Shown: positions 1 to 64,000 of the stretch, piece after piece
Layout: each line of letters begins with the position of its first letter
How positions within the stretch are numbered: the first letter of the stretch is position 1
IMG/VR virus record: IMGVR_UViG_3300008952_000012
Location: 62,001 to 126,000 of that record
Length of the DNA: 64,000 bases
Origin: a virus
Strand: one strand, 5' to 3'
Position numbers and translations under genes: made by a program
The notes under the pieces: generated by a model
Seen by the model: the letters and a program-made list of their open reading frames with translations, nothing else
Told to the model about the DNA's origin: nothing
Databases searched by the model: none

Positions 1-3000
1 GCACAGACGACGCTGTCGTTCGTTGGGACGGAACTACCGGAGACAAGATTAAAGACAGTCGCGTTATCCTCACGCAGGACGACGGAACCGAAGACGCCGA
101 GTTTAGAACGTCTACAGACGATTGGAACGTGACTGTTACCACGGGTGACGCAAGTGGAGCGCCCACGGCTACCCCAGGGAAAGTCACAATTAAAGCAGGT
201 GACAGAATCTCTGGGCTCGGGGCCAAGGCTTCGGTAGTCGGTGGCCGTAGTCACGATGCCCAGGGGGGTCCGGTTGCAATCCAAGGCGGTCGTGGCGAAA
301 CCGAGGGCGGAGTCGCAACTGTGGAGGGCGGCGGAGGCTGGGATGCAACCACCGGCGAAGGAGGAGACGCAAAGCTTATTGGTGGTCCTGGAGCAGGCGG
401 CGATGGTGGGCAGGTCCATATTTCTGGTGGCTCTGCTAATAACGGCGGGACCGGCGGGACGGTGTTCATCGAGGGCGGCCTCGATCTCAATACTGGTCTT
501 TTGAACGGGATTGTTCGGATAAACGAGGGTGCTAACGCTATCTGTGAAATCGGAAATCCGGCACACACGCCAGTACATTTATTAAAAGTCCACAAAGGTC
601 TGGAGATTATTAACCAGTCCAACACCAATCTGACCATTGAGAGCACAGGGAATAAGACGTTCATCAATATGCTCGCGACTATCCCTGGCGAGAACAGCAT
701 CCTTTTCGGCTCTTCTGGCGGAACCCCGGTGGCTGGGTACATACAATACGATATGGCCGCTGCCGCTCACGCGTCAGACAGCATGAAGTTCGGGGTCTGG
801 GACGTCTCCATCCCCGGCGTTGCCAACATATTAACTCTTGATACCGCCACTGGCGCACGGGCCACTATTGACGGCGACCTGACTGTAAACGGCAACGGCT
901 ACTTCTGCGGCGGCAAGGTCAGGCTGTACGATAGCCCGTTTACCGGAAACTCCCCAGTGGACCCCACTAGTGCGGTCGTTGACATGGTTGCCTACTTCGA
1001 TGGAGACATCGATGTAACAGGCAATATAGATCCGACAGGCGTAGTCTTTTCGCAGCAGGACCCAGCAACTCCGCCCTACGACCCAACGCAAGGCGGAGCC
1101 ACCAAAGGCCTTCTATATACCGCTGAGGGATCTGGTGGAGATGCGAACACGCTTCGGTACATCGACAACCAAGGCGTAGAGATCATCGTGGGTCAGTCTG
1201 AGATTAGCTCTCCGGACATGGACGTAAACGGGATAATCTCTACAGATAGAGCCATCGCCGCTTGGGATGGAGACCTTGGAGACAAGCTAAGAAACACGCA
1301 AGTATTAGTCGATGATATAAGTGGGGGGCCATCACTCTCAACTAACTCCCTAGACCCGGACAATTCCGGGAATGTCCCAATTACGAGGGGTCTTACGGTT
1401 AGTTCCGCAGACGGGGTGAACCTAGGCCAGGGTGGACCAATGTCCACTGGCAACCTCATGCTTTCTGCTGGGGCCGCCTTTTCTACCGGACAATCTCTCG
1501 CAGCAGGTGGGGACGTTAGAGTTGTTGGTGGCAATGGTTCTGGCGCGGGCTACACACCAACCAATGACGACGGAAGCGGCGGGGGTGTAGCGCTTGAGGG
1601 GGGCGGTGCGGTTCATCAATTTATGAACCCCGGAGGCATTTACATAAACGCTGGCCGACACCTCGGCGGACTGCCGTCAGACGGAGTTACTCCAAATCCT
1701 CATCTTGCAGATTACGGACTTAGTCATGGCGGCCCTGCTCAGTTATCTGGCGGTCCAGGGAATTTTGGTGGTGACACTCTTATCAAGGGTGGGTCATCCA
1801 CAGACCTCACCAGCAATCAGGCCGTAAACGGCTGCGGGGACGGCGGCAATGTCCGCATCGAAGGTGGTTTAGGCGGGCTATGGGAGGTCGATGGTCAGCA
1901 GGATATTGATAGCACCGCTACCTCAAGAGGCACTCTATATGCTGGGCATGTGCAGCTTAAGGGTGGAGACTCCGCAGAGTCTAGAGACGTAAACGCTGGT
2001 ACCAATGATTGGCTTCTTAGAGACGGCGGTAACGCCGGAAGCGTACATATTGCTGGCGGTGACGCTGGGTATGCAACTGGGCGTAACGAATCAACCGGCA
2101 TCGACATAACTGGTGACGGTCAAATCGACACCCAGGTTCTCCATGGTCATGGCGGCGACGTTCTTATCGCGAGCGGAAAAGGTGACCACTCTGGGAACGC
2201 TGGTAACGTCATAATTAAAACCCAGCACACACACTTGGCCGATGGGGTCAACCCGTATGCCGACCCTAATGGGAATGGGGATAACTTCAACCTACAGGGG
2301 TTTGGTAAGGCTGGTAATATCGAGATATCCGCTGCCGGAACAATCCCCGACATTCTACATCGAACTAAGGCTGGCGAGATTAGTTTAAGCGCCGGTGTAG
2401 CGGGCGCGGACACCGGTGCCCAAAACATGATAGGGGACACCGCGTACAATACGTCCCTCCAGGCGGGAACTTTCAATCCCCAGATAATAGATCCGGCCTC
2501 CGATGCCGGAGCAAATACTTACGTAAGACCGGGGGAGCCCGACTGGACCTCTGGTGGCGTAGTGGTGGCTGGGCCTGACCACACTCCGCCCTGGCCAACA
2601 ACAACTACCCCAATTCTGGGAGAGCTTCGCACTCCGTGGCCCTCGATTATCTCATTAGACCCAGATCAGCGCGGCTGCGTTGTTATCGGTAAGGATCACT
2701 TCAACGGACTTACGGACAACCCCACAGAGCCGGGGGTTAATCACCCGACCAACGCTCAAAACATAAACGGTTCCATGCTGTGTAATAGCCGCGTGCCTAG
2801 ACTTGTTGTGGAGGGCTCCGCAAAAATTCGCGGAGGGGTAGACCCAACGTACGTAAGTTTCGAGTCGTTCACCCAACACCCGATGGTGTTGGAGCATGAG
2901 GAGATTTTCGAAGGTGATGACCTTGTTCAGATGCTCGCGGCGTACCAGAGCTTAAGAGATAAAACTCTGTGGGTGCACACTGATTATAACGGTAACGGTC

Positions 3001-4262
3001 CAACTTTGATGCTTGGCGACGGGCCTATCCAAGGTGGAGCGGGCGGCGGAGACCACGTCACTAATAACTTTTTAGTTGGTGGCGGGAACATGAAGCACCT
3101 CGGCTCGGTGCTCGCTTCGGCTTCAGCCTACGGCCAAGAGGGGCACGTGGCTTCTGGTGAACACATTCACCACGGTCATATACCCGGCCTCGTTTGGCAC
3201 AGGCTTACCGATGGGAACGATAATCCGATACGCCTTGTTGTTACCCCGTCTGTTGCAAATAGTCAGATGTTGCTTAGGTACAATGCTAATGTATCGTTCA
3301 TGAACGCTCCTGGTATCTGTTCCGCAAAAGCCATGTTTGTGAGAAGAGACCCTAGTAACGGTGATTGGCATACCCTTACGCCGGAGCCGGAGACGTGGCC
3401 CTCAGGGTCTGAGGAGCCTTCGTGGCCGTCCGCTATGACGGCAAACCTAAGAACCTTGAACCACAACGTAAGCATGCCGGGTGAAGATGGTCATGCACCG
3501 CAGCCATTTCTAGACGTCATGCAATCCTGTTTCTGGGTAGACAAGAATCGCCCAGATGGGATCGACCAAATCACCTATGAGGTTTGGGTCATTGCTGAGC
3601 AGATTGCTGGCGGGAGTATTAGGTTTGGTCAGGGTGGAATCCCACAGACTTTCGAGGTAATTGAGATTTTGGAAGGCGTAGAATCAGAAACTCCACCAGA
3701 AATTCCGGCATACGATCCTGATGAGCCCACAATAGGCGGCGGGATTCCGGCAGGCGATACCTCTTCTGAAACTCCCGGGACGGTCACTTTACGAAGCGAC
3801 ACTACCCTGACTGCGGTGACCTCCGGCAGAAAGGGTCGCACCGGGGATTACACGGGAATCAGAACCAGCGGAGCGGTCTACACCAATGTTTCACGTGTGA
3901 CATCTGATGACATGGGAGAAGACTGGGGCGGAGACCATGACGGAGATGGCGAGTCCGATTACGTTGCTGTGTATGCGGTTAGTGAGACAGACCACGTGTT
4001 GAGTATGGACACGGAAGCGTACGAAGTTGGGCTGAAAGTTGCGATTGATTTACCAACCCCAAGGGCTGAGGAATCAGGCAGAACTTATGTGATAAAGGAC
4101 GGTGTCGGAAGGGCCAAGCTCTGGGTTAGGGCAGCTAACGAGTTAGACCCGAACACAGAGGGGGCTTGGACAATCGATGGGAGCGCAGAGGCGCTTGTCA
4201 ATGCCAATTCGAGAGGAAGTGTTACCGTATACTGCGATGGTGAGAACTACTATGTTGTATAG
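1..4262 (+). CDS. Glycine-rich tail fibre/adhesin, 5' end outside window
   Basis: The frame is open from base 3 at the left edge with no stop, so the gene starts upstream; the GTG at 129 is internal. A capping motif AVVRWDGTTGDKI (12-50) recurs as AIAAWDGDLGDKL (1251-1289). Each copy is followed by a long tract of repeats of the form GG-x-V-x-I-x-GG (about 180-480 and 1420-2400). A non-repetitive part follows. The C-terminus (YVIKDGVGRA, then SRGSVTVYCDGENYYVV) resembles the tips of many trimeric phage fibres. Gly-rich repeats of this kind are known in phage receptor-binding proteins. Fibre identity is inferred from the caps, the repeats and the adjacent giant fibre gene. The receptor is unknown. 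Confidence 0.8.
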   Translation, partial: TDDAVVRWDGTTGDKIKDSRVILTQDDGTEDAEFRTSTDDWNVTVTTGDASGAPTATPGKVTIKAGDRISGLGAKASVVGGRSHDAQGGPVAIQGGRGETEGGVATVEGGGGWDATTGEGGDAKLIGGPGAGGDGGQVHISGGSANNGGTGGTVFIEGGLDLNTGLLNGIVRINEGANAICEIGNPAHTPVHLLKVHKGLEIINQSNTNLTIESTGNKTFINMLATIPGENSILFGSSGGTPVAGYIQYDMAAAAHASDSMKFGVWDVSIPGVANILTLDTATGARATIDGDLTVNGNGYFCGGKVRLYDSPFTGNSPVDPTSAVVDMVAYFDGDIDVTGNIDPTGVVFSQQDPATPPYDPTQGGATKGLLYTAEGSGGDANTLRYIDNQGVEIIVGQSEISSPDMDVNGIISTDRAIAAWDGDLGDKLRNTQVLVDDISGGPSLSTNSLDPDNSGNVPITRGLTVSSADGVNLGQGGPMSTGNLMLSAGAAFSTGQSLAAGGDVRVVGGNGSGAGYTPTNDDGSGGGVALEGGGAVHQFMNPGGIYINAGRHLGGLPSDGVTPNPHLADYGLSHGGPAQLSGGPGNFGGDTLIKGGSSTDLTSNQAVNGCGDGGNVRIEGGLGGLWEVDGQQDIDSTATSRGTLYAGHVQLKGGDSAESRDVNAGTNDWLLRDGGNAGSVHIAGGDAGYATGRNESTGIDITGDGQIDTQVLHGHGGDVLIASGKGDHSGNAGNVIIKTQHTHLADGVNPYADPNGNGDNFNLQGFGKAGNIEISAAGTIPDILHRTKAGEISLSAGVAGADTGAQNMIGDTAYNTSLQAGTFNPQIIDPASDAGANTYVRPGEPDWTSGGVVVAGPDHTPPWPTTTTPILGELRTPWPSIISLDPDQRGCVVIGKDHFNGLTDNPTEPGVNHPTNAQNINGSMLCNSRVPRLVVEGSAKIRGGVDPTYVSFESFTQHPMVLEHEEIFEGDDLVQMLAAYQSLRDKTLWVHTDYNGNGPTLMLGDGPIQGGAGGGDHVTNNFLVGGGNMKHLGSVLASASAYGQEGHVASGEHIHHGHIPGLVWHRLTDGNDNPIRLVVTPSVANSQMLLRYNANVSFMNAPGICSAKAMFVRRDPSNGDWHTLTPEPETWPSGSEEPSWPSAMTANLRTLNHNVSMPGEDGHAPQPFLDVMQSCFWVDKNRPDGIDQITYEVWVIAEQIAGGSIRFGQGGIPQTFEVIEILEGVESETPPEIPAYDPDEPTIGGGIPAGDTSSETPGTVTLRSDTTLTAVTSGRKGRTGDYTGIRTSGAVYTNVSRVTSDDMGEDWGGDHDGDGESDYVAVYAVSETDHVLSMDTEAYEVGLKVAIDLPTPRAEESGRTYVIKDGVGRAKLWVRAANELDPNTEGAWTIDGSAEALVNANSRGSVTVYCDGENYYVV

Positions 4263-4420
4263 AAATTCACACTTATTATCCTGTAATGAAAAGCACTTTT
4301 TCTTTTTAAAGGGGCCCCTCCTAAATAACTTGAACAGCCTATATGATGGGTTGTGTATACAAGGCTCGACTATGCTGTTTCACGCGGGTATTGTACCGAT
4401 GAGCCAAGGAGTCAGTAATA

Positions 4421-5083
4421 ATGCTTCTATCAGATAAACTAGAACCGACGATTAATATCGTTGTTGCCGCCTTTGATAAGGCGACCGGGAAGCTGGTCGA
4501 TAAAAGGTTCGGCCACAATGTATTCACGAATACTGGCAGGAACTGGCTCACTAGGGTTGTTGGTTCAGACGATTACTCGCAAGATCCGCCAAGTCCCCAC
4601 AATACCGACAAGATCATGTACATCGGATTTGGCTGCGGAGGGGCGTTGCAGGGGGACAACAACTTTGCCACTGGCCAGACAGAGCTTGTTACTGTGTCGG
4701 CCATACAAGACCCCATTCCGATTAGTAATGACTTTAACCAACGCTTGTACTTAAAGCAGGTTGATGATCAGAGTAATAACAGCATATACTTCCCCGGTAA
4801 CTTCAGGACCCGGTTTATTATCGATATTGCGGAAGATGAGCTATCGTTTCCGGGTAATGTTACCAGGGTGTCGAACGTGACCGTTGGGACCAGCGTCCCG
4901 ATTTCCGAAGCTGGGCTGTACTTGAGTTCTGCAAACCCAAGATTCACTCATGAGGCTAACCCGCCTCTCCCTGAGGAATCTGACCCAGCCGCCCCAAATT
5001 ACTTGGTGGCCTATAACATTTTTGACCCCATTCATATCACCCCGAATGTGATTTTGAGGGTTGAGTGGGAACTTCGGTTCTAG
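4421..5083 (+). CDS. Putative virion protein between two fibre genes
   Basis: 220 residues. The ATG at 4421 follows AAGGAG at 4406-4411. The protein is rich in predicted beta strands, with no signal peptide or cysteine motif. The N-terminus (LEPTINIVVAAFDKATGKLV) and the Asn/Gly-rich middle look like a small tail or baseplate-associated structural protein. It sits 12 bases before the giant fibre gene and is probably co-transcribed with it. The 158-base gap upstream contains a T-rich stretch and the perfect palindrome AGGGGCCCCT (4310-4319), with no clear promoter. I do not recognise the family; a fibre-attachment or baseplate role is inferred from position only. Confidence 0.75.
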   Translation: MLLSDKLEPTINIVVAAFDKATGKLVDKRFGHNVFTNTGRNWLTRVVGSDDYSQDPPSPHNTDKIMYIGFGCGGALQGDNNFATGQTELVTVSAIQDPIPISNDFNQRLYLKQVDDQSNNSIYFPGNFRTRFIIDIAEDELSFPGNVTRVSNVTVGTSVPISEAGLYLSSANPRFTHEANPPLPEESDPAAPNYLVAYNIFDPIHITPNVILRVEWELRF

Positions 5084-5095
5084 GGAGAGTTAATT

Positions 5096-8000
5096 ATGTC
5101 ATACAAGTATTTTGGAAGACTCGCCGGGAAGACCCATACGGCTAGAAAGTCTCTAACAGAGTCGGCTCCCCCAAACACGCTTACTCCGTTTAATCCACAG
5201 GCACCGGCCACCAAACTGCTGGCATACGGTGAGGATGCCACAAGCTTAGCCTTCAATAGGGCGCTTAGTGCGCTTTCAGCGAACGTTGACTACGTCGCTT
5301 CGGTTCTGGATGCTCCGGCGCTGCGGCGTGAGATTATCAGGCCGTCGCGGCATACGGCGGACGGGGATTGGACGGAGGGCGGGTGGAGTCACGGCTGCGT
5401 CTCTCTTGGGGAGTCTGGTTCCGGGGGGCTGTCAACCGGAGAGGACGCTATCCACATTCCGTCCCCAGGACCCAACAAAGTTCCTTCATACTGGGTTCAC
5501 CTTGGATTACATAAGACCGCCCTTGGTGAGAGAGTCAAGTTCTTTAGAACCCAAAACCAGTCTCTTGGCGGGCCTACGGCTACCGGTAAGGATGTTAATG
5601 AGGAGCACGTAGAAGGGACCCCTAACCCTGAGATCACTGGGCATGCATTAGCGACAGTTCATCACATTGCTAAGCCAGACGATGCATTCTTGAATTTCCC
5701 GATGTCTGCGGGGTCACTTTCGTACTTTGACTTCACCTACAAGCTTCAGGGTACGCAGCATTACCTGGGTAACGAGGAAGAGGGGCTCGTAAACCACATC
5801 CCACCAATTGAGCGGATGAAGCCAAACATGGCTCCGTACAATAACGATTGGCACTCGGAACAGATCTACAAGTGGGACACCGATGGGGTGTACTTAAAAT
5901 CAATCACCTTCTCGCAGCTAAATCTCCGTCCGGGGTGTTACGTTGAGATTTCCAGCGACGGCGATGAAGACGTAAACAAGGGAAACAACGGTCTGTTCCA
6001 AATCGCCTCTATCACTAGAAGCGATCATGTCCCGTCTTCCGGCGGCCCGGGAGATAAGGCCATCCTTACACGCGGGGGGCTGTGCAAGGTAACGGTTCGG
6101 GATTGGCGTATGTTCGGTCGAGGAGAGTTGGTTTCGTGGGCCAGCGCCCCAAACCACATGGACCAGACTGCAGATACCGCTCTAAAGCCTGGGCTTAGAA
6201 AAAACTATGCCCATGTCGCTTACATCATCCCGAGACCTGATATCGAGGGCAATCCAACCGACGAGCCCGGAGACTTATACCTAGCCCGATATAACGCAGG
6301 CGACGATAACCCACACCCGCAGGATGGCGCTGGGTACAAGGCCGGTAGGGCTGATGTCGTAAATGGGGAAGAGAGATACAGCGGAAGGTACAAGCATGGG
6401 GACATTGGGTCCCCAGACCAAGAGAGCTTTGTGCGAGATCATAACGGGGCCGTCATTATGGACGCCCTGCAGAACCACGGGATTCTTCCTGGGACACGCC
6501 TGTACCATGGGCATGCACACTTCTATCCCTCCATGACTCCTTGGGGAATGGACCCCGCCTGGGCTTCTCCCTATTCCGAGGTGATGGGGGAGTTGGACGC
6601 AGTTCCAGACGGTATTGTTGGGCCGGGAGAGCCAGTCGTGTTTGACACGATGACCGTACCGGGAAAGGTTTGGCCTTGCTCACCTTCAGGGTTTGTTCTC
6701 AACCCGTCGTTTTCGTTCCCAGAAGATAATGAACTATACGTCGGTGAGTACTATGCCGATGTGCATACACTTACGACAGTAAAAGAGAAGCTGTCTGCGG
6801 ATTCGATAACTAAGGCAGTTCCGGCTAACCCCGAAGAGTCAATTCTTAGAGCGTGGCATAAGTTCGTCAGAACCGGCCACCTTAGCGGCTCAAACGCCCC
6901 TGCCTGGGGCACTGGGCATACTAGCGGGGACACTGTCGGTATTGCTCCGCCAAAGAGCGATGACTTAAATGTTTTGGGGACACCCACTAAAAAGATATTA
7001 GGCGGTGATCTTTGGCACGTTAAGTTTGAGTGGGTTGACGTCGGGGTTCATGAGCATGCTTCGTTTGAAGAAGTATACGAAAGCTACTTGACGAACGGAG
7101 GCCAAGCGTTTGTTGGCGACTTCGCAGGATACGCTAGTGGCGGAGACCTAAAATACCATCCAATTGGGCTGTGGCATCCAATCCCGGGTTTTCCACAAAC
7201 TGGGGTAAAGTTTTCAAGCATCAGCGGCAACCATGCGGTCTTGTACGATGTAAACATGCTACTCGACACTGACAACGTTCATCAGGATTGGGATGGATGG
7301 GAATACGGCAGGGAGACTTGGCCCATCACAGAGGATTGCTACCTCTTTATCGGGACCGCTGAGGGGGACGTTAAATGGAGGATCAGCGAGATCGTCAAGG
7401 CTCCGTGGGTAGATGATTCCATCGGAAGAGGGAAGATTCCCAGCCACGGCCTTAATTCGCTGTACAACAATGACTACTCCTCAAGCCCGTATTTGCGCGG
7501 ACCAAACATCATTGGCACATCTGCGCATGGCGGGGGAACAGGGAACGTTCTGTGGATTAACCCAAAGCGACCCTTCACTACAGTACTTCCTGGTGGGGAC
7601 ACTCTCCTGGATGGGAATGATCACGCGGACGGATGGACCAATGCCCACGGTGAGATCGCCCACCTGACAAGATCAAACAATGATTTGTACATCTCGCTCC
7701 ACCGACTGGTGTCGAGAGGTGCGCCAGGGACGCACGGAAGCGTAGTAAGGGCAGAGCTTGCTGTTAGGCACGCTACAACCGCCGCGATGGAGTTGACGGA
7801 CTCGACCTCAGACGGCGTCCCGAATGCCACTGGGACCAGAGTTTTTTCAGAGCAGATGCTGTCCGGCCCTGGAGGCCCTTTCCCGCTTCGCTCGACAAAA
7901 ATGCTTCTTACGGACCCCACAACCGGGGACTATGGAAATTCTCCGGAGATCGGCCCGTTTACAGATACCGATATCGGCCTAAACGAGATGCACTCCACCG

Positions 8001-11000
8001 ACAAGGAGGGCGGGTACCCAAAGCACGGGGTTTATCTTTCGAACAATTTGTCAAAGGTAAAGGAAGAGAGCCTCTCCGATAATGCCTGGGATGATAAATG
8101 GCATAAGCTTCCTACGTTTGATCATAGGTCTACCCCGAGAGAGGTTCAGGACCGGAGTATCTTGGGCGCAATCGAGGGAACGCTCCTTGGCCACTTTACC
8201 CCATTCAGTAACAACCACCCAGACTTTGGAGACGGCGGGCGAGGAGACCTAGACACAAACAGCTTCGGAACCTTTTCAAATGGCGTCATCAGCGGTGGTG
8301 TCGGCTGGATTGAGAAGATGAAGAACAACACCGGTGCGCCGGATGATGCTGCGAGTATTCCTGATCTGAACATCCGCATGGAGGAAGCGTATTTCCATGT
8401 TGGCGGGGCCAAGTGGTATGTCCCAAGACAGGATATTGTGATGCCCGCGAACTCCGGGACTTGGCTTGTTAGCTGGAGCCCTGACACTAGGAAGTACGAG
8501 TATTTTGAGATTCATGACTCGTACTCTGGCACCCCGATGGGGTGGACTGCTGGGATATCCAACGACAAGGTTAACTTTCAGAAGGCGAACAACATCCCTC
8601 TATACGTGGCCGAGATGTCGGCGTTCCCCGGATCGGTTTTGTCGCTTACCGACATTCGATTCAGGGTCTCCAGACAAGACCAGAAGAACAGTATTTACGT
8701 CGGTCAGGTAAACCCACGCAAGTCCGAAGCTGATGACTCGGCTAGGAGGCTTCGGACTAATGGGGGTTATATTGACGACTCCATGAACTTCAAGACTTTG
8801 AGCGAGGCTCTTAGAGCGCTTGATTTCTGGTGCCGTGGGACACCGACAAGACACTGGACGATTGAAATCGTCGGCTCGACGTATGAGTACTGCTATGACC
8901 CAGAGGACGCAGGCTTGGCTGACAACCATGAGCACCACGGAATAGAGTATCCTGTGAGGATTCCTGTCAATGGTCTTACCATTCGGGGACTACCGGGGAG
9001 GAACCCGGACCGTCTCGATAAAGTCACAGGTACGACGGGGTGGGATGCTGGAAGCAAATTTGGCGGGGCTGCGTATAAGCATAAGGAGTTTGAAACCCCT
9101 GTTGTCCACTACAGCCATCCTCTAGCAAAACCCGTCCCCGGGCTGTTTGACCTCAACGGGAAGTTCGGCCTCACGTTTGAGAATATTAGTTTCAAATACT
9201 GTGGGGACATGGACAATATCATCAACAAGCAGGGCGACTGGGCTGCCGACGTACGCGACGTGCCCCAAGACGTTATTTTCTGCGCTGGTAACTATGATTA
9301 CGAAAGGTGGGAACTGGTTGACGTTGACGACCTTGATTATAACCACGACCGTGAGAACTTCGATAATCTGTATGGTGGCCGAAACGCTCCAACCAATGCC
9401 GCGTACACCGGTGGGTGGACGTTTAGGAATATTTATATTCAGGATGGCGGCGGGCTGCTGACGACCCTCGACGCCAAGTACTCGATTGATAACATCGTTG
9501 TGGAGAACTGTCAGGCGAACTCGGTTCTGAGCTTTGTTACCCTGGGGATCGACACCTCAGACCTCCCCGGCGACCAGGAAGGAAGGGGTAACGGGAAGCA
9601 CATCTGCCGAGTATCGATCAAGAACAACTCGGCCTCGTTCCCAGCCACTAACCACAAAGTAAACGGCCAACCCGGTAGTGCCCTAATTTTAGGACCCCTG
9701 ACCACGTGGGTTCCAAATCAGGGTGACGATCTTTTCGGTGAGTATTACACTGAGAACTTCGGAGCGAACGGCCCAGGAACGATAGGAAAGTATGACTCAA
9801 AGTACATGTGCGGCGTGTACGCCACACAGTGCAAGGAAATTGTTGTTGAGAACAACACGTTCAAGAGCTTCTATTGCGGCGTCGTCTTCGGTAAGCCGCT
9901 CAAGCTAGATCTTACCCCTGAGCCCGGTTACAACTTTGAGCCGTACTGCGAAGGCATCATTACGTCCAATGTTATCCAGAACACCCAGTCCCATGGGGTG
10001 GTTTGTTTTTCTGGGGCGTCTTGCTTGAGCAACATCAGTGTCACAGACAATGTGATCAAAGACCCAGGCGCTCCGCACGGAGCATCTAACGCCCAGGAGC
10101 ATCCGAACATCTTTGAGTGGGAATCTTGGGGAATCTACGCATATATGCGCGGTGCCCAGATTACCGGCAATAAGATTTACAATGAATGGAGAGTCTCCCC
10201 CGAAAGCAACTGGACCAACGGAGGACCTAACGCTGGTTTTGACTGGGTAGACAGGTCGGGAATTGAGTACGCTACCCGTATGCCGTGTAAGGCTGGGGGC
10301 ATTTGGCTTCAAGACGCGAACAGCGGAGCCACACAATCTGAAGCCAACATCATATCTGACAACCACATAAGCCTCGGAGGCAGGGCGTTATACGGAGTTC
10401 TTCTCAGTTCTTATTGCGAAAGAACCGTAATCTCGAACAACGTTATTGAGTATAAGGCTGCGAAGGCAGGCATTGCTGCAGACGCCCCGGATTACAATGA
10501 TACTGATTTTGCTGAAATGCTTGGTAAGTATCCGTGGTCAGTTTTTGTATCAAGGTACTGTGATGAAAACATCATCACCGACAATGTGCTTGGCGCTAAC
10601 ATCTGGCTCGACAAGAACTGTGATAACAGCATCGTATCTGGGAATATCATTAGAGCGCCGTATAAGCTCACAAACCCAGTAGCTAGTGGACAGGGCGGAT
10701 GTCTTCTTAGGGTAGCGGCGTGGGGGACAACGATCTCCAATAACAAGCTTCATTGCGGCATGATCTCTGTCGGCGCAGATGGAGCACCGGCCACTAACAC
10801 ATCCATCGTCGGAAATGATCTAACCCCGTTTGGTTCTGTTATGTGGCCAGTAAACAATGCGGGCCCAATTAAATGGATGACCGGCATTTTTGTTAATGGG
10901 GGTGGGGTGAACATCCTTATTGATGGGAACATAACCAACGGCGGGAACATCAAGGCCGAGGGGACAGGGCCCTGGCATAACATGAGGATTGTGAACAATG

Positions 11001-12652
11001 TGACCGGGATGCTCCCGGTGGCCACCAATCACCCCGATGGGTATGGGGGGCTTATCCCTGGCGGAAACATTTCAATAGAGCTTGGTGACGGGTGCACGAT
11101 TAGCGGGAACAGCACGTACTCTGGTTATATATCAGTGGGTAATACGAGCAATTTGATGCAACAAACGGGCGGGGACATTATCCCCGGCAGTCCTAACGAT
11201 TGTAACAATGCGTCCATCGTCAATAATAAAACTTACGGCGGAACCATTTACGCCATGAGTCACGGGTTTGTAATAGCTCATAACGATGTCACAAGGGGCC
11301 TGACCAATTTCGGTGACGGTGACTACTCAACCGATTTCCACAGAGGAAAGATCAGAGTGTTCGATGGTCGAGATGGCATAATCTCTGACAACATTGTTGG
11401 GACCAGCATCGACGCCATAGACACTGATCTGGTGAAGATTGATAACAACAAAGTGCAGGGGGGTATTTACCTTCTTAACTCCCCAAATTCGATGGTCTCA
11501 AACAACACCTGTATGCATGGAGATACCCAGCAGGTAGATTCCACGACTGCTCACAACCTCTACGCTTACAACTGCTCCGGCCTCCATGTCCATGGGAACA
11601 GGTTTATCCCGAGTGGGTTGACGGAGAATAAGTACGGGTACATTAACTACATCCCTCACCCAGGGATTATGCATCCGTACGCAGCAGGCGCGGCCCAGTT
11701 TAACCTGTATAACACCAACTCTCAGTGGGCGGACGGTGGCGATGGGAACGTAGGAAGCGGCACTCCGCCACCCCTAGGAACTCAGCACCTGTTTGATGAT
11801 ATTAAGGGGATTATCTACATCAATAGTTGCCCAGACACAACCTTTACTAGCAACCACGCCTCTAAGATAGAATTCCTGGGCGACTGTGCTAGGCCCACGG
11901 TGTCCGACAACTTCTTCCTCTGGGGAGGTGCTTGGCCATGTCACCTAAACAACAAAGCCATCACTATGGGGCCGGGGGCGTACACCAACTTCACAATTTC
12001 TAACAATAGATGTATGGGGTCAATATGGCTGAAGGTGGACTTGGACGGGGTCGCTACCGGTTGTGGGGAAGACCACATGGGCAGCATCACTGGAAATAAG
12101 GTGGGCACCTATCTGATCCAAGGCACTGAGCACATCGTTGCCAATGCTGCCAACTCCTGGGGCGGCAGCGGGCCGTGGAGAGGTGGTGGCGGACTGATTA
12201 TATGTGACGCTCCCGGAGGCGTAATCATTAACGGCAACAGTCTGTGCACCCAAAAGGGTCAGATGTTCAACAATACTTCCGACTATAATAACGATTACGA
12301 TGGGAGAGAATACGGCTTCATACTGATGAATATGAAGAATCTTGCCTCTACCAGATCTACCCCAAACCACAGTTGGCCACCCACAATGTTGTCGTGGTCC
12401 ATCATAGGCAATATCATCGGCGGTTATTACGCGTATGAAGTTTACCACTACGACGCTGTTAATAATTCCTATTCCGAGACGGGAACTGGTGGCTGGGCTG
12501 ATACCGGAGCCACAGCGGAGGGGATGCAAATCTACGGATCAGGCATAGATCACCACCACGCAAACGATGGCTGGAGGAATGCCAGCAATTTCACGAGCGC
12601 TAATCATGTACACGTCACTCTTGCGCCGTCAGGCTCCCTGGACAATCAATAG
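5096..12652 (+). CDS. Giant tail fibre/tailspike with right-handed beta-helix (2518 aa)
   Basis: Start ATG at 5096 after GGGAG. The first ~80 residues (LLAYGEDATSLAFNRALSAL, then DAPALRREII) look like a virion-attachment segment. Residues ~90-1200 are Asp/Asn/Gly-rich and non-repetitive. From about residue 1230 (base ~8780) to ~2430 the chain is a long series of Asn-ladder turns such as ISNNVIEY, ISDNHISLG, VSNNTCMHG and ISGNSTYSG. This is the signature of right-handed parallel beta-helices (pectate-lyase fold) found in phage tailspikes and fibres. The C-terminus is His-rich (DHHHANDGW, HVHVTLAPSG). The fold is common in enzymes acting on surface polysaccharide, but I cannot identify catalytic residues, so binding versus depolymerase activity is open. 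Confidence 0.85.
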   Translation: MSYKYFGRLAGKTHTARKSLTESAPPNTLTPFNPQAPATKLLAYGEDATSLAFNRALSALSANVDYVASVLDAPALRREIIRPSRHTADGDWTEGGWSHGCVSLGESGSGGLSTGEDAIHIPSPGPNKVPSYWVHLGLHKTALGERVKFFRTQNQSLGGPTATGKDVNEEHVEGTPNPEITGHALATVHHIAKPDDAFLNFPMSAGSLSYFDFTYKLQGTQHYLGNEEEGLVNHIPPIERMKPNMAPYNNDWHSEQIYKWDTDGVYLKSITFSQLNLRPGCYVEISSDGDEDVNKGNNGLFQIASITRSDHVPSSGGPGDKAILTRGGLCKVTVRDWRMFGRGELVSWASAPNHMDQTADTALKPGLRKNYAHVAYIIPRPDIEGNPTDEPGDLYLARYNAGDDNPHPQDGAGYKAGRADVVNGEERYSGRYKHGDIGSPDQESFVRDHNGAVIMDALQNHGILPGTRLYHGHAHFYPSMTPWGMDPAWASPYSEVMGELDAVPDGIVGPGEPVVFDTMTVPGKVWPCSPSGFVLNPSFSFPEDNELYVGEYYADVHTLTTVKEKLSADSITKAVPANPEESILRAWHKFVRTGHLSGSNAPAWGTGHTSGDTVGIAPPKSDDLNVLGTPTKKILGGDLWHVKFEWVDVGVHEHASFEEVYESYLTNGGQAFVGDFAGYASGGDLKYHPIGLWHPIPGFPQTGVKFSSISGNHAVLYDVNMLLDTDNVHQDWDGWEYGRETWPITEDCYLFIGTAEGDVKWRISEIVKAPWVDDSIGRGKIPSHGLNSLYNNDYSSSPYLRGPNIIGTSAHGGGTGNVLWINPKRPFTTVLPGGDTLLDGNDHADGWTNAHGEIAHLTRSNNDLYISLHRLVSRGAPGTHGSVVRAELAVRHATTAAMELTDSTSDGVPNATGTRVFSEQMLSGPGGPFPLRSTKMLLTDPTTGDYGNSPEIGPFTDTDIGLNEMHSTDKEGGYPKHGVYLSNNLSKVKEESLSDNAWDDKWHKLPTFDHRSTPREVQDRSILGAIEGTLLGHFTPFSNNHPDFGDGGRGDLDTNSFGTFSNGVISGGVGWIEKMKNNTGAPDDAASIPDLNIRMEEAYFHVGGAKWYVPRQDIVMPANSGTWLVSWSPDTRKYEYFEIHDSYSGTPMGWTAGISNDKVNFQKANNIPLYVAEMSAFPGSVLSLTDIRFRVSRQDQKNSIYVGQVNPRKSEADDSARRLRTNGGYIDDSMNFKTLSEALRALDFWCRGTPTRHWTIEIVGSTYEYCYDPEDAGLADNHEHHGIEYPVRIPVNGLTIRGLPGRNPDRLDKVTGTTGWDAGSKFGGAAYKHKEFETPVVHYSHPLAKPVPGLFDLNGKFGLTFENISFKYCGDMDNIINKQGDWAADVRDVPQDVIFCAGNYDYERWELVDVDDLDYNHDRENFDNLYGGRNAPTNAAYTGGWTFRNIYIQDGGGLLTTLDAKYSIDNIVVENCQANSVLSFVTLGIDTSDLPGDQEGRGNGKHICRVSIKNNSASFPATNHKVNGQPGSALILGPLTTWVPNQGDDLFGEYYTENFGANGPGTIGKYDSKYMCGVYATQCKEIVVENNTFKSFYCGVVFGKPLKLDLTPEPGYNFEPYCEGIITSNVIQNTQSHGVVCFSGASCLSNISVTDNVIKDPGAPHGASNAQEHPNIFEWESWGIYAYMRGAQITGNKIYNEWRVSPESNWTNGGPNAGFDWVDRSGIEYATRMPCKAGGIWLQDANSGATQSEANIISDNHISLGGRALYGVLLSSYCERTVISNNVIEYKAAKAGIAADAPDYNDTDFAEMLGKYPWSVFVSRYCDENIITDNVLGANIWLDKNCDNSIVSGNIIRAPYKLTNPVASGQGGCLLRVAAWGTTISNNKLHCGMISVGADGAPATNTSIVGNDLTPFGSVMWPVNNAGPIKWMTGIFVNGGGVNILIDGNITNGGNIKAEGTGPWHNMRIVNNVTGMLPVATNHPDGYGGLIPGGNISIELGDGCTISGNSTYSGYISVGNTSNLMQQTGGDIIPGSPNDCNNASIVNNKTYGGTIYAMSHGFVIAHNDVTRGLTNFGDGDYSTDFHRGKIRVFDGRDGIISDNIVGTSIDAIDTDLVKIDNNKVQGGIYLLNSPNSMVSNNTCMHGDTQQVDSTTAHNLYAYNCSGLHVHGNRFIPSGLTENKYGYINYIPHPGIMHPYAAGAAQFNLYNTNSQWADGGDGNVGSGTPPPLGTQHLFDDIKGIIYINSCPDTTFTSNHASKIEFLGDCARPTVSDNFFLWGGAWPCHLNNKAITMGPGAYTNFTISNNRCMGSIWLKVDLDGVATGCGEDHMGSITGNKVGTYLIQGTEHIVANAANSWGGSGPWRGGGGLIICDAPGGVIINGNSLCTQKGQMFNNTSDYNNDYDGREYGFILMNMKNLASTRSTPNHSWPPTMLSWSIIGNIIGGYYAYEVYHYDAVNNSYSETGTGGWADTGATAEGMQIYGSGIDHHHANDGWRNASNFTSANHVHVTLAPSGSLDNQ

Positions 12653-12676
12653 CTAAAAAGATTCCACGCCAGACCG

Positions 12677-12721
12677 CCCTCCCCCAAGGCTTCTTTTTTT
12701 TCGCCTTTAATTGGGGGAGGG
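12677..12721. terminator. Convergent hairpin between fibre and leftward block
   Basis: CCCTCCCCCAA (12677-12687) pairs perfectly with TTGGGGGAGGG (12711-12721). An inner AAGGC/GCCTT pairing can form around a run of eight T. It lies between the ends of the rightward fibre gene and the leftward gene at 12763-13152, where a bidirectional terminator is expected. The T-run lies in the loop rather than after the stem, so the termination mechanism is inferred. Confidence 0.7.
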
Positions 12722-12762
12722 TGATCGGAATGGAGCATTGGTTACTACTCGCTGAGAGTAGC

Positions 12763-13152
12763 CTACGAAATAGCACCAGAAGCAGCGGCCTCAGTAGCAC
12801 CAGCCACGAGGGCTTCGGCAAGCTTCTGCTTGTTCATCTTCGAGTAACCAGAGACACCTTGCTCACGAGCAGCGAGGCGCAAGTCCTTGACAGACTTTGC
12901 GTCCATGACTGCTTGCACGGCTTCGGTAACCACGGGCTTCGCGGCCTTCTTGGTCTTCGTCTTCTGGGTTGTGTTTGCAAGCTTCTTGGCCTCGATACGC
13001 TTGCGTGCAAGTGCACGACGCTTCTGGGCGCTACGCTTGATAGAGTTGGAAGTTCCTTCGATACCTTTCACGGTATAGAAAGTTGTGACGCCAATAAGAA
13101 CAGCTTGGACGGCACGGATGAGGGCGGGGTTCTTCAAAAAGTTACCAACCAT
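12763..13152 (-). CDS. Small membrane-anchored protein with SAP/Rho_N-like C-terminus
   Basis: 129 residues. Start ATG at 13152 follows GGAGG. Residues ~8-30 (NPALIRAVQAVLIGVTTFYT) are mostly hydrophobic and could be a membrane segment. The middle is strongly Lys/Arg/Ala-rich. The end (VKDLRLAAREQGVSGYSKM, then NKQKLAEALV) resembles the short helix-loop-helix of SAP or Rho N-terminal domains, which bind nucleic acid. It is the last gene of the leftward block and has its own upstream terminator and a candidate promoter at 13210-13219. A nucleic-acid-binding protein tethered to membrane or capsid is possible; the function is not established. Confidence 0.75.
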   Translation of the reverse strand: MVGNFLKNPALIRAVQAVLIGVTTFYTVKGIEGTSNSIKRSAQKRRALARKRIEAKKLANTTQKTKTKKAAKPVVTEAVQAVMDAKSVKDLRLAAREQGVSGYSKMNKQKLAEALVAGATEAAASGAIS

Positions 13153-13209
13153 AATATCCTCCTTCAGGATGCATGTGGATTTCGATGAGAGAGTATTCTT
13201 CCATCACTA

Positions 13210-13219
13210 TTCTTATGCC
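13210..13219 (-). promoter_or_regulatory. Candidate leftward promoter motif
   Basis: Read on the minus strand this is GGCATAAGAA, preceded by a T-rich stretch that is the tail of the terminator at 13221-13247. It lies about 57 bases upstream of the start at 13152. It is one of four copies of GG-C/T-ATAAG found upstream of leftward genes. No -35 hexamer is visible. Confidence 0.45.
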
Positions 13220-13220
13220 T

Positions 13221-13247
13221 AAAAAGGGGGGCGTTTTTGCGCCCCCC
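13221..13247 (-). terminator. Intrinsic terminator after metallophosphatase gene
   Basis: On the minus strand an 8-bp perfect stem GGGGGGCG/CGCCCCCC closes a CAAAAA loop and is followed at once by TTTTT. It lies 16 bases past the stop of the leftward gene ending at 13263. Confidence 0.9.
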
Positions 13248-13262
13248 GAGCCATATTAGGCT

Positions 13263-14036
13263 CTAATTAATGTGGATAGGGTCGCAGTAGACCGTGTCCG
13301 CTTTCACGGACAGATACCCAACGTCACCGTTGCGAAACAGAAGCGCTGCACAAAGCTGCCCACCGTGAACACACCCGAGGTCAAGACCTGTGGCGTGCTT
13401 GAACTTCTTGGGATTTCCATCTTGGTTCAGCCAGGGCTGGTGGCCAAAATAGACATGCCCGAATCTGTTGTCATACAGTTCGGCCCAGAAGACATCTCGG
13501 TCTGTCTCTTCCCCAAACGTGACCATAGAACCGGCATCGTCTACGAAGCGAATGAACATTGTTCTTTCCGCCCGCCGTCGTTGCTTGTTCGACAGTTCGC
13601 TTAGATCATCAGGCATCGTTTCCATTTTAGGAGTGATCCCGCCATGAACAACAGAGAAGCCGTCACGCTTCACGTAAGTAACGACCTTGAAGCGTAACCA
13701 ATCGCGAAGCTCCTGGTCTGTTGACTCCATGACTCCAGAGAGTTCAATGGAGCCCTTCATCTCCATAGCCTTCTCCACGTCTCCGGCTTCGGCCTTCTTC
13801 CAGAATCGAATGTTCTTCGACTCGTGGTTTCCCTGAACAACGGTCGCCAAGCTACCCATGTCACGTACGTACCGGAGCACTCCTGCACTATCCGGCCCCT
13901 TGTCAACGAGATCACCAACGAAGATAAACTCGTTCACCGCGTCATCTGTGGGCGTCATGAGCCGATCTATCGCGCCCATTAGCTCCTTGAGTTCTTTGAG
14001 ACATCCGTGGACGTCGCCAATGATTGCTTTTGCCAT
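13263..14036 (-). CDS. Calcineurin-like metallophosphatase (Ser/Thr phosphatase type)
   Basis: 257 residues from ATG 14036, chosen over the upstream start at 14078 because GGAGGAG lies just before it. The metallophosphoesterase metal-binding blocks are present: GDVHG (Asp8, His10), GDLVDKGP (Asp42) and GNHE (Asn70, His71). A later GHQPW block supplies another likely metal-binding His. Members of this family remove phosphate from proteins, nucleotides or nucleic acids using two metal ions; phage lambda encodes a protein phosphatase of this type. The substrate here is unknown. The gene overlaps the 3' end of the zinc-finger gene by 58 bases and is followed by an intrinsic terminator. Confidence 0.9.
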   Translation of the reverse strand: MAKAIIGDVHGCLKELKELMGAIDRLMTPTDDAVNEFIFVGDLVDKGPDSAGVLRYVRDMGSLATVVQGNHESKNIRFWKKAEAGDVEKAMEMKGSIELSGVMESTDQELRDWLRFKVVTYVKRDGFSVVHGGITPKMETMPDDLSELSNKQRRRAERTMFIRFVDDAGSMVTFGEETDRDVFWAELYDNRFGHVYFGHQPWLNQDGNPKKFKHATGLDLGCVHGGQLCAALLFRNGDVGYLSVKADTVYCDPIHIN

Positions 14037-14176
14037 TTCTCCTCCTTTACCAGTCCTGTGCCTGAGCACTTTGTGCATCTGTCAGAAGCCTCCTTTAGGC
14101 TACTTCCGTATCCGTTACAGTGACCACATTCAACGTACCCATACTTTTGGGGATTGAGCATTACTTCGAAATCCAT
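13979..14176 (-). CDS. Small DnaJ-type zinc-finger protein
   Basis: 65 residues. ATG 14176 follows AGGAGG. It has two CxxC pairs in DnaJ-like context: CGHCNGYG and CTKCSGTG. This pattern binds one zinc ion and is common in small phage proteins, which probably mediate protein contacts. The first gene after the terminator at 14249-14287, it has a candidate promoter 35 bases upstream and overlaps the phosphatase start by 58 bases. Confidence 0.8.
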   Translation of the reverse strand: MDFEVMLNPQKYGYVECGHCNGYGSSLKEASDRCTKCSGTGLVKEEKWQKQSLATSTDVSKNSRS

Positions 14177-14211
14177 ACCTTCCTCCTAAGGTTGTTGTGG
14201 GGCCTCCATAG

Positions 14212-14221
14212 TTCTTATGCC
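14212..14221 (-). promoter_or_regulatory. Candidate leftward promoter motif
   Basis: Minus-strand reading GGCATAAGAA, with GATAATAAT immediately before it. It lies 35 bases upstream of the start at 14176, between that gene and an intrinsic terminator of the preceding gene. That is exactly where a new transcript must begin. Confidence 0.5.
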
Positions 14222-14248
14222 ATTATTATCGTGTGATATTGCGCACAT

Positions 14249-14287
14249 AAAAAAAGAGAGGAGGCCTTCCGAAGAAGACCCCCTCTC
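14249..14287 (-). terminator. Intrinsic terminator after AT-hook gene
   Basis: On the minus strand, a GC-rich stem with two mismatches closes a TTCG tetraloop (CTTC TTCG GAAG at the top) and is followed by TTTTTTT. It lies about 30 bases past the stop at 14316. Confidence 0.9.
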
Positions 14288-14315
14288 TCACCACAACCCC
14301 GAAGGAGGACGGGGA

Positions 14316-15062
14316 CTACTTTACGTACTTGCTAGGATTAGGAATTCTTGTGAGATCCTTAATCATGTCATCATCCTCATCCACAATGAGTGTGTTGACG
14401 ACATAGACTAGCGCGTTCGCGAGTAGATTATTTGCGTCCGTCTGCTCCTGTCGAACAGCCTGTAGTTGGGCCTCAAGACTTGAGAGCCTATCCAACAGGC
14501 CGCTGACATCGAAAGCCTCTTGCACAACAGGTGCGCTAACAGACTCTACCTGAGCAGCTTCTTCCGCAGGTGTCTCAACCTTCTTGAAGCCCGTCTTAGC
14601 ACTCTTTTTAGTAGCCACAGCCTTTTTCTTTTTGGTTGCTGTTGCTTTCTTTGCAGGTGCTTTATTTTCCGCCGTAGCGTCCTTACGTGGCCTACCGCGC
14701 TTCCTCTTGGGAGGCGCAGCTTCAGGCTTTTCCGCCGTCTCTTCTTTGGCCTCGCTATCTTCAACATCCCCGTCTTCAGGTTCTGGCGGCCACTCAGGAG
14801 CGGTGCCGTCACCCAGAATAAACTTCTGTAGACGCTTGATGTACGGCCCAACGCCGCTGCGGAATGTGTCCTCGATCCCGACGCCACTGATGCTTAGGCC
14901 AGCGAATTCTTCCGCTCTCTCATGAATCCATGAGACTACCTCAGCTTCTTTCATCGTGTACGCGTCGAGAGGCTCAAGCCCCATTCCTACGATTGCAATT
15001 TTTCTCAATTCGGCACGGTCTAAAGGACCGAGCATTTTCTTTGTAAAGCGTTTAGTCGCCAT
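14316..15062 (-). CDS. Lys/Ala-rich AT-hook DNA-binding protein
   Basis: 248 residues from ATG 15062, which is preceded by GGAGG; the longer frame to 15101 lacks a site. A compact helical N-terminal domain (~1-70) is followed by an acidic stretch. Next come a classical AT-hook (KRKRGRPRKD) and a histone-H1-like Lys/Ala/Thr tract. The C-terminus is a leucine-heptad coiled coil (LLDRLSSLEAQLQAVRQEQ) with an acidic tip. AT-hooks bind the minor groove of AT-rich DNA. The architecture suggests an oligomeric nucleoid-like or regulatory DNA-binding protein. The particular process is not shown. It overlaps the preceding gene by 11 bases. Confidence 0.8.
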   Translation of the reverse strand: MATKRFTKKMLGPLDRAELRKIAIVGMGLEPLDAYTMKEAEVVSWIHERAEEFAGLSISGVGIEDTFRSGVGPYIKRLQKFILGDGTAPEWPPEPEDGDVEDSEAKEETAEKPEAAPPKRKRGRPRKDATAENKAPAKKATATKKKKAVATKKSAKTGFKKVETPAEEAAQVESVSAPVVQEAFDVSGLLDRLSSLEAQLQAVRQEQTDANNLLANALVYVVNTLIVDEDDDMIKDLTRIPNPSKYVK

Positions 15063-15342
15063 AGTTTTTTTCCTCCATAAGCTTGCTGTGACAATACACA
15101 ACTACGCCATCATGATGATTGTAACAATTACCATCACAAGGCAGTGATAGCTTGTTGCGGTTCTCCTTAATATACTCTGTTAACTTGTCTCTGATTGGGT
15201 TAAGGGCGCTGTTTGGGACTTCATCAGTCTTATACTGAAGAAAGTCGTGTAATTGCTCTACGGGGGTTGATGGGCACGCCCGGACTCCCATCTGTTCCCA
15301 TACGATGTGTAATAGCTCGCTTTTGTTTGTTTTCGGGTTCAA
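15052..15342 (-). CDS. Small protein with Cys/His-rich C-terminus
   Basis: 96 residues. The start is TTG at 15342, placed directly after the RusA stop (TGATTG) and supported by CAGGAG. The N-terminal half is helical (SELLHIVWEQMGVRACPST) and may form a small HeH/LEM-type helix bundle. The C-terminal half has a potential metal site (PCDGNCYNHHDG, then YCHSK). Function unknown. It is translated between the RusA-like resolvase and the AT-hook protein, which hints at a DNA-related role. Confidence 0.7.
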   Translation of the reverse strand: MNPKTNKSELLHIVWEQMGVRACPSTPVEQLHDFLQYKTDEVPNSALNPIRDKLTEYIKENRNKLSLPCDGNCYNHHDGVVVYCHSKLMEEKNYGD

Positions 15343-15774
15343 TCACAACTCCTGGATGCTAAATCGAATACCTACAAAGTCATTATCCGGCCCGTGGTGC
15401 TTTTTCACAAACTCTTCAATAAAGCACGAGTCGTCGATTGCCAAGCACTCAGCGATAACGTCCTCTAGCACCTTTACGAGGTTAGACACATCGCGCCGCT
15501 TATATCTAGTCTTCGCCTTCTTTGGCCATCCTTTATTGTACAATGATGGCAGAAAATAGTGAATATTCAATCGGTACGGGTGATCCGGGTTCAGCGGTTT
15601 TTTGCTGAAACCTACCTGCTTTGCTATTTGAACAGAGGCTCTCGCCTTGAACTGCTTCATTTTAGACGAAGGGCGTGGCCCACGTGTTGTGTAGACATAC
15701 ATGTCGTTTACCGATGGGGGGAGAATTGAAATCTCGGCCTCGAAAACAACAGTATTGTCGTCATTAATCTTCAT
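15343..15774 (-). CDS. rusA: RusA-like Holliday junction resolvase
   Basis: 143 residues, ATG 15774. It shows the RusA fold signature: an N-terminal PPSVNDMY block, then KRRDVSNLVKVLEDVI (residues 92-107) and LAIDDSCF (111-118). RusA cuts four-way DNA junctions using acidic residues and a lysine. Here Asp95, Lys101 and Asp115 are kept, but the second Asp of the usual D-x-D-N block is Ser97. It overlaps the helical gene upstream by 11 bases and sits at the end of a recombination gene run. It probably resolves branched replication or packaging intermediates. Confidence 0.85.
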   Translation of the reverse strand: MKINDDNTVVFEAEISILPPSVNDMYVYTTRGPRPSSKMKQFKARASVQIAKQVGFSKKPLNPDHPYRLNIHYFLPSLYNKGWPKKAKTRYKRRDVSNLVKVLEDVIAECLAIDDSCFIEEFVKKHHGPDNDFVGIRFSIQEL

Positions 15775-16336
15775 TCCCTATCCGTTTAAATGCCCCTGGG
15801 TATGATTTCGTAGACTGTTTAGGGGGGGATGTAAAAAAGTCTTCATCTCTGTCACTTTCGTTCTGGGTTCTAAACCATAGTTCTCTTCCGATCCTATCCA
15901 TACACTTGCTTACTTTCCGCTTCCGGTCTTCCTGGACGGCCAGCTTAGCCTTGAAGTACGTATAGTCGCGAAGCGCTCCGACGACGTCTGGGTCTGTTTC
16001 AACCGCTGCCTTTCTCTGATCCGAGTTTGTCAGCTTGGAGTCTGATGCGACACGCTTTGTCGCCTCGGCGCTCTTAAGCCCCAACCTAGCTTTGCTCACA
16101 GAGGAGTAACACGTATCCTGCGCAACCTGATCAGTGAGATAAGCATAGTAGGACAAGAACTCGTCGTATAGATCTTTTAGGAACCCATTTGACTTACTGC
16201 TCAGCCCCGGCGGGATAATTGGTTCCGTACCCGGTGGCTCTTTACTTGGAGAAAACCCGGTTACCCGGAGGTCTTCTTCTAACGTTTCTCGTAGGTCAAG
16301 GAAGAGGTCCCCTCCCTTGCTATTTTTTCCTGCCAT
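15764..16336 (-). CDS. Helical protein of recombination operon, possible mediator
   Basis: 190 residues, ATG 16336 after AGGGGG. A short N-terminal helix with EDL and a Pro-rich linker precede a long, mainly helical domain (~50-160; FLSYYAYLTDQVAQDTCYSS, then AVQEDRKRKVSKCMDRI). I do not recognise the family from motifs. Its size, helical core, charge pattern and position between RecA/nuclease genes and RusA resemble the UvsY-type recombination mediators that load UvsX in T4-like phages. This is analogy, not homology I can demonstrate. Confidence 0.7.
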   Translation of the reverse strand: MAGKNSKGGDLFLDLRETLEEDLRVTGFSPSKEPPGTEPIIPPGLSSKSNGFLKDLYDEFLSYYAYLTDQVAQDTCYSSVSKARLGLKSAEATKRVASDSKLTNSDQRKAAVETDPDVVGALRDYTYFKAKLAVQEDRKRKVSKCMDRIGRELWFRTQNESDRDEDFFTSPPKQSTKSYPGAFKRIGNED

Positions 16337-16355
16337 TTATCCCCCTTCCGGATGG

Positions 16356-17063
16356 TTAAAATTCTGGGTTGCACACATGGGCAAACTTGCATGTTCTACA
16401 AACCCACTTGTCCGGCTCTCGCGGAGGCTCAGTACCTTTCTCGATATGGCCCTCCACGTGCTTTATGACATCAAGAACGTCTTCCCAGACCGAGTTTTCA
16501 AACTTAATCTTGAAGAGCCTCATTGAGCCCGTGGCACGGTTTACATAAAGAAGCTGGCACCGTGGGATATCCAACGCAAACATGTATGCGTGGATTTGGT
16601 AGATGTGATCAACCTTCGGCTTTGTCAGGTTTCTGTAGACACTTTCGCCCACAGTCTTTATTTCCAGAACCCACTCTTTGTCGTAGAAAACCCCGTCGCA
16701 ATGACCGGCAATATGCAGGTCCTCAAAATTTACCGGGACCTCAGACTTAAAGTCATCAAACTTCTTTTCTAACTTCGACTGGATCATGTCATGCAGGGCG
16801 TGCCCCATGTCAAACAGCATCCGTAGGTCTGCCGGGATTCTGCTCTCTGGCTCTTCGCCAGTTCTGTCGTACCAAACTGCCCTTTTACAAGCACCGGGGT
16901 TTAATGAAGAGGGGTGGTAAACGTTTGTCTTCCTGCTCCACTCTTCTTTGTTCATCTCCTCGTGGAGAGTATCCAGCGCGTTTATTACATCAAAACTTTT
17001 ATCCCATTCCGGGGCCTCTTCCCTGAGGCACCTTTCTGGTATCTTGAATTTCTTCTTTGTCAT
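16356..17063 (-). CDS. Cas4-like PD-(D/E)XK nuclease with Fe-S cysteines
   Basis: 235 residues. It carries the RecB/Cas4 nuclease motifs: His88/His91 region, GHCDGVF (Asp123), LEIKTVG (Glu134, Lys136) and Gln156 (YQIHAY). Four cysteines are placed as in Cas4 and AddB, with Cys59 near the N-terminus and Cys222, Cys225, Cys231 at the C-terminus, and probably hold a 4Fe-4S cluster. The family degrades single- or double-stranded ends. Phage copies usually process DNA ends for recombination or attack host DNA. No cas genes lie nearby, so a recombination role fits best. The start overlaps the upstream stop by 1 base. Confidence 0.9.
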   Translation of the reverse strand: MTKKKFKIPERCLREEAPEWDKSFDVINALDTLHEEMNKEEWSRKTNVYHPSSLNPGACKRAVWYDRTGEEPESRIPADLRMLFDMGHALHDMIQSKLEKKFDDFKSEVPVNFEDLHIAGHCDGVFYDKEWVLEIKTVGESVYRNLTKPKVDHIYQIHAYMFALDIPRCQLLYVNRATGSMRLFKIKFENSVWEDVLDVIKHVEGHIEKGTEPPREPDKWVCRTCKFAHVCNPEF

Positions 17064-17824
17064 CAGATTCCCTTTGCGAACTCAAGAAACTTCTCATAGC
17101 TCATAAGAATGTATTCGTTGGAGTTGGCTGTAAATGTTATTCCAGCCCCAGATAGAAGCTTCTGTACGTGATGCAGAGTCACGGTAAAGCTTTTCTTTGG
17201 CGGCCTACCGCCAAGAGCCCTGACCTCAGAAAACGAGGACAGGTGGCTTTCTTCGAGTTCCTGCTTTGGAACAATGGCGATTTCCCCGCCTTTTCGTAAT
17301 TCAATAATATAAGCTGGGACCTTGCCCTGTGAGTAAGCCTGCTTCCTCAGAAAATCCAAGTCTTTAAGGCTCAGGCTGACGCGGTCGGACTTAGTCGTCT
17401 TTGCCTCTACAAGGATGCTCGGCGTCACGACATCTCTTTTATAGCCCCACCGAGATCCGGATGCTGGTTGCCGCTTACCATCGAGGTCGTCAGCGATTCT
17501 AGTTTCTTGCTTTTTGCTTATCTCGTGGTTTGTTAGCACGGCTTCAGCCTCCTCTATTACAATGTAATAGTTCTTGTTTTCGTATATTTCCCCGGCAACC
17601 TTGGTCCAGTCTATCCGCCCCAAGATCATTCTTGCTAACTCTAAAAACTTCTCTGGTACATGTGCGAGGACCGCAAGGCCACTGCTTACGTGCGTAATGT
17701 TATAATCAGATTCCGTGCGCGCACCGCCAGGGGTCTTATGCATAAAGAGCCCGGGCAGAAACGGCAGCGCATCGATTAGTACAAACTTTCCTTGCGGCCC
17801 CGTACATATACTAAGTCTAGCCAT
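17063..17824 (-). CDS. Hjc/RecU-like PD-(D/E)XK endonuclease
   Basis: 253 residues from ATG 17824; a longer frame reaches 17860 but would overlap RecA further and has no ribosome site. The central block (GSRWGYKRDVVTPSILVEAK, then TTKSDRVSLSLKDL) has the nuclease pattern: Asp, then E-x-K on a beta strand, then a Ser-rich turn, as in Holliday-junction resolvases Hjc and RecU. A conserved A-x-x-x-GK-x-P segment follows. It overlaps the end of the RecA gene by 8 bases. A junction or branched-DNA endonuclease partnering RecA is likely. The N-terminal ~110 residues are not recognised. Confidence 0.75.
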   Translation of the reverse strand: MARLSICTGPQGKFVLIDALPFLPGLFMHKTPGGARTESDYNITHVSSGLAVLAHVPEKFLELARMILGRIDWTKVAGEIYENKNYYIVIEEAEAVLTNHEISKKQETRIADDLDGKRQPASGSRWGYKRDVVTPSILVEAKTTKSDRVSLSLKDLDFLRKQAYSQGKVPAYIIELRKGGEIAIVPKQELEESHLSSFSEVRALGGRPPKKSFTVTLHHVQKLLSGAGITFTANSNEYILMSYEKFLEFAKGI

Positions 17825-18866
17825 CAGCGGTTCTTTCCAGTACGGCTGCTCTGACTTCATTGACCAGCTTCGGGGAAGACTCTAAGACCTTAACTACACC
17901 CTCGATGCCGCCCTCAATTTTATCCTCGTAATCAAGGATGTAGTAAAAGCGCCCCTTGTTGAACACGACGTTGTGGGCCTTGGCGCTGTTAGCTAGGTCT
18001 ATAATCATGTCTACGCCCTCATTAAACATGAATACGTATTCACCCTCAGCGCCCTCAGAGATGCCGTGCTTACCCTTACTAATCTTCCACTTGACTTCCT
18101 TGCCGACCTTTTTGCCACTCTTTTTAATAAACGCACCTGAGCGTAGATGAATATCTACCGCTTTGGCGTGCTTTAAAGCGTAACCACCGGGCTGGGTGAA
18201 TGGGTTGTACTTAGCGGAGTGCGCATTCATGTTTGCTCTGACCGGGTTGATCATCACAACGCATGTCTTGTTTGGACCCTCCTCGCCGGGGACACGCATG
18301 GCGGAGTAGAACTTCCGACAGAAGTTACTCAGAAGACTTGCCCACGTAGCGATTTTAGCGTCCTCACCAAGGCCTTTTACGACGTTGTCTCTGGTTTCAC
18401 CGGAGCCCAATTCGTTGATCACTAGAAGCTGAAACTTCTGGGACCGCACGATCTCAAGCATAACGTCTAGCATCACCTCTGCGGGCTTCTCGGAATCTTC
18501 AGCAGCTAGGTCAACGAACATGAAGTTGCCTACCCCAGATAGCTGAACACCCGCTAGCTCCATGAATGATGGGTCAGGTTTGTACCCAAAAGACATCCAC
18601 GCGATGTTGGCGTCGTTTTTGTACTTACGTTGAACTTCGGCAATTACGAGATTGGACAAGTAGTCCTTACCAACCCCATCAGGACCGAAAAGCTGAACCA
18701 TTGATCCTGCCGGTAGCCCACCTTTCAGAGCTATATCAAGTGACAATATCCCAGTTGGGAGTCTAGTATCGAACGGGGTAGCCACCTCAGACATCGGTTG
18801 GATGACCGCTGCTCCCCCCATTCTTTTCTGTACGCTCTTAATTAGTTGGCTAATGTCGTCGGCCAT
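17817..18866 (-). CDS. recA: RecA/UvsX-like recombinase with altered Walker A
   Basis: 349 residues, ATG 18866 after GAGGAG and overlapping the upstream stop (TAATG). It has RecA-core features: a Walker A loop GPDGVGKD at residues 61-68, a Walker B-like strand (FQLLVINELG) and a loop-2/C-terminal block (NPFTQPGGYALKHAKAVDI). RecA proteins form filaments on single-stranded DNA and exchange strands using ATP. The usual Ser/Thr after the P-loop lysine is Asp68 (codon GAC). This is rare and may alter Mg-ATP binding. Neighbouring nucleases and resolvases support a role in recombination-dependent replication and repair. Confidence 0.9.
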   Translation of the reverse strand: MADDISQLIKSVQKRMGGAAVIQPMSEVATPFDTRLPTGILSLDIALKGGLPAGSMVQLFGPDGVGKDYLSNLVIAEVQRKYKNDANIAWMSFGYKPDPSFMELAGVQLSGVGNFMFVDLAAEDSEKPAEVMLDVMLEIVRSQKFQLLVINELGSGETRDNVVKGLGEDAKIATWASLLSNFCRKFYSAMRVPGEEGPNKTCVVMINPVRANMNAHSAKYNPFTQPGGYALKHAKAVDIHLRSGAFIKKSGKKVGKEVKWKISKGKHGISEGAEGEYVFMFNEGVDMIIDLANSAKAHNVVFNKGRFYYILDYEDKIEGGIEGVVKVLESSPKLVNEVRAAVLERTADG

Positions 18867-19111
18867 TATTCCTCCTCTAGCTCCTTCTTCAATTTCTCAA
18901 ACTCAGCGTTGAGGGTAGGGCTAATCTCGTCCAAGTTTTCGTCATAGAGCTTTCGCATGTCATCAAATAGTTTCTTCTTAAAGCCCTTTATCATGCCAGG
19001 GGCCTCACCAGAGGCCACCTTCTCCATAGCGTCGTCTTCTGTTTCACACAGCTTCATCTTTATGAGCGTGGCTATCACTTGGGACGAATCCCCATATTTA
19101 GTCATTGACAT
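18866..19111 (-). CDS. Small acidic coiled-coil protein before RecA
   Basis: 81 residues. ATG 19111 is preceded by AAGGGG; a second in-frame ATG lies at 19105. The C-terminal third (LNAEFEKLKKELEEE) is a short acidic coiled coil. Its stop overlaps the RecA start by one base, so the two are probably translationally coupled. Family not recognised. Confidence 0.75.
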   Translation of the reverse strand: MSMTKYGDSSQVIATLIKMKLCETEDDAMEKVASGEAPGMIKGFKKKLFDDMRKLYDENLDEISPTLNAEFEKLKKELEEE

Positions 19112-19373
19112 TGGTCACCCCTTTATTAGCAAGTCTTCCCAAAGTAACCTCACGCTCTGACACAATCGCCAGTGCATGGTCTTTTCCGATAACCCCAAGG
19201 TTTACCGTCAGGTATGCTCCGTTGGATAACTCAATAATCGCTGAATCATCTCCGGAGCACAAGAATACGTTTGAGATAGCATCCCCCTCCTGCAAGCATG
19301 TGTTTACCGCGCCGACAATTTCTCGTAGGGATTCGCGCTTAACATCGAAAATATTTCCGAGTTCCTCATTCAT
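19098..19373 (-). CDS. Nested in-frame product: C-terminal domain of GIY-YIG fusion
   Basis: 91 residues from ATG 19373, in the same frame as the GIY-YIG gene. AAAAGGAG lies six bases upstream and would make this a strong independent start. The protein begins MNEELGNIFDVKRES and contains beta-rich repeats (SAIIELSNGAYLTVNLG). Its 3' end overlaps the next gene by 14 bases. Function unknown. It may be the ancestral operon gene onto which the GIY-YIG domain became fused by loss of a stop codon. Confidence 0.55.
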   Translation of the reverse strand: MNEELGNIFDVKRESLREIVGAVNTCLQEGDAISNVFLCSGDDSAIIELSNGAYLTVNLGVIGKDHALAIVSEREVTLGRLANKGVTNVND

Positions 19374-19610
19374 AACTATCTCCTTTTGACTTCTCGTCTT
19401 TTGTTTAATCTCCCACTCAGCGGCGGAAGCCTTTGATCTATTAGGGTACCCTCTTGAGTAGAGCAACCTAACAGGTCTTCTAGATCTTGTATATCTTGCT
19501 CCACGCTTGGAGTTATTATGCTCCCAGATGCGCCTACCTACGTCGGTTGTTACACCAGCGTAGATAGACCCATCTGAGCACGAAGCTAAATATACAAACC
19601 AAATTCCCAC
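19098..19610 (-). CDS. GIY-YIG endonuclease domain fused to second domain
   Basis: 170 residues. Residues 3-78 are a complete GIY-YIG domain of the YhbQ/UPF0213 kind: FVYLASCSDGSIYAGVT, then GRRIWEHN (Arg27, His31), GARYTRSRRPVRLLYSRG and the catalytic Glu65. Such enzymes cut one or both DNA strands. A stand-alone YhbQ protein would end about where Met80 falls here, but the frame continues into an unrelated ~91-residue acidic domain that has its own ribosome site (next entry). Homing-type activity is not indicated, because no intron or split gene is nearby. Confidence 0.8.
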   Translation of the reverse strand: MGIWFVYLASCSDGSIYAGVTTDVGRRIWEHNNSKRGARYTRSRRPVRLLYSRGYPNRSKASAAEWEIKQKTRSQKEIVMNEELGNIFDVKRESLREIVGAVNTCLQEGDAISNVFLCSGDDSAIIELSNGAYLTVNLGVIGKDHALAIVSEREVTLGRLANKGVTNVND

Positions 19611-19612
19611 TA

Positions 19613-19948
19613 TTACTCCGGGAGAAGCGAAAGCTGCCTTGGGGGTGGTGGGATAAGCTCCCAGACCGTAGCCCCTCTACCGCTTCGCGTAGGCCTTCGA
19701 TTGCCGCTGTCTCGTATGTGTCCGGACAGAACTAGCTCCCGTCTCCGAGCGCTTGCCGTCTGGTGGCGCATATCAAGAGCCGCCTCTACCTCATCATCCG
19801 TAGCGCCCCGAGTACCAGCCTCCTTAATAAAGGCCAGAACTTTGAACCGGAGCGTAGAAGACGATGTCTCTATAGAATCGGCTGCTGCCTCGCTTGTATC
19901 TGAACCTCTTACATATGGGGGTCTGCCCCCGTAAAGGTCATTACTCAT
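19613..19948 (-). CDS. Winged-helix DNA-binding protein
   Basis: 111 residues, ATG 19948. The N-terminus (NDLYGGRPPYVRGSDTSEAA) and the winged-helix core (GATDDEVEAALDMRHQTASA, then RRRELVLSGHIRDSGNRR and SGRGATVWEL) match a small protein widespread in tailed phages, generally found in replication operons. It probably binds DNA as a wHTH. The last residues, RQLSLLPE, resemble sliding-clamp-binding peptides (QLxLF type), though no clamp gene is in the window. It overlaps the upstream gene by 4 bases. Confidence 0.8.
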   Translation of the reverse strand: MSNDLYGGRPPYVRGSDTSEAAADSIETSSSTLRFKVLAFIKEAGTRGATDDEVEAALDMRHQTASARRRELVLSGHIRDSGNRRPTRSGRGATVWELIPPPPRQLSLLPE

Positions 19949-20136
19949 TCTCCCTCCTCATCTAGTTGTTCCCCCGTTTGTATTTCAAAATGCTTTATTT
20001 CTCCAGTGGAGAGGCACTCCACGGAGGCTACAGTTTCTTCATCTCTAATTCTGCTTAATGAGTTGCTAAGGGCTTCTCTGAAGCCATCGGCCTTAAGCTC
20101 TTCTTCGATTATTACACGGTAATGAAGCTCCATCAT
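19945..20136 (-). CDS. Small acidic protein, unknown function
   Basis: 63 residues from ATG 20136, chosen because GAGGAG lies five bases before it and the ATGA overlaps the upstream stop. It has a beta-alpha-beta pattern (ELHYRVIIEEELKADGFREA, then EIKHFEIQTGEQ) and an acidic end. Part of the tight operon following the DNA polymerase gene; no family recognised. Confidence 0.7.
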   Translation of the reverse strand: MMELHYRVIIEEELKADGFREALSNSLSRIRDEETVASVECLSTGEIKHFEIQTGEQLDEEGE

Positions 20137-20396
20137 ACATTCTCCTCGTAGTAGTGGAGTGCAGTTGGGGCCCACAGCGTGATGCCATCATCCAACTCCC
20201 TGTAGGTGGGGTCTTCGTGCTTTACCGCTACGGTTTTTCTAGTCGTTACTTCGCCATCAATGGTCGTCTGGAAATCCTTAAACCCCACCACGACCCCAAA
20301 AAGCCCCGGCGAGTAGGTGCATCCGACTTTATCACCGATGACAAACTGGGCATTAATAGGGACTCGGACCAGTACGGTGTTCTCTGCTTCCATCAT
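20133..20396 (-). CDS. Small beta-rich protein following DNA polymerase
   Basis: 87 residues. ATG 20396 overlaps the polymerase stop by 4 bases. It is predicted to be mostly beta strands (TVLVRVPINAQFVIGDKVGC, then GLFGVVVGFKDF), perhaps an SH3-like barrel. Function unknown; coupling to the polymerase suggests a replication accessory role. Confidence 0.7.
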   Translation of the reverse strand: MMEAENTVLVRVPINAQFVIGDKVGCTYSPGLFGVVVGFKDFQTTIDGEVTTRKTVAVKHEDPTYRELDDGITLWAPTALHYYEENV

Positions 20397-22282
20397 TTAC
20401 ACTCCAGCCAGTTGTCCCCGTACTTGCTGGTGGTTTCCAGAGGGACATCTAGATCAAAATAGAATGGGTGAGCCATTAGCTCTCCGATCCTGTTGTTTAG
20501 ATCCATATCATCTGCCCATTCATTGGGCACCTCGAAGACAATCTCATCATGAACCTGGATAATCATTCGAGTGCCAGACTTCTCGACAAGTGGGTCTTCC
20601 CATATTCGAACCATAGCCATCTTGGTGATGTCAGCGGCAGAGCCTTGGATGGGTGAGTTCTTCACCTTTCGTTCTGCCTGCGCAATGTCACCGCCGAGCC
20701 TGGACCTGAGTCCTGGCACAAGGCGTCTTCTCCCTAGAATGGTGGAGCAAAACCCGTGGGACCGCGCCTCAGTGATTGCTGCCTTGAAATACTTAGTGAC
20801 CTTTGGGAAGGCCGAGAAGTACTGCTTTATAAGCATTCTTGCTTCATCAACTGAGCAACTAAGGGTTCCAGCCAGCGCACCAGCGCCCTGTCCGTACATA
20901 AGACCGAAATTGATAGCCTTAGCCCCTTTCCTGTGAGCAAGAAGGCGCTCTTCGTAGTCGGACAGACTCTCACCCCTATCATCCTTCTCTCTTGCATGGA
21001 TGATGTCTTCATACGGGACCTTGAACATTTTGGCGGCAGTTGATGAGTGAACGTCAAGACCGCTTTTTATTGATTTAGATAAGGTTGCGTCCCCGGATAG
21101 GTGAGCAAGAATTCGCATTTCCAATTGAGCATAGTCAGCGGCCATAAGCCTGTACCCTTGGCTCGGTAAGTATGCTGATCGGATATATGGGGGTTGGTTT
21201 TGTAAATTAGGATCGCTGGAGCTAAGTCGCCCCGTTCGCGCACCGGTCTGATTGAATGATGCGTGGACTTTCCCATCCACATGTATTTTTTCCAACAGAT
21301 TTGAGATGTATGTCCCAAGCTTTTTATCGAGGTCTCTGTACTCCAACAATTTGGTTGCGTACTCACAACCGTCATTGGCCCACTTACCTAGAACAGCTTT
21401 ATTTAGTTGCGGCTTACCCTTCTCCGTGTGTGATATAGGCGACCTACTTAGGTCCCCAAAGAAGAAATCTCCCATTTGATCATTACTGTTCAGGTTCACA
21501 TAGAGCCTGCCAGTAGCCTTTCCGAACCACTTCTGTATTCCAAGAAGACGGTCTTCAATCATGGGGGCCTGGGTAAGAAGCTCATCCTTGTTTACCACCA
21601 CCCCATGCCGCTCCATCTCAAGGAGAATTCGCGTAAATGGGAGTTCTGTTTTGACATAGTAGTCCCACAGCGTTGGGTACTTCTCATCGCCAATGTCTAA
21701 CGACAGAAGCTCTTCACGAACCCCGAAGAACAACTTGTATGTTGCGTACGCATCGAGAGCCGCATAGTTGGTGACTACATCTTCATTTTCAGGGTCTAAC
21801 AGAACCTCATGGAGCTTCCTCTTCCGAAGCATCTTCCCAAAAATAGACTTGAACGGGACCATGTCGATTTCGAGGTAGTGCTTAGATAAGAATTTAAGGT
21901 CGTGAGGCAACGTGTCATCAACAAGGGCGTGCATTACCATCGTGTCGTAGACTCGATAATGGTTGTGCTGTGCATGTCGATATACATCAATCCCAACATT
22001 AAGCAGCATCCAACAGTCGAAGTTGGCGTTGTGCATGATGAGTTTTATTTCGGGATTTTCTAGTAGGTCTTTGAAGTAAGGGATCACTTCGGGCCAGATG
22101 GCCCAACGTTCTTCGCCATCGCTAATAGCTAGGATGATGGCGCGGTCCTTCTGCCTGGACAGGCCGGTTGTTTCTGTATCAACCGCTAATATGGGCTTAG
22201 TCTCTAAGCGCTTTACGATATCCAGAGCGTCATCGGGTTCAGCAACCCGCACGGCTTCCGGGAGAACGGAAAACATTCCCAT
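20393..22282 (-). CDS. Family A DNA polymerase with 3'-5' exonuclease
   Basis: 629 residues from ATG 22282, five bases after AAGGAGG; a GTG two codons earlier is less likely. N-terminal proofreading domain: AVDTETTGL (exo I), NANFDCWML (exo II), YAALDAYAT (exo III). Polymerase domain: ADYAQLEMRILAHLSGD (motif A), KAINFGLMYG (motif B/O helix) and IIQVHDEIVFEV (motif C). The residue matching E. coli Pol I Phe762 is Phe. No 5'-3' exonuclease domain is present, as is usual in phages. It probably acts as the replicative polymerase with the helicase, primase and SSB-like protein of the same block. Confidence 0.95.
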   Translation of the reverse strand: MGMFSVLPEAVRVAEPDDALDIVKRLETKPILAVDTETTGLSRQKDRAIILAISDGEERWAIWPEVIPYFKDLLENPEIKLIMHNANFDCWMLLNVGIDVYRHAQHNHYRVYDTMVMHALVDDTLPHDLKFLSKHYLEIDMVPFKSIFGKMLRKRKLHEVLLDPENEDVVTNYAALDAYATYKLFFGVREELLSLDIGDEKYPTLWDYYVKTELPFTRILLEMERHGVVVNKDELLTQAPMIEDRLLGIQKWFGKATGRLYVNLNSNDQMGDFFFGDLSRSPISHTEKGKPQLNKAVLGKWANDGCEYATKLLEYRDLDKKLGTYISNLLEKIHVDGKVHASFNQTGARTGRLSSSDPNLQNQPPYIRSAYLPSQGYRLMAADYAQLEMRILAHLSGDATLSKSIKSGLDVHSSTAAKMFKVPYEDIIHAREKDDRGESLSDYEERLLAHRKGAKAINFGLMYGQGAGALAGTLSCSVDEARMLIKQYFSAFPKVTKYFKAAITEARSHGFCSTILGRRRLVPGLRSRLGGDIAQAERKVKNSPIQGSAADITKMAMVRIWEDPLVEKSGTRMIIQVHDEIVFEVPNEWADDMDLNNRIGELMAHPFYFDLDVPLETTSKYGDNWLECK

Positions 22283-22298
22283 GCTCACCTCCTTGGTG

Positions 22299-22334
22299 AA
22301 AAAAGCATAAGACGGGGGAACCGAAGTCCCCCCG
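22299..22334 (-). terminator. Intrinsic terminator between SSB-like and polymerase genes
   Basis: On the minus strand, CGGGGGGAC TTCG GTTCCCCCG folds into a 9-bp stem (one G-T pair) with a TTCG tetraloop. A six-T run follows after 8 bases. It may terminate or attenuate transcription arriving from upstream genes before the DNA polymerase gene. Confidence 0.8.
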
Positions 22335-22355
22335 CCCCTGCCTAGTCTTTAGAGA

Positions 22356-23507
22356 TTAGAACGGGATGCTGTCGTCGTCTTCCTCGTCGTGCCCCGCCTC
22401 ATAGTGCTTATCTAGGATGGCTTGAGCAGCCCCATCAAAGGGGTTGTCCCGGCCCATAGACTTTGCTTGGTCATCCAGATCCTGCATGCCCAAGAAGTAA
22501 TTGAAGTCAAACGGCTCCAGAGACGTTGAATCAACATCCTCAAGAGTCTCCGACTTCATTGCGCTCACAATGTGAAAAGACGTACGCCCACCACTGACTT
22601 GGTCAGCAGCAATCACAATGTCACACTCTTCCCAGCCAAGCTGGATTGGGTTGTCGCACCCTGGGGTATAGGTCTTTCGACTCCCATAACCCTTTGGCTT
22701 GACGCACTCTACCACAGGGTCTGCCATACCTACGTATTCACAGTCTTCACACTCAACCGAAGATGACCGCAAGGCATCCTCGTCCTCCTCGGAGATTCCC
22801 TCCTTAGATGTGTGAGAGGCAAGCACCACTCCACAGTCCCCACACTTGTACCCAACCGTACTAATTTCCCCTTCGGGGCAGCTAGCACATTTGTTGGACA
22901 CGTCCCCGAGTTTCTCTAAGAGAAGACGCTTCTGTGAGGGCCATAGCTCCCACCAAAGCTTTCTTCCGTAGACAATCTCGTAGTCAGCGTGGGCTGAGCT
23001 TGGATGGCTGATGCGACCGTTACGGTCTGGTGCAGGCACTCGCTCAAAAGTATGGTACTCATACCCGTTGCTGCTCGTATGTGGGATCTTGTAAAAATCC
23101 TCCATCACGAACACGGTAACCGCACACTTCTCATCGGCCCAGAAGCTTTCATTCTCATCTTCTGCACAGTAGTAATAGAGAACGCACGGAAGCTCCCGCT
23201 CCCCGTTCCAGCTATTACTGATGATCTGCCGCTTCTGCCCGGAGGGTGTCGTTACCCACTTGGCTTGGTACTTGTAGAAAACGCTCTTGCCGGTTGTTGG
23301 AACGATCCGAATACGGGTTTCCATCTCGTCAGGCTTGAACTTGTTGTCGCGCATCCGAAGCTTCCATGCCGGAGGCCTCTTCTGCTCAAAGTTCCTTTTA
23401 GCGCCATTGCTTCCGTAGGACTTATTACCACCCTTCTTAGAAAGCATTTTGCTTCGAACTTTGGATTCTTTCTGTTGTTTGTGAAAGTCATCAAAACTAA
23501 TTGGCAT
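22356..23507 (-). CDS. Zinc-ribbon single-stranded DNA-binding protein candidate
   Basis: 383 residues, ATG 23507 after AAAGGAG. A basic N-terminal region (~1-60) precedes a beta-rich core with aromatic residues. Zinc-ribbon-like cysteine pairs follow (CASC, CGDC, CEDC, then later single Cys). A long acidic tail ends DEEDDDSIPF. Bacterial SSB proteins end in nearly the same peptide (DDDIPF), which recruits repair and replication enzymes. Position between primase and polymerase, zinc site and tail together suggest the phage SSB, functionally like T4 gp32. I cannot show homology to a specific SSB fold. Confidence 0.7.
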   Translation of the reverse strand: MPISFDDFHKQQKESKVRSKMLSKKGGNKSYGSNGAKRNFEQKRPPAWKLRMRDNKFKPDEMETRIRIVPTTGKSVFYKYQAKWVTTPSGQKRQIISNSWNGERELPCVLYYYCAEDENESFWADEKCAVTVFVMEDFYKIPHTSSNGYEYHTFERVPAPDRNGRISHPSSAHADYEIVYGRKLWWELWPSQKRLLLEKLGDVSNKCASCPEGEISTVGYKCGDCGVVLASHTSKEGISEEDEDALRSSSVECEDCEYVGMADPVVECVKPKGYGSRKTYTPGCDNPIQLGWEECDIVIAADQVSGGRTSFHIVSAMKSETLEDVDSTSLEPFDFNYFLGMQDLDDQAKSMGRDNPFDGAAQAILDKHYEAGHDEEDDDSIPF

Positions 23508-23525
23508 TTTTTTCTCCTTTTTTGG

Positions 23526-24491
23526 TCACGGCCTAAGCGCCGCCTCAACTGCCAGTCTTATCTCTGTCTTTGTTAAATCATCTGGGGATATAGGTTCATC
23601 TGACCTATAGTCAGCGACCCGCACCTCAATACCGTATAATTGTCTAATAATTTTGTCCGTGGCCTCCCTTCCTGCTTGGTCGTTATCAAGAAAAAGAACG
23701 ACTCTATTTGAAACCCGCTGAAGAAGGAGCGCCTGCTCCCTGCTCATATGGGAACCAAGTAGAGCAACAGTATCGGAATATCCGGACTGTACGCACCATA
23801 GGCACGCCTTGAAACCCTCGCATACAACAACGGGCATGTCAATACATGTATACATCCTGCGCGGGTAGAACTTATCCAATCCGTACAGGATTTTCTTCTT
23901 GTTAAGCTCGTAACTACGGTCAATTTCGTGAAGCTCTGCTCGGTATATTTTGTACCTTGGGTGCTCACCACGAACAGTTCTTCCGGATATTCCGACAAGG
24001 TTACCGTTATGGTCCCGCAGGGCAAACGTTACACGCTTCCTTTTTCTATCAAAACCCACGTCGTAGCTCTTTAGGATTTCCGGGTCATACCCATCATCTA
24101 CTAAGCTTTTCGGCAGGTATTCAAACATCCCAAGTATGGCCTCGGGCAGAGTTGGCTGCTCAAGACTCAAGGTGTGTAGGGTTGGTGGCTTAGGCGGGGG
24201 GCTGTCCGCCAACTCCTTCTTTATCGCGTCTATCAGGCTTCGGCCAACGTTCAACTGCCGGAGCAGACTTGTTAGCGTCCAGCCTTCGTTGCACGTATGG
24301 CAAAAGGACATCCCAATATGTCTAGAGGAGCTAGACTTACCAACGTACACGTAGAAGGATGGCTTACTTTCCAGACCAGACTTGTGGAATGGGCAGTAAG
24401 CAGGGATGTTATCTCCGGGAGTCTCCGCTTCTACGAAGCGGATATGCCCAGATAATATTGTGATGATCTCTTCCTTGGATATACCGATCAT
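23526..24491 (-). CDS. DnaG-like primase
   Basis: 321 residues. ATG 24491 overlaps the helicase stop by 4 bases. A CHC2-type zinc finger lies at the N-terminus (Cys33, His36, Cys64, Cys67). A TOPRIM domain follows, with VVVCEGFKA (catalytic Glu226), GSHMS, and VLFLDNDQAGREA (Asp270, Asp272). It makes RNA primers and works with the DnaB-like helicase encoded just upstream. It lacks a separate C-terminal helicase-binding domain, so contact may be through other surfaces. Confidence 0.92.
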   Translation of the reverse strand: MIGISKEEIITILSGHIRFVEAETPGDNIPAYCPFHKSGLESKPSFYVYVGKSSSSRHIGMSFCHTCNEGWTLTSLLRQLNVGRSLIDAIKKELADSPPPKPPTLHTLSLEQPTLPEAILGMFEYLPKSLVDDGYDPEILKSYDVGFDRKRKRVTFALRDHNGNLVGISGRTVRGEHPRYKIYRAELHEIDRSYELNKKKILYGLDKFYPRRMYTCIDMPVVVCEGFKACLWCVQSGYSDTVALLGSHMSREQALLLQRVSNRVVLFLDNDQAGREATDKIIRQLYGIEVRVADYRSDEPISPDDLTKTEIRLAVEAALRP

Positions 24492-25915
24492 CCCATTGCC
24501 ACATCCTCATCAATCTCATCAGGCCCCCTGTCTCCGCGAGATTGCTCCATTAATGGACTGGCGACAACGGCGGTCACCTCCGGGAGAGAGTTTTCCCCCC
24601 CAAAGCCATCACCACCCTCTTCTGGGTCTTCCATGATGTCGCCTATTGAGTACAGATTGTCGTGGGCGTAACCGAAGTTTTCGGCAGCCAACGCGTGGAT
24701 CGTGAAACCCTCATCAGTCGTTTCCCTGGCGGCAGCCAAGTGTATACTGATTTCTTGTTTACGCTTGTGGTAAACCAATCTGATACCAACATCGCAGTCC
24801 ATCACCGCCCCAGTGTTCATAGCAAGTGACGCGGTGCCCCTTGACTTTGAATACTTGTACGCTGACCGCTCGTTCTCCTGCAGGATTGCCAGAATAGGAA
24901 TACTCGTTGTCTTGGCAATCTGTTTGATCTGTCTGTTAATGGCAGACAAGACCTTCCAATCAAGAGCGTTTGCGCTGGTGTTCACTCCAGGCAATTCGAG
25001 CATGTAGGACGAGTCCAACAGAACAAAGTGTGGTCGGTAGATATCCATCTTGCGACGAATCTCTGACGGCCCACCTGGAGACCCATCGGCCCTGTCACAG
25101 TCTGTGAAAATCAGTTCTCCCGGAAAATCGGGGGCACATGTTTCTTCAACCGACTGAAGCAGGTGTGTTTGTTCTGCTACAGAAAGAGACGCTGACTTTA
25201 GACGCGTGTAGTTGATCCCAGCGTTTATAGCCGTAATCCTTCTACGCATCTGGGGCCACGTCATCTCCTTACTGTAGATTAGGACGCGCCTTCCAGACGA
25301 GAACAGCTTAGCCGCGATGACTAACCCAAACCAAGTTTTCATCGACTTGGGCAAGGCCCACACCATGATGAAATCCCCAGGCTGTATCCCCTGAGTCGCG
25401 GCGTTTAACCGTGTCCAGGGCCAAGGCATTCCTGTTAGCCCTTGCGTGTCACCCGTTCTCCGTAGTTCCTCAATAGTCTCCTCAAGAGCTACTTTGGAAA
25501 ATACGACGTCTTTTGAGTTGGTCGTCTTTTCTTGAAGACTCCCCACTGCGTCATAAAGCGTTGTCAGCGCTCCGAACGGGTCTTGCGCCGTTTCTTCTTG
25601 CCACGCACCAACCGCTTTTTCGCATTCCCTTTTGAGGTAACTCCCTTTGATTTTTTCACAGAGGTCTTGGATGTTCTCCAGGGCTCGTGGCAAATCTAAG
25701 CTTGGGAATTGCTCTGAAAGCGTTTGTTCGCTGGGGACGTGCCCGAAATTGTTTGGTCTTCGGTAATGTGCATCTATCGTTGAGAACAGAGACTTAGCCT
25801 CCATAGACCCAAGCGTCCTAAAATGCACTCCCTCCTTTAGGACAGACTCCCACGCTTTCGGCGGATTGTCTGCGCGAATAATACTAGATATTAACTGCAA
25901 CTCCCAGTTTGCCAT
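24488..25915 (-). CDS. DnaB-like replicative helicase with degenerate P-loop
   Basis: 475 residues, ATG 25915 after GGAGGG. A DnaB-type N-terminal helical domain (~1-130) is followed by a RecA-fold ATPase. The P-loop is ALPKSMKT (residues 187-194) rather than G-x4-GKT: both conserved glycines are replaced, while the Lys-Thr is kept. A Walker B strand (HFVLLDSS) and a later Gln-containing strand (PILAILQENERS) follow. The tail is acidic and disordered. It probably unwinds DNA at the fork as a hexamer with the adjacent primase. Confidence 0.88.
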   Translation of the reverse strand: MANWELQLISSIIRADNPPKAWESVLKEGVHFRTLGSMEAKSLFSTIDAHYRRPNNFGHVPSEQTLSEQFPSLDLPRALENIQDLCEKIKGSYLKRECEKAVGAWQEETAQDPFGALTTLYDAVGSLQEKTTNSKDVVFSKVALEETIEELRRTGDTQGLTGMPWPWTRLNAATQGIQPGDFIMVWALPKSMKTWFGLVIAAKLFSSGRRVLIYSKEMTWPQMRRRITAINAGINYTRLKSASLSVAEQTHLLQSVEETCAPDFPGELIFTDCDRADGSPGGPSEIRRKMDIYRPHFVLLDSSYMLELPGVNTSANALDWKVLSAINRQIKQIAKTTSIPILAILQENERSAYKYSKSRGTASLAMNTGAVMDCDVGIRLVYHKRKQEISIHLAAARETTDEGFTIHALAAENFGYAHDNLYSIGDIMEDPEEGGDGFGGENSLPEVTAVVASPLMEQSRGDRGPDEIDEDVAMG

Positions 25916-25924
25916 GCTCCCTCC

Positions 25925-26230
25925 TTAGATTTCCCTGGTAACTAGACTTTTTATCTGTTTGTTGATTCTTTCTTCATTGGCCTCTTCGGACTCTGCTACC
26001 CGGTTAAGAAAAGAGGATTCAATAGCGTCAATAAGGCTGTTTGCAGCCTCCTGGACCTCCTCGACAGTGCCAGCATCGTCCACGTCAACACTTCCACATG
26101 CCCAATCACCAATCCGGTACCCGACCTTTGCGGTTACCTTTGATTGGCTGGATGGGCCGTGGATGTATTTTGCGACGTGAACTTCGTAGCACACAATCGT
26201 GTCAATCTTCACGTTCTCTAATTTTTTCAT
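25925..26230 (-). CDS. Small protein of replication block, unknown
   Basis: 101 residues. ATG 26230 overlaps the upstream stop by 4 bases. A beta-rich N-terminal half (TIVCYEVHVAKYI, TAKVGYRIGDW) is followed by a helical acidic C-terminal half (VQEAANSLIDAIESSFLNRV). The overall beta-then-helix layout resembles that of the preceding gene product, so the two may be distant paralogues. Function unknown. Confidence 0.75.
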   Translation of the reverse strand: MKKLENVKIDTIVCYEVHVAKYIHGPSSQSKVTAKVGYRIGDWACGSVDVDDAGTVEEVQEAANSLIDAIESSFLNRVAESEEANEERINKQIKSLVTREI

Positions 26231-26646
26231 TCTTCAAACCTGCCTTTGAACAAGCGCTCTTGTATGTCCGATACATGCCCAAGAAGAGCTTTTCCAAGGT
26301 GGTCTCGGGAACTCTCCCAAGCTAAGTCGTATGCCATTTCGTGACCGGTCCTGATTGAGTCCTCATCCTGATCACACCTAAGCGTTACAGAAGAAAACAC
26401 CTCAACACCGTAGGGGACTTTATCCCACTGACCATCCCCGTATCTAACTGCGTCAGAGACTTTGGTAGCCACGGATGCGGTCACGGTTGCAGTGTCCCCA
26501 TCCCCACTCACCAGGGAAGTAACTGGGACCTGTTCTTCGATTCTTTCAGCCATGTCTTTCTCCTCAAAGTTAGCGTCTTTCCATGATTTTCTAATGTGGA
26601 CAGTGCGGGACGCATGAGCGCCCCGCACCTTGAAGCCTTTGCCCAT
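26227..26646 (-). CDS. Small protein with two possible starts, unknown
   Basis: 139 residues from ATG 26646, which directly follows the upstream TAG. A second in-frame ATG at 26553 has GAGGAG six bases upstream and would give a 108-residue form starting MAERIEEQVPVTSLVSGDGD. The first 31 residues are basic and unlike the rest. The core is beta strands (ATVTASVATKVSDAVRYG, VEVFSSVTLRC) followed by a helix. No family recognised. Confidence 0.72.
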   Translation of the reverse strand: MGKGFKVRGAHASRTVHIRKSWKDANFEEKDMAERIEEQVPVTSLVSGDGDTATVTASVATKVSDAVRYGDGQWDKVPYGVEVFSSVTLRCDQDEDSIRTGHEMAYDLAWESSRDHLGKALLGHVSDIQERLFKGRFEE

Positions 26647-27078
26647 CTAGCTCACCTTGATCTTGATCTCCGAGGGACCGTTGACTCTAGGTGTTCCAAG
26701 TACCTTTTCACGGAACTTGTTGACCTGATCAGCGTTAAACTGTCCAGAGATCAAGCCCTGCTCAATGGCCTTGTTGTTGATTTTTCCGATAACCCCGGGG
26801 GTAGTCAAAACCTCCATGGGGAGATCGTGAGCAGTGTAGTCCCAAGACTCGGGAGCCTTTTGTCGGGTAAAGGAACCAATAGTCAAAGAGTCGTTACCCT
26901 CTACGGATTTCAAAGCAGCTTTGGCTTCTTTGTGTAGAGCGTTGTACCGCTCGGCAAGGTCATAAAGAATATCGAAAGTCTTTTGGTGATCATCGATAAA
27001 CTCAGCCACTGCGGTTCGCGCTTCTTCAAAACGGTTGCAGGCTTCCTCAGCCTTCTTTCTTGTACTTCTGTAGCTCAT
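26647..27078 (-). CDS. Helical protein of replication block, unknown
   Basis: 143 residues, ATG 27078 after AAGGAGG. Predicted long N-terminal helices with charged residues (~1-60) and a mixed C-terminal part (LPMEVLTTPGVIGKINNKAI). No cysteine motif, P-loop or membrane segment. Strong ribosome site and tight packing between neighbours support a real gene. Function unknown. Confidence 0.75.
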   Translation of the reverse strand: MSYRSTRKKAEEACNRFEEARTAVAEFIDDHQKTFDILYDLAERYNALHKEAKAALKSVEGNDSLTIGSFTRQKAPESWDYTAHDLPMEVLTTPGVIGKINNKAIEQGLISGQFNADQVNKFREKVLGTPRVNGPSEIKIKVS

Positions 27079-27089
27079 TTGTGTCCTCC

Positions 27090-27743
27090 TTAGACGTTGA
27101 ACTGTTTTGCCACATCAAGGGCGTCCCTGATGTTTCCAATTGTCTTATTCCACATACCTCCGACGTTTTGTGACGGGTTGCGGAACAGTTGATTGATTGA
27201 TGGCAGAACCATCATGGGAACCGGGTATTCAACCAAGTTTCCCTGTATGAAAGCTTCTGTCACCCTTCCACGCGCATCTGACAGCGATGTGGGCCTCGTC
27301 GTAACGCCCTTCATGGCGGCGCTCCCAAAGGCTAAGATGACGTGTGGCTCAATTATGTTTATCTCCGCATGCAAGCGTTCTTGGCAAGCGGATATCTCGC
27401 CCGTCTTTGGTGCGGGTAGCATTTCTATTCGCCCACGAGTTCTCGGGCTTAAGCTAGCGCTAGGGCAAGAGACGACGGGGGTGACCCACACGTAGCTTGG
27501 GTCTATCCCGGAGCGCTTGAAAAGCGATGAGAGAAACTTCCCCTCACCGCCATCAAGCGGGTTCCCCGTAACGGCTGCTCTTGGGCTTACGCGGTCAACT
27601 ACCGCTACAATTTTAGTGTGTATTTTCCCCCGACCACTGATCATAACCTTTCGGTTCTTGTGGAGCGGGCACGCCGAGCAACCCCTGTATTCAAAGAGCA
27701 CGGCGTCAATCTTCTCTTCCAATGCTCTTGTGTTTGAATCCAT
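27090..27743 (-). CDS. Uracil-DNA glycosylase-like Fe-S protein
   Basis: 217 residues, ATG 27743, overlapping the helicase gene by 38 bases. It has the four cysteines expected for the Fe-S cluster of family 4-type uracil-DNA glycosylases (Cys22, Cys25, Cys93, Cys120) and the family core strand VILAFGSAAMKGV. The normal catalytic motif (GExPG) is replaced by VDRVSPRAA. The C-terminal HP motif region reads VLPSINQLFRNPS and lacks the His. It may bind rather than repair uracil DNA, or have another activity. Confidence 0.75.
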   Translation of the reverse strand: MDSNTRALEEKIDAVLFEYRGCSACPLHKNRKVMISGRGKIHTKIVAVVDRVSPRAAVTGNPLDGGEGKFLSSLFKRSGIDPSYVWVTPVVSCPSASLSPRTRGRIEMLPAPKTGEISACQERLHAEINIIEPHVILAFGSAAMKGVTTRPTSLSDARGRVTEAFIQGNLVEYPVPMMVLPSINQLFRNPSQNVGGMWNKTIGNIRDALDVAKQFNV

Positions 27744-29136
27744 TTGCTAAAATCTTCCGGCGTAAGTTTCTACACATAGCCCCTGCTGGGCCAAATTTAT
27801 AATCGTCGATTACAACTACAATTGGTTCCTTTTTGTTTGGGTATCGTCTTTCGATCCTACCCTTACCTTGCTGAAAAGAGCCCCAGGCCTTGAACGGCGT
27901 AGCAAAAACAAGCGTGTCTAGCGCGGAAACATCCAAACCCTCCCTGGCTATGCCGAAGGTCGCAAACGTTACGTTGCTATCACGAATTACTTTTGTGCGC
28001 ATATCACCTGAGGTGTCCCCAGTGACAACACCGGCTGTATACCTTTCCATACAGTGAGTGTCGAGCAACTTTCGCAAAAGTATGTCGGGGTGGTCTTTAC
28101 TGTGGGTAAGGACTAGGATTTTTCTTCCCTTCCCCAAAGCGTCGTATACGACTGAAAGGATTTCCCTGTTTCGGGTCCCAGACTTTGAGAAGTATGTGTA
28201 CATTTTACCGGCAGAAAATTCCCCGGTAATATCACGAATTTCCGACGCGTCCTTTGGCATGGTTGTCCCAACCTTCTTAAAGAAGATCTTGGCCTCAAGG
28301 TCGCCAACGAGATCGCTATGGAATATTGGTCCAATATGCGAGTAGTAGACGTCCTCAAGACCATCTTCCCTTACGGGGGTTGCGGTCAATCCGTATCTAT
28401 TACCGTAAAATAAAGGAGCCGTTTGGCTGAATGTGGACGCGGACAGGTGATGAACTTCATCAAAAATCACGGTCCCAAATCTAGCCCTGATCTCCTGGGG
28501 TACATCGTGCGCTCTTTTGGACAGCGTGTGTATCATTGCTAGTACCAGGGGCTTGTCCCATTCTTCTTTTGGGCCCTGCACGATGCCTATATCACTCTCC
28601 TGTATACCCAGGAACTCTAGCGCCCGTTCTTTCCATTGGTCCATTAGCCCAGAGTTGTTAACAATGACTATGGCTGGGTAGCCTCTTTCTGCTATCTTTT
28701 TTAGAGCGAGTACAGTTTTTCCCTTGCCACAGGCTAGGTTCAAAACCCCAAAAGATTGCTTTTTGAAGGCCTCCCAGGCGATTTTTTGATCTTTGTCTCT
28801 GGGGGTAATTCTATCCCCAAAATCAAACTTCTCAAGAGAATCACTGAGCGGAAGCTCCGTCCAGTGTCCTATTTTAGATTTCCACTCTTCTTCTGTAAAA
28901 AAGTGTCGAGCTATTACTACGTAATCCCCAACCTCCCTTGCGAGTGGATATGTATTAGTATCTCCTGTCCGTTCATTAACCGATACGATCTTTGCAGCGT
29001 TTATTAGCGCTGATTTGTTTGGGATGTCCTCAGAAGGTATCCACATCCAAGCCGAACGATATGATCCGGAAAGGGACTTGCCTGAATCGGACTCGGGAAA
29101 ATAAACCTTGTCCGAGTTCTTCTTCTTGTTAGCCAA
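27706..29136 (-). CDS. SF2 DNA helicase (DEVH box)
   Basis: 476 residues. The start is TTG 29136, supported by GGAGG six bases upstream. Motifs in order: ACGKGKT (Walker A, 135-141), DEVH (226-229), LTATP (250-254), a second RecA-like domain with LVLTHSKDH, and QGKGRIERR (motif VI). The layout resembles UvsW/RecG-like phage helicases that remodel branched DNA or R-loops. With the RecA, resolvases and Cas4-like nuclease of the same block, a role in recombination-dependent replication or repair is likely. Confidence 0.9.
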   Translation of the reverse strand: MANKKKNSDKVYFPESDSGKSLSGSYRSAWMWIPSEDIPNKSALINAAKIVSVNERTGDTNTYPLAREVGDYVVIARHFFTEEEWKSKIGHWTELPLSDSLEKFDFGDRITPRDKDQKIAWEAFKKQSFGVLNLACGKGKTVLALKKIAERGYPAIVIVNNSGLMDQWKERALEFLGIQESDIGIVQGPKEEWDKPLVLAMIHTLSKRAHDVPQEIRARFGTVIFDEVHHLSASTFSQTAPLFYGNRYGLTATPVREDGLEDVYYSHIGPIFHSDLVGDLEAKIFFKKVGTTMPKDASEIRDITGEFSAGKMYTYFSKSGTRNREILSVVYDALGKGRKILVLTHSKDHPDILLRKLLDTHCMERYTAGVVTGDTSGDMRTKVIRDSNVTFATFGIAREGLDVSALDTLVFATPFKAWGSFQQGKGRIERRYPNKKEPIVVVIDDYKFGPAGAMCRNLRRKILANGFKHKSIGRED

Positions 29137-29137
29137 G

Positions 29138-29578
29138 TCAGTCCTCCAGTATTTTTGTTATGTTTTGTCGAATAAAGTATTCGATACTGTCCGTCCTTTT
29201 TCCGTCCAGGTTCTCAAAGAAGAGGTTAAGTAGCCGGTCTACCTTGTCGGCATCCACCTCAGTTTCAGTAATAAACTTCTTAAGTTCGGAATTTGCTGAT
29301 GGTCCAAATGCCCGTTTTTTGGCTAGTTTTTTGTCGCTTCTCTCTTTGCAGACAGAGGCTATAATCTGCTTAGCCTCCTGATCCACATCGGGGTCCACGT
29401 TTAGCGCCACGAACATTTTCATTAGGCTTTGGTTGGAGGGAGCCGAACCGCCAGATTCATACAGGCGGACGGTTTCCCTACTCAGGCCACATTCGGTCGC
29501 GAACTGCCTAGAGGAGTACCCTCGCTCCGTTCGCATCCTTTGGAGCATGGCCCCAAAGTGGTTTACTTTTTCTCCCAC
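29138..29578 (-). CDS. XRE/Cro-type helix-turn-helix regulator
   Basis: 146 residues. Start GTG 29578 follows GAGGAG, which also spans the upstream stop. Residues ~8-60 form a Cro/C1-type HTH (LQRMRTERGYSSRQFATECG, then LSRETVRLYESGGSAPS). The C-terminal half is helical and charged. Being the second gene after the divergent region at 29875-29960, it is well placed to control that region, though I see no clear operator repeats. Confidence 0.88.
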   Translation of the reverse strand: MGEKVNHFGAMLQRMRTERGYSSRQFATECGLSRETVRLYESGGSAPSNQSLMKMFVALNVDPDVDQEAKQIIASVCKERSDKKLAKKRAFGPSANSELKKFITETEVDADKVDRLLNLFFENLDGKRTDSIEYFIRQNITKILED

Positions 29579-29580
29579 AG

Positions 29581-29874
29581 CTACTCCTCATCATCATCGG
29601 ATTCCCCGCCGTCTTGACAGCTATCTTTGTATACGACAAGATCTTCTTTGTCACAAGTTTCTTCCTGGTCAAGAAGGTGTTGATCTGAATCTTCTGGATT
29701 TGCGAGTTGCTTTGACGTGTTATTATTTCCTTGTGATCGGAGTTGATTGGAAATGGAAGACAGCATATCGGCTAAGCCGTCTATAGCTATCTCAAGGAAG
29801 TCTTTTCCTTGCGGGTCCTGTAACTCCTTTGGTACTTCTACTTTAATGGTATATCTATTATCATCAGTTGACAT
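29581..29874 (-). CDS. Acidic protein, first gene of leftward block
   Basis: 97 residues from ATG 29874, nine bases after GGAGG; a longer frame to 29982 would cross the divergent promoter region and lacks a site. It has a beta-rich N-terminus (YTIKVEVPKEL) followed by a strongly acidic, probably disordered tail ending ESDDDEE. First gene of the leftward replication block. Function unknown. Confidence 0.72.
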   Translation of the reverse strand: MSTDDNRYTIKVEVPKELQDPQGKDFLEIAIDGLADMLSSISNQLRSQGNNNTSKQLANPEDSDQHLLDQEETCDKEDLVVYKDSCQDGGESDDDEE

Positions 29875-29920
29875 GTTCACTAGCCTCCGGGTTTGGTGTA
29901 ATTGAGTGTGGGTAGCATGG

Positions 29921-29930
29921 TGCTTATACC
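29921..29930 (-). promoter_or_regulatory. Candidate leftward promoter motif in divergent region
   Basis: Minus-strand reading GGTATAAGCA, preceded by TTTTT. It lies 46 bases upstream of ATG 29874. On the plus strand the same bases could also serve as a -10 (TATACC), 17 bases after TTGAGT and 30 bases before the rightward start at 29961. A shared or overlapping divergent promoter is possible. Confidence 0.5.
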
Positions 29931-29960
29931 AAAAAGCTAATAGCCCTTGTGGAGAACGGC

Positions 29961-31010
29961 ATGACAGAATTTTCAGGTACATACGACCATTACGACGATA
30001 ACGGCCTTTTGCTCCGAAAGGAGATGGGCGAGAAAGGGATTCCCCCTGTGATCAAGACCGCTGCTGATTTATCGAATCCAGCAACGAGGCATGAGGGGGA
30101 TTACGCGGTTGTCGCGGAGACACAGCGGGGGGTTGCTTACAAGTATCCAGTATCAGATGCTGGAAACGCTGTAGCGTCTGCCGTATATTTTTCTGAGTAC
30201 GGGCACAAACTCCCGCAAGAACTCAGAAAGACCGCAGCAGCAGCCATTAATGAAGCCCTCTCTGGTTTCGGGTTTACGCCCCCGGAGGACCTTACCAAGA
30301 CAGCCTCGATGGAACTTGGTTACAGCGGAGAGGGGGACAACATGTCTCTTGAAAAGCTGTTTGGTGTTGGCGGCGAAGACGACCCAATGGAGGTTGTGGA
30401 AGACGCTTTTTCCAAGCTGAGCCCCCGTGGCAAGAGCCGATTGGCCATGCAGGTCAAGGAGGCCGGTCTGCTTGAGAACGCCCCGGAAGAGCTTTCTGAC
30501 TACTTGTCGCGAGACATCCCCGGAGTTGGGCCTAACTTTGACACTGCTGTTGACACCCGGAAGCTTGTCCTCTTGGACGCAAACGCTTCGGAGGAGCTAG
30601 ACGAGCTTCAAAAGACATCGCAGTCTAAGTTTCTTAACCCAGAAGCCGTTGCGGAAGAACTTTCCCTGTTTGACCAAAAGCACCAGATCACGCATTTGTA
30701 TGATCGCGTAATAATCGATCCATGGAAAGCGGTTCACAGCGAGTCTGAAAAGACGGCTTCTTACGGGATTAAGATTGACGCTGACCAAATTAGTGATGCT
30801 GTTGACAGTTCTAAGGTTGTTGAAATCAACGGTAAAGAGTATACATCTGACGCAATTAATTCCTGGACCAACGATTCTGGGGCAGAAAAGCTGACCGACG
30901 CCTTTGGCGAAGAGTTCGCTAATGAATTCAAGGAAGACCCTGCGGTTGTTCTTGAGAGCCTCCCGGTTACTCACAGGAATGCAATAGCGCGGATGATTGA
31001 TGATAACTGA
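29961..31010 (+). CDS. Putative virion protein, first gene of structural block
   Basis: 349 residues from ATG 29961, six bases after GGAG; the GTG at 29949 overlaps that site. Acidic, mixed helix/strand protein with four Lys-Thr-Ala tripeptides (IKTA, RKTA, TKTA, EKTA), a motif shared with other virion genes here. No enzymatic motif. Its position before the portal gene suggests a head or packaging component. It overlaps the next gene by 11 bases. Family not recognised. Confidence 0.75.
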   Translation: MTEFSGTYDHYDDNGLLLRKEMGEKGIPPVIKTAADLSNPATRHEGDYAVVAETQRGVAYKYPVSDAGNAVASAVYFSEYGHKLPQELRKTAAAAINEALSGFGFTPPEDLTKTASMELGYSGEGDNMSLEKLFGVGGEDDPMEVVEDAFSKLSPRGKSRLAMQVKEAGLLENAPEELSDYLSRDIPGVGPNFDTAVDTRKLVLLDANASEELDELQKTSQSKFLNPEAVAEELSLFDQKHQITHLYDRVIIDPWKAVHSESEKTASYGIKIDADQISDAVDSSKVVEINGKEYTSDAINSWTNDSGAEKLTDAFGEEFANEFKEDPAVVLESLPVTHRNAIARMIDDN

Positions 31011-31674
31011 TAGCGCCACACAACCTGCCAGGGAACAGGAGCCGATTCGAGCGGCCTTTACAAACAAGGATATCCACCCGCTTGTTCTAAACCTGATCCT
31101 GGTCAAAGAATTTGGACCGGAGTATCTTTCTTGGGAACCTGAGACATGTTGGGTAGAAATATCTAAAACGTGGAACTCAACGGTTTCTGAGGTAAACAGG
31201 AACAAAATCCAAGCAGTTCGCACGTGCCACACTACGGACCAGCCGTACGAAAGATGGGAAGTGTTTGATTCTGTTTCACTGGGACTCCTTGGTGTGCCAC
31301 CGAAATTCGACTTAATCCAGAAGCCGACTCCACACCGAGCGGCTTTTGCGTTAGAGGTGCTGTCCCAGATAAAAGAAAGCCGGAAGGTCTCAGATGAGGT
31401 GTATAGGTACGTATCTGCATGCATGCTGGACTACGGCATGGTTTTCGGCACCGGCCCTTTAAGTCCGTGCAATAAAATAATGGCTACGCTATTAGATCGG
31501 CATGGGAGGTCTCAGCAGGCCTCCGTTGGGGAAGCGATTCGAGAAAGCAAGCAGCCCACATTTGATGGAAATAGCGATAGCGACGTCCAGCTTATGAAAA
31601 CTTTGTCTGTTAAAGACTTCCTTGAGGGCACGTCAAGGATGCTTCTCATACAGCTAAAGAAGCATCTTTCGTAG
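31000..31674 (+). CDS. Protein preceding portal, unknown
   Basis: 224 residues from ATG 31000; a TTG one codon earlier is the alternative. It overlaps the upstream gene by 11 bases and ends 12 bases before the portal gene. Mostly helical, with no recognised motif. Its position in the head-gene order is one where adaptor or small packaging proteins can occur, but nothing in the sequence confirms this. Confidence 0.72.
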   Translation: MITDSATQPAREQEPIRAAFTNKDIHPLVLNLILVKEFGPEYLSWEPETCWVEISKTWNSTVSEVNRNKIQAVRTCHTTDQPYERWEVFDSVSLGLLGVPPKFDLIQKPTPHRAAFALEVLSQIKESRKVSDEVYRYVSACMLDYGMVFGTGPLSPCNKIMATLLDRHGRSQQASVGEAIRESKQPTFDGNSDSDVQLMKTLSVKDFLEGTSRMLLIQLKKHLS

Positions 31675-31686
31675 GGAGCGATTACT

Positions 31687-33708
31687 ATGGCGTATGGAAA
31701 TGACCGGTCGGGACGACACACTCTCGGGAGCAGATCTCGCGCAAAAACAATTGGGCGTCCCGAGTCTTTTTACCCCAGCCCATTCTTTGACGTAGCGCAG
31801 AATTATCTACCAAAGACCATCAAAGAGACCTTTGACTGGTGCCTGTACTACCAACTAACAAACCCACTCATCAGCGCCGTTACTAGCAAGCTGGCAACTT
31901 ACCCAATCACTGACCTTATCTATGAGGATGACAATGAGGGTTTGGTTGAAATGTATCGGGACATGTTCGAGGGGCAGTTTTTGCTTCGGCAGTTCCTCAT
32001 CGAAACAAACCTAGACAGGTACACTTACGGAAACGCTTTTGTGTCCGTCTCGTTCCCGTTCAAAAAGACCCTTAAGTGTAAGCACTGCAGCGCTACAAAG
32101 CCTGCCAAGGATATCAAGTACAAATGGAAGAACTTTAGATTCCACATCACGTGCGACAGTTGCCTCCAGAGCGGCGTAGCCGAGGTCAAGGACGAACACA
32201 TAAAGTCCGCTAAGCAGATCAGGCTTATTCGTTGGAACCCTAAGAGTATTACCGTAAAATACAACGAAGTAACTGGAGCTAGTCAGTACTACTATTCGAT
32301 GCCAAGGCACATGCGTAACGACATTATGCTTGGCAAGCCTTCAATGGTTGAGACCATCCCACAGGTTTTCATAGAGGCGCTCAGGAAAAAGAAGTCGATC
32401 CTCTTAGAAAGCTCCAAACTGTTCCACTGCAAGAGAGCCGCGATTTCCCGTGACCCGTCCGATAGTGGGTGGGGTGCTCCACTAATCCTTCCTGTTTTGA
32501 AAGACATATTTTTCTTGCAGGTTCTCAGAAAAGCACAAGAAGCCGTTGCCCTTGAGCATATTGTCCCCATGAGGGTGATGTTTCCCCAGGTAACCACTGA
32601 CGGAAACAACCCCTACGCCCACGTCAATCTCCAGGACTGGCAGAACGAGGTTGTGGGTCAGATAAAAAAATGGCGGATGGACAATAACCACATACCGGTT
32701 ATGCCCGTTCCTGTTGGCTATCAAATGATTGGTGGGCAGGGGAAGTCGCTCCTTCTCCATCAAGAACTGCGCGTATATAACGACCAAATAATTGCTGGCA
32801 TGGGCGTCCCCACCGGGTTTTTCTATGGTGAGCAGCAGTACTCTGGCGCATCCGTCAACATGCGGGCGCTTGAAAATGAGTTTCTCGGGAACCGTCAGGA
32901 CATGCTCAGGCTTGTAGAGTTTGTAAGAGATCGTGTCTGCGCGTTCTTAGACATGCCGAAAATGACGCTGAAGTTTAAGCCGTTCAAGATGGCTGACGAT
33001 ATTCAGAGAGCGTCGTTCGACATGAATTTGGCCAACGCCGGGATGATTAGTAGGCGCAGCTTCTTGGAGTCTCGTGACTTTAACTTTGACACTGAGCAGG
33101 AGCTTATTCACGAAGAAGGCAAGAAGCTCAATAGAGCCCAACGAGAAGGTATGATTTCCAACGCCGAGTCTCAGGGCGAAGCGATGCTTATCAATACCCG
33201 ATACCAAATCCAGTCCCAAGAGCTTCAAATGGAAGCCCAGCAGCAGCAACAGGCCAGCGGGCTGATGCCACCACAGCAACCCGGCCAACCCGGCCAACAG
33301 GCTGGCCCGCCGCCAGGACCGCCTCAGGAGGGGGCTCCCCCGGAAGCAGCGCAGCAACCGGGGCAAGAGGGTGGTGCCCCGCCGCCCGAGCAGCAACAGG
33401 CAAGCGGTCAGCCGCCGCCTGAGCAAGGGGCACCACTTCCCCCAGAAGCGGGTGTAGACCAAAGCCCTGTCGGCGCAGGAAACACCGGGCAGATGGTTGA
33501 CCTGTTTGCGCAAGCCAAGCGGCTTACGGCGCAGATAAAGAAAATGGCGGAAGTAGATAGATACCGGGCGCTGGCACAGTTACGTGCCAGCAATCCCGAT
33601 ATCTATATGCTTGTAAACAACGCTCTATCTGGTGCTGGCATAAAGACCATGCAGCAGTTACCCGAAAAGCTTCCTCCTAGGGCAAACCCAGACAGGGCAC
33701 AAATTTAG
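31687..33708 (+). CDS. Portal protein with zinc-ribbon insertion and PQ-rich tail
   Basis: 673 residues, ATG 31687 after GGGAG. The core (residues ~30-510) fits a tailed-phage portal: YYQLTNPLISAVTSKLATYP early, a long helical middle, and PTGFFYGEQQYSGASVNMRA, typical of the region before the crown helix. A CxxC/CxxC pair (Cys131, Cys134, Cys156, Cys159) is inserted in the wing region and probably binds zinc. Residues ~510-615 are a Pro/Gln-rich linker, followed by a short helical C-terminus. The portal forms the 12-subunit DNA gate of the head. Capsid, protease and terminase genes lie in the same block. Confidence 0.88.
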   Translation: MAYGNDRSGRHTLGSRSRAKTIGRPESFYPSPFFDVAQNYLPKTIKETFDWCLYYQLTNPLISAVTSKLATYPITDLIYEDDNEGLVEMYRDMFEGQFLLRQFLIETNLDRYTYGNAFVSVSFPFKKTLKCKHCSATKPAKDIKYKWKNFRFHITCDSCLQSGVAEVKDEHIKSAKQIRLIRWNPKSITVKYNEVTGASQYYYSMPRHMRNDIMLGKPSMVETIPQVFIEALRKKKSILLESSKLFHCKRAAISRDPSDSGWGAPLILPVLKDIFFLQVLRKAQEAVALEHIVPMRVMFPQVTTDGNNPYAHVNLQDWQNEVVGQIKKWRMDNNHIPVMPVPVGYQMIGGQGKSLLLHQELRVYNDQIIAGMGVPTGFFYGEQQYSGASVNMRALENEFLGNRQDMLRLVEFVRDRVCAFLDMPKMTLKFKPFKMADDIQRASFDMNLANAGMISRRSFLESRDFNFDTEQELIHEEGKKLNRAQREGMISNAESQGEAMLINTRYQIQSQELQMEAQQQQQASGLMPPQQPGQPGQQAGPPPGPPQEGAPPEAAQQPGQEGGAPPPEQQQASGQPPPEQGAPLPPEAGVDQSPVGAGNTGQMVDLFAQAKRLTAQIKKMAEVDRYRALAQLRASNPDIYMLVNNALSGAGIKTMQQLPEKLPPRANPDRAQI

Positions 33709-33939
33709 CTATGTATTTTGAGTTGCTATCAGTATTGCGGACATCTCGTTGCATCTATCGCACCTACCTCTCTGGTAGAACGATGAAGGATGGTCCTCTT
33801 GTTTGATACAACGAGAACATACCCACGCAACGCAACCTGTATTCTCAATGAAGTGAATACATTCGCCGCAGTTTCTGGGTTCGTTACACCAGATCCCAGC
33901 AACATCACAGGCAATGGCTTTTGGTGCGCGGGTACTCAT
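33709..33939 (-). CDS. Cysteine-rich small zinc-binding protein, antisense to block
   Basis: 76 residues, ATG 33939, weak AGGTAG site. Nine cysteines, several paired (CGEC, CSRC, CDRC), suggest two small zinc knuckles. It runs leftward between the rightward portal and polymerase genes, its stop lying one base past the portal stop. It appears to form a two-gene unit with the 39-residue gene upstream. Function unknown. Reality is supported by the ordered cysteine pairs and by the lack of any good rightward gene in this 445-base gap. Confidence 0.65.
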   Translation of the reverse strand: MSTRAPKAIACDVAGIWCNEPRNCGECIHFIENTGCVAWVCSRCIKQEDHPSSFYQRGRCDRCNEMSAILIATQNT

Positions 33940-33951
33940 TTAGTTAACTAC

Positions 33952-34071
33952 CTAGTTGCAGGGTACGAGTGCGCCATTAACGGCGTTCGCAAACTCCGCG
34001 CACGTACTCAAGTAAACGGTTTTCGTCACAGTTCTTGTGTAAATCCTACTAAGATTTTGTACAAGTTTCAT
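33952..34071 (-). CDS. 39-residue peptide upstream of Cys-rich gene
   Basis: ATG 34071 follows AAAGGAG at good spacing; stop TAG at 33952-33954. The product begins MKLVQNLSRIYTRTVTK and ends GALVPCN, with two cysteines. It lies 39 bases downstream of a candidate promoter and just before the Cys-rich gene. No known family. The strong ribosome site and promoter make it more credible than its length alone would. Confidence 0.55.
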   Translation of the reverse strand: MKLVQNLSRIYTRTVTKTVYLSTCAEFANAVNGALVPCN

Positions 34072-34110
34072 ATCGCTTCTCCTTTTTGTTTAGGGCAGTA
34101 TTACCCATAA

Positions 34111-34120
34111 TTCTTATACC
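34111..34120 (-). promoter_or_regulatory. Candidate leftward promoter motif
   Basis: Minus-strand reading GGTATAAGAA, preceded by CGTATTA, 39 bases upstream of the start at 34071. It sits in the short divergent gap between the leftward mini-operon and the rightward RNA polymerase gene (start 34154). Confidence 0.5.
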
Positions 34121-34153
34121 TAATACGGAGGCCGGGTTAGCACGGAGGAATAA

Positions 34154-37100
34154 ATGTCTAATATTCTAGATCCCCAGAGGGTGATGCAAGCCCTCGAAGA
34201 CGGGACCGTAGAGCAAATAAGTAGCTTCTTCCCACTGGAAGGTAAGAAGCATGCCTTGGTCGCGAACAAGATCTACTCGGGCGGGGAAGTAGATTTAGAT
34301 GATATTGCAAGCCAGAAGAATGCGAGACTCCGTGGCCGGACATGGGCACAGGGGCTGTATGGCGATTTCACCCTTGTTAACAAGGAAACCGGCAAGCCGG
34401 TTGACTCTGTAAAAAGGCTTAAAATAGCCAGCCTCCCTAAGATCACTAGGCGATACAGTTACATTGTTGATGGGACCGAGTACCAAGTAGACAACCAGTG
34501 GAGACTTAAGTCTGGCGTCTACACGAGAAGAAAGGCCAACGGGGAGCTTGAAAGCCAATTCAATCTAGCTGAGGGGCGCGGGTTCCGAATGGGCTTTGAC
34601 CCAGCTAAGCGGCGATTCCTGGTTACCTACGGGTCCTCTAACGTGCAGCTTCTCCCAGTCCTTCAAGCCCTAGGCGTTTCAGACGAGAAGATTAGAAGCG
34701 TTTGGGGAGACACGCTGTACTCCAGAAGTATGGCGGATAAAAAGCGCGGGGAGGTCGTGAAGCTCGCAAAGGTTCTCTCGCGGGGCGCGACCCCGGCTAA
34801 CGATTCTGAGGCGGCAGAGATTGTTAAAGCCTCTTACGGGGAAACCAAACTCCTCCCGGACACTACTAAGATAACGCTGGGAACATCGTTTTCAGCGGTT
34901 ACGGGTGACGCGCTGCTTGCGACATCATCTAAATTATTAGGTGTTAATAAGGGCGAGCAGGAAGTCGATAACCGCGATTCGTTACGCTTCAAGGAACTTT
35001 GGTCGATCAATGACCACATCCCAGAACGAATTCAAAACTCACAGCGAAGAATTAAGTACAAGCTGGGCAATAACATCGATAGGAAAGACAGCGTCCGATC
35101 CATTATTACGTCTGACATCTTTAACATACCCATTAAGACTTTTTTCACGTCTACGAGCCTTTCGCAGCAGACATCGCAAGTAAACCCAGTAGACATGATG
35201 GGCGGGTTCCTTAGGACCACCATTATGGGACAGGGTGGGATTATGAGCGAGAACGCTGTGTCTGAAGACGCTAAGCTCATTGACTCCAGCTACCTTGGGT
35301 TCATAGACCCCGTACATACCCCAGAAGGAAAAAGGTCTGGGATAAGCGGTCACTTAGCTTTGGGTGTGGAGAAGCACGGCACAACCCCTAAGATTCAGGT
35401 ATACGATGTTGCGGCAAAGAAGTTTGCCTCCAAGAGCCCGGGCGAGCTTGTGGGGAAGGCCGTAGCTTTCCCTGATCAGTATTCTTTTTCCGGCAAGGCC
35501 CCAAAAGCTCTTGAGGACATGATCACCGTCGTAAAAAAAGACGGTGGTGACCCGGAGAAGGTTCTCCCTTCTGAGGTTGATTTCATAGTCAAAACGCCCA
35601 AGCAGTTATTCTCCATAACTTCTAATCTTGTCCCGTTTCTACCGTCTGATCAAGCTAACCGCGCAGGGATGGCCACAAGACACCTTGAGCAAGCCATCTC
35701 CCTCAAAGACCGGGAAGAGCCACTGGTTCAGGTTACGTCTGGAAATCCCAGTGAGAAGTACGGCACCTGGGAAAAGATCGTGGGGTCCTTCACCAGCCAC
35801 ACAAGCCGCGTTTCCGGTACGGTGGAGACCGTTGGGAAGAACAAAGTTGTCATCAAGGCCGCCAACGGGGAAAAGCATGTGGTGCCCCTTTATGAGAACT
35901 TCCCCCTCAACGATAAAAAGGCATTCATATCGAGCACCCCAACTGTGGCCAAGGGCGACAAGGTAAAGGTCGGCCAATCCGTAGCCGACACTAACTTCAC
36001 GAAGAACGGGACCCTAGCCATGGGCACAAATCTTCGTGTTGGGTATCTTCCGTATAAAGGGCTGGTTTTCGAGGACGGTATCGTAATCAGCGAAGGCGCT
36101 TCCAAGAAGCTGACCAGCGAGCATCTCCACAAGAATAGGGCATATGTAGAGAAGTCTATGGCCGTGGGCCTAAAGAAGTTTAGAGCGAACTTCCCGGGAT
36201 ACGTGACTGAAGAGAACGCCACAAAGCTTGACGAGGACGGGGTTATTAAAAAAGGTCAAAAAGTTGACCCCGGCGACGTATTAATGACGGTTTTACAGAA
36301 AACCGAGCCGTCAAAAGAGCAGATACTTCTTAAAGGCATCCATAAGTCACTCATAAGGCCGTACAAGAACAAGTCCGTTACGTGGGACAAACCGTATACT
36401 GGTGTTGTCACTGACGTGGTTCGTAATGGTCGGGAGATCGTTGCCTACGTCAAGACAGAAGAGTCTGCTGACGTTGGGGATAAGCTTACCGGTAGGCACG
36501 GCAATAAGGGCGTTATTACGGCGGTGATACCGGACGAGGAGATGCCTAAAGATGCCGAGGGCAACCCCATTCAACTTATTCTCAACCCCTCCGGTGTCCC
36601 AGGAAGGATCAACCTCGGGCAGGTTTTGGAGACCAGTCTCGGGAAAGTCGCTAAAAAGCGCGGAGAGCCCTATGCCGTTGAAAATTTCCAAGCTAACGAC
36701 GGTAAGAAGATTGTTACCGTACGCGAGCATAAACGTAAGATTAAGACTACCGGCGGGGACACTAAAGAGATCACGGTTAAAGAGCATAAGCGTGAGCTTG
36801 GGTACCAGGAAAGAGTTAAACAGATTCTATCTGAAGAGGGTGTCTCTGAAACGACTGAACTGTTTGACCCTGAGACCGGTAAGAGTTTGGGGGAGGTGTT
36901 GGTTGGGCAACACTACACGCTGAAACTCATGCATCAGGTCGATAAGAAGCTCAGATCCCGGGCTCACGGCTACGGCCACGACTACGATGCTAACTTGGTG
37001 CCAAAGGGCGGAGGCACGTCAGGGGCTGCCCAGAGATTCGGTGAGCTAGGCCTGTATGCGATGCTTGCCCACGGCGCGACATCGAATATTCGAGAGGCGC

Positions 37101-40100
37101 TAACGTATAAAAGCGATAAGGCGCAAGACGAGGTCTGGACAGCTATTCAGACCGGATCGATTCTCCCCGCCCCAAAACCCTCCTTTGCGTACGAAAAATT
37201 CCTTGCTTACATGCAGGCCCTAGGCCTCAACGTAGAGAAGGAGGGTAACGGTTTAATTGTTAGCCCCCTTACGGATAAGCAGATCCGATCTGCCTCGAAC
37301 GGAGAGATAAAGGACGGGAGTAAAGTAATCCGTGGAAAGGATTTAAAGCCTGAAAAGGACGGATTGTTTGACGAGACCATCACTGGCGGACCCGGGGGTA
37401 AGCACTGGTCTCACATCGCACTAGGGATGACCATCCCAAACCCGATGTTCGAAAAGTCAATTCGATCCCTTCTCGGAATAACCGGCAAAGAGTACGACAG
37501 CGTCGTAGCTGGCACGCACGGGTTTAATGAGAACCGTGAAATCGTTCCCGCTGGCGAGGGGGTAGCCTCCGGCCCAGAAGGCTTAGCCAAGGCTCTCGGG
37601 GGCGTGAACGTAGACAAGGATCTCGCAAGTGCGAAAACGGATATCAAAACAGCGAGAAGAAACAACCTCGATAAGCTCAACAAGAAAATTAAATATCTGT
37701 TGATGCTGAAGAAGAACGACCTGTCCCCAGAGGAGGCGTTCACTACATCCGCTGTGCCGGTCTTACCACCAGTATTCAGGCCAATTACAGCCATGGAGGG
37801 CGGTGACCTGAATATTGACGGCACAAACATGCTTTATCGGGACATCGCAATACTTAACCAGAAGGTGAAGGAATCAGCCGGAGTTCTTCCGGACGAGGCC
37901 ATTGCGGCTCTCCGTGGCGACTTGTACGACGCAGTTGATGCGCTGATGGGAGTATCATCACCGTCCGAGTCGGCCACCACAATGGACGGGCAGACGCGAC
38001 CTCCCGGCATTCTTACCATTCTTTCCGGAAGGCAGTCTCCCAAGCAGAGCTTCTTCCACAAGAGGATTCTGGACAGGAAACAAGACATCACCATGCGTTC
38101 GGTGATTGTCCCAAATATGGATCTTCATCTTGACGAGATTGGCTTACCCAAGAAGGGGGCCATGAAGATTTATAGACCGTTCGTGGTCAAAGAGCTTGTC
38201 CGAATGGGGTACACGCCACTTAAGGCCCGTGAGGAGATCGAGAAGAAATCACCTCTGGCCGACAGAGCATTAGAGGTTGCTGTCACTAAGAGGCCAGTGT
38301 TCTTTAAGCGCGACCCGGTGCTTCACAAGTTTGGGATAATGGCATTCAAGCCACGGCTTCATAACGAATCCTCTATCCACATTCACCCGCTTGTTACCGG
38401 CGGTTTCAACGCTGACTTTGACGGTGACACTATGGCGGTGTTTCTTCCGGTTTCCCAGGAGTCTATTGACGAGGCTTACAAACTCCTCCCATCAAAGAAC
38501 CTGTTTAATCCGGCCACCGGGAAAGTTATGTATCAGCCCACGCTTGAGGGTCAGCTAGGGCTGTACCTACTCACGCAAATGGGTAAAAAAACGAACAAAG
38601 CTTTTGGGAGTGACAAGGAAGCAATAGAGGCGGCTAAGTCAGGAAAAACCTCGATGACCGATGTTGTTTCGGTCGGGGGAGTAAAGACAACTGCAGGGAG
38701 ATTACTGTTTAATAACTCACTTCCTAAGAAGGTTAGATCAAACGATATCCTCTCAAACCCCGACATGGTCATGGGCAAGAAAAATCTGCAGAGCGTTCTC
38801 CGGGACGTTGCAACCAAAACCCCGGCTGAGTTCCAGGTGGCTGCGGACAAGATTAAGGACCTGGGGTTTGGTCATGCCTACAACATCGGGTTCTCTTTTG
38901 CTTTGGGGGACTTTGACGCCCTTAGAGACATGCGCACCAAGGCGATGAAGGCAGCAAAAGTTAAAGAAGCCGTAATCCGCAAGCAAGAGCGCATGAAGAT
39001 GATCTCCTCGGAGGCGGCTGATAAGAAGGTCGTAGACCTGTACACGGCAGTGACCCAAGACATGTCCTCAGAGGCAAAGAAGGTCTTGGACAAGAAGGAC
39101 AACAAGCTGAGGCTCATGGAAAAAGCTGGCGTTAAACCGGCGTGGGCCCAATTGCAGCAGATGCTAATCGGACCAATGCTGCTCGAAAACGCCAAAGGGA
39201 GGGTCATACCGGTACCGGTGGATCGGTCCTATTCAGAGGGCTTACGGTCTTCAGACTACTGGGTTGCGTCTTCCGGGGCGCGAAAAGGGCTTATCGAAAA
39301 AGTACAGTCCGTGCAAAAGCCCGGAGCGCTTAACAAGCAGTTGGCCAATACGATGATGTCCTATGTCATAACCGAAAATGACTGTGGAACGACAAAGGGC
39401 ATCGCTTTAGATGCGGCAGACTCTGATCTTGTTGATCGGTTCACAGCCAAGCCCTTAAGCGCGAAGGGGCTCAAGATTTCAGCGAACACGGCGCTTACAC
39501 CAGCGCTGGTCTCTAAGATCAAGAGCGCGAAGGTGTCTAAGATAGTCGTTAAGTCGCCGCTGAAATGTGAATCCAAGAAAGGTCTTTGCTCAAAGTGTTA
39601 CGGAATACAGAGCAACGGACTTCCGATCTCAAAGGGGACAAACATTGGGATTATCGCTGGCACCGCTCTGGGGGAGCGCGGGACGCAGCTTTCAATGAAA
39701 ACGTTCCACACCGGAGGGGTAGCAGGATCTTCCGGCGGGGTGGTCGGCGGAATCGACAGGATCAGCCAGTTGCTGAAGATGCCAGCTACGCTACCCAACG
39801 CTGCTGTTTTGTCACCGGTGTCGGCTACGGTGTCCAGTATCAAAGAGAGCCCCGTTGGCGGTTACGACCTAACAATCGGGAGCGAGGACATTTACGTCCC
39901 AGCCGGTAGAACCTTGAGTATATCCAAGGGGTCAAAGGTCAAAAAGGGGCAGAAGATCTCTAGCGGAATTATCGACCCTAGAGATCTGCTTGAGAAAACG
40001 AACGTAGACACAGTCCAGGCGTACATCGCGGACGAAATAAATAAGGTGTACAAAACAGAGGGGATAAAGCGGCGAAACATAGAGGTGGTAACTAAGGCGA

Positions 40101-40423
40101 TCACCAACCTTGGGAGAGTCGTTAATCCTGGTGGATCAGACTTTATTCGCAATGATTATATATCTACGTCTTACGCGAATGCGTTAAACAGGTCTGGGAA
40201 GCTGAAAGAACCCATCGTTGTTGCGCCGACGCTTCGGGGCATAGAAACTCTTCCCCTTGACCAAACAACGGACTGGGTAGCGAGGCTTCAGTATAGAAAA
40301 TTAAAAGAAACCTTTATACGAGCAGCAAACGAGGGCTGGGAATCTGATATCCATGGGGTTCATCCAACGCCCGGAATAGCTTATTCTGCTGAATTCGGGA
40401 AAGGCGAGGAGGGCCCCTACTAA
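34154..40423 (+). CDS. Single-chain RNA polymerase, fused beta and beta-prime
   Basis: 2089 residues, ATG 34154 after GGAGG. Beta-like half: YIVDGTEYQVDN (~100), DPVHTPEG (385-392), GDKLTGRHGNKG (775-786) and MHQVDKKLRSRAHGYG, then AAQRFGELG (~926-975). Beta-prime-like half from ~1080: SHIALGMTIPNPMFEKS, RSVIVP and GLPKKGAM, then catalytic NADFDGD (1419-1425; Asp1421, 1423, 1425 hold Mg). A bridge-helix region (SSGARKGLIEK) follows, then four zinc cysteines (Cys1744, 1805, 1812, 1815) and trigger-loop block GERGTQLSMKTFHTGG. The beta-prime N-terminal zinc ribbon is absent. Total length is well below E. coli beta plus beta-prime. No alpha, omega or sigma gene is in the window. It lies between portal and spike-like genes, suggesting late expression or virion packaging. 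Confidence 0.95.
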   Translation: MSNILDPQRVMQALEDGTVEQISSFFPLEGKKHALVANKIYSGGEVDLDDIASQKNARLRGRTWAQGLYGDFTLVNKETGKPVDSVKRLKIASLPKITRRYSYIVDGTEYQVDNQWRLKSGVYTRRKANGELESQFNLAEGRGFRMGFDPAKRRFLVTYGSSNVQLLPVLQALGVSDEKIRSVWGDTLYSRSMADKKRGEVVKLAKVLSRGATPANDSEAAEIVKASYGETKLLPDTTKITLGTSFSAVTGDALLATSSKLLGVNKGEQEVDNRDSLRFKELWSINDHIPERIQNSQRRIKYKLGNNIDRKDSVRSIITSDIFNIPIKTFFTSTSLSQQTSQVNPVDMMGGFLRTTIMGQGGIMSENAVSEDAKLIDSSYLGFIDPVHTPEGKRSGISGHLALGVEKHGTTPKIQVYDVAAKKFASKSPGELVGKAVAFPDQYSFSGKAPKALEDMITVVKKDGGDPEKVLPSEVDFIVKTPKQLFSITSNLVPFLPSDQANRAGMATRHLEQAISLKDREEPLVQVTSGNPSEKYGTWEKIVGSFTSHTSRVSGTVETVGKNKVVIKAANGEKHVVPLYENFPLNDKKAFISSTPTVAKGDKVKVGQSVADTNFTKNGTLAMGTNLRVGYLPYKGLVFEDGIVISEGASKKLTSEHLHKNRAYVEKSMAVGLKKFRANFPGYVTEENATKLDEDGVIKKGQKVDPGDVLMTVLQKTEPSKEQILLKGIHKSLIRPYKNKSVTWDKPYTGVVTDVVRNGREIVAYVKTEESADVGDKLTGRHGNKGVITAVIPDEEMPKDAEGNPIQLILNPSGVPGRINLGQVLETSLGKVAKKRGEPYAVENFQANDGKKIVTVREHKRKIKTTGGDTKEITVKEHKRELGYQERVKQILSEEGVSETTELFDPETGKSLGEVLVGQHYTLKLMHQVDKKLRSRAHGYGHDYDANLVPKGGGTSGAAQRFGELGLYAMLAHGATSNIREALTYKSDKAQDEVWTAIQTGSILPAPKPSFAYEKFLAYMQALGLNVEKEGNGLIVSPLTDKQIRSASNGEIKDGSKVIRGKDLKPEKDGLFDETITGGPGGKHWSHIALGMTIPNPMFEKSIRSLLGITGKEYDSVVAGTHGFNENREIVPAGEGVASGPEGLAKALGGVNVDKDLASAKTDIKTARRNNLDKLNKKIKYLLMLKKNDLSPEEAFTTSAVPVLPPVFRPITAMEGGDLNIDGTNMLYRDIAILNQKVKESAGVLPDEAIAALRGDLYDAVDALMGVSSPSESATTMDGQTRPPGILTILSGRQSPKQSFFHKRILDRKQDITMRSVIVPNMDLHLDEIGLPKKGAMKIYRPFVVKELVRMGYTPLKAREEIEKKSPLADRALEVAVTKRPVFFKRDPVLHKFGIMAFKPRLHNESSIHIHPLVTGGFNADFDGDTMAVFLPVSQESIDEAYKLLPSKNLFNPATGKVMYQPTLEGQLGLYLLTQMGKKTNKAFGSDKEAIEAAKSGKTSMTDVVSVGGVKTTAGRLLFNNSLPKKVRSNDILSNPDMVMGKKNLQSVLRDVATKTPAEFQVAADKIKDLGFGHAYNIGFSFALGDFDALRDMRTKAMKAAKVKEAVIRKQERMKMISSEAADKKVVDLYTAVTQDMSSEAKKVLDKKDNKLRLMEKAGVKPAWAQLQQMLIGPMLLENAKGRVIPVPVDRSYSEGLRSSDYWVASSGARKGLIEKVQSVQKPGALNKQLANTMMSYVITENDCGTTKGIALDAADSDLVDRFTAKPLSAKGLKISANTALTPALVSKIKSAKVSKIVVKSPLKCESKKGLCSKCYGIQSNGLPISKGTNIGIIAGTALGERGTQLSMKTFHTGGVAGSSGGVVGGIDRISQLLKMPATLPNAAVLSPVSATVSSIKESPVGGYDLTIGSEDIYVPAGRTLSISKGSKVKKGQKISSGIIDPRDLLEKTNVDTVQAYIADEINKVYKTEGIKRRNIEVVTKAITNLGRVVNPGGSDFIRNDYISTSYANALNRSGKLKEPIVVAPTLRGIETLPLDQTTDWVARLQYRKLKETFIRAANEGWESDIHGVHPTPGIAYSAEFGKGEEGPY

Positions 40424-41880
40424 TGGGTGACGAACAATTCGAAGATACCTTTGCAAAGACCCCCGACCAATCTGACGGGCCCGCCAGCATACAACTGGCG
40501 CAGATAACTAGTGTGAACGTAAAAGAGTACACGGTGGACGTAATGACCACCTACACTCATAAGCCTCTCGTTGATATTCCGTTTTCCTCGCCTCTCTGCC
40601 ACAGAGACCATCGCGGCGGGATGTACTTTATGCCAGAGGCGGAGGCGTACTGCTACGTATGCGAATGCCAGGACGGCACGGCCTTTGTACTGGGGTTCAT
40701 AACGAACCCGGTAAACGTTACTCCGCAGGAGTTCGATGAGTTGGAAGGCGGCAAGGGGCTAGAGCTTATTGCCGAGGCTGCCGACATTGGACCAAGTTTC
40801 AAAGGGGCCCGCGCCCCAATGGAGCCGGGGGACATTTTCCTGGGTACCATTGATGGCAACAGTGTGGTCGTTAGGCGCGGTGGGATGGTTCAGATTGGGT
40901 CTACCTCTTTAGCCCAAAGGATTTATCTCCCCGTGGAGAACGTGATCAGGGATTATTTTCAGCGCTATCAGGCATATAGCCCAGTGGGGGAGATTGAGTG
41001 GGGGCACGCCATTCTCGTTGAAGGGGAGAAACCAACTCAGCAGGGCGGTTATCTTGCTAAAGAGTATTTGGACGATAATATCCCACCAGAAGTGCTTGAG
41101 GTGGCCGAAGAGACCCCCGTCCTGGTTAAGTACAACATCAAGGATTTGTGCCAAGAGGATGTAACAAAGGGGAAGTACACGGTTGAACTGAGGGTCGGAA
41201 GACTAACGGAAGATCAGCTTGACCCAGAGGAAGACCCAGAACACGTATTCGGGCAGGGTGACCACAAGGCTTCTGATGACGCCCGTGTAAAGAAACCAGT
41301 CAAGGCGGCAGACGGTGATAAGGGAATCTTGGATGAAAAAGACAAAACCAAGGGTGTCCTAAGCTTCACAATCTATCAGCACGATAAAGATACTGATGAT
41401 AAAAAACGTGTCAGGTACGTCTTCCAACTAAGCCGTGATGGGGATAATCTCATCTTTACGCGTGGGAATATACACGTAGAAGTATCCCAAACGGTATATG
41501 CCAATATACGAGAAGGGGCAAAAATCGTATATGGTGATAAAGGTGGAAGCGGAGATTCGAAAGAAAACAAGCAGTCGGTAATTGAGTTATTACAGGATAA
41601 TGACTTTAAGGCGTTCATTAAGAACATGGTTATAGAGTGCATGGAGGGTTACCACCTAATTTCCCCAAAGGAAGTTTATATAGAGGGGGAGGACGTAGTG
41701 CAGCTAGGAAAGAAAAATCAGGGGGGGACCGATCAGCAGGTCGTTTTGCTTGATGATTTAGCTACTTGGCTCACTACAAGCTTTTCCTGCATGACGGCTT
41801 GGGGCCCCAGTGGCCCTGTCATCACTGCGCCGACGCAAGCAGACATCGCTTCTAAAAGCGTTAAGGCCAAAAAGGGGTAA
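40423..41880 (+). CDS. Spike/baseplate-hub-like protein with OB-fold N-terminus
   Basis: 485 residues. ATG 40423 overlaps the polymerase stop by one base. Residues ~25-105 (VNVKEYTVDVMTTYTHKP, then GMYFMPEAEAYCYVCE and TAFVLGFI) have the strand pattern of the gp5/gpV/VgrG OB domain found in contractile-tail spikes. A charged linker (~245-310) leads to a short beta-rich segment (NLIFTRGNIHVEVSQTVYAN) like a spike needle. A membrane-puncturing baseplate component is the best guess. Coupling to the RNA polymerase gene is notable. Confidence 0.65.
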   Translation: MGDEQFEDTFAKTPDQSDGPASIQLAQITSVNVKEYTVDVMTTYTHKPLVDIPFSSPLCHRDHRGGMYFMPEAEAYCYVCECQDGTAFVLGFITNPVNVTPQEFDELEGGKGLELIAEAADIGPSFKGARAPMEPGDIFLGTIDGNSVVVRRGGMVQIGSTSLAQRIYLPVENVIRDYFQRYQAYSPVGEIEWGHAILVEGEKPTQQGGYLAKEYLDDNIPPEVLEVAEETPVLVKYNIKDLCQEDVTKGKYTVELRVGRLTEDQLDPEEDPEHVFGQGDHKASDDARVKKPVKAADGDKGILDEKDKTKGVLSFTIYQHDKDTDDKKRVRYVFQLSRDGDNLIFTRGNIHVEVSQTVYANIREGAKIVYGDKGGSGDSKENKQSVIELLQDNDFKAFIKNMVIECMEGYHLISPKEVYIEGEDVVQLGKKNQGGTDQQVVLLDDLATWLTTSFSCMTAWGPSGPVITAPTQADIASKSVKAKKG

Positions 41881-41882
41881 CC

Positions 41883-42365
41883 ATGCCATTAGCAAGCGCC
41901 GGTACATTGATGAAATCAGCCGTTAACGATAACGTAGTTGGTAAGCTTAAAGATGGCGATGAGGCCAATCCGAGTTACCATGCCGGTGATGAGTGGGCTA
42001 CTGTTGCGGAGGCGTTCTTTAAGAACGGGATAAGCCCATCTTGGACTACGCACGATGCCGGTAAGGCCGCATTCTCTTCAACAATGGGCCCAGAGCTTCC
42101 GGCAGATCCGTCTTCTATGGCCATTTTCGGTGCCGCGTTTGTTGCTTATGCAGCCACTTGCGTAGCGAGCACTGCTCCGGGGGCCGGGTTTTCTGCCCCA
42201 CCAGTTCCCCCTCCAGCGCCGCCGGTTTGGACAATGAGTCTGGACGCATCTGATTCTGCTGACACTATGGTAGACCAGTTGCTAACAGACTTGGTTACGT
42301 GGGCTCTCACTGGGATGCAAACACTGATACCACCAGCCGTGGGAACATCGCCCCCATGGTCATAA
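41883..42365 (+). CDS. Putative virion protein with Pro-rich segment
   Basis: 160 residues, ATG 41883 two bases after the previous stop. An Ala-rich helical middle (SSMAIFGAAFVAYAATCVAS) is followed by a Pro-rich stretch and a Trp/Asp-rich C-terminus. No recognised family. The hydrophobic helix could insert in membrane or pack in a particle. It probably belongs with the spike-like gene. Confidence 0.72.
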   Translation: MPLASAGTLMKSAVNDNVVGKLKDGDEANPSYHAGDEWATVAEAFFKNGISPSWTTHDAGKAAFSSTMGPELPADPSSMAIFGAAFVAYAATCVASTAPGAGFSAPPVPPPAPPVWTMSLDASDSADTMVDQLLTDLVTWALTGMQTLIPPAVGTSPPWS

Positions 42366-42382
42366 AGGCAAAGGAGTAGTCA

Positions 42383-42460
42383 GTGACTTCAACAACTGAT
42401 AAATACGCTGTATTATTAAAACGGACTAAGAACCAAGCGACACAGGATTCTAAGTCGTAG
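42383..42460 (+). CDS. Possible 25-residue micro-gene
   Basis: GTG at 42383 is six bases after AAGGAG. The product is short and basic (begins MTSTTDKYAVLLKRTKN). Its stop TAG overlaps the AGGAG of the next gene. The perfect ribosome site and coupled layout are the only evidence; it could instead be a leader for translation of the following gene. Confidence 0.4.
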   Translation: MTSTTDKYAVLLKRTKNQATQDSKS

Positions 42461-42470
42461 GAGTTAAATC

Positions 42471-44453
42471 ATGGAACTAATTAGAAAACTGCAAGGCCCT
42501 GTGTTTGAGAAGACCGCCGGTAAGTTCTTGCTTGGTGATAACCCGAACACGTACGCGAGCGAGCTTATCGCCCACCTGTATAAGCAGCACCCATATCTGG
42601 GGCAGTATCAGGTAAACATTTCGATCCAAGGGCAGGACCAGAGCATGGGATTCCTATACGGAGTCTTCTTGGTCAGCCAGTCCTCAGACGTGCCCCCTCC
42701 AGATGGGCAGCAGCAGATGGGGCAGGTCATCAGTCAGGGGCAGCCACAGGCGGACCCGAAGGAAAGTATCCGGGTTCCTATCATTGTGGAGAACAAGAGA
42801 GCGTACTCCTACGACGTTTTCATTACTCCAGACGGTAGATTCTTGCCGCTTAGTGAAGAGAGGATTGCTTCGGCAATGTTTGATTCTTCACCGTATTCAG
42901 CCGCCCCTCCACTTAAAGGCACGGCTGGCGGCCTAAGTTCCCCGTCCTCCCAAAACGTGAATCCGGACATACCAACTGGGGCAATGGGAGGCCCTGGTGG
43001 TGGAGTGTCCATGGACAAAGTGTCCTCCCTGGACTTCATTAGGATTTCAAGCGATAGCGTAAACGGGTTCCTTAACCGTATCGCGACCGACCAGACCCTG
43101 GTTGACGCCGCGTCCATTAACGAAAGTTTCGCTGGCGCTCTTTCTAAGCTCGCATCTGTTGGGCAAAGACCTGAGGATGCGGATGATGAGGTGTCAATTG
43201 ATGACTTTGACGCAGCCGTAATCACCAAGGTGTCCGGCGGGTACAAGGTAAAAACCGCTGTCGCGGAAGGTAATCTTGGAAGCGAGTTCTTCATAGAGAA
43301 CAAGCACGCAGAAACTATCCCAGTTGATTTGCGACAAGCCGTTGTTAAGCACGGATCAGTTTTATTAACCAGTAATACTGAGGAACTTTTGGGGGTTCTG
43401 CCGACATACGGGCTTGAGGCTGCTGAGTCCTCTGGTGTGTATTCGGTAATAAACAAGCACGGAAGCGCTCAGAGGGCCGCAGTTATTACCGATGTAATAT
43501 CTATCGAAGGTAAGCCTCTGGACTTGAGCTTGGTTGTCGGAGAGTCTGGGGCGTCAGTTCAAGAGAAGGTCGCTGGCATCCAGTGTGGAGAGTTGGACTT
43601 TGAAGCCCTTGCCGGTGGAGAACCTTTTGGCGACGGTGTGTTTGTCTTCAAAACTGCGGGGGCTGTCTCTGAGCCTTTGGACATTAAGCACGCAGTCTTT
43701 AGCGGCGACAAGAACCCAGAGTACATTTGCGAGCACCCGCTGCGAGGCCGAGTTACCATTAAAACTGCTAATATTAAAAAGCCACTCCAGGAGACAGACA
43801 CCTCTTTTCTGATCCCAAGCGACACCATCTTCGTGCCGCTTCAGTTTGGCGGTCGTTACGGCTCAGACGAGTACACCGTAGAGAAGATCGCCAGCAGAAA
43901 AGATGCCATCAACAAGGTCAAACTTGTGTCTGATGGATCAGAGTTTTCCTTCTCTGGTAAGCCTGTCGAGCACTTGGAGAAAAACGCTAATATGACAGCG
44001 GAAGAAGCGTTGCTTCGTATCGGGCTCTTGGGTGGAACGCCTGAGGGGGCGTTGATGAAGTTAGCAACCGCTGCTGGAGGCGAGGAGGTTACGTTTGTTC
44101 CAAGCCGAAGAATTATTAACGATCTTCCTGGCAGCGATGCTGATGAGGAGATTACTAGACTGGCGGAGGTTATTCGATTAGACCTCACGAAAGAGGCTGC
44201 TGCCCTCTCAGGGGCAGACACAGTGGATTCAGTATTATCGCTTAATTTTATTACCCCAGAGAATGTTCAGGGGTACATTGATGCACTACCAACTTTTGAG
44301 GAGTCTGCGTCGAAGCTTGCTGAGTTGCTCGTTGGGGTACGGCTCGGCTTATCTGATGTTCCTGAAGCGGCGGTATCCTCCGCTCTTCGAGGATTAGAGC
44401 GTGCGGTCCAAGGACTTAAGAAGCTCCAAATCAGGTCAAATGCGACGATGTAA
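42471..44453 (+). CDS. Large virion protein with repeated Lys-Thr-Ala motifs
   Basis: 660 residues, ATG 42471 after TAGGAG. Acidic, with a Gly/Pro/Ser-rich linker near residues 140-185. It contains EKTA near the N-terminus, three more KTA sites and related KLA/KVA/KIA sites. Beta-rich middle; the C-terminus is helical (SKLAELLVGVRLGLSDV). No enzymatic motif seen. Size and position suggest a structural or ejected internal protein. If KTA sites are cleaved by the prohead protease, this is a prime candidate substrate. Confidence 0.75.
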   Translation: MELIRKLQGPVFEKTAGKFLLGDNPNTYASELIAHLYKQHPYLGQYQVNISIQGQDQSMGFLYGVFLVSQSSDVPPPDGQQQMGQVISQGQPQADPKESIRVPIIVENKRAYSYDVFITPDGRFLPLSEERIASAMFDSSPYSAAPPLKGTAGGLSSPSSQNVNPDIPTGAMGGPGGGVSMDKVSSLDFIRISSDSVNGFLNRIATDQTLVDAASINESFAGALSKLASVGQRPEDADDEVSIDDFDAAVITKVSGGYKVKTAVAEGNLGSEFFIENKHAETIPVDLRQAVVKHGSVLLTSNTEELLGVLPTYGLEAAESSGVYSVINKHGSAQRAAVITDVISIEGKPLDLSLVVGESGASVQEKVAGIQCGELDFEALAGGEPFGDGVFVFKTAGAVSEPLDIKHAVFSGDKNPEYICEHPLRGRVTIKTANIKKPLQETDTSFLIPSDTIFVPLQFGGRYGSDEYTVEKIASRKDAINKVKLVSDGSEFSFSGKPVEHLEKNANMTAEEALLRIGLLGGTPEGALMKLATAAGGEEVTFVPSRRIINDLPGSDADEEITRLAEVIRLDLTKEAAALSGADTVDSVLSLNFITPENVQGYIDALPTFEESASKLAELLVGVRLGLSDVPEAAVSSALRGLERAVQGLKKLQIRSNATM

Positions 44454-44458
44454 TAGCT

Positions 44459-45289
44459 ATGAAGCAACCGAACGAATATTGGCTAAAATATATGCTAATG
44501 TTCTCGGGCCTGACCCTGGAGCAGATTGTCGAAATGGCAGTCATGTACGAGATGGTGCCGCCAGAAATAAACTACCTGACAGCACTTAGAGACAAGCTCC
44601 TAGAGACGCGCCCGACACCATTCCGCATGACCTCACCAGCCACCCGTGCGTGGGTGCGTAGGCAGAGGTTTATGTCGCTTGCCAAAGAAGAAAAGTACGC
44701 CGTAAAGGCAAGGGGTCTTCTTGGAGACACACGGGTTCGCCCAGTCATAGAGGCCTTAATTTTATCAGACATGCCTCATGACGAGGTGTCTTCATACACT
44801 AAGAATATCACGGGCACACATGTTTCCAAACGTGCACTAGAAATGTACCAGCACTACTTCTGGAATCGCGATTTACTATCGACCAGACAATGGTTCGCCT
44901 ACCTGGAAACGCACCCGAAAAAAAGGGTTCTAAAGGCTTGTCACGCACAGGGACCAAAGTACGCTTTATGGAAGTCCGGGTTCCGCCCGGAGTTGGCGCA
45001 GCAGGAGGTTTTGAAGGGACTGTTCGACGAGTCGGCTATGCGGTTTTTCGAAACAACGGTTATGCCCAACAGTAAAGATACGGCCATGACCGCTAAGCTC
45101 TGGGCCGAGAACATATTCAGGGCTACGGAAGAGTTGAACAGGACGGGTGACGCTGTACAGCAGGTTGTAGACGGGCTTAGAGATATTGCAATCAAGCTCG
45201 GCAAGAGAGACATTTCCAGCATTCACGAGTTAGAGAGTCCGTCTCAAAACGACGACGACGAGGAGGAGGGCACTGATGTTCGGGAATGA
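44459..45289 (+). CDS. Helical protein, possible HTH/terminase-related
   Basis: 276 residues, ATG 44459. Mostly helical, with a region (LSDMPHDEVSSYTKNITGTH, then VSKRALEMYQHYFW) that looks like a helix-turn-helix followed by an aromatic helix, seen in some DNA-recognition domains. The C-terminal tail is acidic (NDDDEEEGTD). A small-terminase-like or packaging role is possible because TerL lies about 4 kb downstream, but this is conjecture. It overlaps the next gene by 14 bases. Confidence 0.7.
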   Translation: MKQPNEYWLKYMLMFSGLTLEQIVEMAVMYEMVPPEINYLTALRDKLLETRPTPFRMTSPATRAWVRRQRFMSLAKEEKYAVKARGLLGDTRVRPVIEALILSDMPHDEVSSYTKNITGTHVSKRALEMYQHYFWNRDLLSTRQWFAYLETHPKKRVLKACHAQGPKYALWKSGFRPELAQQEVLKGLFDESAMRFFETTVMPNSKDTAMTAKLWAENIFRATEELNRTGDAVQQVVDGLRDIAIKLGKRDISSIHELESPSQNDDDEEEGTDVRE

Positions 45290-45599
45290 TTTCACCATAC
45301 AGGCAATAATATTCAAACCGGCAAAAACCAACATCCCAGGGGTTCGATCCGAGTACTACTTAACCGATAATGGAATCAAGTTTCACCTGTGGGCGGAGCC
45401 TGAGTTCCCAGAAGATTTTGGGAAGTTGATTCTGAAGGCGTGGGCTAAGTTTCCGAAAGAAGCCATCATTGTAGAGTACGTTCCGGAGGTTAAAAGCTGG
45501 TACGCGGAGATTAAGGAAGTCGGTATCGGTTTAAGTGAAATGTTAATAGAGAGCCTGCTTAAAAAGATAGCGGCGGAGGTAGAAAAAGAGCATGGCTAA
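45276..45599 (+). CDS. Small protein, unknown
   Basis: 107 residues, ATG 45276 after GGAGG. Mixed alpha/beta (SEYYLTDNGIKFHLWAEPEF, then LGEMLIES-type helix at the end, read here as SEMLIESLLKKIAAEV). It overlaps both neighbours slightly, which indicates coupled translation. No family recognised. Confidence 0.7.
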   Translation: MFGNDFTIQAIIFKPAKTNIPGVRSEYYLTDNGIKFHLWAEPEFPEDFGKLILKAWAKFPKEAIIVEYVPEVKSWYAEIKEVGIGLSEMLIESLLKKIAAEVEKEHG

Positions 45600-46329
45600 A
45601 AAACCAAAGAAGCAGAACCCTACCTACTTCAAAGCTCTTGCGGCTTCCGCCCCCGTATTCGGCGCTAAGGCCATCCTCGGTGATCTGCCCAAGGGTGCCC
45701 TGGAAAAAGCGATACAGTTGAAGATAACGAAGGGAACCAAGTTACCGGCGGGCCTCAAAGAAGGCTTTAAGGGTAGAGGTCTTGGGAGAGCTTTGGGTGC
45801 TGGGACTGGCGTCCTAACGGCACCTATTTATCTTCGCGGCCTGCAGCTTCTCGGATCTAATAAGGCCTCAGACAAGAAGAAGGGGATGGGGCTCATAGCC
45901 GGAACCACCGGCGTGTACCAGCTTCAGAAGGGCCTCAATGAGGGGCTATTCGAGCATGCGCAAAAGGGGATGTTTAAGCGTGATGCAGCGTGGCGAGGGT
46001 TGGGTTTAGGGCTTGGGAGATTATCCTATAAAGTTCCGGCTGCACTCATCATGGCTAATGCCATAGCCAAGGGCCAAAAGAAGGGCAAAAAGAAGAAGAA
46101 CCTTGCAAGTATCGCAGCCATTGGTGCTGCGTCTGGGGCGGGTAGCCGAGTCGGGGATGTAATCAGCGACAAGGTGTGGATGCGAGCAACTCAAGGTAAC
46201 AAAATTAATCTTAACAAAGCGCTGGGCAGAAAGCTTCTTGGCGCTGGTGCTGGCGGCGCTGCGGGTGGGCTCCTTGGTGGACTGATTCTGTCTAAGGCAA
46301 TCTCCATGGCCAAGGACTCACTTAAATAA
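45592..46329 (+). CDS. Gly/Ala-rich putative membrane-active virion protein
   Basis: 245 residues, ATG 45592. Several Gly/Ala-rich hydrophobic segments (RALGAGTGVLTAPIYL, KGMGLIAGTTGVYQL, SIAAIGAASGAG and GAGAGGAAGGLLGGLIL), separated by Lys-rich loops, resemble glycine-zipper membrane proteins. In phage structural blocks such proteins are often internal proteins that form a channel during DNA entry. That role is inferred only. No signal peptide. Confidence 0.72.
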   Translation: MAKKPKKQNPTYFKALAASAPVFGAKAILGDLPKGALEKAIQLKITKGTKLPAGLKEGFKGRGLGRALGAGTGVLTAPIYLRGLQLLGSNKASDKKKGMGLIAGTTGVYQLQKGLNEGLFEHAQKGMFKRDAAWRGLGLGLGRLSYKVPAALIMANAIAKGQKKGKKKKNLASIAAIGAASGAGSRVGDVISDKVWMRATQGNKINLNKALGRKLLGAGAGGAAGGLLGGLILSKAISMAKDSLK

Positions 46330-46342
46330 TAGGACGGACAAA

Positions 46343-46948
46343 ATGGATACTAAAGAAAACCAAAAGAAAACGCTTGTCAAAGCGCTTATGAATAAGCTGA
46401 GCGCGATGGAGATGCCGGGGAACCAGATGGGCGGCAAGCCTGCGCCGAACACCGGCTTATTAAAGGCGGACCCCAAGATTCAGGCTGCCGTGGCCGAGGC
46501 CAAAAAGATGAATAAGGGCAATTTGGCGACCGGTATAAAAGCCGTAGCAGCCAAAAACCAAAAACCGGCCAATCCTGGCGGGCCGATGGGCGGCCCACCA
46601 CCAAACGTACAAGCGGCACCGCCTGCCGACGCCACCACGCCCCCACCTCTCCCTGCGCAGCAGCCGCCCAACCAAGTAGCTGCCCCAGTCAAGAAATCAC
46701 CCGTTGCGTTGGCTGCTGGCGCAGCCCAACCTGCCCCGCCGACCGAGGACCAGAGGAAAGAACAGGCCAAAACTGAGCATACGCAAAGAGCCTTGGTTGC
46801 GAACAATTCGGTAGCCCCCGCTCCGCCGCCCCAGGATATGCAGCAGGTTGCACTGAAGAGACAGAAGGCTACTAAGAAGGGCGGGTCTTTTCAGGCGAGA
46901 CTAGACAGGGCTCGCGCCCGGGCTGCTCAAGGCACGGAGACGGCGTAA
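46343..46948 (+). CDS. Disordered Pro/Ala/Gln-rich protein
   Basis: 201 residues, ATG 46343 after GGACGG; its stop overlaps the SNF2-like gene start by one base. Low complexity: Lys-rich ends and a long Pro/Ala tract in the middle (PPPLPAQQPPNQVAAP). No folded domain is evident. It may be a linker, scaffold or packaged internal protein. Coupling to the ATPase suggests they act together. Confidence 0.68.
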   Translation: MDTKENQKKTLVKALMNKLSAMEMPGNQMGGKPAPNTGLLKADPKIQAAVAEAKKMNKGNLATGIKAVAAKNQKPANPGGPMGGPPPNVQAAPPADATTPPPLPAQQPPNQVAAPVKKSPVALAAGAAQPAPPTEDQRKEQAKTEHTQRALVANNSVAPAPPPQDMQQVALKRQKATKKGGSFQARLDRARARAAQGTETA

Positions 46949-48768
46949 TGAGTCTGGGTGACTATCTCCTAAAGTCCGCAGCAGCGGAAAAAACGGAAGG
47001 AAAGAAGCCGCATGGCACCGGCATACCTTCTATGAAGGAGTGGTTCGCCCCATACCCACACCAAAAAAGAGCCATCGATAGGATGTTCGCCAACAAAGGC
47101 AAGATCATCCTTGCCCACGAGATGGGTACAGGTAAAACCGCTGCATCCATCTACGGGTTTGAGCGGCTACGGCATGAAGGAAAAGCGAAAAGAGCGCTAG
47201 TTGTTGTTCCGTCAGGCCTTCGGGCCAACTTCGCTGAAGGCGGCGTACAGAAGTTTACGACAAGCTCTGTACAGGTCATCGGGTCACAATCCGAGGTCTC
47301 TAAAAAATCTGGCTATGTCCGCCCAGGAAACGAAGCCCAGACCGACTACACAATCGTAAGCTACGCCCAGTTCCGTAGAGACCCTGAGGGGTTTATGCAG
47401 AGAACCGGGTCGGACACCCTCATACTCGATGAGTTCCACAAGACAAGAAACGAGAAAGCGGCAACGTTCAAAGCCGCCCTCGCTGCCAGAAGGTACGCAC
47501 ATAACTTCATGGGCCTGACGGCATCATTGATTAACAATAACCCCGGAGAGGTCGCATCACTGATGACCATCTCTGAGAAGAACCGTAGCTTATCCCCCGC
47601 TGAGTTCAGGAAAAGATTTACGAAGACCATCGGATACACCAAGGGGTTTGGTGGCGGATCGAAGAAGATTAAGGGGTACAAAAACGTAGAAGAGCTAAAG
47701 GCTCGGACGCAGCCGAAGATAGATCACGTACGCACGCAGGACCTTAAGGGCAAAACAATGCCTCGGAAAGACGTCCAAAACGTAGACGTGGAGATGTCTC
47801 CCAAGCAGTACCAGCTTTACCAGCTTGCGTTAGATAGGCTTGGTCCGCTCAAGGAGCGTGTGCTCCGAAGCGACCCAAACGTGTCAGTCAGGGAAGCCGA
47901 GTTCCTGTTCGCCCAGATTTCTGCGGCCAGACAGGTTGCTAACTCGATGCACACTGCCAGGAAGGACATTACCCCGAAAAGGTCGGCAAAGATTACCCCC
48001 AAGGTCCACAGACTACTTGAGGACACCCAAAAGCACCTGGGTGAGAAAACCGACAACAAGGTTGTGCTTTACTCGAACCTGATCAGGGGCGGGGTTGACG
48101 TTCTGTCGGCTGGGCTGAAAGATCGCGGCATTGATCATGCAGTGTTCGTCGGAAAAGGCAGAGAGATTGGTGGGAAGAAGATTACTTCCATCCTAAGGCA
48201 GCAGGGTGTTAGCGATTACAAGGAAGGCAAGAAACGGGTTATCGTCCTTAGTGGGGCAGGGGCCGAGGGGCTGGACCTAAAAAACTCTACGGCGTTCTAC
48301 GCCCTAGATGGCCACTTTAACCCACAAAAAGTTCTTCAAGCAGAAGGCAGAGCCAGAAGGCTTGGCGGACAATCCCACAGGCCTGAGACAGAAAGAGCCG
48401 TTGATGTTAGACGCTATCGAAGCACGGTCCCAGAAGAATCTAAGCCTGGGGTTATAGGCAGGTTCTTCGGCAAAAAAACCCCGAAAACCACAGACCAGTG
48501 GATGTCTGATGTGGCCGGGAGAAAGTATAGGGAACAGGAGCAGTTCTATAAGGCTTTCCGGGAGCCGCCGAAACACATTTATAAGTACAGAGATAAGAAC
48601 GGGAGGGTTCGTTATGTTTACCCCAAGAAGCCAAAAGGGCAGAAAAGCAAACCTGGAATTTTCTCCAGACTTTTCTCCAGAAAGCCCTCCATCCCAACTC
48701 CTGAACAAGTTGGGCGTACGACAGGTACCCAGCTTGCGCTTAGCTCAAGACCACCAACGGTGTCTTGA
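46948..48768 (+). CDS. SNF2-type ATPase/helicase in virion block
   Basis: 606 residues, ATG 46948. Motifs: HEMGTGKT (Walker A, 57-64), LILDEFH (158-164), LTASLINNNPGEV in place of LTATP, and QAEGRARRLGGQ (~453-464, motif VI). The order is typical of SNF2/DEAD-like translocases. The N-terminus has KSAAAEKT. The C-terminal ~110 residues are Lys/Arg-rich. SNF2 proteins translocate along duplex DNA and displace bound proteins. Its place among virion genes, away from the replication block, suggests it may be packaged and act on incoming DNA, perhaps with the fused RNA polymerase. Confidence 0.85.
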   Translation: MSLGDYLLKSAAAEKTEGKKPHGTGIPSMKEWFAPYPHQKRAIDRMFANKGKIILAHEMGTGKTAASIYGFERLRHEGKAKRALVVVPSGLRANFAEGGVQKFTTSSVQVIGSQSEVSKKSGYVRPGNEAQTDYTIVSYAQFRRDPEGFMQRTGSDTLILDEFHKTRNEKAATFKAALAARRYAHNFMGLTASLINNNPGEVASLMTISEKNRSLSPAEFRKRFTKTIGYTKGFGGGSKKIKGYKNVEELKARTQPKIDHVRTQDLKGKTMPRKDVQNVDVEMSPKQYQLYQLALDRLGPLKERVLRSDPNVSVREAEFLFAQISAARQVANSMHTARKDITPKRSAKITPKVHRLLEDTQKHLGEKTDNKVVLYSNLIRGGVDVLSAGLKDRGIDHAVFVGKGREIGGKKITSILRQQGVSDYKEGKKRVIVLSGAGAEGLDLKNSTAFYALDGHFNPQKVLQAEGRARRLGGQSHRPETERAVDVRRYRSTVPEESKPGVIGRFFGKKTPKTTDQWMSDVAGRKYREQEQFYKAFREPPKHIYKYRDKNGRVRYVYPKKPKGQKSKPGIFSRLFSRKPSIPTPEQVGRTTGTQLALSSRPPTVS

Positions 48769-48898
48769 TTGTGTGCAGTTTGTTTATGCCGCTGGTCGTT
48801 CCCATAAGGGTGATGGGGAATGTTCTCTACACCGCACACCGGTTCGGGAAGACTTTACGTGCGATTCCTGGAAAGCGGTCAGCGATGACGAAGAGTGA
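48614..48898 (+). CDS. Cys-rich small protein overlapping SNF2 3' end
   Basis: 94 residues from ATG 48614, six bases after GGGAGGG, in the +1 frame relative to the SNF2 gene, which ends at 48768. The C-terminal half has a metal-site-like pattern (CLDCVQFVYAAG, then GECSLH and FTCDSWKAV) seen in small phage proteins. This frame, not the frame at 48765, encodes the protein-like sequence. The start is uncertain because the first ~50 residues are shared with SNF2 coding sequence in another frame. Confidence 0.6.
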   Translation: MFTPRSQKGRKANLEFSPDFSPESPPSQLLNKLGVRQVPSLRLAQDHQRCLDCVQFVYAAGRSHKGDGECSLHRTPVREDFTCDSWKAVSDDEE

Positions 48899-48962
48899 TT
48901 ACAACAGTACCGGCCTTCTTATTGACCGAGATCTTGGCGCGTGGGATGAAATCTTTGACTAA
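48885..48962 (+). CDS. Possible 25-residue micro-gene
   Basis: ATG 48885 overlaps the end of the Cys-rich gene by 14 bases. The product begins MTKSDYNSTGLLIDRDLG and is acidic. The ribosome site is weak (GGAAAG). It could be a genuine coupled small gene or chance. Confidence 0.3.
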   Translation: MTKSDYNSTGLLIDRDLGAWDEIFD

Positions 48963-49034
48963 TTGTATTACCAATTGTTTATTATGCTGTGATATTGGTG
49001 GCCACAGCTTTAGCACGTAGGTGTTCTCGTCTGT

Positions 49035-49127
49035 ATGAGTGTATTCGATAAAATCATTACCGACCGCTCTAGACAACGAGCCCGCAAACTTATGGATGGT
49101 TTCCTTGGCAATGTCGCTCCCGTATGA
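49035..49127 (+). CDS. Possible 30-residue leader overlapping TerL start
   Basis: ATG 49035 opens a frame beginning MSVFDKIITDRSRQRARK that ends at 49127, inside the 5' part of the terminase gene. Basic and protein-like, but with only a weak AGGTG site. It may couple translation into the terminase, whose own start lacks a ribosome site. The 72 bases upstream (48963-49034) are AT-rich with no recognisable promoter. Confidence 0.35.
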   Translation: MSVFDKIITDRSRQRARKLMDGFLGNVAPV

Positions 49128-50739
49128 AATAGCAGAGGATAACCCCGAACGGTCCTCACTGTTCCCTTCAGAATTTGTTGGGTCCTTTTTCAGAATTCCC
49201 TCCTTGGGCGAGCTTGAGCGGTTTTCGTTTAAGGGCAGGCGCTACCTCGTGCCCATATATGACACCCCAGCACAGAGGCTACTGCTTCAGTGTGGTCGTC
49301 AGGTTGAGAAGAGTACAACTCTTGGAAATATTATACTAACATATTCTTTGTTACGTAGGCACTTCAGGTCTCTGTTTGTGAGTCCCACACAGCAGCAGAC
49401 TGAGACATTCTCCCGCGACAGAATCGCCACGCCTACTGAACTATCGGATACTCTGAAAGCATTTACGCGTGGTGATGGGACCAAAGACAACGTGCTTTAC
49501 AAAAAGTACGTAACTGGGTCCGACATCACTCTCCGGTACGCCTTTCTTCATGCTGACCGTGTTCGTGGTATTTCGGCAGATATGCTTCTTCTGGATGAGA
49601 TCCAGGATATTTTGACCGACGTTATCCCTGTTATCGAGGAAGCGCTGTCCCACTCCCCGTTTAAGATACTTAGGTACTCAGGGACGCCCAAGAGTTTAGA
49701 CAATACGATTAGTTACTACTGGAACCAGTTCTCTACCCAGAATGAATGGGTCATCCCGTGCGAGAGATGTAATAAGTGGAACATGATCGGTGAGAACAAC
49801 ATTGGGGACCACGGGCTTATTTGCGAGAAGTGCGGGAAGGGTATCTCGGCTGATCACCCAAAAGCGCGGTGGGCATCCATGCGATCACCGGCGTGGCTAA
49901 GAAATCCGCCGGTCAAGGAGCCATTCGAGGGGTATAGAATACCCCAGGTCATAGCTCCATGGGTTAACTGGGGCGATATTCTTGATAAGCGGAAGCGCTA
50001 TACGAGGGCCCAGTTTTTCAACGAAGTTCTCGGCCTTGGTTATGACTCTGGGGAGAAACCCATAACCAGGGAGTTGCTCATAGATCACTGTTCCAACGAG
50101 CGTAATGACCTTGAAACAGCAGTGAAAATCAGTTCCCGTGGAACCGGGAGTTGCTGCATCGGGATTGACTGGGGGACCGGCGAGAATACGTACACCGTCT
50201 TAACGGTTGGTAAGTACTTCGCTAATAAGTTCAGGTTTATCTATTTTAAACGATTTGAGGGGCCTGAAGCTGAGCCCGAGCCCATGATGAACAAGATCAT
50301 CAACCTTGTGCACACATTTAAGGCGGAGTGTGTTGGGGTTGACTACGGCGGAGGTTTTGACAGGAACGACAAGTTGATACGAACGCTGGGGCTGACACGT
50401 ATCGCAAGATATCAGTATGTAAATACACGACGTATATACTTCGACAAAACGCTCGCACGGTTTATGGTTAATAGGACGGAGGCACTGATGGCGGTCATTA
50501 ATGCCCTCAACCGGAAAGATACATTTCAACTTCCTAGTTGGGAGTCTTTCGAGACACCCTACGCAAGCGACCTTCTTTCAGTATTTACTGAGTACAACGA
50601 GGCACGAAGAACGACTATTGTTAATAAGACACCGGGCACAACGGACGATACATTGCATGCAATGACTTACTGTTTTCTGGCGTCTATGATAAAGCACCCA
50701 AGACCTGATATTATAGCCCCGAGTGGAGACAGAGACTAA
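49096..50739 (+). CDS. terL: Terminase large subunit with zinc-ribbon insertion
   Basis: About 547 residues from ATG 49096. The frame is open to GTG 49039, and ATG 49111 is a third option; none has a clear ribosome site. ATPase: GRQVEKSTTLG (Walker A, 49297 region) and MLLLDEIQDI (Walker B). Between ATPase and nuclease, CERC and CEKC (bases 49759-49836) form a zinc ribbon. RNase H-like nuclease: IGIDWGTGENTYTVLTVG, GVDYGGGFDRND and DDTLHAM supply the metal-binding Asp residues. TerL pumps DNA into the prohead through the portal and cuts concatemers. Confidence 0.93.
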   Translation: MVSLAMSLPYEIAEDNPERSSLFPSEFVGSFFRIPSLGELERFSFKGRRYLVPIYDTPAQRLLLQCGRQVEKSTTLGNIILTYSLLRRHFRSLFVSPTQQQTETFSRDRIATPTELSDTLKAFTRGDGTKDNVLYKKYVTGSDITLRYAFLHADRVRGISADMLLLDEIQDILTDVIPVIEEALSHSPFKILRYSGTPKSLDNTISYYWNQFSTQNEWVIPCERCNKWNMIGENNIGDHGLICEKCGKGISADHPKARWASMRSPAWLRNPPVKEPFEGYRIPQVIAPWVNWGDILDKRKRYTRAQFFNEVLGLGYDSGEKPITRELLIDHCSNERNDLETAVKISSRGTGSCCIGIDWGTGENTYTVLTVGKYFANKFRFIYFKRFEGPEAEPEPMMNKIINLVHTFKAECVGVDYGGGFDRNDKLIRTLGLTRIARYQYVNTRRIYFDKTLARFMVNRTEALMAVINALNRKDTFQLPSWESFETPYASDLLSVFTEYNEARRTTIVNKTPGTTDDTLHAMTYCFLASMIKHPRPDIIAPSGDRD

Positions 50740-51297
50740 ATGTTCGCTAAACACGCCAAACTCAAATCTTTGCTAAAAGCAAAGCTACGTGAGGCGGGGC
50801 TTTTGAAAAAGCTCCGGGCGGGGGAACTGAAGTTCCCGGACGCTAGTAGTAAGTCTACGCTTTTCGCTGTCCCGGACTCCCTAAAAAATGTTCGAGGCCT
50901 TACTCCAGATGACTTAGCTAAGATCAAAAAGCATCATTACGGGAGGGCGGCTGCCAGGAACCCAGATAAAGGTTTTGCTGGAGCAGTAAGTGAACTTGGG
51001 GAAAAGGGTGTTATATCAGAGGGTGATATGATTCGATTAATAAACGAACACCCGCACTGGGCAAATCTTGCTCAGGGGCTTCAGGCCAAAGGTCTTCCAA
51101 CTAAATCCTTAGGCGTTACCGCTAAGGATATGAAGGATCATGGCCCTGGCGTCAGTGCCTTTGGTGAGGTGGTCACGAGAGATCTTGTAAAAGGCCTTGG
51201 CGATGCCCTGAAACCAATAAGGGGCAAGTTGCAGGGCAAAAAGATAAATATCAACATCCGGAGCGCCGGAGAGCCGCACCTACGGGTAGTTAAATAG
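50740..51297 (+). CDS. Basic protein after terminase, unknown
   Basis: 185 residues, ATG 50740 directly after the TerL stop. The N-terminus is a Lys/Leu-rich amphipathic helix (AKLKSLLKAKLREAGLLKKL). The middle is helical; the C-terminus is basic (GKKININIRSAGEPHL). Possibly DNA- or membrane-binding internal protein. No family recognised. Confidence 0.72.
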   Translation: MFAKHAKLKSLLKAKLREAGLLKKLRAGELKFPDASSKSTLFAVPDSLKNVRGLTPDDLAKIKKHHYGRAAARNPDKGFAGAVSELGEKGVISEGDMIRLINEHPHWANLAQGLQAKGLPTKSLGVTAKDMKDHGPGVSAFGEVVTRDLVKGLGDALKPIRGKLQGKKININIRSAGEPHLRVVK

Positions 51298-51309
51298 AAG
51301 GGGTAAATC

Positions 51310-52371
51310 ATGGATTTTGTTCAGTATCTGTCTTCAAAGGAAGACGCAGGCGTGTCTCCCGAAAGCCTAAGACAGCTTGGTAGTAGAGCCGCCGCTAGGT
51401 TTGTTCAGGAGAAGACACCCCTCAACACGTCTATTTCAGAAATGGCCAAAGAGGCCTCACTGAATCTTGAGCAGGTACGGCGCGTTGCTGAGTACGCTAA
51501 TAACGCTACGTTTGCACACCTGTTTAAGAATGGGTATGAGAAGAACATTACGTTTCCTATGGCAGACGCTGCTGCGGTTATGCAGGAAAAGGATTCTTCT
51601 GTTGTGAAGACCGCGACCGCCGATGCGCGACGACTGCTCACTGGGAAATATATCCCCGGGCAAGAGTACGTTAGCATTGACGATGCTTTTGGAGTATCCG
51701 AGGATATGGAAAAGGCAGCGGGCCTGTCTGAAACGGAACGTCATGTGAAAGCATTAGAGTTTTTAGACCTAAAAAGGGAGTCTGATAGGCTGGACAGCGA
51801 AATAAAGCTCGCTGCCGATGAGTTCGCGCTCAAGCTTCACAATCTTAAAGATTTGTGCAAGGAGGCGTCCAATAGTGGCTTCACCCCAAGTACTATTGGC
51901 GCGGCAATTGAGGCGGCACACCCCTCCGATGGTCTCCTCGCTGTCATCAAAACTGACTTCGAGGATGCGGTTTCGTTCGGGCATATGGACAAGCTTGCCT
52001 TTGGCGGCATGGCCGTTATGCCCGGAAATCCCGTAACAGGTCTCACGCAAGATCTAGAAGGCGTTAGCGGTAAATTAGTTACTGCCCAGCAAGCAATGCA
52101 CAGAGTTCAAATGGCTATGACCGAGCTACTCGGAATCTTACGCGGGCCTGCCCCAGGAAGCGAGATGGCCAACACAGTCTTCAACCCAGGCGGAATGGGC
52201 TCTCAGCCCGCACCTCCCCCCGGGGCTCCGGTTGGTCCGCCGGGAACGGCTCCTTCCCAAGCAGCCCCTCCCCAGTCTCCCGCTTCAGCCGGAGCCCCTC
52301 CTTCACCCGAAGCGCCCGCAGTGCCACAGGGCCAAGCGGGTCTGGGTCAGTTATTTGGGGGTAATAAATGA
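51310..52371 (+). CDS. Putative virion protein with Pro/Ala-rich tail
   Basis: 353 residues, ATG 51310 after GGGG. Helical body with VKTA, DKLA, EKAA and KEAS sites, then a disordered Pro/Ala/Gln-rich tail from about residue 290. The stop overlaps the next start by 4 bases. The tail resembles those of the portal and of the 46343 protein. Structural or ejected protein by context; no family recognised. Confidence 0.72.
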   Translation: MDFVQYLSSKEDAGVSPESLRQLGSRAAARFVQEKTPLNTSISEMAKEASLNLEQVRRVAEYANNATFAHLFKNGYEKNITFPMADAAAVMQEKDSSVVKTATADARRLLTGKYIPGQEYVSIDDAFGVSEDMEKAAGLSETERHVKALEFLDLKRESDRLDSEIKLAADEFALKLHNLKDLCKEASNSGFTPSTIGAAIEAAHPSDGLLAVIKTDFEDAVSFGHMDKLAFGGMAVMPGNPVTGLTQDLEGVSGKLVTAQQAMHRVQMAMTELLGILRGPAPGSEMANTVFNPGGMGSQPAPPPGAPVGPPGTAPSQAAPPQSPASAGAPPSPEAPAVPQGQAGLGQLFGGNK

Positions 52372-53039
52372 TCGATCCCGGTCGAAAAATCATTCTCTTA
52401 GAGCGGCTTGAGAAGCATGCCGCCGCTGGAGACACCTGGGACAACCTTCTATCTTCTATTAAGGGTGGAGTTAACCGGGCTAAGAATGCACCAATCCTTG
52501 GCGGCGCTTCAGCAAAAGCTATGTATGACAGAGCAGGGCAAGCTGCTTGGTCTGGGCCGTCTAAAACGCTTGCTTACCCTTTTAAATCAGGTACCGAGCG
52601 AGTCAAGGAGCTTCTTCTCGGGGAGAAAGCCACGTCTGGCCCCCACAAAGGGAAAAGACTCCAGCCTGTTCCTGGAGGTCCTAGCGGGTACCACGGCGGA
52701 CTTAAGGTAATCGAAAAAGCTGAGTATGACGCAATCAAGGGCGGAACAAAGGCTGGTGAGGTTACGGCAAGTAAGATCGGTGGGAAGACCTTTTACTTCA
52801 AACGTAAGTTTAGGCCGGGTGGCTTAGCCGGTGTAGTTATGCGTCACCCTGGGAAATCTGCTCTTGGGGCTCTTGCCCTGTACTGGTTATCTAAGAAAGA
52901 TAACCGACAAGCTGCTGGACAGGCTGCTCAAGGGATGCTCCCAAAGATGCCTAGCGGCCCAACAGAGGACGCCCAGAAAGAGTGGTCGCAGCAACTGTCT
53001 TACAAGAATCCTCTGTCAGCACAAGCGTGGGGGAGCTAA
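52368..53039 (+). CDS. Gly/Lys-rich virion protein, possible membrane segment
   Basis: 223 residues, ATG 52368. Lys/Gly-rich with a hydrophobic segment near residues 160-175 (HPGKSALGALALYWLSKK). Part of a run of four similar-sized basic, Gly/Ala-rich genes (52368-54294) lying between terminase and protease. Their stop/start overlaps show coupled translation. Internal or ejection proteins are a reasonable inference; no family recognised. Confidence 0.7.
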   Translation: MIDPGRKIILLERLEKHAAAGDTWDNLLSSIKGGVNRAKNAPILGGASAKAMYDRAGQAAWSGPSKTLAYPFKSGTERVKELLLGEKATSGPHKGKRLQPVPGGPSGYHGGLKVIEKAEYDAIKGGTKAGEVTASKIGGKTFYFKRKFRPGGLAGVVMRHPGKSALGALALYWLSKKDNRQAAGQAAQGMLPKMPSGPTEDAQKEWSQQLSYKNPLSAQAWGS

Positions 53040-53599
53040 TGGACAACGAAACCAGACAATATCTTTTGGAAAAGCTTGGCGCGGCTCTCGCCGCCAAGGA
53101 GGTAGAAATGGACAAGGAAGCCAAGTTTAGTCTTATGAAGGCGCTTAAGAACTCTGGTATCGCCCGCATGTATCGTGGGGCGCTCGGACCACCGAACAGC
53201 AGCGTAAGAGAGGGCTTAAAGAAGGCTCTCGTTTGGGGAACGGGAGCGGCTGGGCTCACCGCTGGTATTCGCGGCATGGACCATGCGATTGATTCCGTTC
53301 GGACACCCATGCATAAGAAGAAGGCCTTCAATGACATGATGGATGACAATCCGAAGCTTAAGAAAGAAAACCCGAAAGACGTAGCAAGAATTTTTAATAC
53401 CCTGCACACCTTTAATCCGGTCATGGCTGGCGACCCGTTGGTGGCCGGGTCTTTCATGCGAAGAGCGCTTCAGTTCAAAGAAGAAGGGTTACAGCCGGTA
53501 GACGTCAAGACCTTGGCAGAGGTTCGGAAGCTACACAGTGACGGGAAGCGTAAAGAAACCCTTCTTCAGTCTATGTTTGGTTCTAGCCTGCCAGGGTAA
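53039..53599 (+). CDS. Putative internal virion protein, unknown
   Basis: 186 residues from ATG 53039, which overlaps the previous stop (TAATG) and follows GGGGGAG; a longer frame to 52982 is not needed. It begins MDNETRQYLLEKLGAALAAK. A hydrophobic Gly/Ala segment (LVWGTGAAGLTAGI) sits in the middle. The C-terminal half is helical with a DNA-like basic face (NPKDVARIFNTLHTFNPV). No family recognised. Confidence 0.73.
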   Translation: MDNETRQYLLEKLGAALAAKEVEMDKEAKFSLMKALKNSGIARMYRGALGPPNSSVREGLKKALVWGTGAAGLTAGIRGMDHAIDSVRTPMHKKKAFNDMMDDNPKLKKENPKDVARIFNTLHTFNPVMAGDPLVAGSFMRRALQFKEEGLQPVDVKTLAEVRKLHSDGKRKETLLQSMFGSSLPG

Positions 53600-53607
53600 A
53601 AGAAGAC

Positions 53608-54294
53608 ATGAGTGATGGTCGTAAAAAGAACAATTTTAGTGAGTCTAGGGCTGCCGAGTTTTTGGCGTCCACGCCGGGGAAGGGTCTGTCCGCAGCCGCC
53701 TTCTCTGCGGCCTCGCTGTTCGCTTTACGAAAGATTCTTCGTACAAGAAGCATCAATAAGCGTCTTCCAAAGATTTTCAAAGATCCTAAGGGAGAAATCA
53801 GAGGTCTTTCTAACAAAGATACAGCGAGCGCAGCGGCTTTTTCTGGCGGGCTTGGAGCTTTGTTTGCTGAACCGGATAAGTCTACTTACGCAAACAATCT
53901 ACATAAACGACTTCTTTCGGGCGGGAAGCTCAGTAAATCTGAAAAGAAATACATTGTCGGAGACCTCAGACCCCGAAGGAAGAAAAAGTCCAAAACTGGG
54001 TTTGGGGACGTATATTGGTCACCCTCAAAATGGGGCGCTGCAAGTGCGGCCTTTTCCGGGCTTGGCGAGCTTGCTTCCAAAAAAGATGGGGCAAAAGGGT
54101 TTGCGTTTACTCCTAGGAAGGCTGGCGCAGCGGCGCTATTATCCTTCCCCACTATGTATGGGGAGGGTAAGTTGAGAAAAGCGATACAGACTAGGGCGCT
54201 ATCTAGCAGGCTTAGCAAGGGGAAAGACCTTCTACCGGCGGAGCTTAGTCTTCTCAAAACAATGAGAAAGATTAAGGCAGAGGGTGGGAAATAA
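53608..54294 (+). CDS. Basic Ala/Gly-rich virion protein, unknown
   Basis: 228 residues, ATG 53608. Contains an Ala/Ser-rich hydrophobic segment near the start (GLSAAAFSAASLFALRKIL) and a second (SAAAFSGGLGALFA), with very basic connecting regions (RPRRKKKSK). The stop overlaps the protease start by one base. The composition resembles proteins that line the DNA core or insert into membrane. No family recognised. Confidence 0.72.
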   Translation: MSDGRKKNNFSESRAAEFLASTPGKGLSAAAFSAASLFALRKILRTRSINKRLPKIFKDPKGEIRGLSNKDTASAAAFSGGLGALFAEPDKSTYANNLHKRLLSGGKLSKSEKKYIVGDLRPRRKKKSKTGFGDVYWSPSKWGAASAAFSGLGELASKKDGAKGFAFTPRKAGAAALLSFPTMYGEGKLRKAIQTRALSSRLSKGKDLLPAELSLLKTMRKIKAEGGK

Positions 54295-55976
54295 TGCTTA
54301 AGCTTCTTACATTCCCGGGATCAGACGATGACGGAAACATCTTCGTCCAAGCTATCAAGCCTTCCGACGATCTCACGAAGGTCGCAGACGGAAGCCTTTC
54401 CCCTGAGATATCTAACTATATAGGGACGTTATCGAGTAGCCCGTCTTGCCTGTTTATTCTTGTCAACGCCCTTGGCGCTGGGGAGTATTATGGCAGTAAT
54501 ATTAACGGTGATTACTTCGAGGAGTCTGAACTGAGCCCTAAGGTTCCTACAGACCTAGCCGGGTACAAGACATTTTCTAACGCTGGTATTTACCGACACC
54601 ACAAGAACAAAGACATCACCAAGTCTATGGGCAAGGTGGTGTTCTCTAATTACAACCCAGTTATGCACAGGGTTGAGTTAATCATCCGCATGGACAGGGA
54701 AAAGGCTGAGCAAGAGGGCCATGGGGACTTGGTTCGCCGCCTTGATGCCGGAGAGAGCCCAGCGGTTAGCATGGGGTGCAAGGTTAAATATGACGTGTGC
54801 TCGATCTGTGGGCATAAATCTAAAACCAGGGCAGACTACTGCGTCCACACAAAGACCATGATGGGGAAGGTGTTCCCGGACGGTCGCAAAGTCTTTGTAT
54901 ATAACCCAAGACCCCGGTTTTTTGACCTTAGCTTTGTTGTTATCGGGGCTGATAGGACTAGCTACGCCATGGCAAAGGTGGCTTCTGTCTTGGGCGGCTC
55001 CTCTGCCTACGCTGCTGAAGTAGAGAACTTGCGCGACGGGGATACACTAAGCCGTCTTAAAGAGAAGCTGGCTAAGAAACAAAAAGTCTCGCAGATCCTG
55101 AAACAGGTCCCTGCAATGTCTGCTAAGGTTCTTCCGCCTATAACGAATTCGGAGCCTAGCCTTGGGTGTTCTTGCCTTAATAGGCTTGGGGGTCATCCGG
55201 TATCAAAAGTTTTAACAACCTCTGCCTCTAGTGGGATTGTATTGAAGCCCCAGGAGTTCCAGAGAATCATTCTGGTCCGAATGGGACACAGGCCACTGGC
55301 CGACAAACTTGACAGCATGGGGCAAATTTTTCCAGAATCGCCGCACGTTGATCGAAGTATTGTTTTGGGCAGGCCACATGATCATTCGCACCGAATCAGA
55401 GATTTGTTAATGAATATTCTCCAACAAAGGAGTATGTTCAGCCCGGTATTGCGGAAACGCATTATTGTTATTAAGAGAATGGGGCCTTCTACAGAGGGTC
55501 ACCCCCAGCATATGCTAGGGATGCGGAAATTAAGTGGCATTAATGATACCAATCTATCAAGTGGGGAAAAGGCTCTTCTTAATAAGATCGGTGCAAGTTA
55601 CAATGGTTACCGCGAACAACTATTAGAGAAAATAGGCTCTATAGTTGATAATATAACGAGAGGTGATATAAAATTGCTTTCTGCAATAGACAATGGCACA
55701 GGGTTAGAAGACGCGTTTACCGGAGGGAAAATGACTAAAGAAGCATCGCTGCCGTTTGCTTTGTTAGGCGTTCTCCCCATGGCGTATCTTTACGGGGCCC
55801 ACGCAAGAAAACAGCGAGGTCGCGGCGAACCCCTTAGTGCTCTTGATAAATTTGTAGAAAAACATCCGGTTTTGGCATCATCTGTCTTCCTTGGGCTAAC
55901 TCGCATGGGCGCAAAAATGCAATCTGCGGGGTTGTTCAAAAAGGGACTGGAGAAACTCCTTGCCAAAATCGACTAA
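54294..55976 (+). CDS. Prohead protease-like protein with zinc site and long C-terminus
   Basis: 560 residues, ATG 54294. Residues ~1-225 match a phage head-maturation protease type: NALGAGEYYGSNINGDYFEE, YKTFSNAGIYRHHKNKD (His-containing), HRVELIIRMDREKAEQ and GESPAVSMGCKVKYDVCSIC. Cys169, Cys172, Cys183 and His185 form a probable zinc site. The C-terminal ~330 residues are not protease-like and end with a hydrophobic helix (LPFALLGVLPMAYLYGA). Upstream of scaffold-like and capsid genes, so it probably trims head proteins during assembly. The catalytic residues are not proven. Confidence 0.75.
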   Translation: MLKLLTFPGSDDDGNIFVQAIKPSDDLTKVADGSLSPEISNYIGTLSSSPSCLFILVNALGAGEYYGSNINGDYFEESELSPKVPTDLAGYKTFSNAGIYRHHKNKDITKSMGKVVFSNYNPVMHRVELIIRMDREKAEQEGHGDLVRRLDAGESPAVSMGCKVKYDVCSICGHKSKTRADYCVHTKTMMGKVFPDGRKVFVYNPRPRFFDLSFVVIGADRTSYAMAKVASVLGGSSAYAAEVENLRDGDTLSRLKEKLAKKQKVSQILKQVPAMSAKVLPPITNSEPSLGCSCLNRLGGHPVSKVLTTSASSGIVLKPQEFQRIILVRMGHRPLADKLDSMGQIFPESPHVDRSIVLGRPHDHSHRIRDLLMNILQQRSMFSPVLRKRIIVIKRMGPSTEGHPQHMLGMRKLSGINDTNLSSGEKALLNKIGASYNGYREQLLEKIGSIVDNITRGDIKLLSAIDNGTGLEDAFTGGKMTKEASLPFALLGVLPMAYLYGAHARKQRGRGEPLSALDKFVEKHPVLASSVFLGLTRMGAKMQSAGLFKKGLEKLLAKID

Positions 55977-56074
55977 TCGCCATGCGGTATTTAGGTTGTA
56001 TATCGACCGAAGATGGTGCCCCGGCAGGACCGTGTTAAACGTTAACAACAAAATCCCTTAAGGAGGGTAAAGCG

Positions 56075-56701
56075 ATGAATGAACTTCTAGCACAGGCCTA
56101 CGGTACAGCCGACAATATCCAGAAGAACTCTGGCGTAGAGAAGACTGCTGAGGCCGCACTACTTGAAGAGCTTGAGAAAATTGCCAGCGCTGAGGGCATT
56201 GATCTCAACGAATTTGATGACAATGACATCATGGAAATCATTGGCGAGGCACTCGGTGAAACCGAGAAAGTCGCGTCTGTGGAGACCGAGGAAGATGTCG
56301 CGGATGAGGGCGAGGCCAAGCTGGCCGAGGCCGACTTCCTTGGCCGGACCATGGCTCATTCTTTTTATGATGAGCTTACGTCCATCCAGCACGTCGGTGG
56401 TACCGAAAAGACTGCAACTGGTCGTCCCAGTGATGCTTTCTTGAAGGTTGCCGCAGGCGCGGAGACCGTCACCGAAGAGACCGAGAATGTCGATCCCGAG
56501 ATGCTGAAGGCGTTTGAGGACGCTTCTATGGCTCGTGCGACCGAGATTATCGACTATCTCGACAGTGGCGAGGTTAAGCAGTCTTCCGCAGCGTACGATG
56601 ATGAGGAGCTTGATGCTGCCGTCACCCAGCGTGCCGGAGAGCTTCTCAGCGAGGCTGGCTACGACGTAGAGGCTATTTCTGCGGCACTTATGGGTGAGTA
56701 A
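56075..56701 (+). CDS. Acidic scaffold-like head protein
   Basis: 208 residues, ATG 56075 after AAGGAGGG. Strongly acidic and helical, with EKTA, EKIA, EKVA, EKTA and LKVA sites spaced along the chain (for example VEKTAEAALLEELEKIA). Location between protease and capsid genes plus composition suggests a scaffolding or core protein degraded during maturation. The 98-base gap upstream holds an AT-rich stretch and GTTAA/TTAAC inverted repeat, but no convincing promoter. Confidence 0.7.
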   Translation: MNELLAQAYGTADNIQKNSGVEKTAEAALLEELEKIASAEGIDLNEFDDNDIMEIIGEALGETEKVASVETEEDVADEGEAKLAEADFLGRTMAHSFYDELTSIQHVGGTEKTATGRPSDAFLKVAAGAETVTEETENVDPEMLKAFEDASMARATEIIDYLDSGEVKQSSAAYDDEELDAAVTQRAGELLSEAGYDVEAISAALMGE

Positions 56702-56706
56702 TTACT

Positions 56707-56898
56707 GTGTCTAATTCGGGTAAACCATCAAAAGAGAGACTTGAACGGCTTAAAGAAGTGTTCCGCAAAGCCCAGGAAGAGGGGGAAGATTCCCTGAAAA
56801 CTGGATCTAAGGAACTCAGAAATAATCCTGACAAGGCTGCCTTGTTTACCCTATTAGCTGGTAATATAATCCATAGGAGCAAGTCGCAGGAGCGATAA
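56707..56898 (+). CDS. Small charged protein, unknown
   Basis: 63 residues, GTG 56707 after GGGTGAG. Highly charged amphipathic helix (SKERLERLKEVFRKAQEEGE), then a short hydrophobic stretch (KAALFTLLAGNIIH). May bind head or scaffold proteins. No family recognised. Confidence 0.65.
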   Translation: MSNSGKPSKERLERLKEVFRKAQEEGEDSLKTGSKELRNNPDKAALFTLLAGNIIHRSKSQER

Positions 56899-56906
56899 CA
56901 AGAGAC

Positions 56907-56937
56907 AACCCCCGCCCGGGGCAACTCGGGTGGGGTT
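56907..56937 (+). terminator. GC-rich hairpin between head genes
   Basis: AACCCCCGCCCG pairs with CGGGTGGGGTT around an 8-base loop. It lies between 56898 and the start at 56960. No U-tract follows, so it may be an attenuator, processing site or stabiliser rather than a full terminator. Confidence 0.5.
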
Positions 56938-56959
56938 AGTCCCCAGGAGAAAAGCAAAT

Positions 56960-57712
56960 ATGTCATCTTTAGACACACTAATACAGAAGCTTGCTGGGGC
57001 TGCCTCTTCCGCTTCCACGTCCGAACCTTCTTCGGCGCACACGACTAGCACGGAAGCGACGCTAACAGACCCCGTATACGTAGAGAAATTGGCCTCTGCC
57101 GTTGATTTCATTATTGATACGTGGGGAGGTGAGCCGGAAGAGGTTGGGACCCAAACTCGACCAGAGCTAGTAGAAACCAAAACCGCACAGGTAGAAGAGC
57201 CAGTTGCGGAGGCGGTTGAAATAGAATCTGTTAACCAGATTTCAGATCTTTTGAAAAACAAGCTTCAAACAAAGCTGGCCTCTAAAAGAGAGGCAGAGAG
57301 TGCTGCGATTGAAGCGCGTGGATCTCAAATCGCTGAAGGCGTTTTGAGTAAACTCCTCGAATTGAGGAGTGACGTAGCTGATTTGACTAAGGAGATTCCT
57401 GAGTCCTCGGAAGAGGACGATGATGTAATCTCCCAAAGTTTTTATTCAGGTAGTAGCAATGAAGAAGAAAAGTCTGACTCAAATGAGGCAGACGGCGAAG
57501 CAGCGATCAAGGCAGCAGCCGCAGATCAAAGCTTAGCTGATGTGCTGAATGCAGCACTAGGTACTGACGAACAGTCCGATGAGAGCGTCCAAGAGGACGT
57601 GAAGACCGCTGGGGTTCGTGGTAGCGAGGGGTCTTCTAAGACCCGCAAGGCGGCTACTCATCTTCTAAAGCAGAAGTTGTTAGCCAAAACAGGTGAGGAG
57701 GCACAATCATGA
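56960..57712 (+). CDS. Acidic head assembly protein, possible scaffold
   Basis: 250 residues from ATG 56960, ten bases after AGGAG; an earlier frame start at 56930 lacks a site. Acidic, Ser/Ala/Glu-rich, with QKLA, EKLA, TKTA and VKTA sites. The middle is a long charged helix (NQISDLLKNKLQTKLASKRE). The stop overlaps the next start by 4 bases. Composition and position suggest scaffold or capsid-core protein; not proven. Confidence 0.7.
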   Translation: MSSLDTLIQKLAGAASSASTSEPSSAHTTSTEATLTDPVYVEKLASAVDFIIDTWGGEPEEVGTQTRPELVETKTAQVEEPVAEAVEIESVNQISDLLKNKLQTKLASKREAESAAIEARGSQIAEGVLSKLLELRSDVADLTKEIPESSEEDDDVISQSFYSGSSNEEEKSDSNEADGEAAIKAAAADQSLADVLNAALGTDEQSDESVQEDVKTAGVRGSEGSSKTRKAATHLLKQKLLAKTGEEAQS

Positions 57713-58056
57713 GCACACTAACCAAAGAATCAACCCAAGAGGTGTTATCCCAAGTACCAACCGCTCTTAGAGCGCTGGTCGAGGAGAACACTAAGCTTGC
57801 CTCTGCTATTGCAGAGTATGAGCGTCGGGATAAAGCGGAGGAAATTGTCTCAATGATGGATGCCCGTGGTTTCTCAGACCGAGCAACTCCTTTTAAGAAG
57901 AAGGTGGCAGCCCTGTTAGCTTCTAAGAAGGATCTGTCTGTAGTTAAGGAAGCCCTGGCCCTATCCGCACCTGATCTGTCCTTTGCATCTCTATCCGACG
58001 TGCCGGATTCTAATGATGCAACATCCGCCTTCGAGAACTTTCTTCTCGAAGATTAA
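57709..58056 (+). CDS. Helical head-assembly protein, unknown
   Basis: 115 residues, ATG 57709. Predicted coiled-coil helix (ALVEENTKLASAIAEYERRD) and acidic C-terminus. Lies in the scaffold-to-capsid segment; likely an assembly factor or part of the scaffold system. No family recognised. Confidence 0.7.
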   Translation: MSTLTKESTQEVLSQVPTALRALVEENTKLASAIAEYERRDKAEEIVSMMDARGFSDRATPFKKKVAALLASKKDLSVVKEALALSAPDLSFASLSDVPDSNDATSAFENFLLED

Positions 58057-58078
58057 CTAGAAACTGGAGGAAAGAAAA

Positions 58079-58705
58079 ATGGCATTACAACCATTACAAG
58101 CCACCAGACGGCGGAGTGTTAGCCCTACCACGACTACCCTTAACATGCTTGTTGAGGATATCGACTGTAGTGCTTTTGCTACTGCGCCTGAAGATGGCCA
58201 ATTCATTGTCGCCGTTTCCAAGACTGGAAACGATGGCACTGGTGAAACGATCAGCTCCGATGATGCAAGTTCCACCACCCCCGGAGGCCACGGTCTCTGC
58301 ATGGTGTGGGGTTCTGCTCAGCGTTCTGATCGTCAAGCCCGTGGCGACGCCCGTGTTCCCGTAATCCGTAAGGGTGGGGGACGTTTTCGTACTAAGTGCT
58401 TTTTGCACGATGATGACGATGGCACCTTAGCAACTAATTACGCCGAGGGTGCGCCCTTGACTGTTGCTCAGCCCGCCGCTGCAAGCCCTCTTCAGGGGTC
58501 TGCTGATCGTCTGTTGCTTTGTCCCGCTGGGGCAAACTTCACTGGCCTGAACGGTACTACTCACACAGCCGCTGATGGCGCTGGTGATAACTGCTGGATT
58601 GTCGGATACGTCATTCGTGTAATCACTGACTCTACTGTCTCCGGAACCGGAGAGATTGAGTTTTACTTGTACGACCAACCCCGACTCACCCGGATTGACG
58701 GCTAA
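58079..58705 (+). CDS. Beta-rich protein, possible capsid decoration protein
   Basis: 208 residues, ATG 58079 after GGAGG. Mostly strands and turns, Thr/Ser/Gly/Asp-rich, with Cys residues and a C-terminal beta strand (EIEFYLYDQPRLTRIDG). Directly upstream of the major capsid gene and sharing its unusual preference for CGT arginine codons, which implies high expression. A head-decoration or stabilising protein is plausible by position. No family recognised. Confidence 0.65.
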   Translation: MALQPLQATRRRSVSPTTTTLNMLVEDIDCSAFATAPEDGQFIVAVSKTGNDGTGETISSDDASSTTPGGHGLCMVWGSAQRSDRQARGDARVPVIRKGGGRFRTKCFLHDDDDGTLATNYAEGAPLTVAQPAAASPLQGSADRLLLCPAGANFTGLNGTTHTAADGAGDNCWIVGYVIRVITDSTVSGTGEIEFYLYDQPRLTRIDG

Positions 58706-58719
58706 AGGAGGATAAAGAT

Positions 58720-59916
58720 ATGTCTAGTGTACCATCTGAAGTCCTCAACGAGCTTTTTGTTAGTAAGCTCGATTCTGAGGCCGGAAAAGAAAAGATTGCT
58801 GCCCTTGGTGGCGATTACATCCGTGACCGTTTACGTGAGGAGAGTTTTGCTCGCAAGATCCTCCCCCCGAAGTCGGTTTCTCGCTCTGACCTTCAGGTCA
58901 GTGTTAGTCACGATACCCTGGTTAAGATCGTAGAGGTCGAACCCCAGAGCCGTGCCATGTCGTTATCTTTCCGGGGTCAGCCCTCGGTTAAGTACTACAC
59001 CGGCCCGCGTTTTGAGGTGCCCTTCCACACGGTGGGCTCCGAGCGATACGAGCAGACTGAGCAGGAATTGATGGCATACACGATGCCTATTACGGAGATC
59101 ATCCGTCGTAACATCGTGAACGACATCCAAGAGGTTGAGGACACTGTGTTCTTGAACCACATGGAGTCGGCTTGTCAGTCCTTGCAACAGGATGCACAGG
59201 GTCTTACGTTTGGCAATACTTATGCCAATGCTGATTCTTTCACGGCTTTGAACGTGAATAACGGCGTTGCAGAGGTCGGCAAGTGTAAGGGTGTTGACGT
59301 TCTTCAAAACGCTAATGGGGCTTTGGCCGCTGACGCTGCGAACGACGAGGACCTTGCGTTCCCCGTCCAGAAGGATGACTTCATTAAGCTGTTCCAGCTT
59401 TTCACGGGCTCGGGTAACCGGGGTTCGCGTCTTCGCTGCGATCAGTTCCTGATGACTGATACCGATTTTGAGGATCTTAACGCCTGGGTCCATGCGGACA
59501 TGGGTGAGAAGATTGTCGGTGAGACTACTGTTGATGGGTACAAGTACTCTACGGTCATTGGCCGTAAGTTCGTCCGTACCTTGAAGACAGATATTCTGCG
59601 ACCCGGCAGCATTTATGCCTTCGCTGCTTCCGAGTATCTCGGTGGTTTCTTGCTTCTCAATAAGACGAAGTTCTACGCTGACAAAGAGCGTAACCGAGTT
59701 TCGTTTGAGGCGTGGGAAGATATCGGCATGTACATCGGTAACGTTGCTGGTGTTCGTAAGTTGGAGTTGTTTGCTGGATCTGTTGATCCGCTGACTGACC
59801 CCACTCAGAACCCCAATACGCGTGCCGCACGCTTGCCGGTTGACGAAGCCGACCTCGGTCAGAAGAACAACCTCGTTGAGGAAGGCCAGACCTTCCCTGC
59901 GGTGTCGTCCTTCTAG
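58720..59916 (+). CDS. Major capsid protein, HK97-fold candidate
   Basis: 398 residues, ATG 58720 after AAAGGAGG. Size, order after protease and scaffold-like genes, and sequence features fit an HK97-type capsid protein: helical N-arm (~1-45, DYIRDRLREESFARKIL), an E-loop region with YYTGPRFEVPFHTVG, a long helix (VNDIQEVEDTVFLNHMES) and a C-terminal region (FEAWEDIGMYIGNVAGVRKL). Arginine codons are mostly CGT/CGC, unlike other virion genes, consistent with very high expression. N-terminal cleavage is possible but the site is not evident. Confidence 0.88.
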   Translation: MSSVPSEVLNELFVSKLDSEAGKEKIAALGGDYIRDRLREESFARKILPPKSVSRSDLQVSVSHDTLVKIVEVEPQSRAMSLSFRGQPSVKYYTGPRFEVPFHTVGSERYEQTEQELMAYTMPITEIIRRNIVNDIQEVEDTVFLNHMESACQSLQQDAQGLTFGNTYANADSFTALNVNNGVAEVGKCKGVDVLQNANGALAADAANDEDLAFPVQKDDFIKLFQLFTGSGNRGSRLRCDQFLMTDTDFEDLNAWVHADMGEKIVGETTVDGYKYSTVIGRKFVRTLKTDILRPGSIYAFAASEYLGGFLLLNKTKFYADKERNRVSFEAWEDIGMYIGNVAGVRKLELFAGSVDPLTDPTQNPNTRAARLPVDEADLGQKNNLVEEGQTFPAVSSF

Positions 59917-59933
59917 TGTTGTCCCTTGTGGGG

Positions 59934-59961
59934 GTGCCCCCTGGCTTCGGCTGGGGGGCAC
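59934..59961 (+). terminator. Strong hairpin after major capsid gene
   Basis: GTGCCCCC pairs with GGGGGCAC, with an inner stem closed by a TTCG tetraloop; outer TGGG/CCCA pairing can extend it. It follows the capsid stop by 17 bases. No run of T follows directly, so it may limit read-through or protect the abundant capsid mRNA from 3' degradation. Confidence 0.65.
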
Positions 59962-59995
59962 TTCCCACTTACTTTATTTGGAGGTAATAAAAGAC

Positions 59996-60553
59996 ATGCC
60001 TTACATCATTAAAGCATTGATTGGCGGTCGGAGAGATCCACTGCATAGGCCCAAAAAGGGCGGTAGGCATTTGTCCCCTGCCTCTCGACGCGCATATGGG
60101 CGGTTGACAATTGGGAACAGAACTATCAAGCGCGGAAAGCAGATTTCCGTCAGCGATACTGTTTACGAACAGTTCAAATCTAAAATCGACGCCTTGGCGG
60201 AAAGCGGGATCATCGCTTTAACCAAGACCGGCCAGACTAAAGGCGAATGGAAGCAGGAACAGCTTCACGCCCCGCCCCCGCCCGCTCCAGAACCGCCCGC
60301 ACCAGCGCCGGAGGTTAAGGAAGAGGAAAGCCGTGGGGTAGTCGAAATTGAAATGGCCCCACCCGAGCCGGAGCCAGAAGTGGACGCAGCGCCTGAGCCT
60401 ACTGAGATTGAGGAGCCCCCCGCCCCCAAGAAGCGCTCAAGCAGAAAAGCTAAGGCTGAGGAGGCTAAGGCTGAGGAGAAGGCCGAAGAGCCTCCCACGG
60501 AACCGGCTAAATCAAAGCGAAGGGGACGTCGCAAATCTAAGAAGGATGACTAA
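59996..60553 (+). CDS. Protein with Lys/Ala/Glu-rich tail after capsid gene
   Basis: 185 residues from ATG 59996, after GGAGG; the frame is open further upstream but without a site. A folded N-terminal ~90 residues (YIIKALIGGRRDPLHRPKKG, then QISVSDTVYEQFKSKIDAL) is followed by a Pro/Glu-rich stretch and a Lys/Ala-rich, histone-like tail (KKRSSRKAKAEEAKAEEKAE). Overlaps the next gene by one base. Possibly head-completion or DNA-contact protein; no family recognised. Confidence 0.7.
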   Translation: MPYIIKALIGGRRDPLHRPKKGGRHLSPASRRAYGRLTIGNRTIKRGKQISVSDTVYEQFKSKIDALAESGIIALTKTGQTKGEWKQEQLHAPPPPAPEPPAPAPEVKEEESRGVVEIEMAPPEPEPEVDAAPEPTEIEEPPAPKKRSSRKAKAEEAKAEEKAEEPPTEPAKSKRRGRRKSKKDD

Positions 60554-60816
60554 TGTTTATTCGAAGCGAGAGAAAGGCTTGGAATATTGCAGGAGTCTAT
60601 CTGACCCCAGGCTCAACCATGCCCATCGACCATGAGACGCTAAAAAAATACCAGCGTCTGGTTGACCGTGGTGATCTGGCCGTATTCGAAAAAGACCCTA
60701 ACGCGAAGGCGAAAGCGGTACTCAAGGCAGAGTCCTCCGAGGACACCCCTAAAGAGAAACCGAAGGCCCGAACAAAGAGAAAGCGAAGCGCTAAGAAGAA
60801 GGTAGACGATGCCTAA
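60553..60816 (+). CDS. Small basic protein, partner of the preceding gene
   Basis: 87 residues, ATG 60553 overlapping the previous stop (TAATG). Short beta segment (AGVYLTPGSTMPID), then a Lys-rich tail (KARTKRKRSAKKKVDDA). Its folded part resembles the QISVSDTVYEQF region of the preceding product, suggesting related small virion proteins. Function unknown. Confidence 0.68.
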   Translation: MFIRSERKAWNIAGVYLTPGSTMPIDHETLKKYQRLVDRGDLAVFEKDPNAKAKAVLKAESSEDTPKEKPKARTKRKRSAKKKVDDA

Positions 60817-61342
60817 TGATCCATTAGTTCCTAGCGGGGATGCACACGGAATAGACGCATCCGCTAAAAAGGGGTTACCAAAAAAGCTGGTAAACCTCAT
60901 TGCGCTGATTCGCGCAAAGCTTAGGGACTATCCGGAACTTAATCGTCTCATTGAGGGGAACGAAACCTCCGACCGAGAGATTGCATTCGCTGTAATGGAG
61001 GCCATTGATGACTTCAATACCTCACCCCCGCTCATTGGCGGCTTCGGGCTGGAGGATTTTCCCTCCACCTCCTTGCTTATTAGGGGCTCTATAATTAACG
61101 TGCTTGAGTCCGTTGGTCTCCTGCAAACACGTAACCAAATGAACTATTCAGACGGCCAAGGCATACAAGTTGGTGTTTCTGACAAAGCTCCCATGCTCAT
61201 GAACTGGATTAATCTCTATACGAACCAGTATGAGCAGAAGAAGTTTCGTCTGAAACAGGCCATCAACCTTGGTGGCGCTCTGAATGGCACGGCAGTACCC
61301 TCCGAGTATGTGCTCGTGAACGGGTACTTTGATGACCTGTAG
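60809..61342 (+). CDS. Putative head-tail connector protein
   Basis: 177 residues, ATG 60809. Helical N-terminal half (KLVNLIALIRAKLRDYPEL, then REIAFAVMEAIDDFN) and a C-terminal half with EYVLVNGYFDDL. Size, helical content and position between capsid and later neck genes fit adaptor/connector proteins, but no diagnostic motif is present. Confidence 0.65.
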   Translation: MPNDPLVPSGDAHGIDASAKKGLPKKLVNLIALIRAKLRDYPELNRLIEGNETSDREIAFAVMEAIDDFNTSPPLIGGFGLEDFPSTSLLIRGSIINVLESVGLLQTRNQMNYSDGQGIQVGVSDKAPMLMNWINLYTNQYEQKKFRLKQAINLGGALNGTAVPSEYVLVNGYFDDL

Positions 61343-61353
61343 GAGAAACTGAG

Positions 61354-61728
61354 ATGGCGCAGATTCCAAATAAAAACAAGGTAAGCATCACCATCGCGGG
61401 TACTGGTATGGTGCAAGATGTTCCTATCCCCGACTCTGGTATGTACACCAAATTTGCGATTTCGATTCCAGCCGCCAACGTGGATGCCGTAGGGGTCTTG
61501 CAGGGCGACCTTGGGAACGGGTTTTTAGATATCGTAAATGTTGATACAACCGGCGACGACGCCGTTGTAAGCGTAGGGCTTAGAGCGGGCGCTGTATCGA
61601 TGGTCACTCTGGCTGCCCCATGTGCTGGCGGCGTTCAGCTTGGCGGCATAAACGTGAGCAACAACCAGACGGTTGTAGTCAATGTGATGATGACCGGGTC
61701 TCTATACAGTTCGGGGAGGAATTCATGA
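61354..61728 (+). CDS. Small beta-rich virion protein, unknown
   Basis: 124 residues, ATG 61354 after AGGAG. Nearly all strands (VSITIAGTGMVQDVPIPDSG, then KFAISIPAANVDAV, TVVVNVMMTGSLYS). May be a head-decoration, neck or tail-terminator-like protein. The stop overlaps the next start by 4 bases. No family recognised. Confidence 0.68.
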   Translation: MAQIPNKNKVSITIAGTGMVQDVPIPDSGMYTKFAISIPAANVDAVGVLQGDLGNGFLDIVNVDTTGDDAVVSVGLRAGAVSMVTLAAPCAGGVQLGGINVSNNQTVVVNVMMTGSLYSSGRNS

Positions 61729-62084
61729 GCAACCCCTTTGATATTCTCGCCAGTGTAAATGATACCGATGACAACTACGCGGACAGGGTGGAGTTCTTCC
61801 TAAGCTTGAAGGAAAAGGTCGGCGCGTTAAACGTAAAAGCTGTGGCCAAGGATGAGGTAAAAGCTCTTCTAAAGTCTAAGGGAGTCAGTACCGCAAAGCT
61901 TAGAAGCTCTCTTGGCGGGAAGATGAATAAACCAAAAGACATCCCCGGTTATTCGTCTAAGCTTGGTCCGTCGGGAAAACAGGTAAAAGCGCCACCAGTC
62001 GAAAAGTCTAAAGATATAAAAGCACCTAAGAGCGAGACAAAGAAAAAGCTTGTCGAGGCTCTAAAAAGGATGAGCACGAAGTGA
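61725..62084 (+). CDS. Lys-rich small protein, unknown
   Basis: 119 residues from ATG 61725, preceded by GGAGG and overlapping the previous stop; the longer open frame to 61620 is a shadow of the upstream gene. Charged helix (YADRVEFFLSLKEKVGALN), then a Lys-rich C-terminal half. Stop and next start overlap by 4 bases. Virion role inferred from position only. Confidence 0.7.
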   Translation: MSNPFDILASVNDTDDNYADRVEFFLSLKEKVGALNVKAVAKDEVKALLKSKGVSTAKLRSSLGGKMNKPKDIPGYSSKLGPSGKQVKAPPVEKSKDIKAPKSETKKKLVEALKRMSTK

Positions 62085-62977
62085 TAAAAGTTTCGGACAT
62101 ACGGGTACGAAGTTTCGACGTAGATTATTTAGATATCTACTGGGACATTGAGCCTGCGTTCGAAGACTTGAATAATTACGAGTTTGTCGTAGAAAAGGCC
62201 GAGAGTGAATTTGGCCCATACGAGCCTTTGACCGGGCCTATTATAGACAAATATCACGTACGGGATATTACCCTCCGTGGGCGGTTTACATATTACACTA
62301 AAATATACTATCGTATTCGTGTCCGTAACCGAGAGACGGGGGATAGCTTGGTGTACCCGGAAACGGGTGGCGCGAAGCTGGCCGCTAAACCGGATTTAGC
62401 TGCTCTAGAGATGGCCAGAATAAACAACCTGCGACTGAAAGAGTTCTCCGGAAGGAAGCTGTGGATTTTCCCCAAAAGGAAAATGGGCCAGCGTTGCGGT
62501 CTCTGTTGGGACCAAACTTCAGGAAGAAAGACCCGGTCCCAGTGCCCAAATTGTTTCGATACCGCCTGGGTGGGCGGGTACCACGCGCCTGTAGAAGCAT
62601 ACGGTCTTATAGCCACGCCGAACGAACAGACTATTCATGCGAACTTTGGCAACGTTGAAAATGAGAATACTTCTTTTATGCTGGGTAACTACCCTGAGTT
62701 GTTTGAGGGGGATCTTGTAGTAGAGGCGGAGAATGTGCGTTGGCGCATCGCCGCTTCCGTGTCCAAGGTGAAAAAAGCTAGATCCATGGTACGACAACAG
62801 GCTGCTTTGCATAGAATACCCAAAGGGGATATCGAATACAGAATTCCTCTTAACCTTTCTGAGGATGAAGTCGGAATTTTGACAGCATCACCAGAAAGAA
62901 ATTACACAAACCCTCAGACATTATCTGAGGCTAAATTATCTAACGTGTTAACTGACGTCTTTGGGAACCGGTCTTAG
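62081..62977 (+). CDS. Neck/connector protein with zinc ribbon
   Basis: 298 residues, GTG 62081. N-terminal ~100 residues are strand-rich and Ig/FN3-like (YLDIYWDIEPAFEDLNNYEF, then YYRIRVRNRETG). The middle contains a zinc ribbon: CGLC (Cys139, Cys142) and CPNC (Cys155, Cys158), followed by WVGGYHAPVEAYGLI. Lies between connector-like and sheath-like genes, so a neck or head-tail junction role is likely. Confidence 0.7.
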   Translation: MIKVSDIRVRSFDVDYLDIYWDIEPAFEDLNNYEFVVEKAESEFGPYEPLTGPIIDKYHVRDITLRGRFTYYTKIYYRIRVRNRETGDSLVYPETGGAKLAAKPDLAALEMARINNLRLKEFSGRKLWIFPKRKMGQRCGLCWDQTSGRKTRSQCPNCFDTAWVGGYHAPVEAYGLIATPNEQTIHANFGNVENENTSFMLGNYPELFEGDLVVEAENVRWRIAASVSKVKKARSMVRQQAALHRIPKGDIEYRIPLNLSEDEVGILTASPERNYTNPQTLSEAKLSNVLTDVFGNRS

Positions 62978-62978
62978 A

Positions 62979-63599
62979 ATGCCCTCTTTAGCCAATGAAA
63001 CCACATTTGTACTCCCAGAAGATAGGCTAGTAGTAGCTACTCGGGCGTGGCTGGTTTTTTTGCAGGGCCTTTTCAGAAGCCGTCCTGCAGGTTGTCAGAT
63101 GTGGTCTCCCAATATTGATGAGACTGAGATTATAATTACAGATCAAAACCCCTCTCACTTAGAGAGCACTAACAATAGACCAATTATTTGCACAGCAAGG
63201 GGCCCAGCCACATGGTCAGGGACATCACTAAGTCAAGCGATGCAGCCAGTGTTTCACTCACCAAGAAAGGTGATGTCAGACATGATGGGGACATCGATGA
63301 CGCTTAGTGTGGTAGCCAGAGAGGGCCTAGAAGCCCAGAGTCTGGCGTACTTGATTTTTAGAATGATACCTATCTTTAAGCCGCAGATTATGCGATTGGG
63401 AAGAATGCACGCTATTGGTAATAATATTACCTTGACCCAGGAAACCCAAATGGGACAGATTGTTCCAGGCTCATCTACACCTGAATGGAAAATGGTCCAG
63501 TTAATGATTCCTTTTTACATACAGGATGTAATATCGGCAGATGAGAAGGACTTCTACTCGATGGTGCAAGCTGTTAACCTACATATGGGTTTGGGATAG
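62979..63599 (+). CDS. Putative tail-completion/neck protein
   Basis: 206 residues from ATG 62979, one base after the previous stop; a TTG at 62961 is an alternative. Strand- and helix-mixed protein with Trp-rich N-terminal part (AWLVFLQGLF) and an extended middle. Position just before the sheath-like gene fits a tail-terminator or completion protein. No family recognised. Confidence 0.68.
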   Translation: MPSLANETTFVLPEDRLVVATRAWLVFLQGLFRSRPAGCQMWSPNIDETEIIITDQNPSHLESTNNRPIICTARGPATWSGTSLSQAMQPVFHSPRKVMSDMMGTSMTLSVVAREGLEAQSLAYLIFRMIPIFKPQIMRLGRMHAIGNNITLTQETQMGQIVPGSSTPEWKMVQLMIPFYIQDVISADEKDFYSMVQAVNLHMGLG

Positions 63600-63623
63600 C
63601 AAACCGACAGGAGTAATAAAGAA

Positions 63624-64000
63624 ATGGCAACGCTTACTCGTCCAGGCGTAGAGATCGCACAAGAAATTACTGCGGGTGCGCCTACAATTTTGACCCCAAC
63701 TTTGGTTCCGTGCCTAGTTGGTCCTTGTTTTCAAATAGTCTCTCCTCTGACCGAGGATGGTGCTTTAAATACTGGCGCGGTTGTGTCAGTAGCAGCACTT
63801 CTCCAGAGTGACCAGCCGCTGCCCGAATCCCTGAGTTTATCAGGGAGAACGCTGCAGCTTAAGGTCAACAACGGTCAGGTTCAGACCATTAATTTCCCAG
63901 TAACTATTAACGGTGAGGCTATCGATCATGCTTTAACCGTTAATACGATCAACAAGCAGCTTACGGGCGCTGTTGCGGAAATTATCGGTGATAAACTGAA
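63624..64000 (+). CDS. Tail sheath-like protein, 3' end outside window
   Basis: ATG 63624 after AGGAG. The first 125 residues are visible. The N-terminus (MATLTRPGVEIAQEIT) has the R-PGVEI signature at the start of many contractile-tail sheath proteins, and VPCLVGPCF follows. If right, the phage is a myovirus with contractile tail. Truncated by the window edge, so confirmation needs the rest. Confidence 0.72.
   Translation, partial: MATLTRPGVEIAQEITAGAPTILTPTLVPCLVGPCFQIVSPLTEDGALNTGAVVSVAALLQSDQPLPESLSLSGRTLQLKVNNGQVQTINFPVTINGEAIDHALTVNTINKQLTGAVAEIIGDKL

What the first reader, a model, noticed from the sequence alone, without database searches (positions are those of the whole stretch)
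13210..34120. Recurrent GG-C/T-ATAAG motif upstream of leftward transcription units
Four sites (13210-13219, 14212-14221, 29921-29930, 34111-34120, minus strand) share GG-Y-ATAAG-M-A, lie 35-57 bases before a leftward start codon, and are mostly next to terminators or divergent gaps. A T- or AT-rich tract precedes each, but no common -35. A promoter read by the phage polymerase or by a modified host enzyme would fit. I found this by eye, not by a motif search.
Basis: seen in the sequence. Interest (0 to 1): 0.7.

Follow-up and report, generated by a model that had tools for sequence, protein, structure and literature searches.

The report
Phage polymerase's own promoter class
The short DNA motif is almost certainly a promoter that this phage and its relatives use to switch on one set of genes, and it is probably read by a bacterial-type RNA polymerase and sigma factor that the phages encode themselves and, in one cultured relative, carry inside the virus particle.

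Summary
The four sites are real and far above chance. They belong to a bipartite promoter: GCAANN, 17-18 nt, then ATAAG (within GGYATAAG), then TG five bases further. A matrix trained only on other contigs gives 10 strong minus-strand sites in the 134.5-kb record, none on plus, 0.4 expected. The motif recurs in 31/31 uncultured relatives tested and in cultured Salmonella phage Arash: GGYATAAG is 30 on minus and 1 on plus, and 25/30 lie 20-70 nt before an annotated start (random 5.6%). The window encodes a single-chain beta-beta' RNA polymerase (34154-40423) with NADFDGD and the clamp-helix region. The same record encodes a sigma70-family protein outside the window; it is found in 21/23 RNAP-bearing records. 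In Arash the homologous RNAP and sigma (gp10) are virion proteins by published mass spectrometry. Most likely an injected sigma-dependent phage holoenzyme starts leftward (early and replication) genes there. Which enzyme reads the promoter is inferred, not shown. Reviews say jumbo-phage multisubunit RNAPs lack sigma homologues, so this is a new variant.

The parts
13205..13240 (-). promoter: GCAAAA (13240-13235), 18 nt, ATAAG within GGCATAAG (13219-13212), TG (13206-13205); overlaps the terminator of the gene upstream
   Evidence: 20.1 bits
14207..14242 (-). promoter: GCAATA (14242-14237), 18 nt, ATAAG within GGCATAAG, TG
   Evidence: 23.2 bits
29916..29950 (-). promoter heading the leftward replication operon: ACAAGG, 17 nt, ATAAG within GGTATAAG, TG
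   Evidence: 25.6 bits
34106..34141 (-). promoter divergent from the RNAP gene: GCTAAC (weak -35), 18 nt, ATAAG within GGTATAAG, TG; conserved about 34 bp before RNAP in nearly all relatives of at least 69% identity
   Evidence: 30.7 bits
15222..15256 (-). further candidate promoter inside a gene: GCAATT, 17 nt, ATAAG within AGTATAAG, TG; same sequence in G002 and G006
   Evidence: 18.1 bits
27137..27171 (-). weaker candidate promoter inside a gene, about 60 nt before the start at 27078
   Evidence: 17.7 bits
34154..40423 (+). 2089-aa single-chain beta-beta' RNA polymerase; NADFDGD near residue 1420
29581..29874 (-). 97-aa first gene of the leftward replication operon (helicases, DnaB-like, primase, DNA polymerase, UvsX-like)
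33952..34071 (-). 39-aa ORF with ribosome-binding site after the 34.1-kb promoter
13980..14177 (-). 65-aa ORF after the 14.2-kb promoter
12763..13152 (-). 129-aa ORF after the 13.2-kb promoter
13226..13247 (-). intrinsic terminator whose loop holds the -35 of the 13.2-kb promoter
14254..14289 (-). intrinsic terminator just before the 14.2-kb promoter

Best explanation
The motif is the -10 part of a sigma-type promoter (GCAANN, 17-18 nt, ATAAG within GGYATAAG, 5 nt, TG) used for the leftward gene set, which in this record includes the replication operon and many small genes. It is most likely read by the phage's own holoenzyme: the single-chain beta-beta' RNAP (window 34154-40423) plus a phage sigma70-family factor (record 34543-35442, outside the window). 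Sigma region 2 would bind the clamp helices and melt YATAAG, region 4 would bind GCAANN, and the start would fall near the TG. By analogy with phage Arash, RNAP and sigma are made with the late proteins, packaged and injected, and start the leftward genes without the host enzyme. Shown: motif, -35, strand, position, conservation; identity and co-occurrence of RNAP and sigma; virion location of both homologues in Arash (published). Inferred: that this pair reads this promoter, the start site, the timing, and packaging in this particular phage.
For: Motif above chance and one-stranded; fixed-distance -35; independent matrix 10 minus, 0 plus, 0.4 in shuffles; 31/31 relatives, 262 matches against 24 control. 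Arash: 30 minus to 1 plus, 25/30 before annotated starts, top 7-mer in an unbiased scan. Fused RNAP with intact catalytic motif and clamp-helix region. Sigma70 family by Pfam region 3, solved-structure profile and fold; present in 21/23 RNAP-bearing records and, among cultured phages, only in Arash, D69, D148 and D181, all RNAP carriers. RNAP and sigma gp10 in Arash particles (PMC10585845; homology). No excess of host-type promoters in leftward regions.
Against: No transcript or binding data. Mass-spectrometric presence in particles may partly be carry-over, as the Arash authors note. Two of 23 RNAP records lack a detected sigma, and the predicted sigma model is only of moderate confidence (pLDDT 69.7).
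Confidence: 0.62

Rival explanations
1. Same promoter class, but the reader is host core RNAP reprogrammed by the phage sigma (as with T4 or SPO1 sigmas); the phage RNAP serves other promoters, such as the TAAAATA class upstream of rightward genes in D69 and Arash.
For: Phage sigmas usually redirect host core; a second motif class exists on the rightward strand; the sigma70 regions are of bacterial type.
Against: RNAP and sigma co-occur in 21/23 records and are both in Arash particles; the phage RNAP keeps the segment where sigma docks in bacteria.
Confidence: 0.25
2. The phage RNAP reads the promoter, but with the second sigma (Arash gp196 type) or another specificity subunit, not the gp10 type.
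For: Arash and D69 encode a second sigma; AR9 and phiKZ RNAPs use unrelated specificity subunits (PMC13282480).
Against: No homologue of the second sigma was found in the window's record, although that record may be a fragment; the gp10 type is the one conserved with RNAP and motif.
Confidence: 0.08
3. An ordinary host sigma70 promoter with a variant -10 box.
For: YATAAG resembles TATAAT and the spacing is normal.
Against: G replaces the strongly conserved last T and GCAANN is unlike TTGACA (own knowledge); the same motif persists in phages of very different GC content.
Confidence: 0.03
4. Not a promoter but an mRNA leader element acting in translation or mRNA stability.
For: Hairpins often follow directly (14/30 close-clade leaders with z below -1.5).
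Against: A fixed-spacing upstream box that can lie inside a terminator hairpin, placement straight after terminators, and a site just before a tRNA gene.
Confidence: 0.02

Closest known systems
phiKZ / AR9 virion and non-virion multisubunit RNAPs and their promoters
   Same: Phage-encoded, bacterial-like RNAP with dedicated promoters; a virion form delivers early transcription
   Different: Split into several chains and described as lacking sigma homologues (PMC7824862, PMC13282480); here one chain, a recognisable sigma70-family factor and a -35/-10 promoter
Salmonella phage Arash RNAP gp206/gp216 and sigma gp10 (PMC10585845)
   Same: Homologous RNAP and sigma, same promoter motif upstream of leftward genes
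   Different: RNAP is two chains; the paper does not mention promoters; Arash also has a second sigma, gp196; no GCAA box but a weaker CC..AA at the -35 position
T4 late (gp55) and SPO1 (gp28, gp33/34) sigma systems
   Same: Phage sigma giving a new promoter specificity
   Different: They redirect host core RNAP (own knowledge); here the phage brings its own core; motifs differ
N4 virion RNAP
   Same: Injected RNAP reading early promoters
   Different: T7-like single-subunit enzyme that reads hairpin promoters (own knowledge); unrelated fold

Membership tests
Sigma-type (-35/-10) promoter | two boxes at fixed 16-18 bp spacing upstream of transcription units | tested here: met
   GCAA peak 19-20 bp before ATAAG; matrix scan; positions before starts
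Sigma-type (-35/-10) promoter | transcripts start about 5-8 nt after the -10 | not testable with these tools
   no transcript data
Sigma70 family | conserved regions 2, 3 and 4 | tested here: met
   region 3 over the Pfam cut-off (3e-8); regions 2 and 4 weak alone, but profile and fold match SigA/RpoS over 2-4
phiKZ/AR9-type jumbo-phage RNAP | beta and beta' split over four or more chains | tested here: not met
   one 2089-aa chain; two chains in Arash
phiKZ/AR9-type jumbo-phage RNAP | no sigma homologue in the phage | tested here: not met
   sigma in 21/23 records
Virion RNAP | RNAP packaged in the particle and injected | not testable with these tools
   packaging published only for the Arash homologue (PMC10585845); injection not shown
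Host sigma70 promoter | TTGACA-N17-TATAAT | tested here: not met
   GCAANN and YATAAG instead; no excess of host-type sites in leftward regions

The most novel reading that the evidence does not exclude
A widespread lineage of roughly 120-195 kb phages carries in its particle a complete sigma-dependent bacterial-type holoenzyme (single-chain beta-beta' plus a sigma70-type factor) with its own -35/-10 promoter class, making early transcription independent of host RNAP: a phage counterpart of the bacterial initiation system.
Probability: 0.5. Interest if true: 0.87.

Novelty: new variant of a known kind. Interest (0 to 1): 0.72.

Why it matters
Known phage multisubunit RNAPs are described as lacking sigma, and how virion RNAPs find promoters is largely open. 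This group pairs a fused RNAP with a recognisable sigma and a clear promoter code, and one member (Arash) is in culture, so sigma-dependent, host-independent phage transcription can be tested directly by 5'-end mapping and in vitro reconstitution. It also gives an annotation rule for transcription units in dozens of uncultured phages, and perhaps a compact two-protein transcription system independent of the host's.

Tried and rejected
Host sigma70 scans found no clear excess in leftward regions. Searching the record with the annotated Arash gp196 and D69 sigmas found no homologue; the right relative is Arash gp10. Strong sigma hits in a few records (L090-L094) belong to other, non-conserved sigmas. 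DNA-level search for close cultured relatives found none. A rightward motif specific to the window's record was not found; TAAAATA is clear in D69 and weaker in Arash. 5' hairpins: a trend only, strongest in the close clade. Literature searches found no report of this motif as a phage promoter, but most subscription papers are not held.

Full report
OBSERVATION. GGYATAAGMA occurs four times in the window, at the stated places and all on the minus strand; 0.47 are expected and no shuffle reaches four. The window is bases 62001-126000 of a 134,529-base virus record, which holds seven matches, all minus. The start-codon gaps are 35-57 nt as claimed.

EXTENDING THE MOTIF. Aligning the same spot in relatives that encode the neighbouring polymerase (75 loci) shows that ATAAG is kept even in many 60%-GC phages whose polymerase is only about 40% identical. 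It is followed by TG five bases on and often preceded by GCAA at a fixed distance. Counting GCAA at every distance before ATAAG gives a single sharp peak: 7 at 20 bp on the record's minus strand (others listed at most 1) and 47 at 19 bp in relatives (others at most 9), with no comparable peak on the plus strand. GCAAN{19,20}ATAAG is in 31/31 relative records, 262 matches against 24 for the reversed control, and strongly strand-biased in most. A matrix trained only on other contigs scores at least 15 bits at ten minus-strand places in the record, none on plus, 0.4 in shuffles. So this is a bipartite promoter, and the statement that there is no common -35 is wrong.

WHAT IS NEXT TO IT. Window 34154-40423 encodes a 2089-aa protein with beta domains followed by beta' domains, an intact NADFDGD and a segment aligning to bacterial beta' through the clamp helices, where sigma region 2 docks in bacteria (established knowledge). 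The leftward operon headed by the 29.9-kb promoter carries helicase, DnaB-like, primase, DNA polymerase and UvsX-like genes. The rightward genes include RNAP, terminase and structural genes.

A SIGMA FACTOR. Weak sigma hits in relatives led to a conserved 255-340-aa protein with an orthologue in this record at 34543-35442, outside the window. It matches Sigma70 region 3 (3e-8), solved SigA and RpoS sequences by profile (to 1.5e-13) and sigma factors by predicted fold (model of moderate confidence, domain arrangement uncertain). A profile search finds it in 21 of 23 records that carry this RNAP. In the phage collection it occurs only in Arash, D69, D148 and D181, all carriers of this RNAP.

A CULTURED RELATIVE. 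Salmonella phage Arash has the RNAP as two genes and the homologous sigma gp10. Published mass spectrometry of its particles ranks RNAP gp206 first by spectral counts and also finds gp216 and gp10; the authors suggest early transcription or carry-over, and the paper does not mention promoters (PMC10585845). Its genome has 30 GGYATAAG on the minus strand and 1 on plus. Of the 30, 25 lie 20-70 nt before an annotated start, against 5.6% of random positions and 7 of 123 other minus-strand ATAAGs. An unbiased 7-mer scan upstream of starts puts GGTATAA first on the minus strand (p 5e-18); in Vibrio phage D69, GTTATAA is first and TTATAAG third.

MECHANISM. The simplest reading is that packaged RNAP plus sigma enters with the DNA and starts the leftward genes from these promoters, so that replication and early functions do not need host RNAP. 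Rightward genes would come from another class; in D69, and more weakly in Arash, this is TAAAATA, which in several Arash divergent gaps directly abuts the leftward element (CTTATACC followed by CTAAAATA or TTAAAATA), suggesting competition or a switch. That the motif is a promoter I put at about 0.95. The assignment to this RNAP-sigma pair is inferred (0.62); host core with the phage sigma is the main rival (0.25).

COMPARISON WITH THE KNOWN. Jumbo-phage multisubunit RNAPs (phiKZ, AR9) are split into several chains, and reviews state that no sigma homologue accompanies them (PMC7824862; PMC13282480). The window's system fails that membership test, having one chain and a sigma70-family factor, though it may work like the phiKZ virion RNAP. 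I found no paper describing this promoter class, within the limits of the open-access library.

LIMITS. No transcript data; the record may be incomplete; the host is unknown; virion packaging is known only for Arash and injection is not shown; sites inside coding DNA (15233, 27148) are less sure; gene calls in the record are mechanical.

Noticed in passing
Arash plus strand (L122, L088, L124) and D69 plus strand (L126-L129, L089): A second strand-specific motif, TAAAATA, is enriched upstream of rightward genes (D69 p 2e-12, Arash p 1.5e-5) and in Arash divergent gaps directly abuts the leftward promoter (109282, 137660, 139441).
   Followed up: partly
L122/L123/L088/L124 (Arash record 26744, 66491, 138594, 173368): A repeated intergenic plus-strand element 'cattcgtaatatataaagggtacctaatcttaTATAAGGGTCTTG' occurs four times in Arash; function unknown.
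   Followed up: no
record 54,030-62,300 (L010 14030-20000, L011, window 1-320): About 8 kb with only small predicted ORFs, in a genome otherwise densely coding; one promoter-like site (record 59266) lies there.
   Followed up: no
L053, L058, L062-L064, L068, L073, L075-L077, L087: The RNAP match spans 7.4-8.9 kb instead of about 6.3 kb, suggesting insertions (intron, intein or homing gene) inside the RNAP gene.
   Followed up: no
leaders after the promoters, e.g. record 7402 and window 34117: A hairpin often begins at the presumed transcript start (14/30 in the close clade with z below -1.5), perhaps protecting the mRNA 5' end.
   Followed up: partly
window 13204-13247: Terminator and promoter are merged: the -35 GCAAAA is the terminator loop and the T-run is in the promoter spacer; record 6693 looks similar.
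   Followed up: partly

What the first reader, a model, noticed from the sequence alone, without database searches (positions are those of the whole stretch)
34154..40423. Single-chain beta/beta-prime RNA polymerase encoded by a tailed phage
One 2089-residue frame holds beta motifs (DPVHTPEG, GDKLTGRHGNKG, AAQRFGELG) followed by beta-prime motifs (NADFDGD, SSGARKGL, GERGTQLSMKTFHTGG) and a full four-cysteine zinc site with the bacterial CX6CX2C spacing. Known tailed-phage multisubunit polymerases include split forms (phiKZ-like) and very divergent single-chain forms (crAss-like), and metagenomic phages with beta and beta-prime homologues have been described. A natural in-frame fusion that keeps this much cellular similarity yet is well shorter than the bacterial pair, and lacks the first beta-prime zinc ribbon, is unusual. 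It could need no alpha or omega subunit.
Basis: partly seen in the sequence, partly recalled or inferred. Interest (0 to 1): 0.95.

Follow-up and report, generated by a model that had tools for sequence, protein, structure and literature searches.

The report
Phage single-chain RNA polymerase with sigma

Summary
ORF 34154-40423 (+) is one intact 2089-aa frame: beta (residues 1-~1030), a ~10-residue junction, beta' (~1040-2089). Catalytic motifs are present; the first beta' zinc ribbon is missing. About 55 distinct full-length IMG/VR relatives (32-89% identity) keep the fusion with synonymous sites saturated, so it is no assembly error. Both halves give the same tree: a clade apart from bacteria, outside phages with separate beta and beta' genes. 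Cultured relatives (Salmonella phage Arash, Vibrio phages D69/D148/D181) keep the beta-beta' fusion but have detached the beta' C-terminal part.

tblastn with it against 50,697 phage records hits exactly the four isolates that carry this RNAP. Published virion proteomics of Arash lists the RNAP as the most-detected protein, with this sigma present. A -10-like motif (GGTATAAG, fixed purine start, no -35) is enriched upstream of genes in clade genomes but not in two split-gene RNAP phages.

Best reading: a virion-packaged, sigma-dependent, alpha/omega-free single-chain RNAP. Biochemistry untested.

The parts
34154..40423 (+). single-chain beta/beta' RNA polymerase, 2089 aa
34154..37243 (+). beta-homologous part (residues 1-~1030)
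   Evidence: NCBIfam rpoB 247-1028; alignment with bacterial beta
36476..36511 (+). GDKLTGRHGNKG: beta active-site lysine motif (residues 775-786)
   Evidence: in-frame intein-like insert here in some relatives
37238..37270 (+). beta-to-beta' junction, ~10 residues, directly joining beta ...ALGLNVEKEGN to beta' LTDKQIRSASNGEI
   Evidence: junction under purifying selection
37271..40420 (+). beta'-homologous part (~1040-2089), lacking zinc ribbon 1
38408..38428 (+). NADFDGD catalytic Mg motif (residues 1419-1425)
39269..39292 (+). SSGARKGL, bridge-helix region
39383..39598 (+). zinc-2 site cysteines (residues ~1744, 1805, 1812, 1815)
39671..39718 (+). GERGTQLSMKTFHTGG, trigger-loop region
34113..34120 (-). 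GGTATAAG(AATTATGGG): candidate phage promoter on the minus strand, conserved upstream of the RNAP gene in all close relatives, facing a small minus-strand ORF
29923..29930 (-). GGTATAAG at the divergent junction ahead of the structural operon, invariant in 11 relatives
31687..33708 (+). portal-like protein (homologue of Arash gp204 portal), syntenic upstream neighbour
40423..41880 (+). gp5-like central spike protein, start overlaps the RNAP stop
46948..48768 (+). helicase homologous to Arash gp217, which is found in virions
49039..50739 (+). terminase large subunit, GpA type (PF05876)

Best explanation
It is the catalytic core of a phage-encoded, bacterial-type RNA polymerase in which beta and beta' are one chain. 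The fusion plausibly replaces the alpha dimer's role in assembly. The core works with a dedicated sigma70-family protein encoded on the same contig (G000:C1:34543-35442, outside the window), which directs it to -35-less promoters of the type GGTATAAG-N5-T-purine. Core and sigma are packaged in the virion and enter with the DNA, so transcription can start without the host enzyme. Shown: intact fusion, catalytic residues, conservation, sigma co-occurrence, motif enrichment, and (published) virion presence in Arash. Inferred: catalysis, sigma-core binding, which polymerase reads the motif, and packaging in this particular phage.
For: Family matches and catalytic motifs; same frame in about 55 distinct relatives, saturated synonymous sites. 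Sigma: hmmsearch of its profile against the PDB returns sigma factors (best E 7.5e-14); Pfam region 3 in 12/12 members, region 4 in 7/12; Foldseek top hits are sigma factors; found in 26 of 30 fusion-clade records and in neither of 2 split-gene phages; tblastn in 50,697 phage records finds only Arash, D69, D148, D181, the same four isolates that carry the RNAP. No alpha or omega over cut-off in any record searched, cellular controls positive. Arash virions: Gp206 3516 spectra (most of any protein), Gp216 1210, sigma Gp10 467 spectra at 100% coverage (PMC10585845); Gp10 is the family member; the second Arash sigma, Gp196, is not in that table. Promoter: Arash GGTATAAG 31 copies vs 4.8 expected, 21 of 30 minus-strand copies 15-80 nt upstream of starts vs 1.9 expected, purine at a fixed +1. 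Arash-trained matrix applied to other genomes, upstream hits vs expected: D69 23 vs 2.7, G005 7 vs 0.8, G018 5 vs 0.5, window contig 3 vs 0.4; controls Carin-5 3 vs 1.3, RHph_Y65 3 vs 1.7.
Against: No biochemistry. Virion presence is known only for Arash (about 31% identical, beta' C-part detached), and its authors name carry-over of abundant proteins as an alternative. No direct evidence that the sigma-like protein binds this core; sigma region 2 is weak by Pfam (E 0.07 in this phage) and the beta' clamp-helix residues differ from bacteria. Four fusion records lack a sigma hit (three of them short fragments). Motif evidence is strong in Arash and D69 but thin in the window contig (3 sites); gene starts came from a simple ORF caller of mine.
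Confidence: 0.65

Rival explanations
1. Same single-chain sigma-dependent polymerase, but made after infection for middle/late genes; virion copies in Arash are carry-over.
For: Arash authors raise carry-over; the gene lies in a structural cluster and could be expressed late.
Against: RNAP out-counts the major capsid protein in spectra (3516 vs 1333), and only one of the two sigma factors is listed in virions, which suggests selective packaging; spectra are not molar amounts, however.
Confidence: 0.18
2. The phage sigma-like protein acts on the host RNAP, and the single-chain enzyme uses another specificity factor or none.
For: Many RNAP-lacking jumbo phages encode sigma factors thought to act on host RNAP (PMC13282480). 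Clamp-helix residues differ from bacteria.
Against: In the phage collection this sigma family is found only together with this RNAP and is in Arash virions with it. The motif ends in G (TATAAG), whereas host-type TATAAT is not enriched upstream in Arash.
Confidence: 0.1
3. The fused core still recruits host alpha and omega and is a hybrid holoenzyme.
For: Beta and beta' parts are collinear with bacterial subunits, including the C-terminal region, so subunit sites could persist.
Against: Published jumbo-phage RNAPs do not stably bind host alpha/omega (PMC13282480); the fusion reduces the need. Interface residues were not tested here.
Confidence: 0.06
4. Assembly or sequencing artefact joining two genes.
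For: None found.
Against: Continuous frame in dozens of independent contigs; conserved junction.
Confidence: 0.005

Closest known systems
Salmonella phage Arash gp206 + gp216 and Vibrio phages D69/D148/D181 (cultured relatives)
   Same: about 31% identical RNAP, beta fused to beta' N-part, same sigma family, same promoter motif, GpA-type terminase, portal upstream
   Different: beta' C-part is a separate gene, split near residue 1503-1513; D181 also has a homing endonuclease breaking beta. Records call gp206 just 'beta'.
mReC, RNAP-encoding Caudovirales of Weinheimer & Aylward 2020 (PMC7481178)
   Same: phage beta and beta' clearly alignable to, but outside, cellular RNAPs; metagenomic tailed phages
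   Different: The paper mentions fusion only for crAssphage; the MCPs it detected are PF07068 and the TerLs PF03237. Here PF07068 was found in 0 of 23 fusion-clade records, and a PF05876 (GpA-type) TerL in 22 of 22. Its contig list could not be checked, so overlap is possible.
Separate-gene RNAP phages Cobetia Carin-5, Yersinia YerA41, Rhizobium RHph_Y65
   Same: nearest other phage RNAPs in both half-trees
   Different: separate genes (YerA41: three), this sigma family absent from Carin-5 and RHph_Y65, no GGTATAAG enrichment in those two, PF07068 capsid in those two
phiKZ/AR9-type jumbo-phage RNAPs
   Same: phage multisubunit RNAP; a virion form exists
   Different: four or five polypeptides and no sigma homologue (PMC7824862, PMC13282480); only weak sequence similarity
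crAss-like gp66 and P23-45 tape-fused RNAPs
   Same: both catalytic barrels in one chain (from established knowledge of these enzymes); P23-45 has a virion RNAP (PMC10770324)
   Different: very divergent from cellular enzymes; this one matches bacterial rpoB/rpoC models at E<1e-100. Not compared directly here.
Bacterial fused rpoBC models (PRK09603, PRK14844)
   Same: natural beta/beta' fusion; PRK09603 is the top NCBIfam hit
   Different: models of about 2840-2890 aa; score far below curated cut-off; tree position outside bacteria

Membership tests
two-barrel (multisubunit-type) RNA polymerase | NADFDGD Mg motif in beta' and active-site lysine motif in beta | tested here: met
   present and conserved
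two-barrel (multisubunit-type) RNA polymerase | RNA synthesis activity | not testable with these tools
   needs purified protein
bacterial RNAP core (rpoB/rpoC equivalog) | scores above NCBIfam equivalog cut-offs | tested here: not met
   554 vs 963 bits (rpoC), 418 vs 896 bits (rpoB)
bacterial RNAP core (rpoB/rpoC equivalog) | beta' zinc ribbon 1 | tested here: not met
   absent in window and compared clade members
bacterial RNAP core (rpoB/rpoC equivalog) | beta' zinc-2 four-cysteine site | tested here: met
   lost in divergent member L050
bacterial RNAP core (rpoB/rpoC equivalog) | alpha and omega subunits encoded alongside | tested here: not met
   no PF01193 or PF01192 match over cut-off
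sigma70 family (companion protein) | regions 2, 3 and 4 | tested here: met
   region 3 over cut-off in own protein; region 4 in 7/12 members; region 2 only weak; PDB profile and fold hits are sigma factors
sigma70 family (companion protein) | binds the core and directs promoter-specific initiation | not testable with these tools
   co-occurrence and virion co-presence only
mReC phages (PMC7481178) | MCP of PF07068 | tested here: not met
   0 of 23 fusion-clade records; found in RHph_Y65 and Carin-5
mReC phages (PMC7481178) | RNAP clade outside cellular RNAPs | tested here: inconclusive
   apart from all bacteria sampled, but no archaea or eukaryotes in the trees
mReC phages (PMC7481178) | listed among the 97 contigs | not testable with these tools
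   supplementary files not available
phiKZ-type jumbo phage RNAP | core split into 4-5 polypeptides, no sigma homologue | tested here: not met
   one chain plus sigma
virion RNAP | found in purified virions | tested here: inconclusive
   published for Arash only; not known for this phage

The most novel reading that the evidence does not exclude
A complete phage transcription system not previously described as such: a virion-delivered, single-chain beta-beta' RNAP that is sigma-dependent through its own sigma70-family subunit, needs neither alpha nor omega, and reads its own -35-less GGTATAAG promoters, in a widespread phage clade outside all sampled bacterial RNAPs.
Probability: 0.5. Interest if true: 0.9.

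Novelty: new variant of a known kind. Interest (0 to 1): 0.82.

Why it matters
Reviews state that RNAP-encoding jumbo phages have no alpha, sigma or omega homologues (PMC7824862, PMC13282480). A phage RNAP with its own sigma would be about the simplest sigma-dependent two-barrel enzyme: one core chain plus one sigma. It would allow direct tests of what alpha, omega and the first zinc ribbon contribute, of how sigma works with a non-cellular core, and whether sigma-type initiation predates modern bacteria. Cultured phages (Arash, D69) make this testable now, and a two-protein polymerase with its own promoters could be a useful laboratory tool.

Tried and rejected
Assembly artefact: rejected. 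ORF 33790-34110 + as a real gene: likely spurious, matched in only 9 loci and overlapped by minus-strand ORFs. CTTATACC first read as a plus-strand promoter of the RNAP and structural genes; corrected to minus-strand GGTATAAG once Arash showed 30 of 31 copies on that strand, upstream of minus-strand genes. A simple k-mer search for promoters in the window contig alone found only Shine-Dalgarno sites. The neighbour 40423-41880 was considered as a specificity factor; it is gp5-like spike. 42471-44453: no match found. LG+F+R4 trees per half timed out; replaced by fast ML trees and a full concatenated tree. AlphaFold models of the sigma and of residues 900-2089 have modest confidence (pLDDT 69, pTM 0.36-0.38): fold hits are consistent, but global geometry, including the junction, is not reliable. 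Scans for more relatives of L050 found only itself; the D69 type gave one, L299, also split.
Full report
Observation. The frame 34154-40423 (+) translates to 2089 residues without a stop. Profile searches match rpoB over residues 247-1028 and rpoC over 1124-2068 at E below 1e-120, with Rpb1/Rpb2 Pfam domains in the expected order. Alignment with Acinetobacter, Staphylococcus and Bacteroides-type beta' shows the protein is collinear; beta ends at ...ALGLNVEKEGN and beta' begins about ten residues later at LTDKQIRSASNGEI. The first zinc ribbon is missing, while the second zinc site, bridge helix and trigger loop remain.

Not an artefact. The window is part of a 134,529-bp IMG/VR virus record. 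A search of IMG/VR returned 75 loci, 37-89% identical for nearly all and 32% for L050. All full-length ones carry beta and beta' in one frame of about 2060-2220 aa, or up to 3008 aa where in-frame intein-like inserts with LAGLIDADG matches interrupt catalytic motifs. Against close relatives synonymous sites are saturated while nonsynonymous differences stay low, across the junction too.

Relatives in culture. In the phage collection the best matches are Vibrio phages D69, D148, D181 and Salmonella phage Arash, besides bacterial contaminant records. They keep beta fused to the N-terminal part of beta' but carry the C-terminal part as a separate gene; an IMG/VR D69-type contig, L299, does the same. 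D181 has a homing endonuclease breaking beta.

Phylogeny. Trees of each half, with 21 bacteria and other phage RNAPs, agree: bacterial and phage RNAPs separate; the fusion clade plus D69/Arash is monophyletic (aLRT 100 for beta', 88 for beta); Carin-5, YerA41 and others are outside it. The concatenated tree gives 100/100 for the fusion clade including D69/Arash and L050 against everything else, but the order of L050 and D69/Arash is unresolved (34.9/65). All members share the beta-beta' fusion; detachment of the beta' C-part is seen only in the D69/Arash lineage. Archaea were not sampled, so no statement about the root is made. By phage markers the clade has a GpA-type terminase in 22 of 22 records tested and the PF07068 capsid in 0 of 23, unlike Carin-5 and RHph_Y65 and unlike the markers reported for mReC.

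Sigma. Pfam searches for sigma regions gave weak hits in relatives that led to a conserved ~300-aa protein on the same contig at 34543-35442, outside the window. Region 3 is found in 12/12 members (own E 3.1e-8, above cut-off), region 4 in 7/12, region 2 weakly. Its profile retrieves sigma factors from the PDB and its model's top Foldseek hits are sigma factors. It is in 26 of 30 fusion-clade records and in neither of two split-gene phages; 12 of those records supplied the profile, the others, D69 and Arash among them, were found with it. In 50,697 phage records it hits only the four isolates with this RNAP. No alpha or omega was found over cut-off.

Virion. Published proteomics of Arash virions reports Gp206 (the fused beta-beta'N) as the most detected protein with 3516 spectra, Gp216 (beta'C) 1210, and sigma Gp10 467 spectra at 100% coverage, also helicase Gp217 (PMC10585845). 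Gp10 at 11892-12596 is the member found by our profile. A second annotated sigma, Gp196, is not named anywhere in that paper's text. The paper calls Gp206 'subunit beta'; the passages read do not mention the fusion.

Promoters. The regions ahead of the structural operon and of the RNAP gene hold an invariant block in close relatives. Read on the minus strand it is GGTATAAG. Arash has 31 copies against 4.8 expected, 30 on the minus strand, 21 of them 15-80 nt upstream of minus-strand starts against 1.9 expected. Aligned copies show T (87%) then a purine (99%) at positions 13 and 14 counted from the first G as 0, and no conserved -35, as expected for a -10 element with a fixed start. A matrix trained on Arash alone is enriched upstream of genes in D69, G005, G018 and the window contig, but not in Carin-5 or RHph_Y65. 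TATAAT is not enriched in Arash. Which polymerase reads the motif is inferred.

Mechanism and limits. Together these favour a virion-delivered holoenzyme of one core chain plus one sigma. Catalysis, sigma-core contact, promoter use and packaging in this phage are inferences. Structure models are of modest confidence. The literature searched (open-access PMC only) contained no description of this fusion outside crAss-like phages, and reviews say phage multisubunit RNAPs lack sigma; subscription papers could not be checked.

Noticed in passing
L042, L052, L057, L062, L076 (RNAP ORFs): In-frame intein-like inserts of ~340-530 aa with LAGLIDADG matches at the beta lysine motif, DPxxTPEG and NADFDGD; some enzymes carry two.
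   Followed up: partly
L078 (Vibrio phage D181) 2959-8473: Homing endonuclease gene between two pieces of the beta part; D69 lacks this break.
   Followed up: no
Arash OQ632216.1 120656-121693; D69 OZ195729.1 ~133652: A second, more canonical sigma factor exists in Arash and D69, not listed among Arash virion proteins; it may act later or on host RNAP.
   Followed up: partly
window 33709-33939 (-) and 33952-34071 (-): Small minus-strand ORFs between portal and RNAP, the first cysteine-rich (76 aa); the plus-strand ORF 33790-34110 there is probably spurious.
   Followed up: partly
L050 7704-14144: Most divergent fused RNAP (32%), has lost the zinc-2 cysteines.
   Followed up: partly
window 34154-40423, residues ~335-365: Rifampicin-pocket residues equivalent to E. 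coli D516, H526, S531 are S, G, T: predicted rifampicin resistance (E. coli numbering from memory).
   Followed up: partly
L025 8145-8149: One fragmentary relative has an in-frame stop after about residue 302 of the RNAP; error or decay unknown.
   Followed up: no
window 5096-12652 (+): 2518-aa ORF with no PHROG match.
   Followed up: no
Arash genome (L237-L246): TATAAT occurs 11 times in 180 kb against 23 expected.
   Followed up: no
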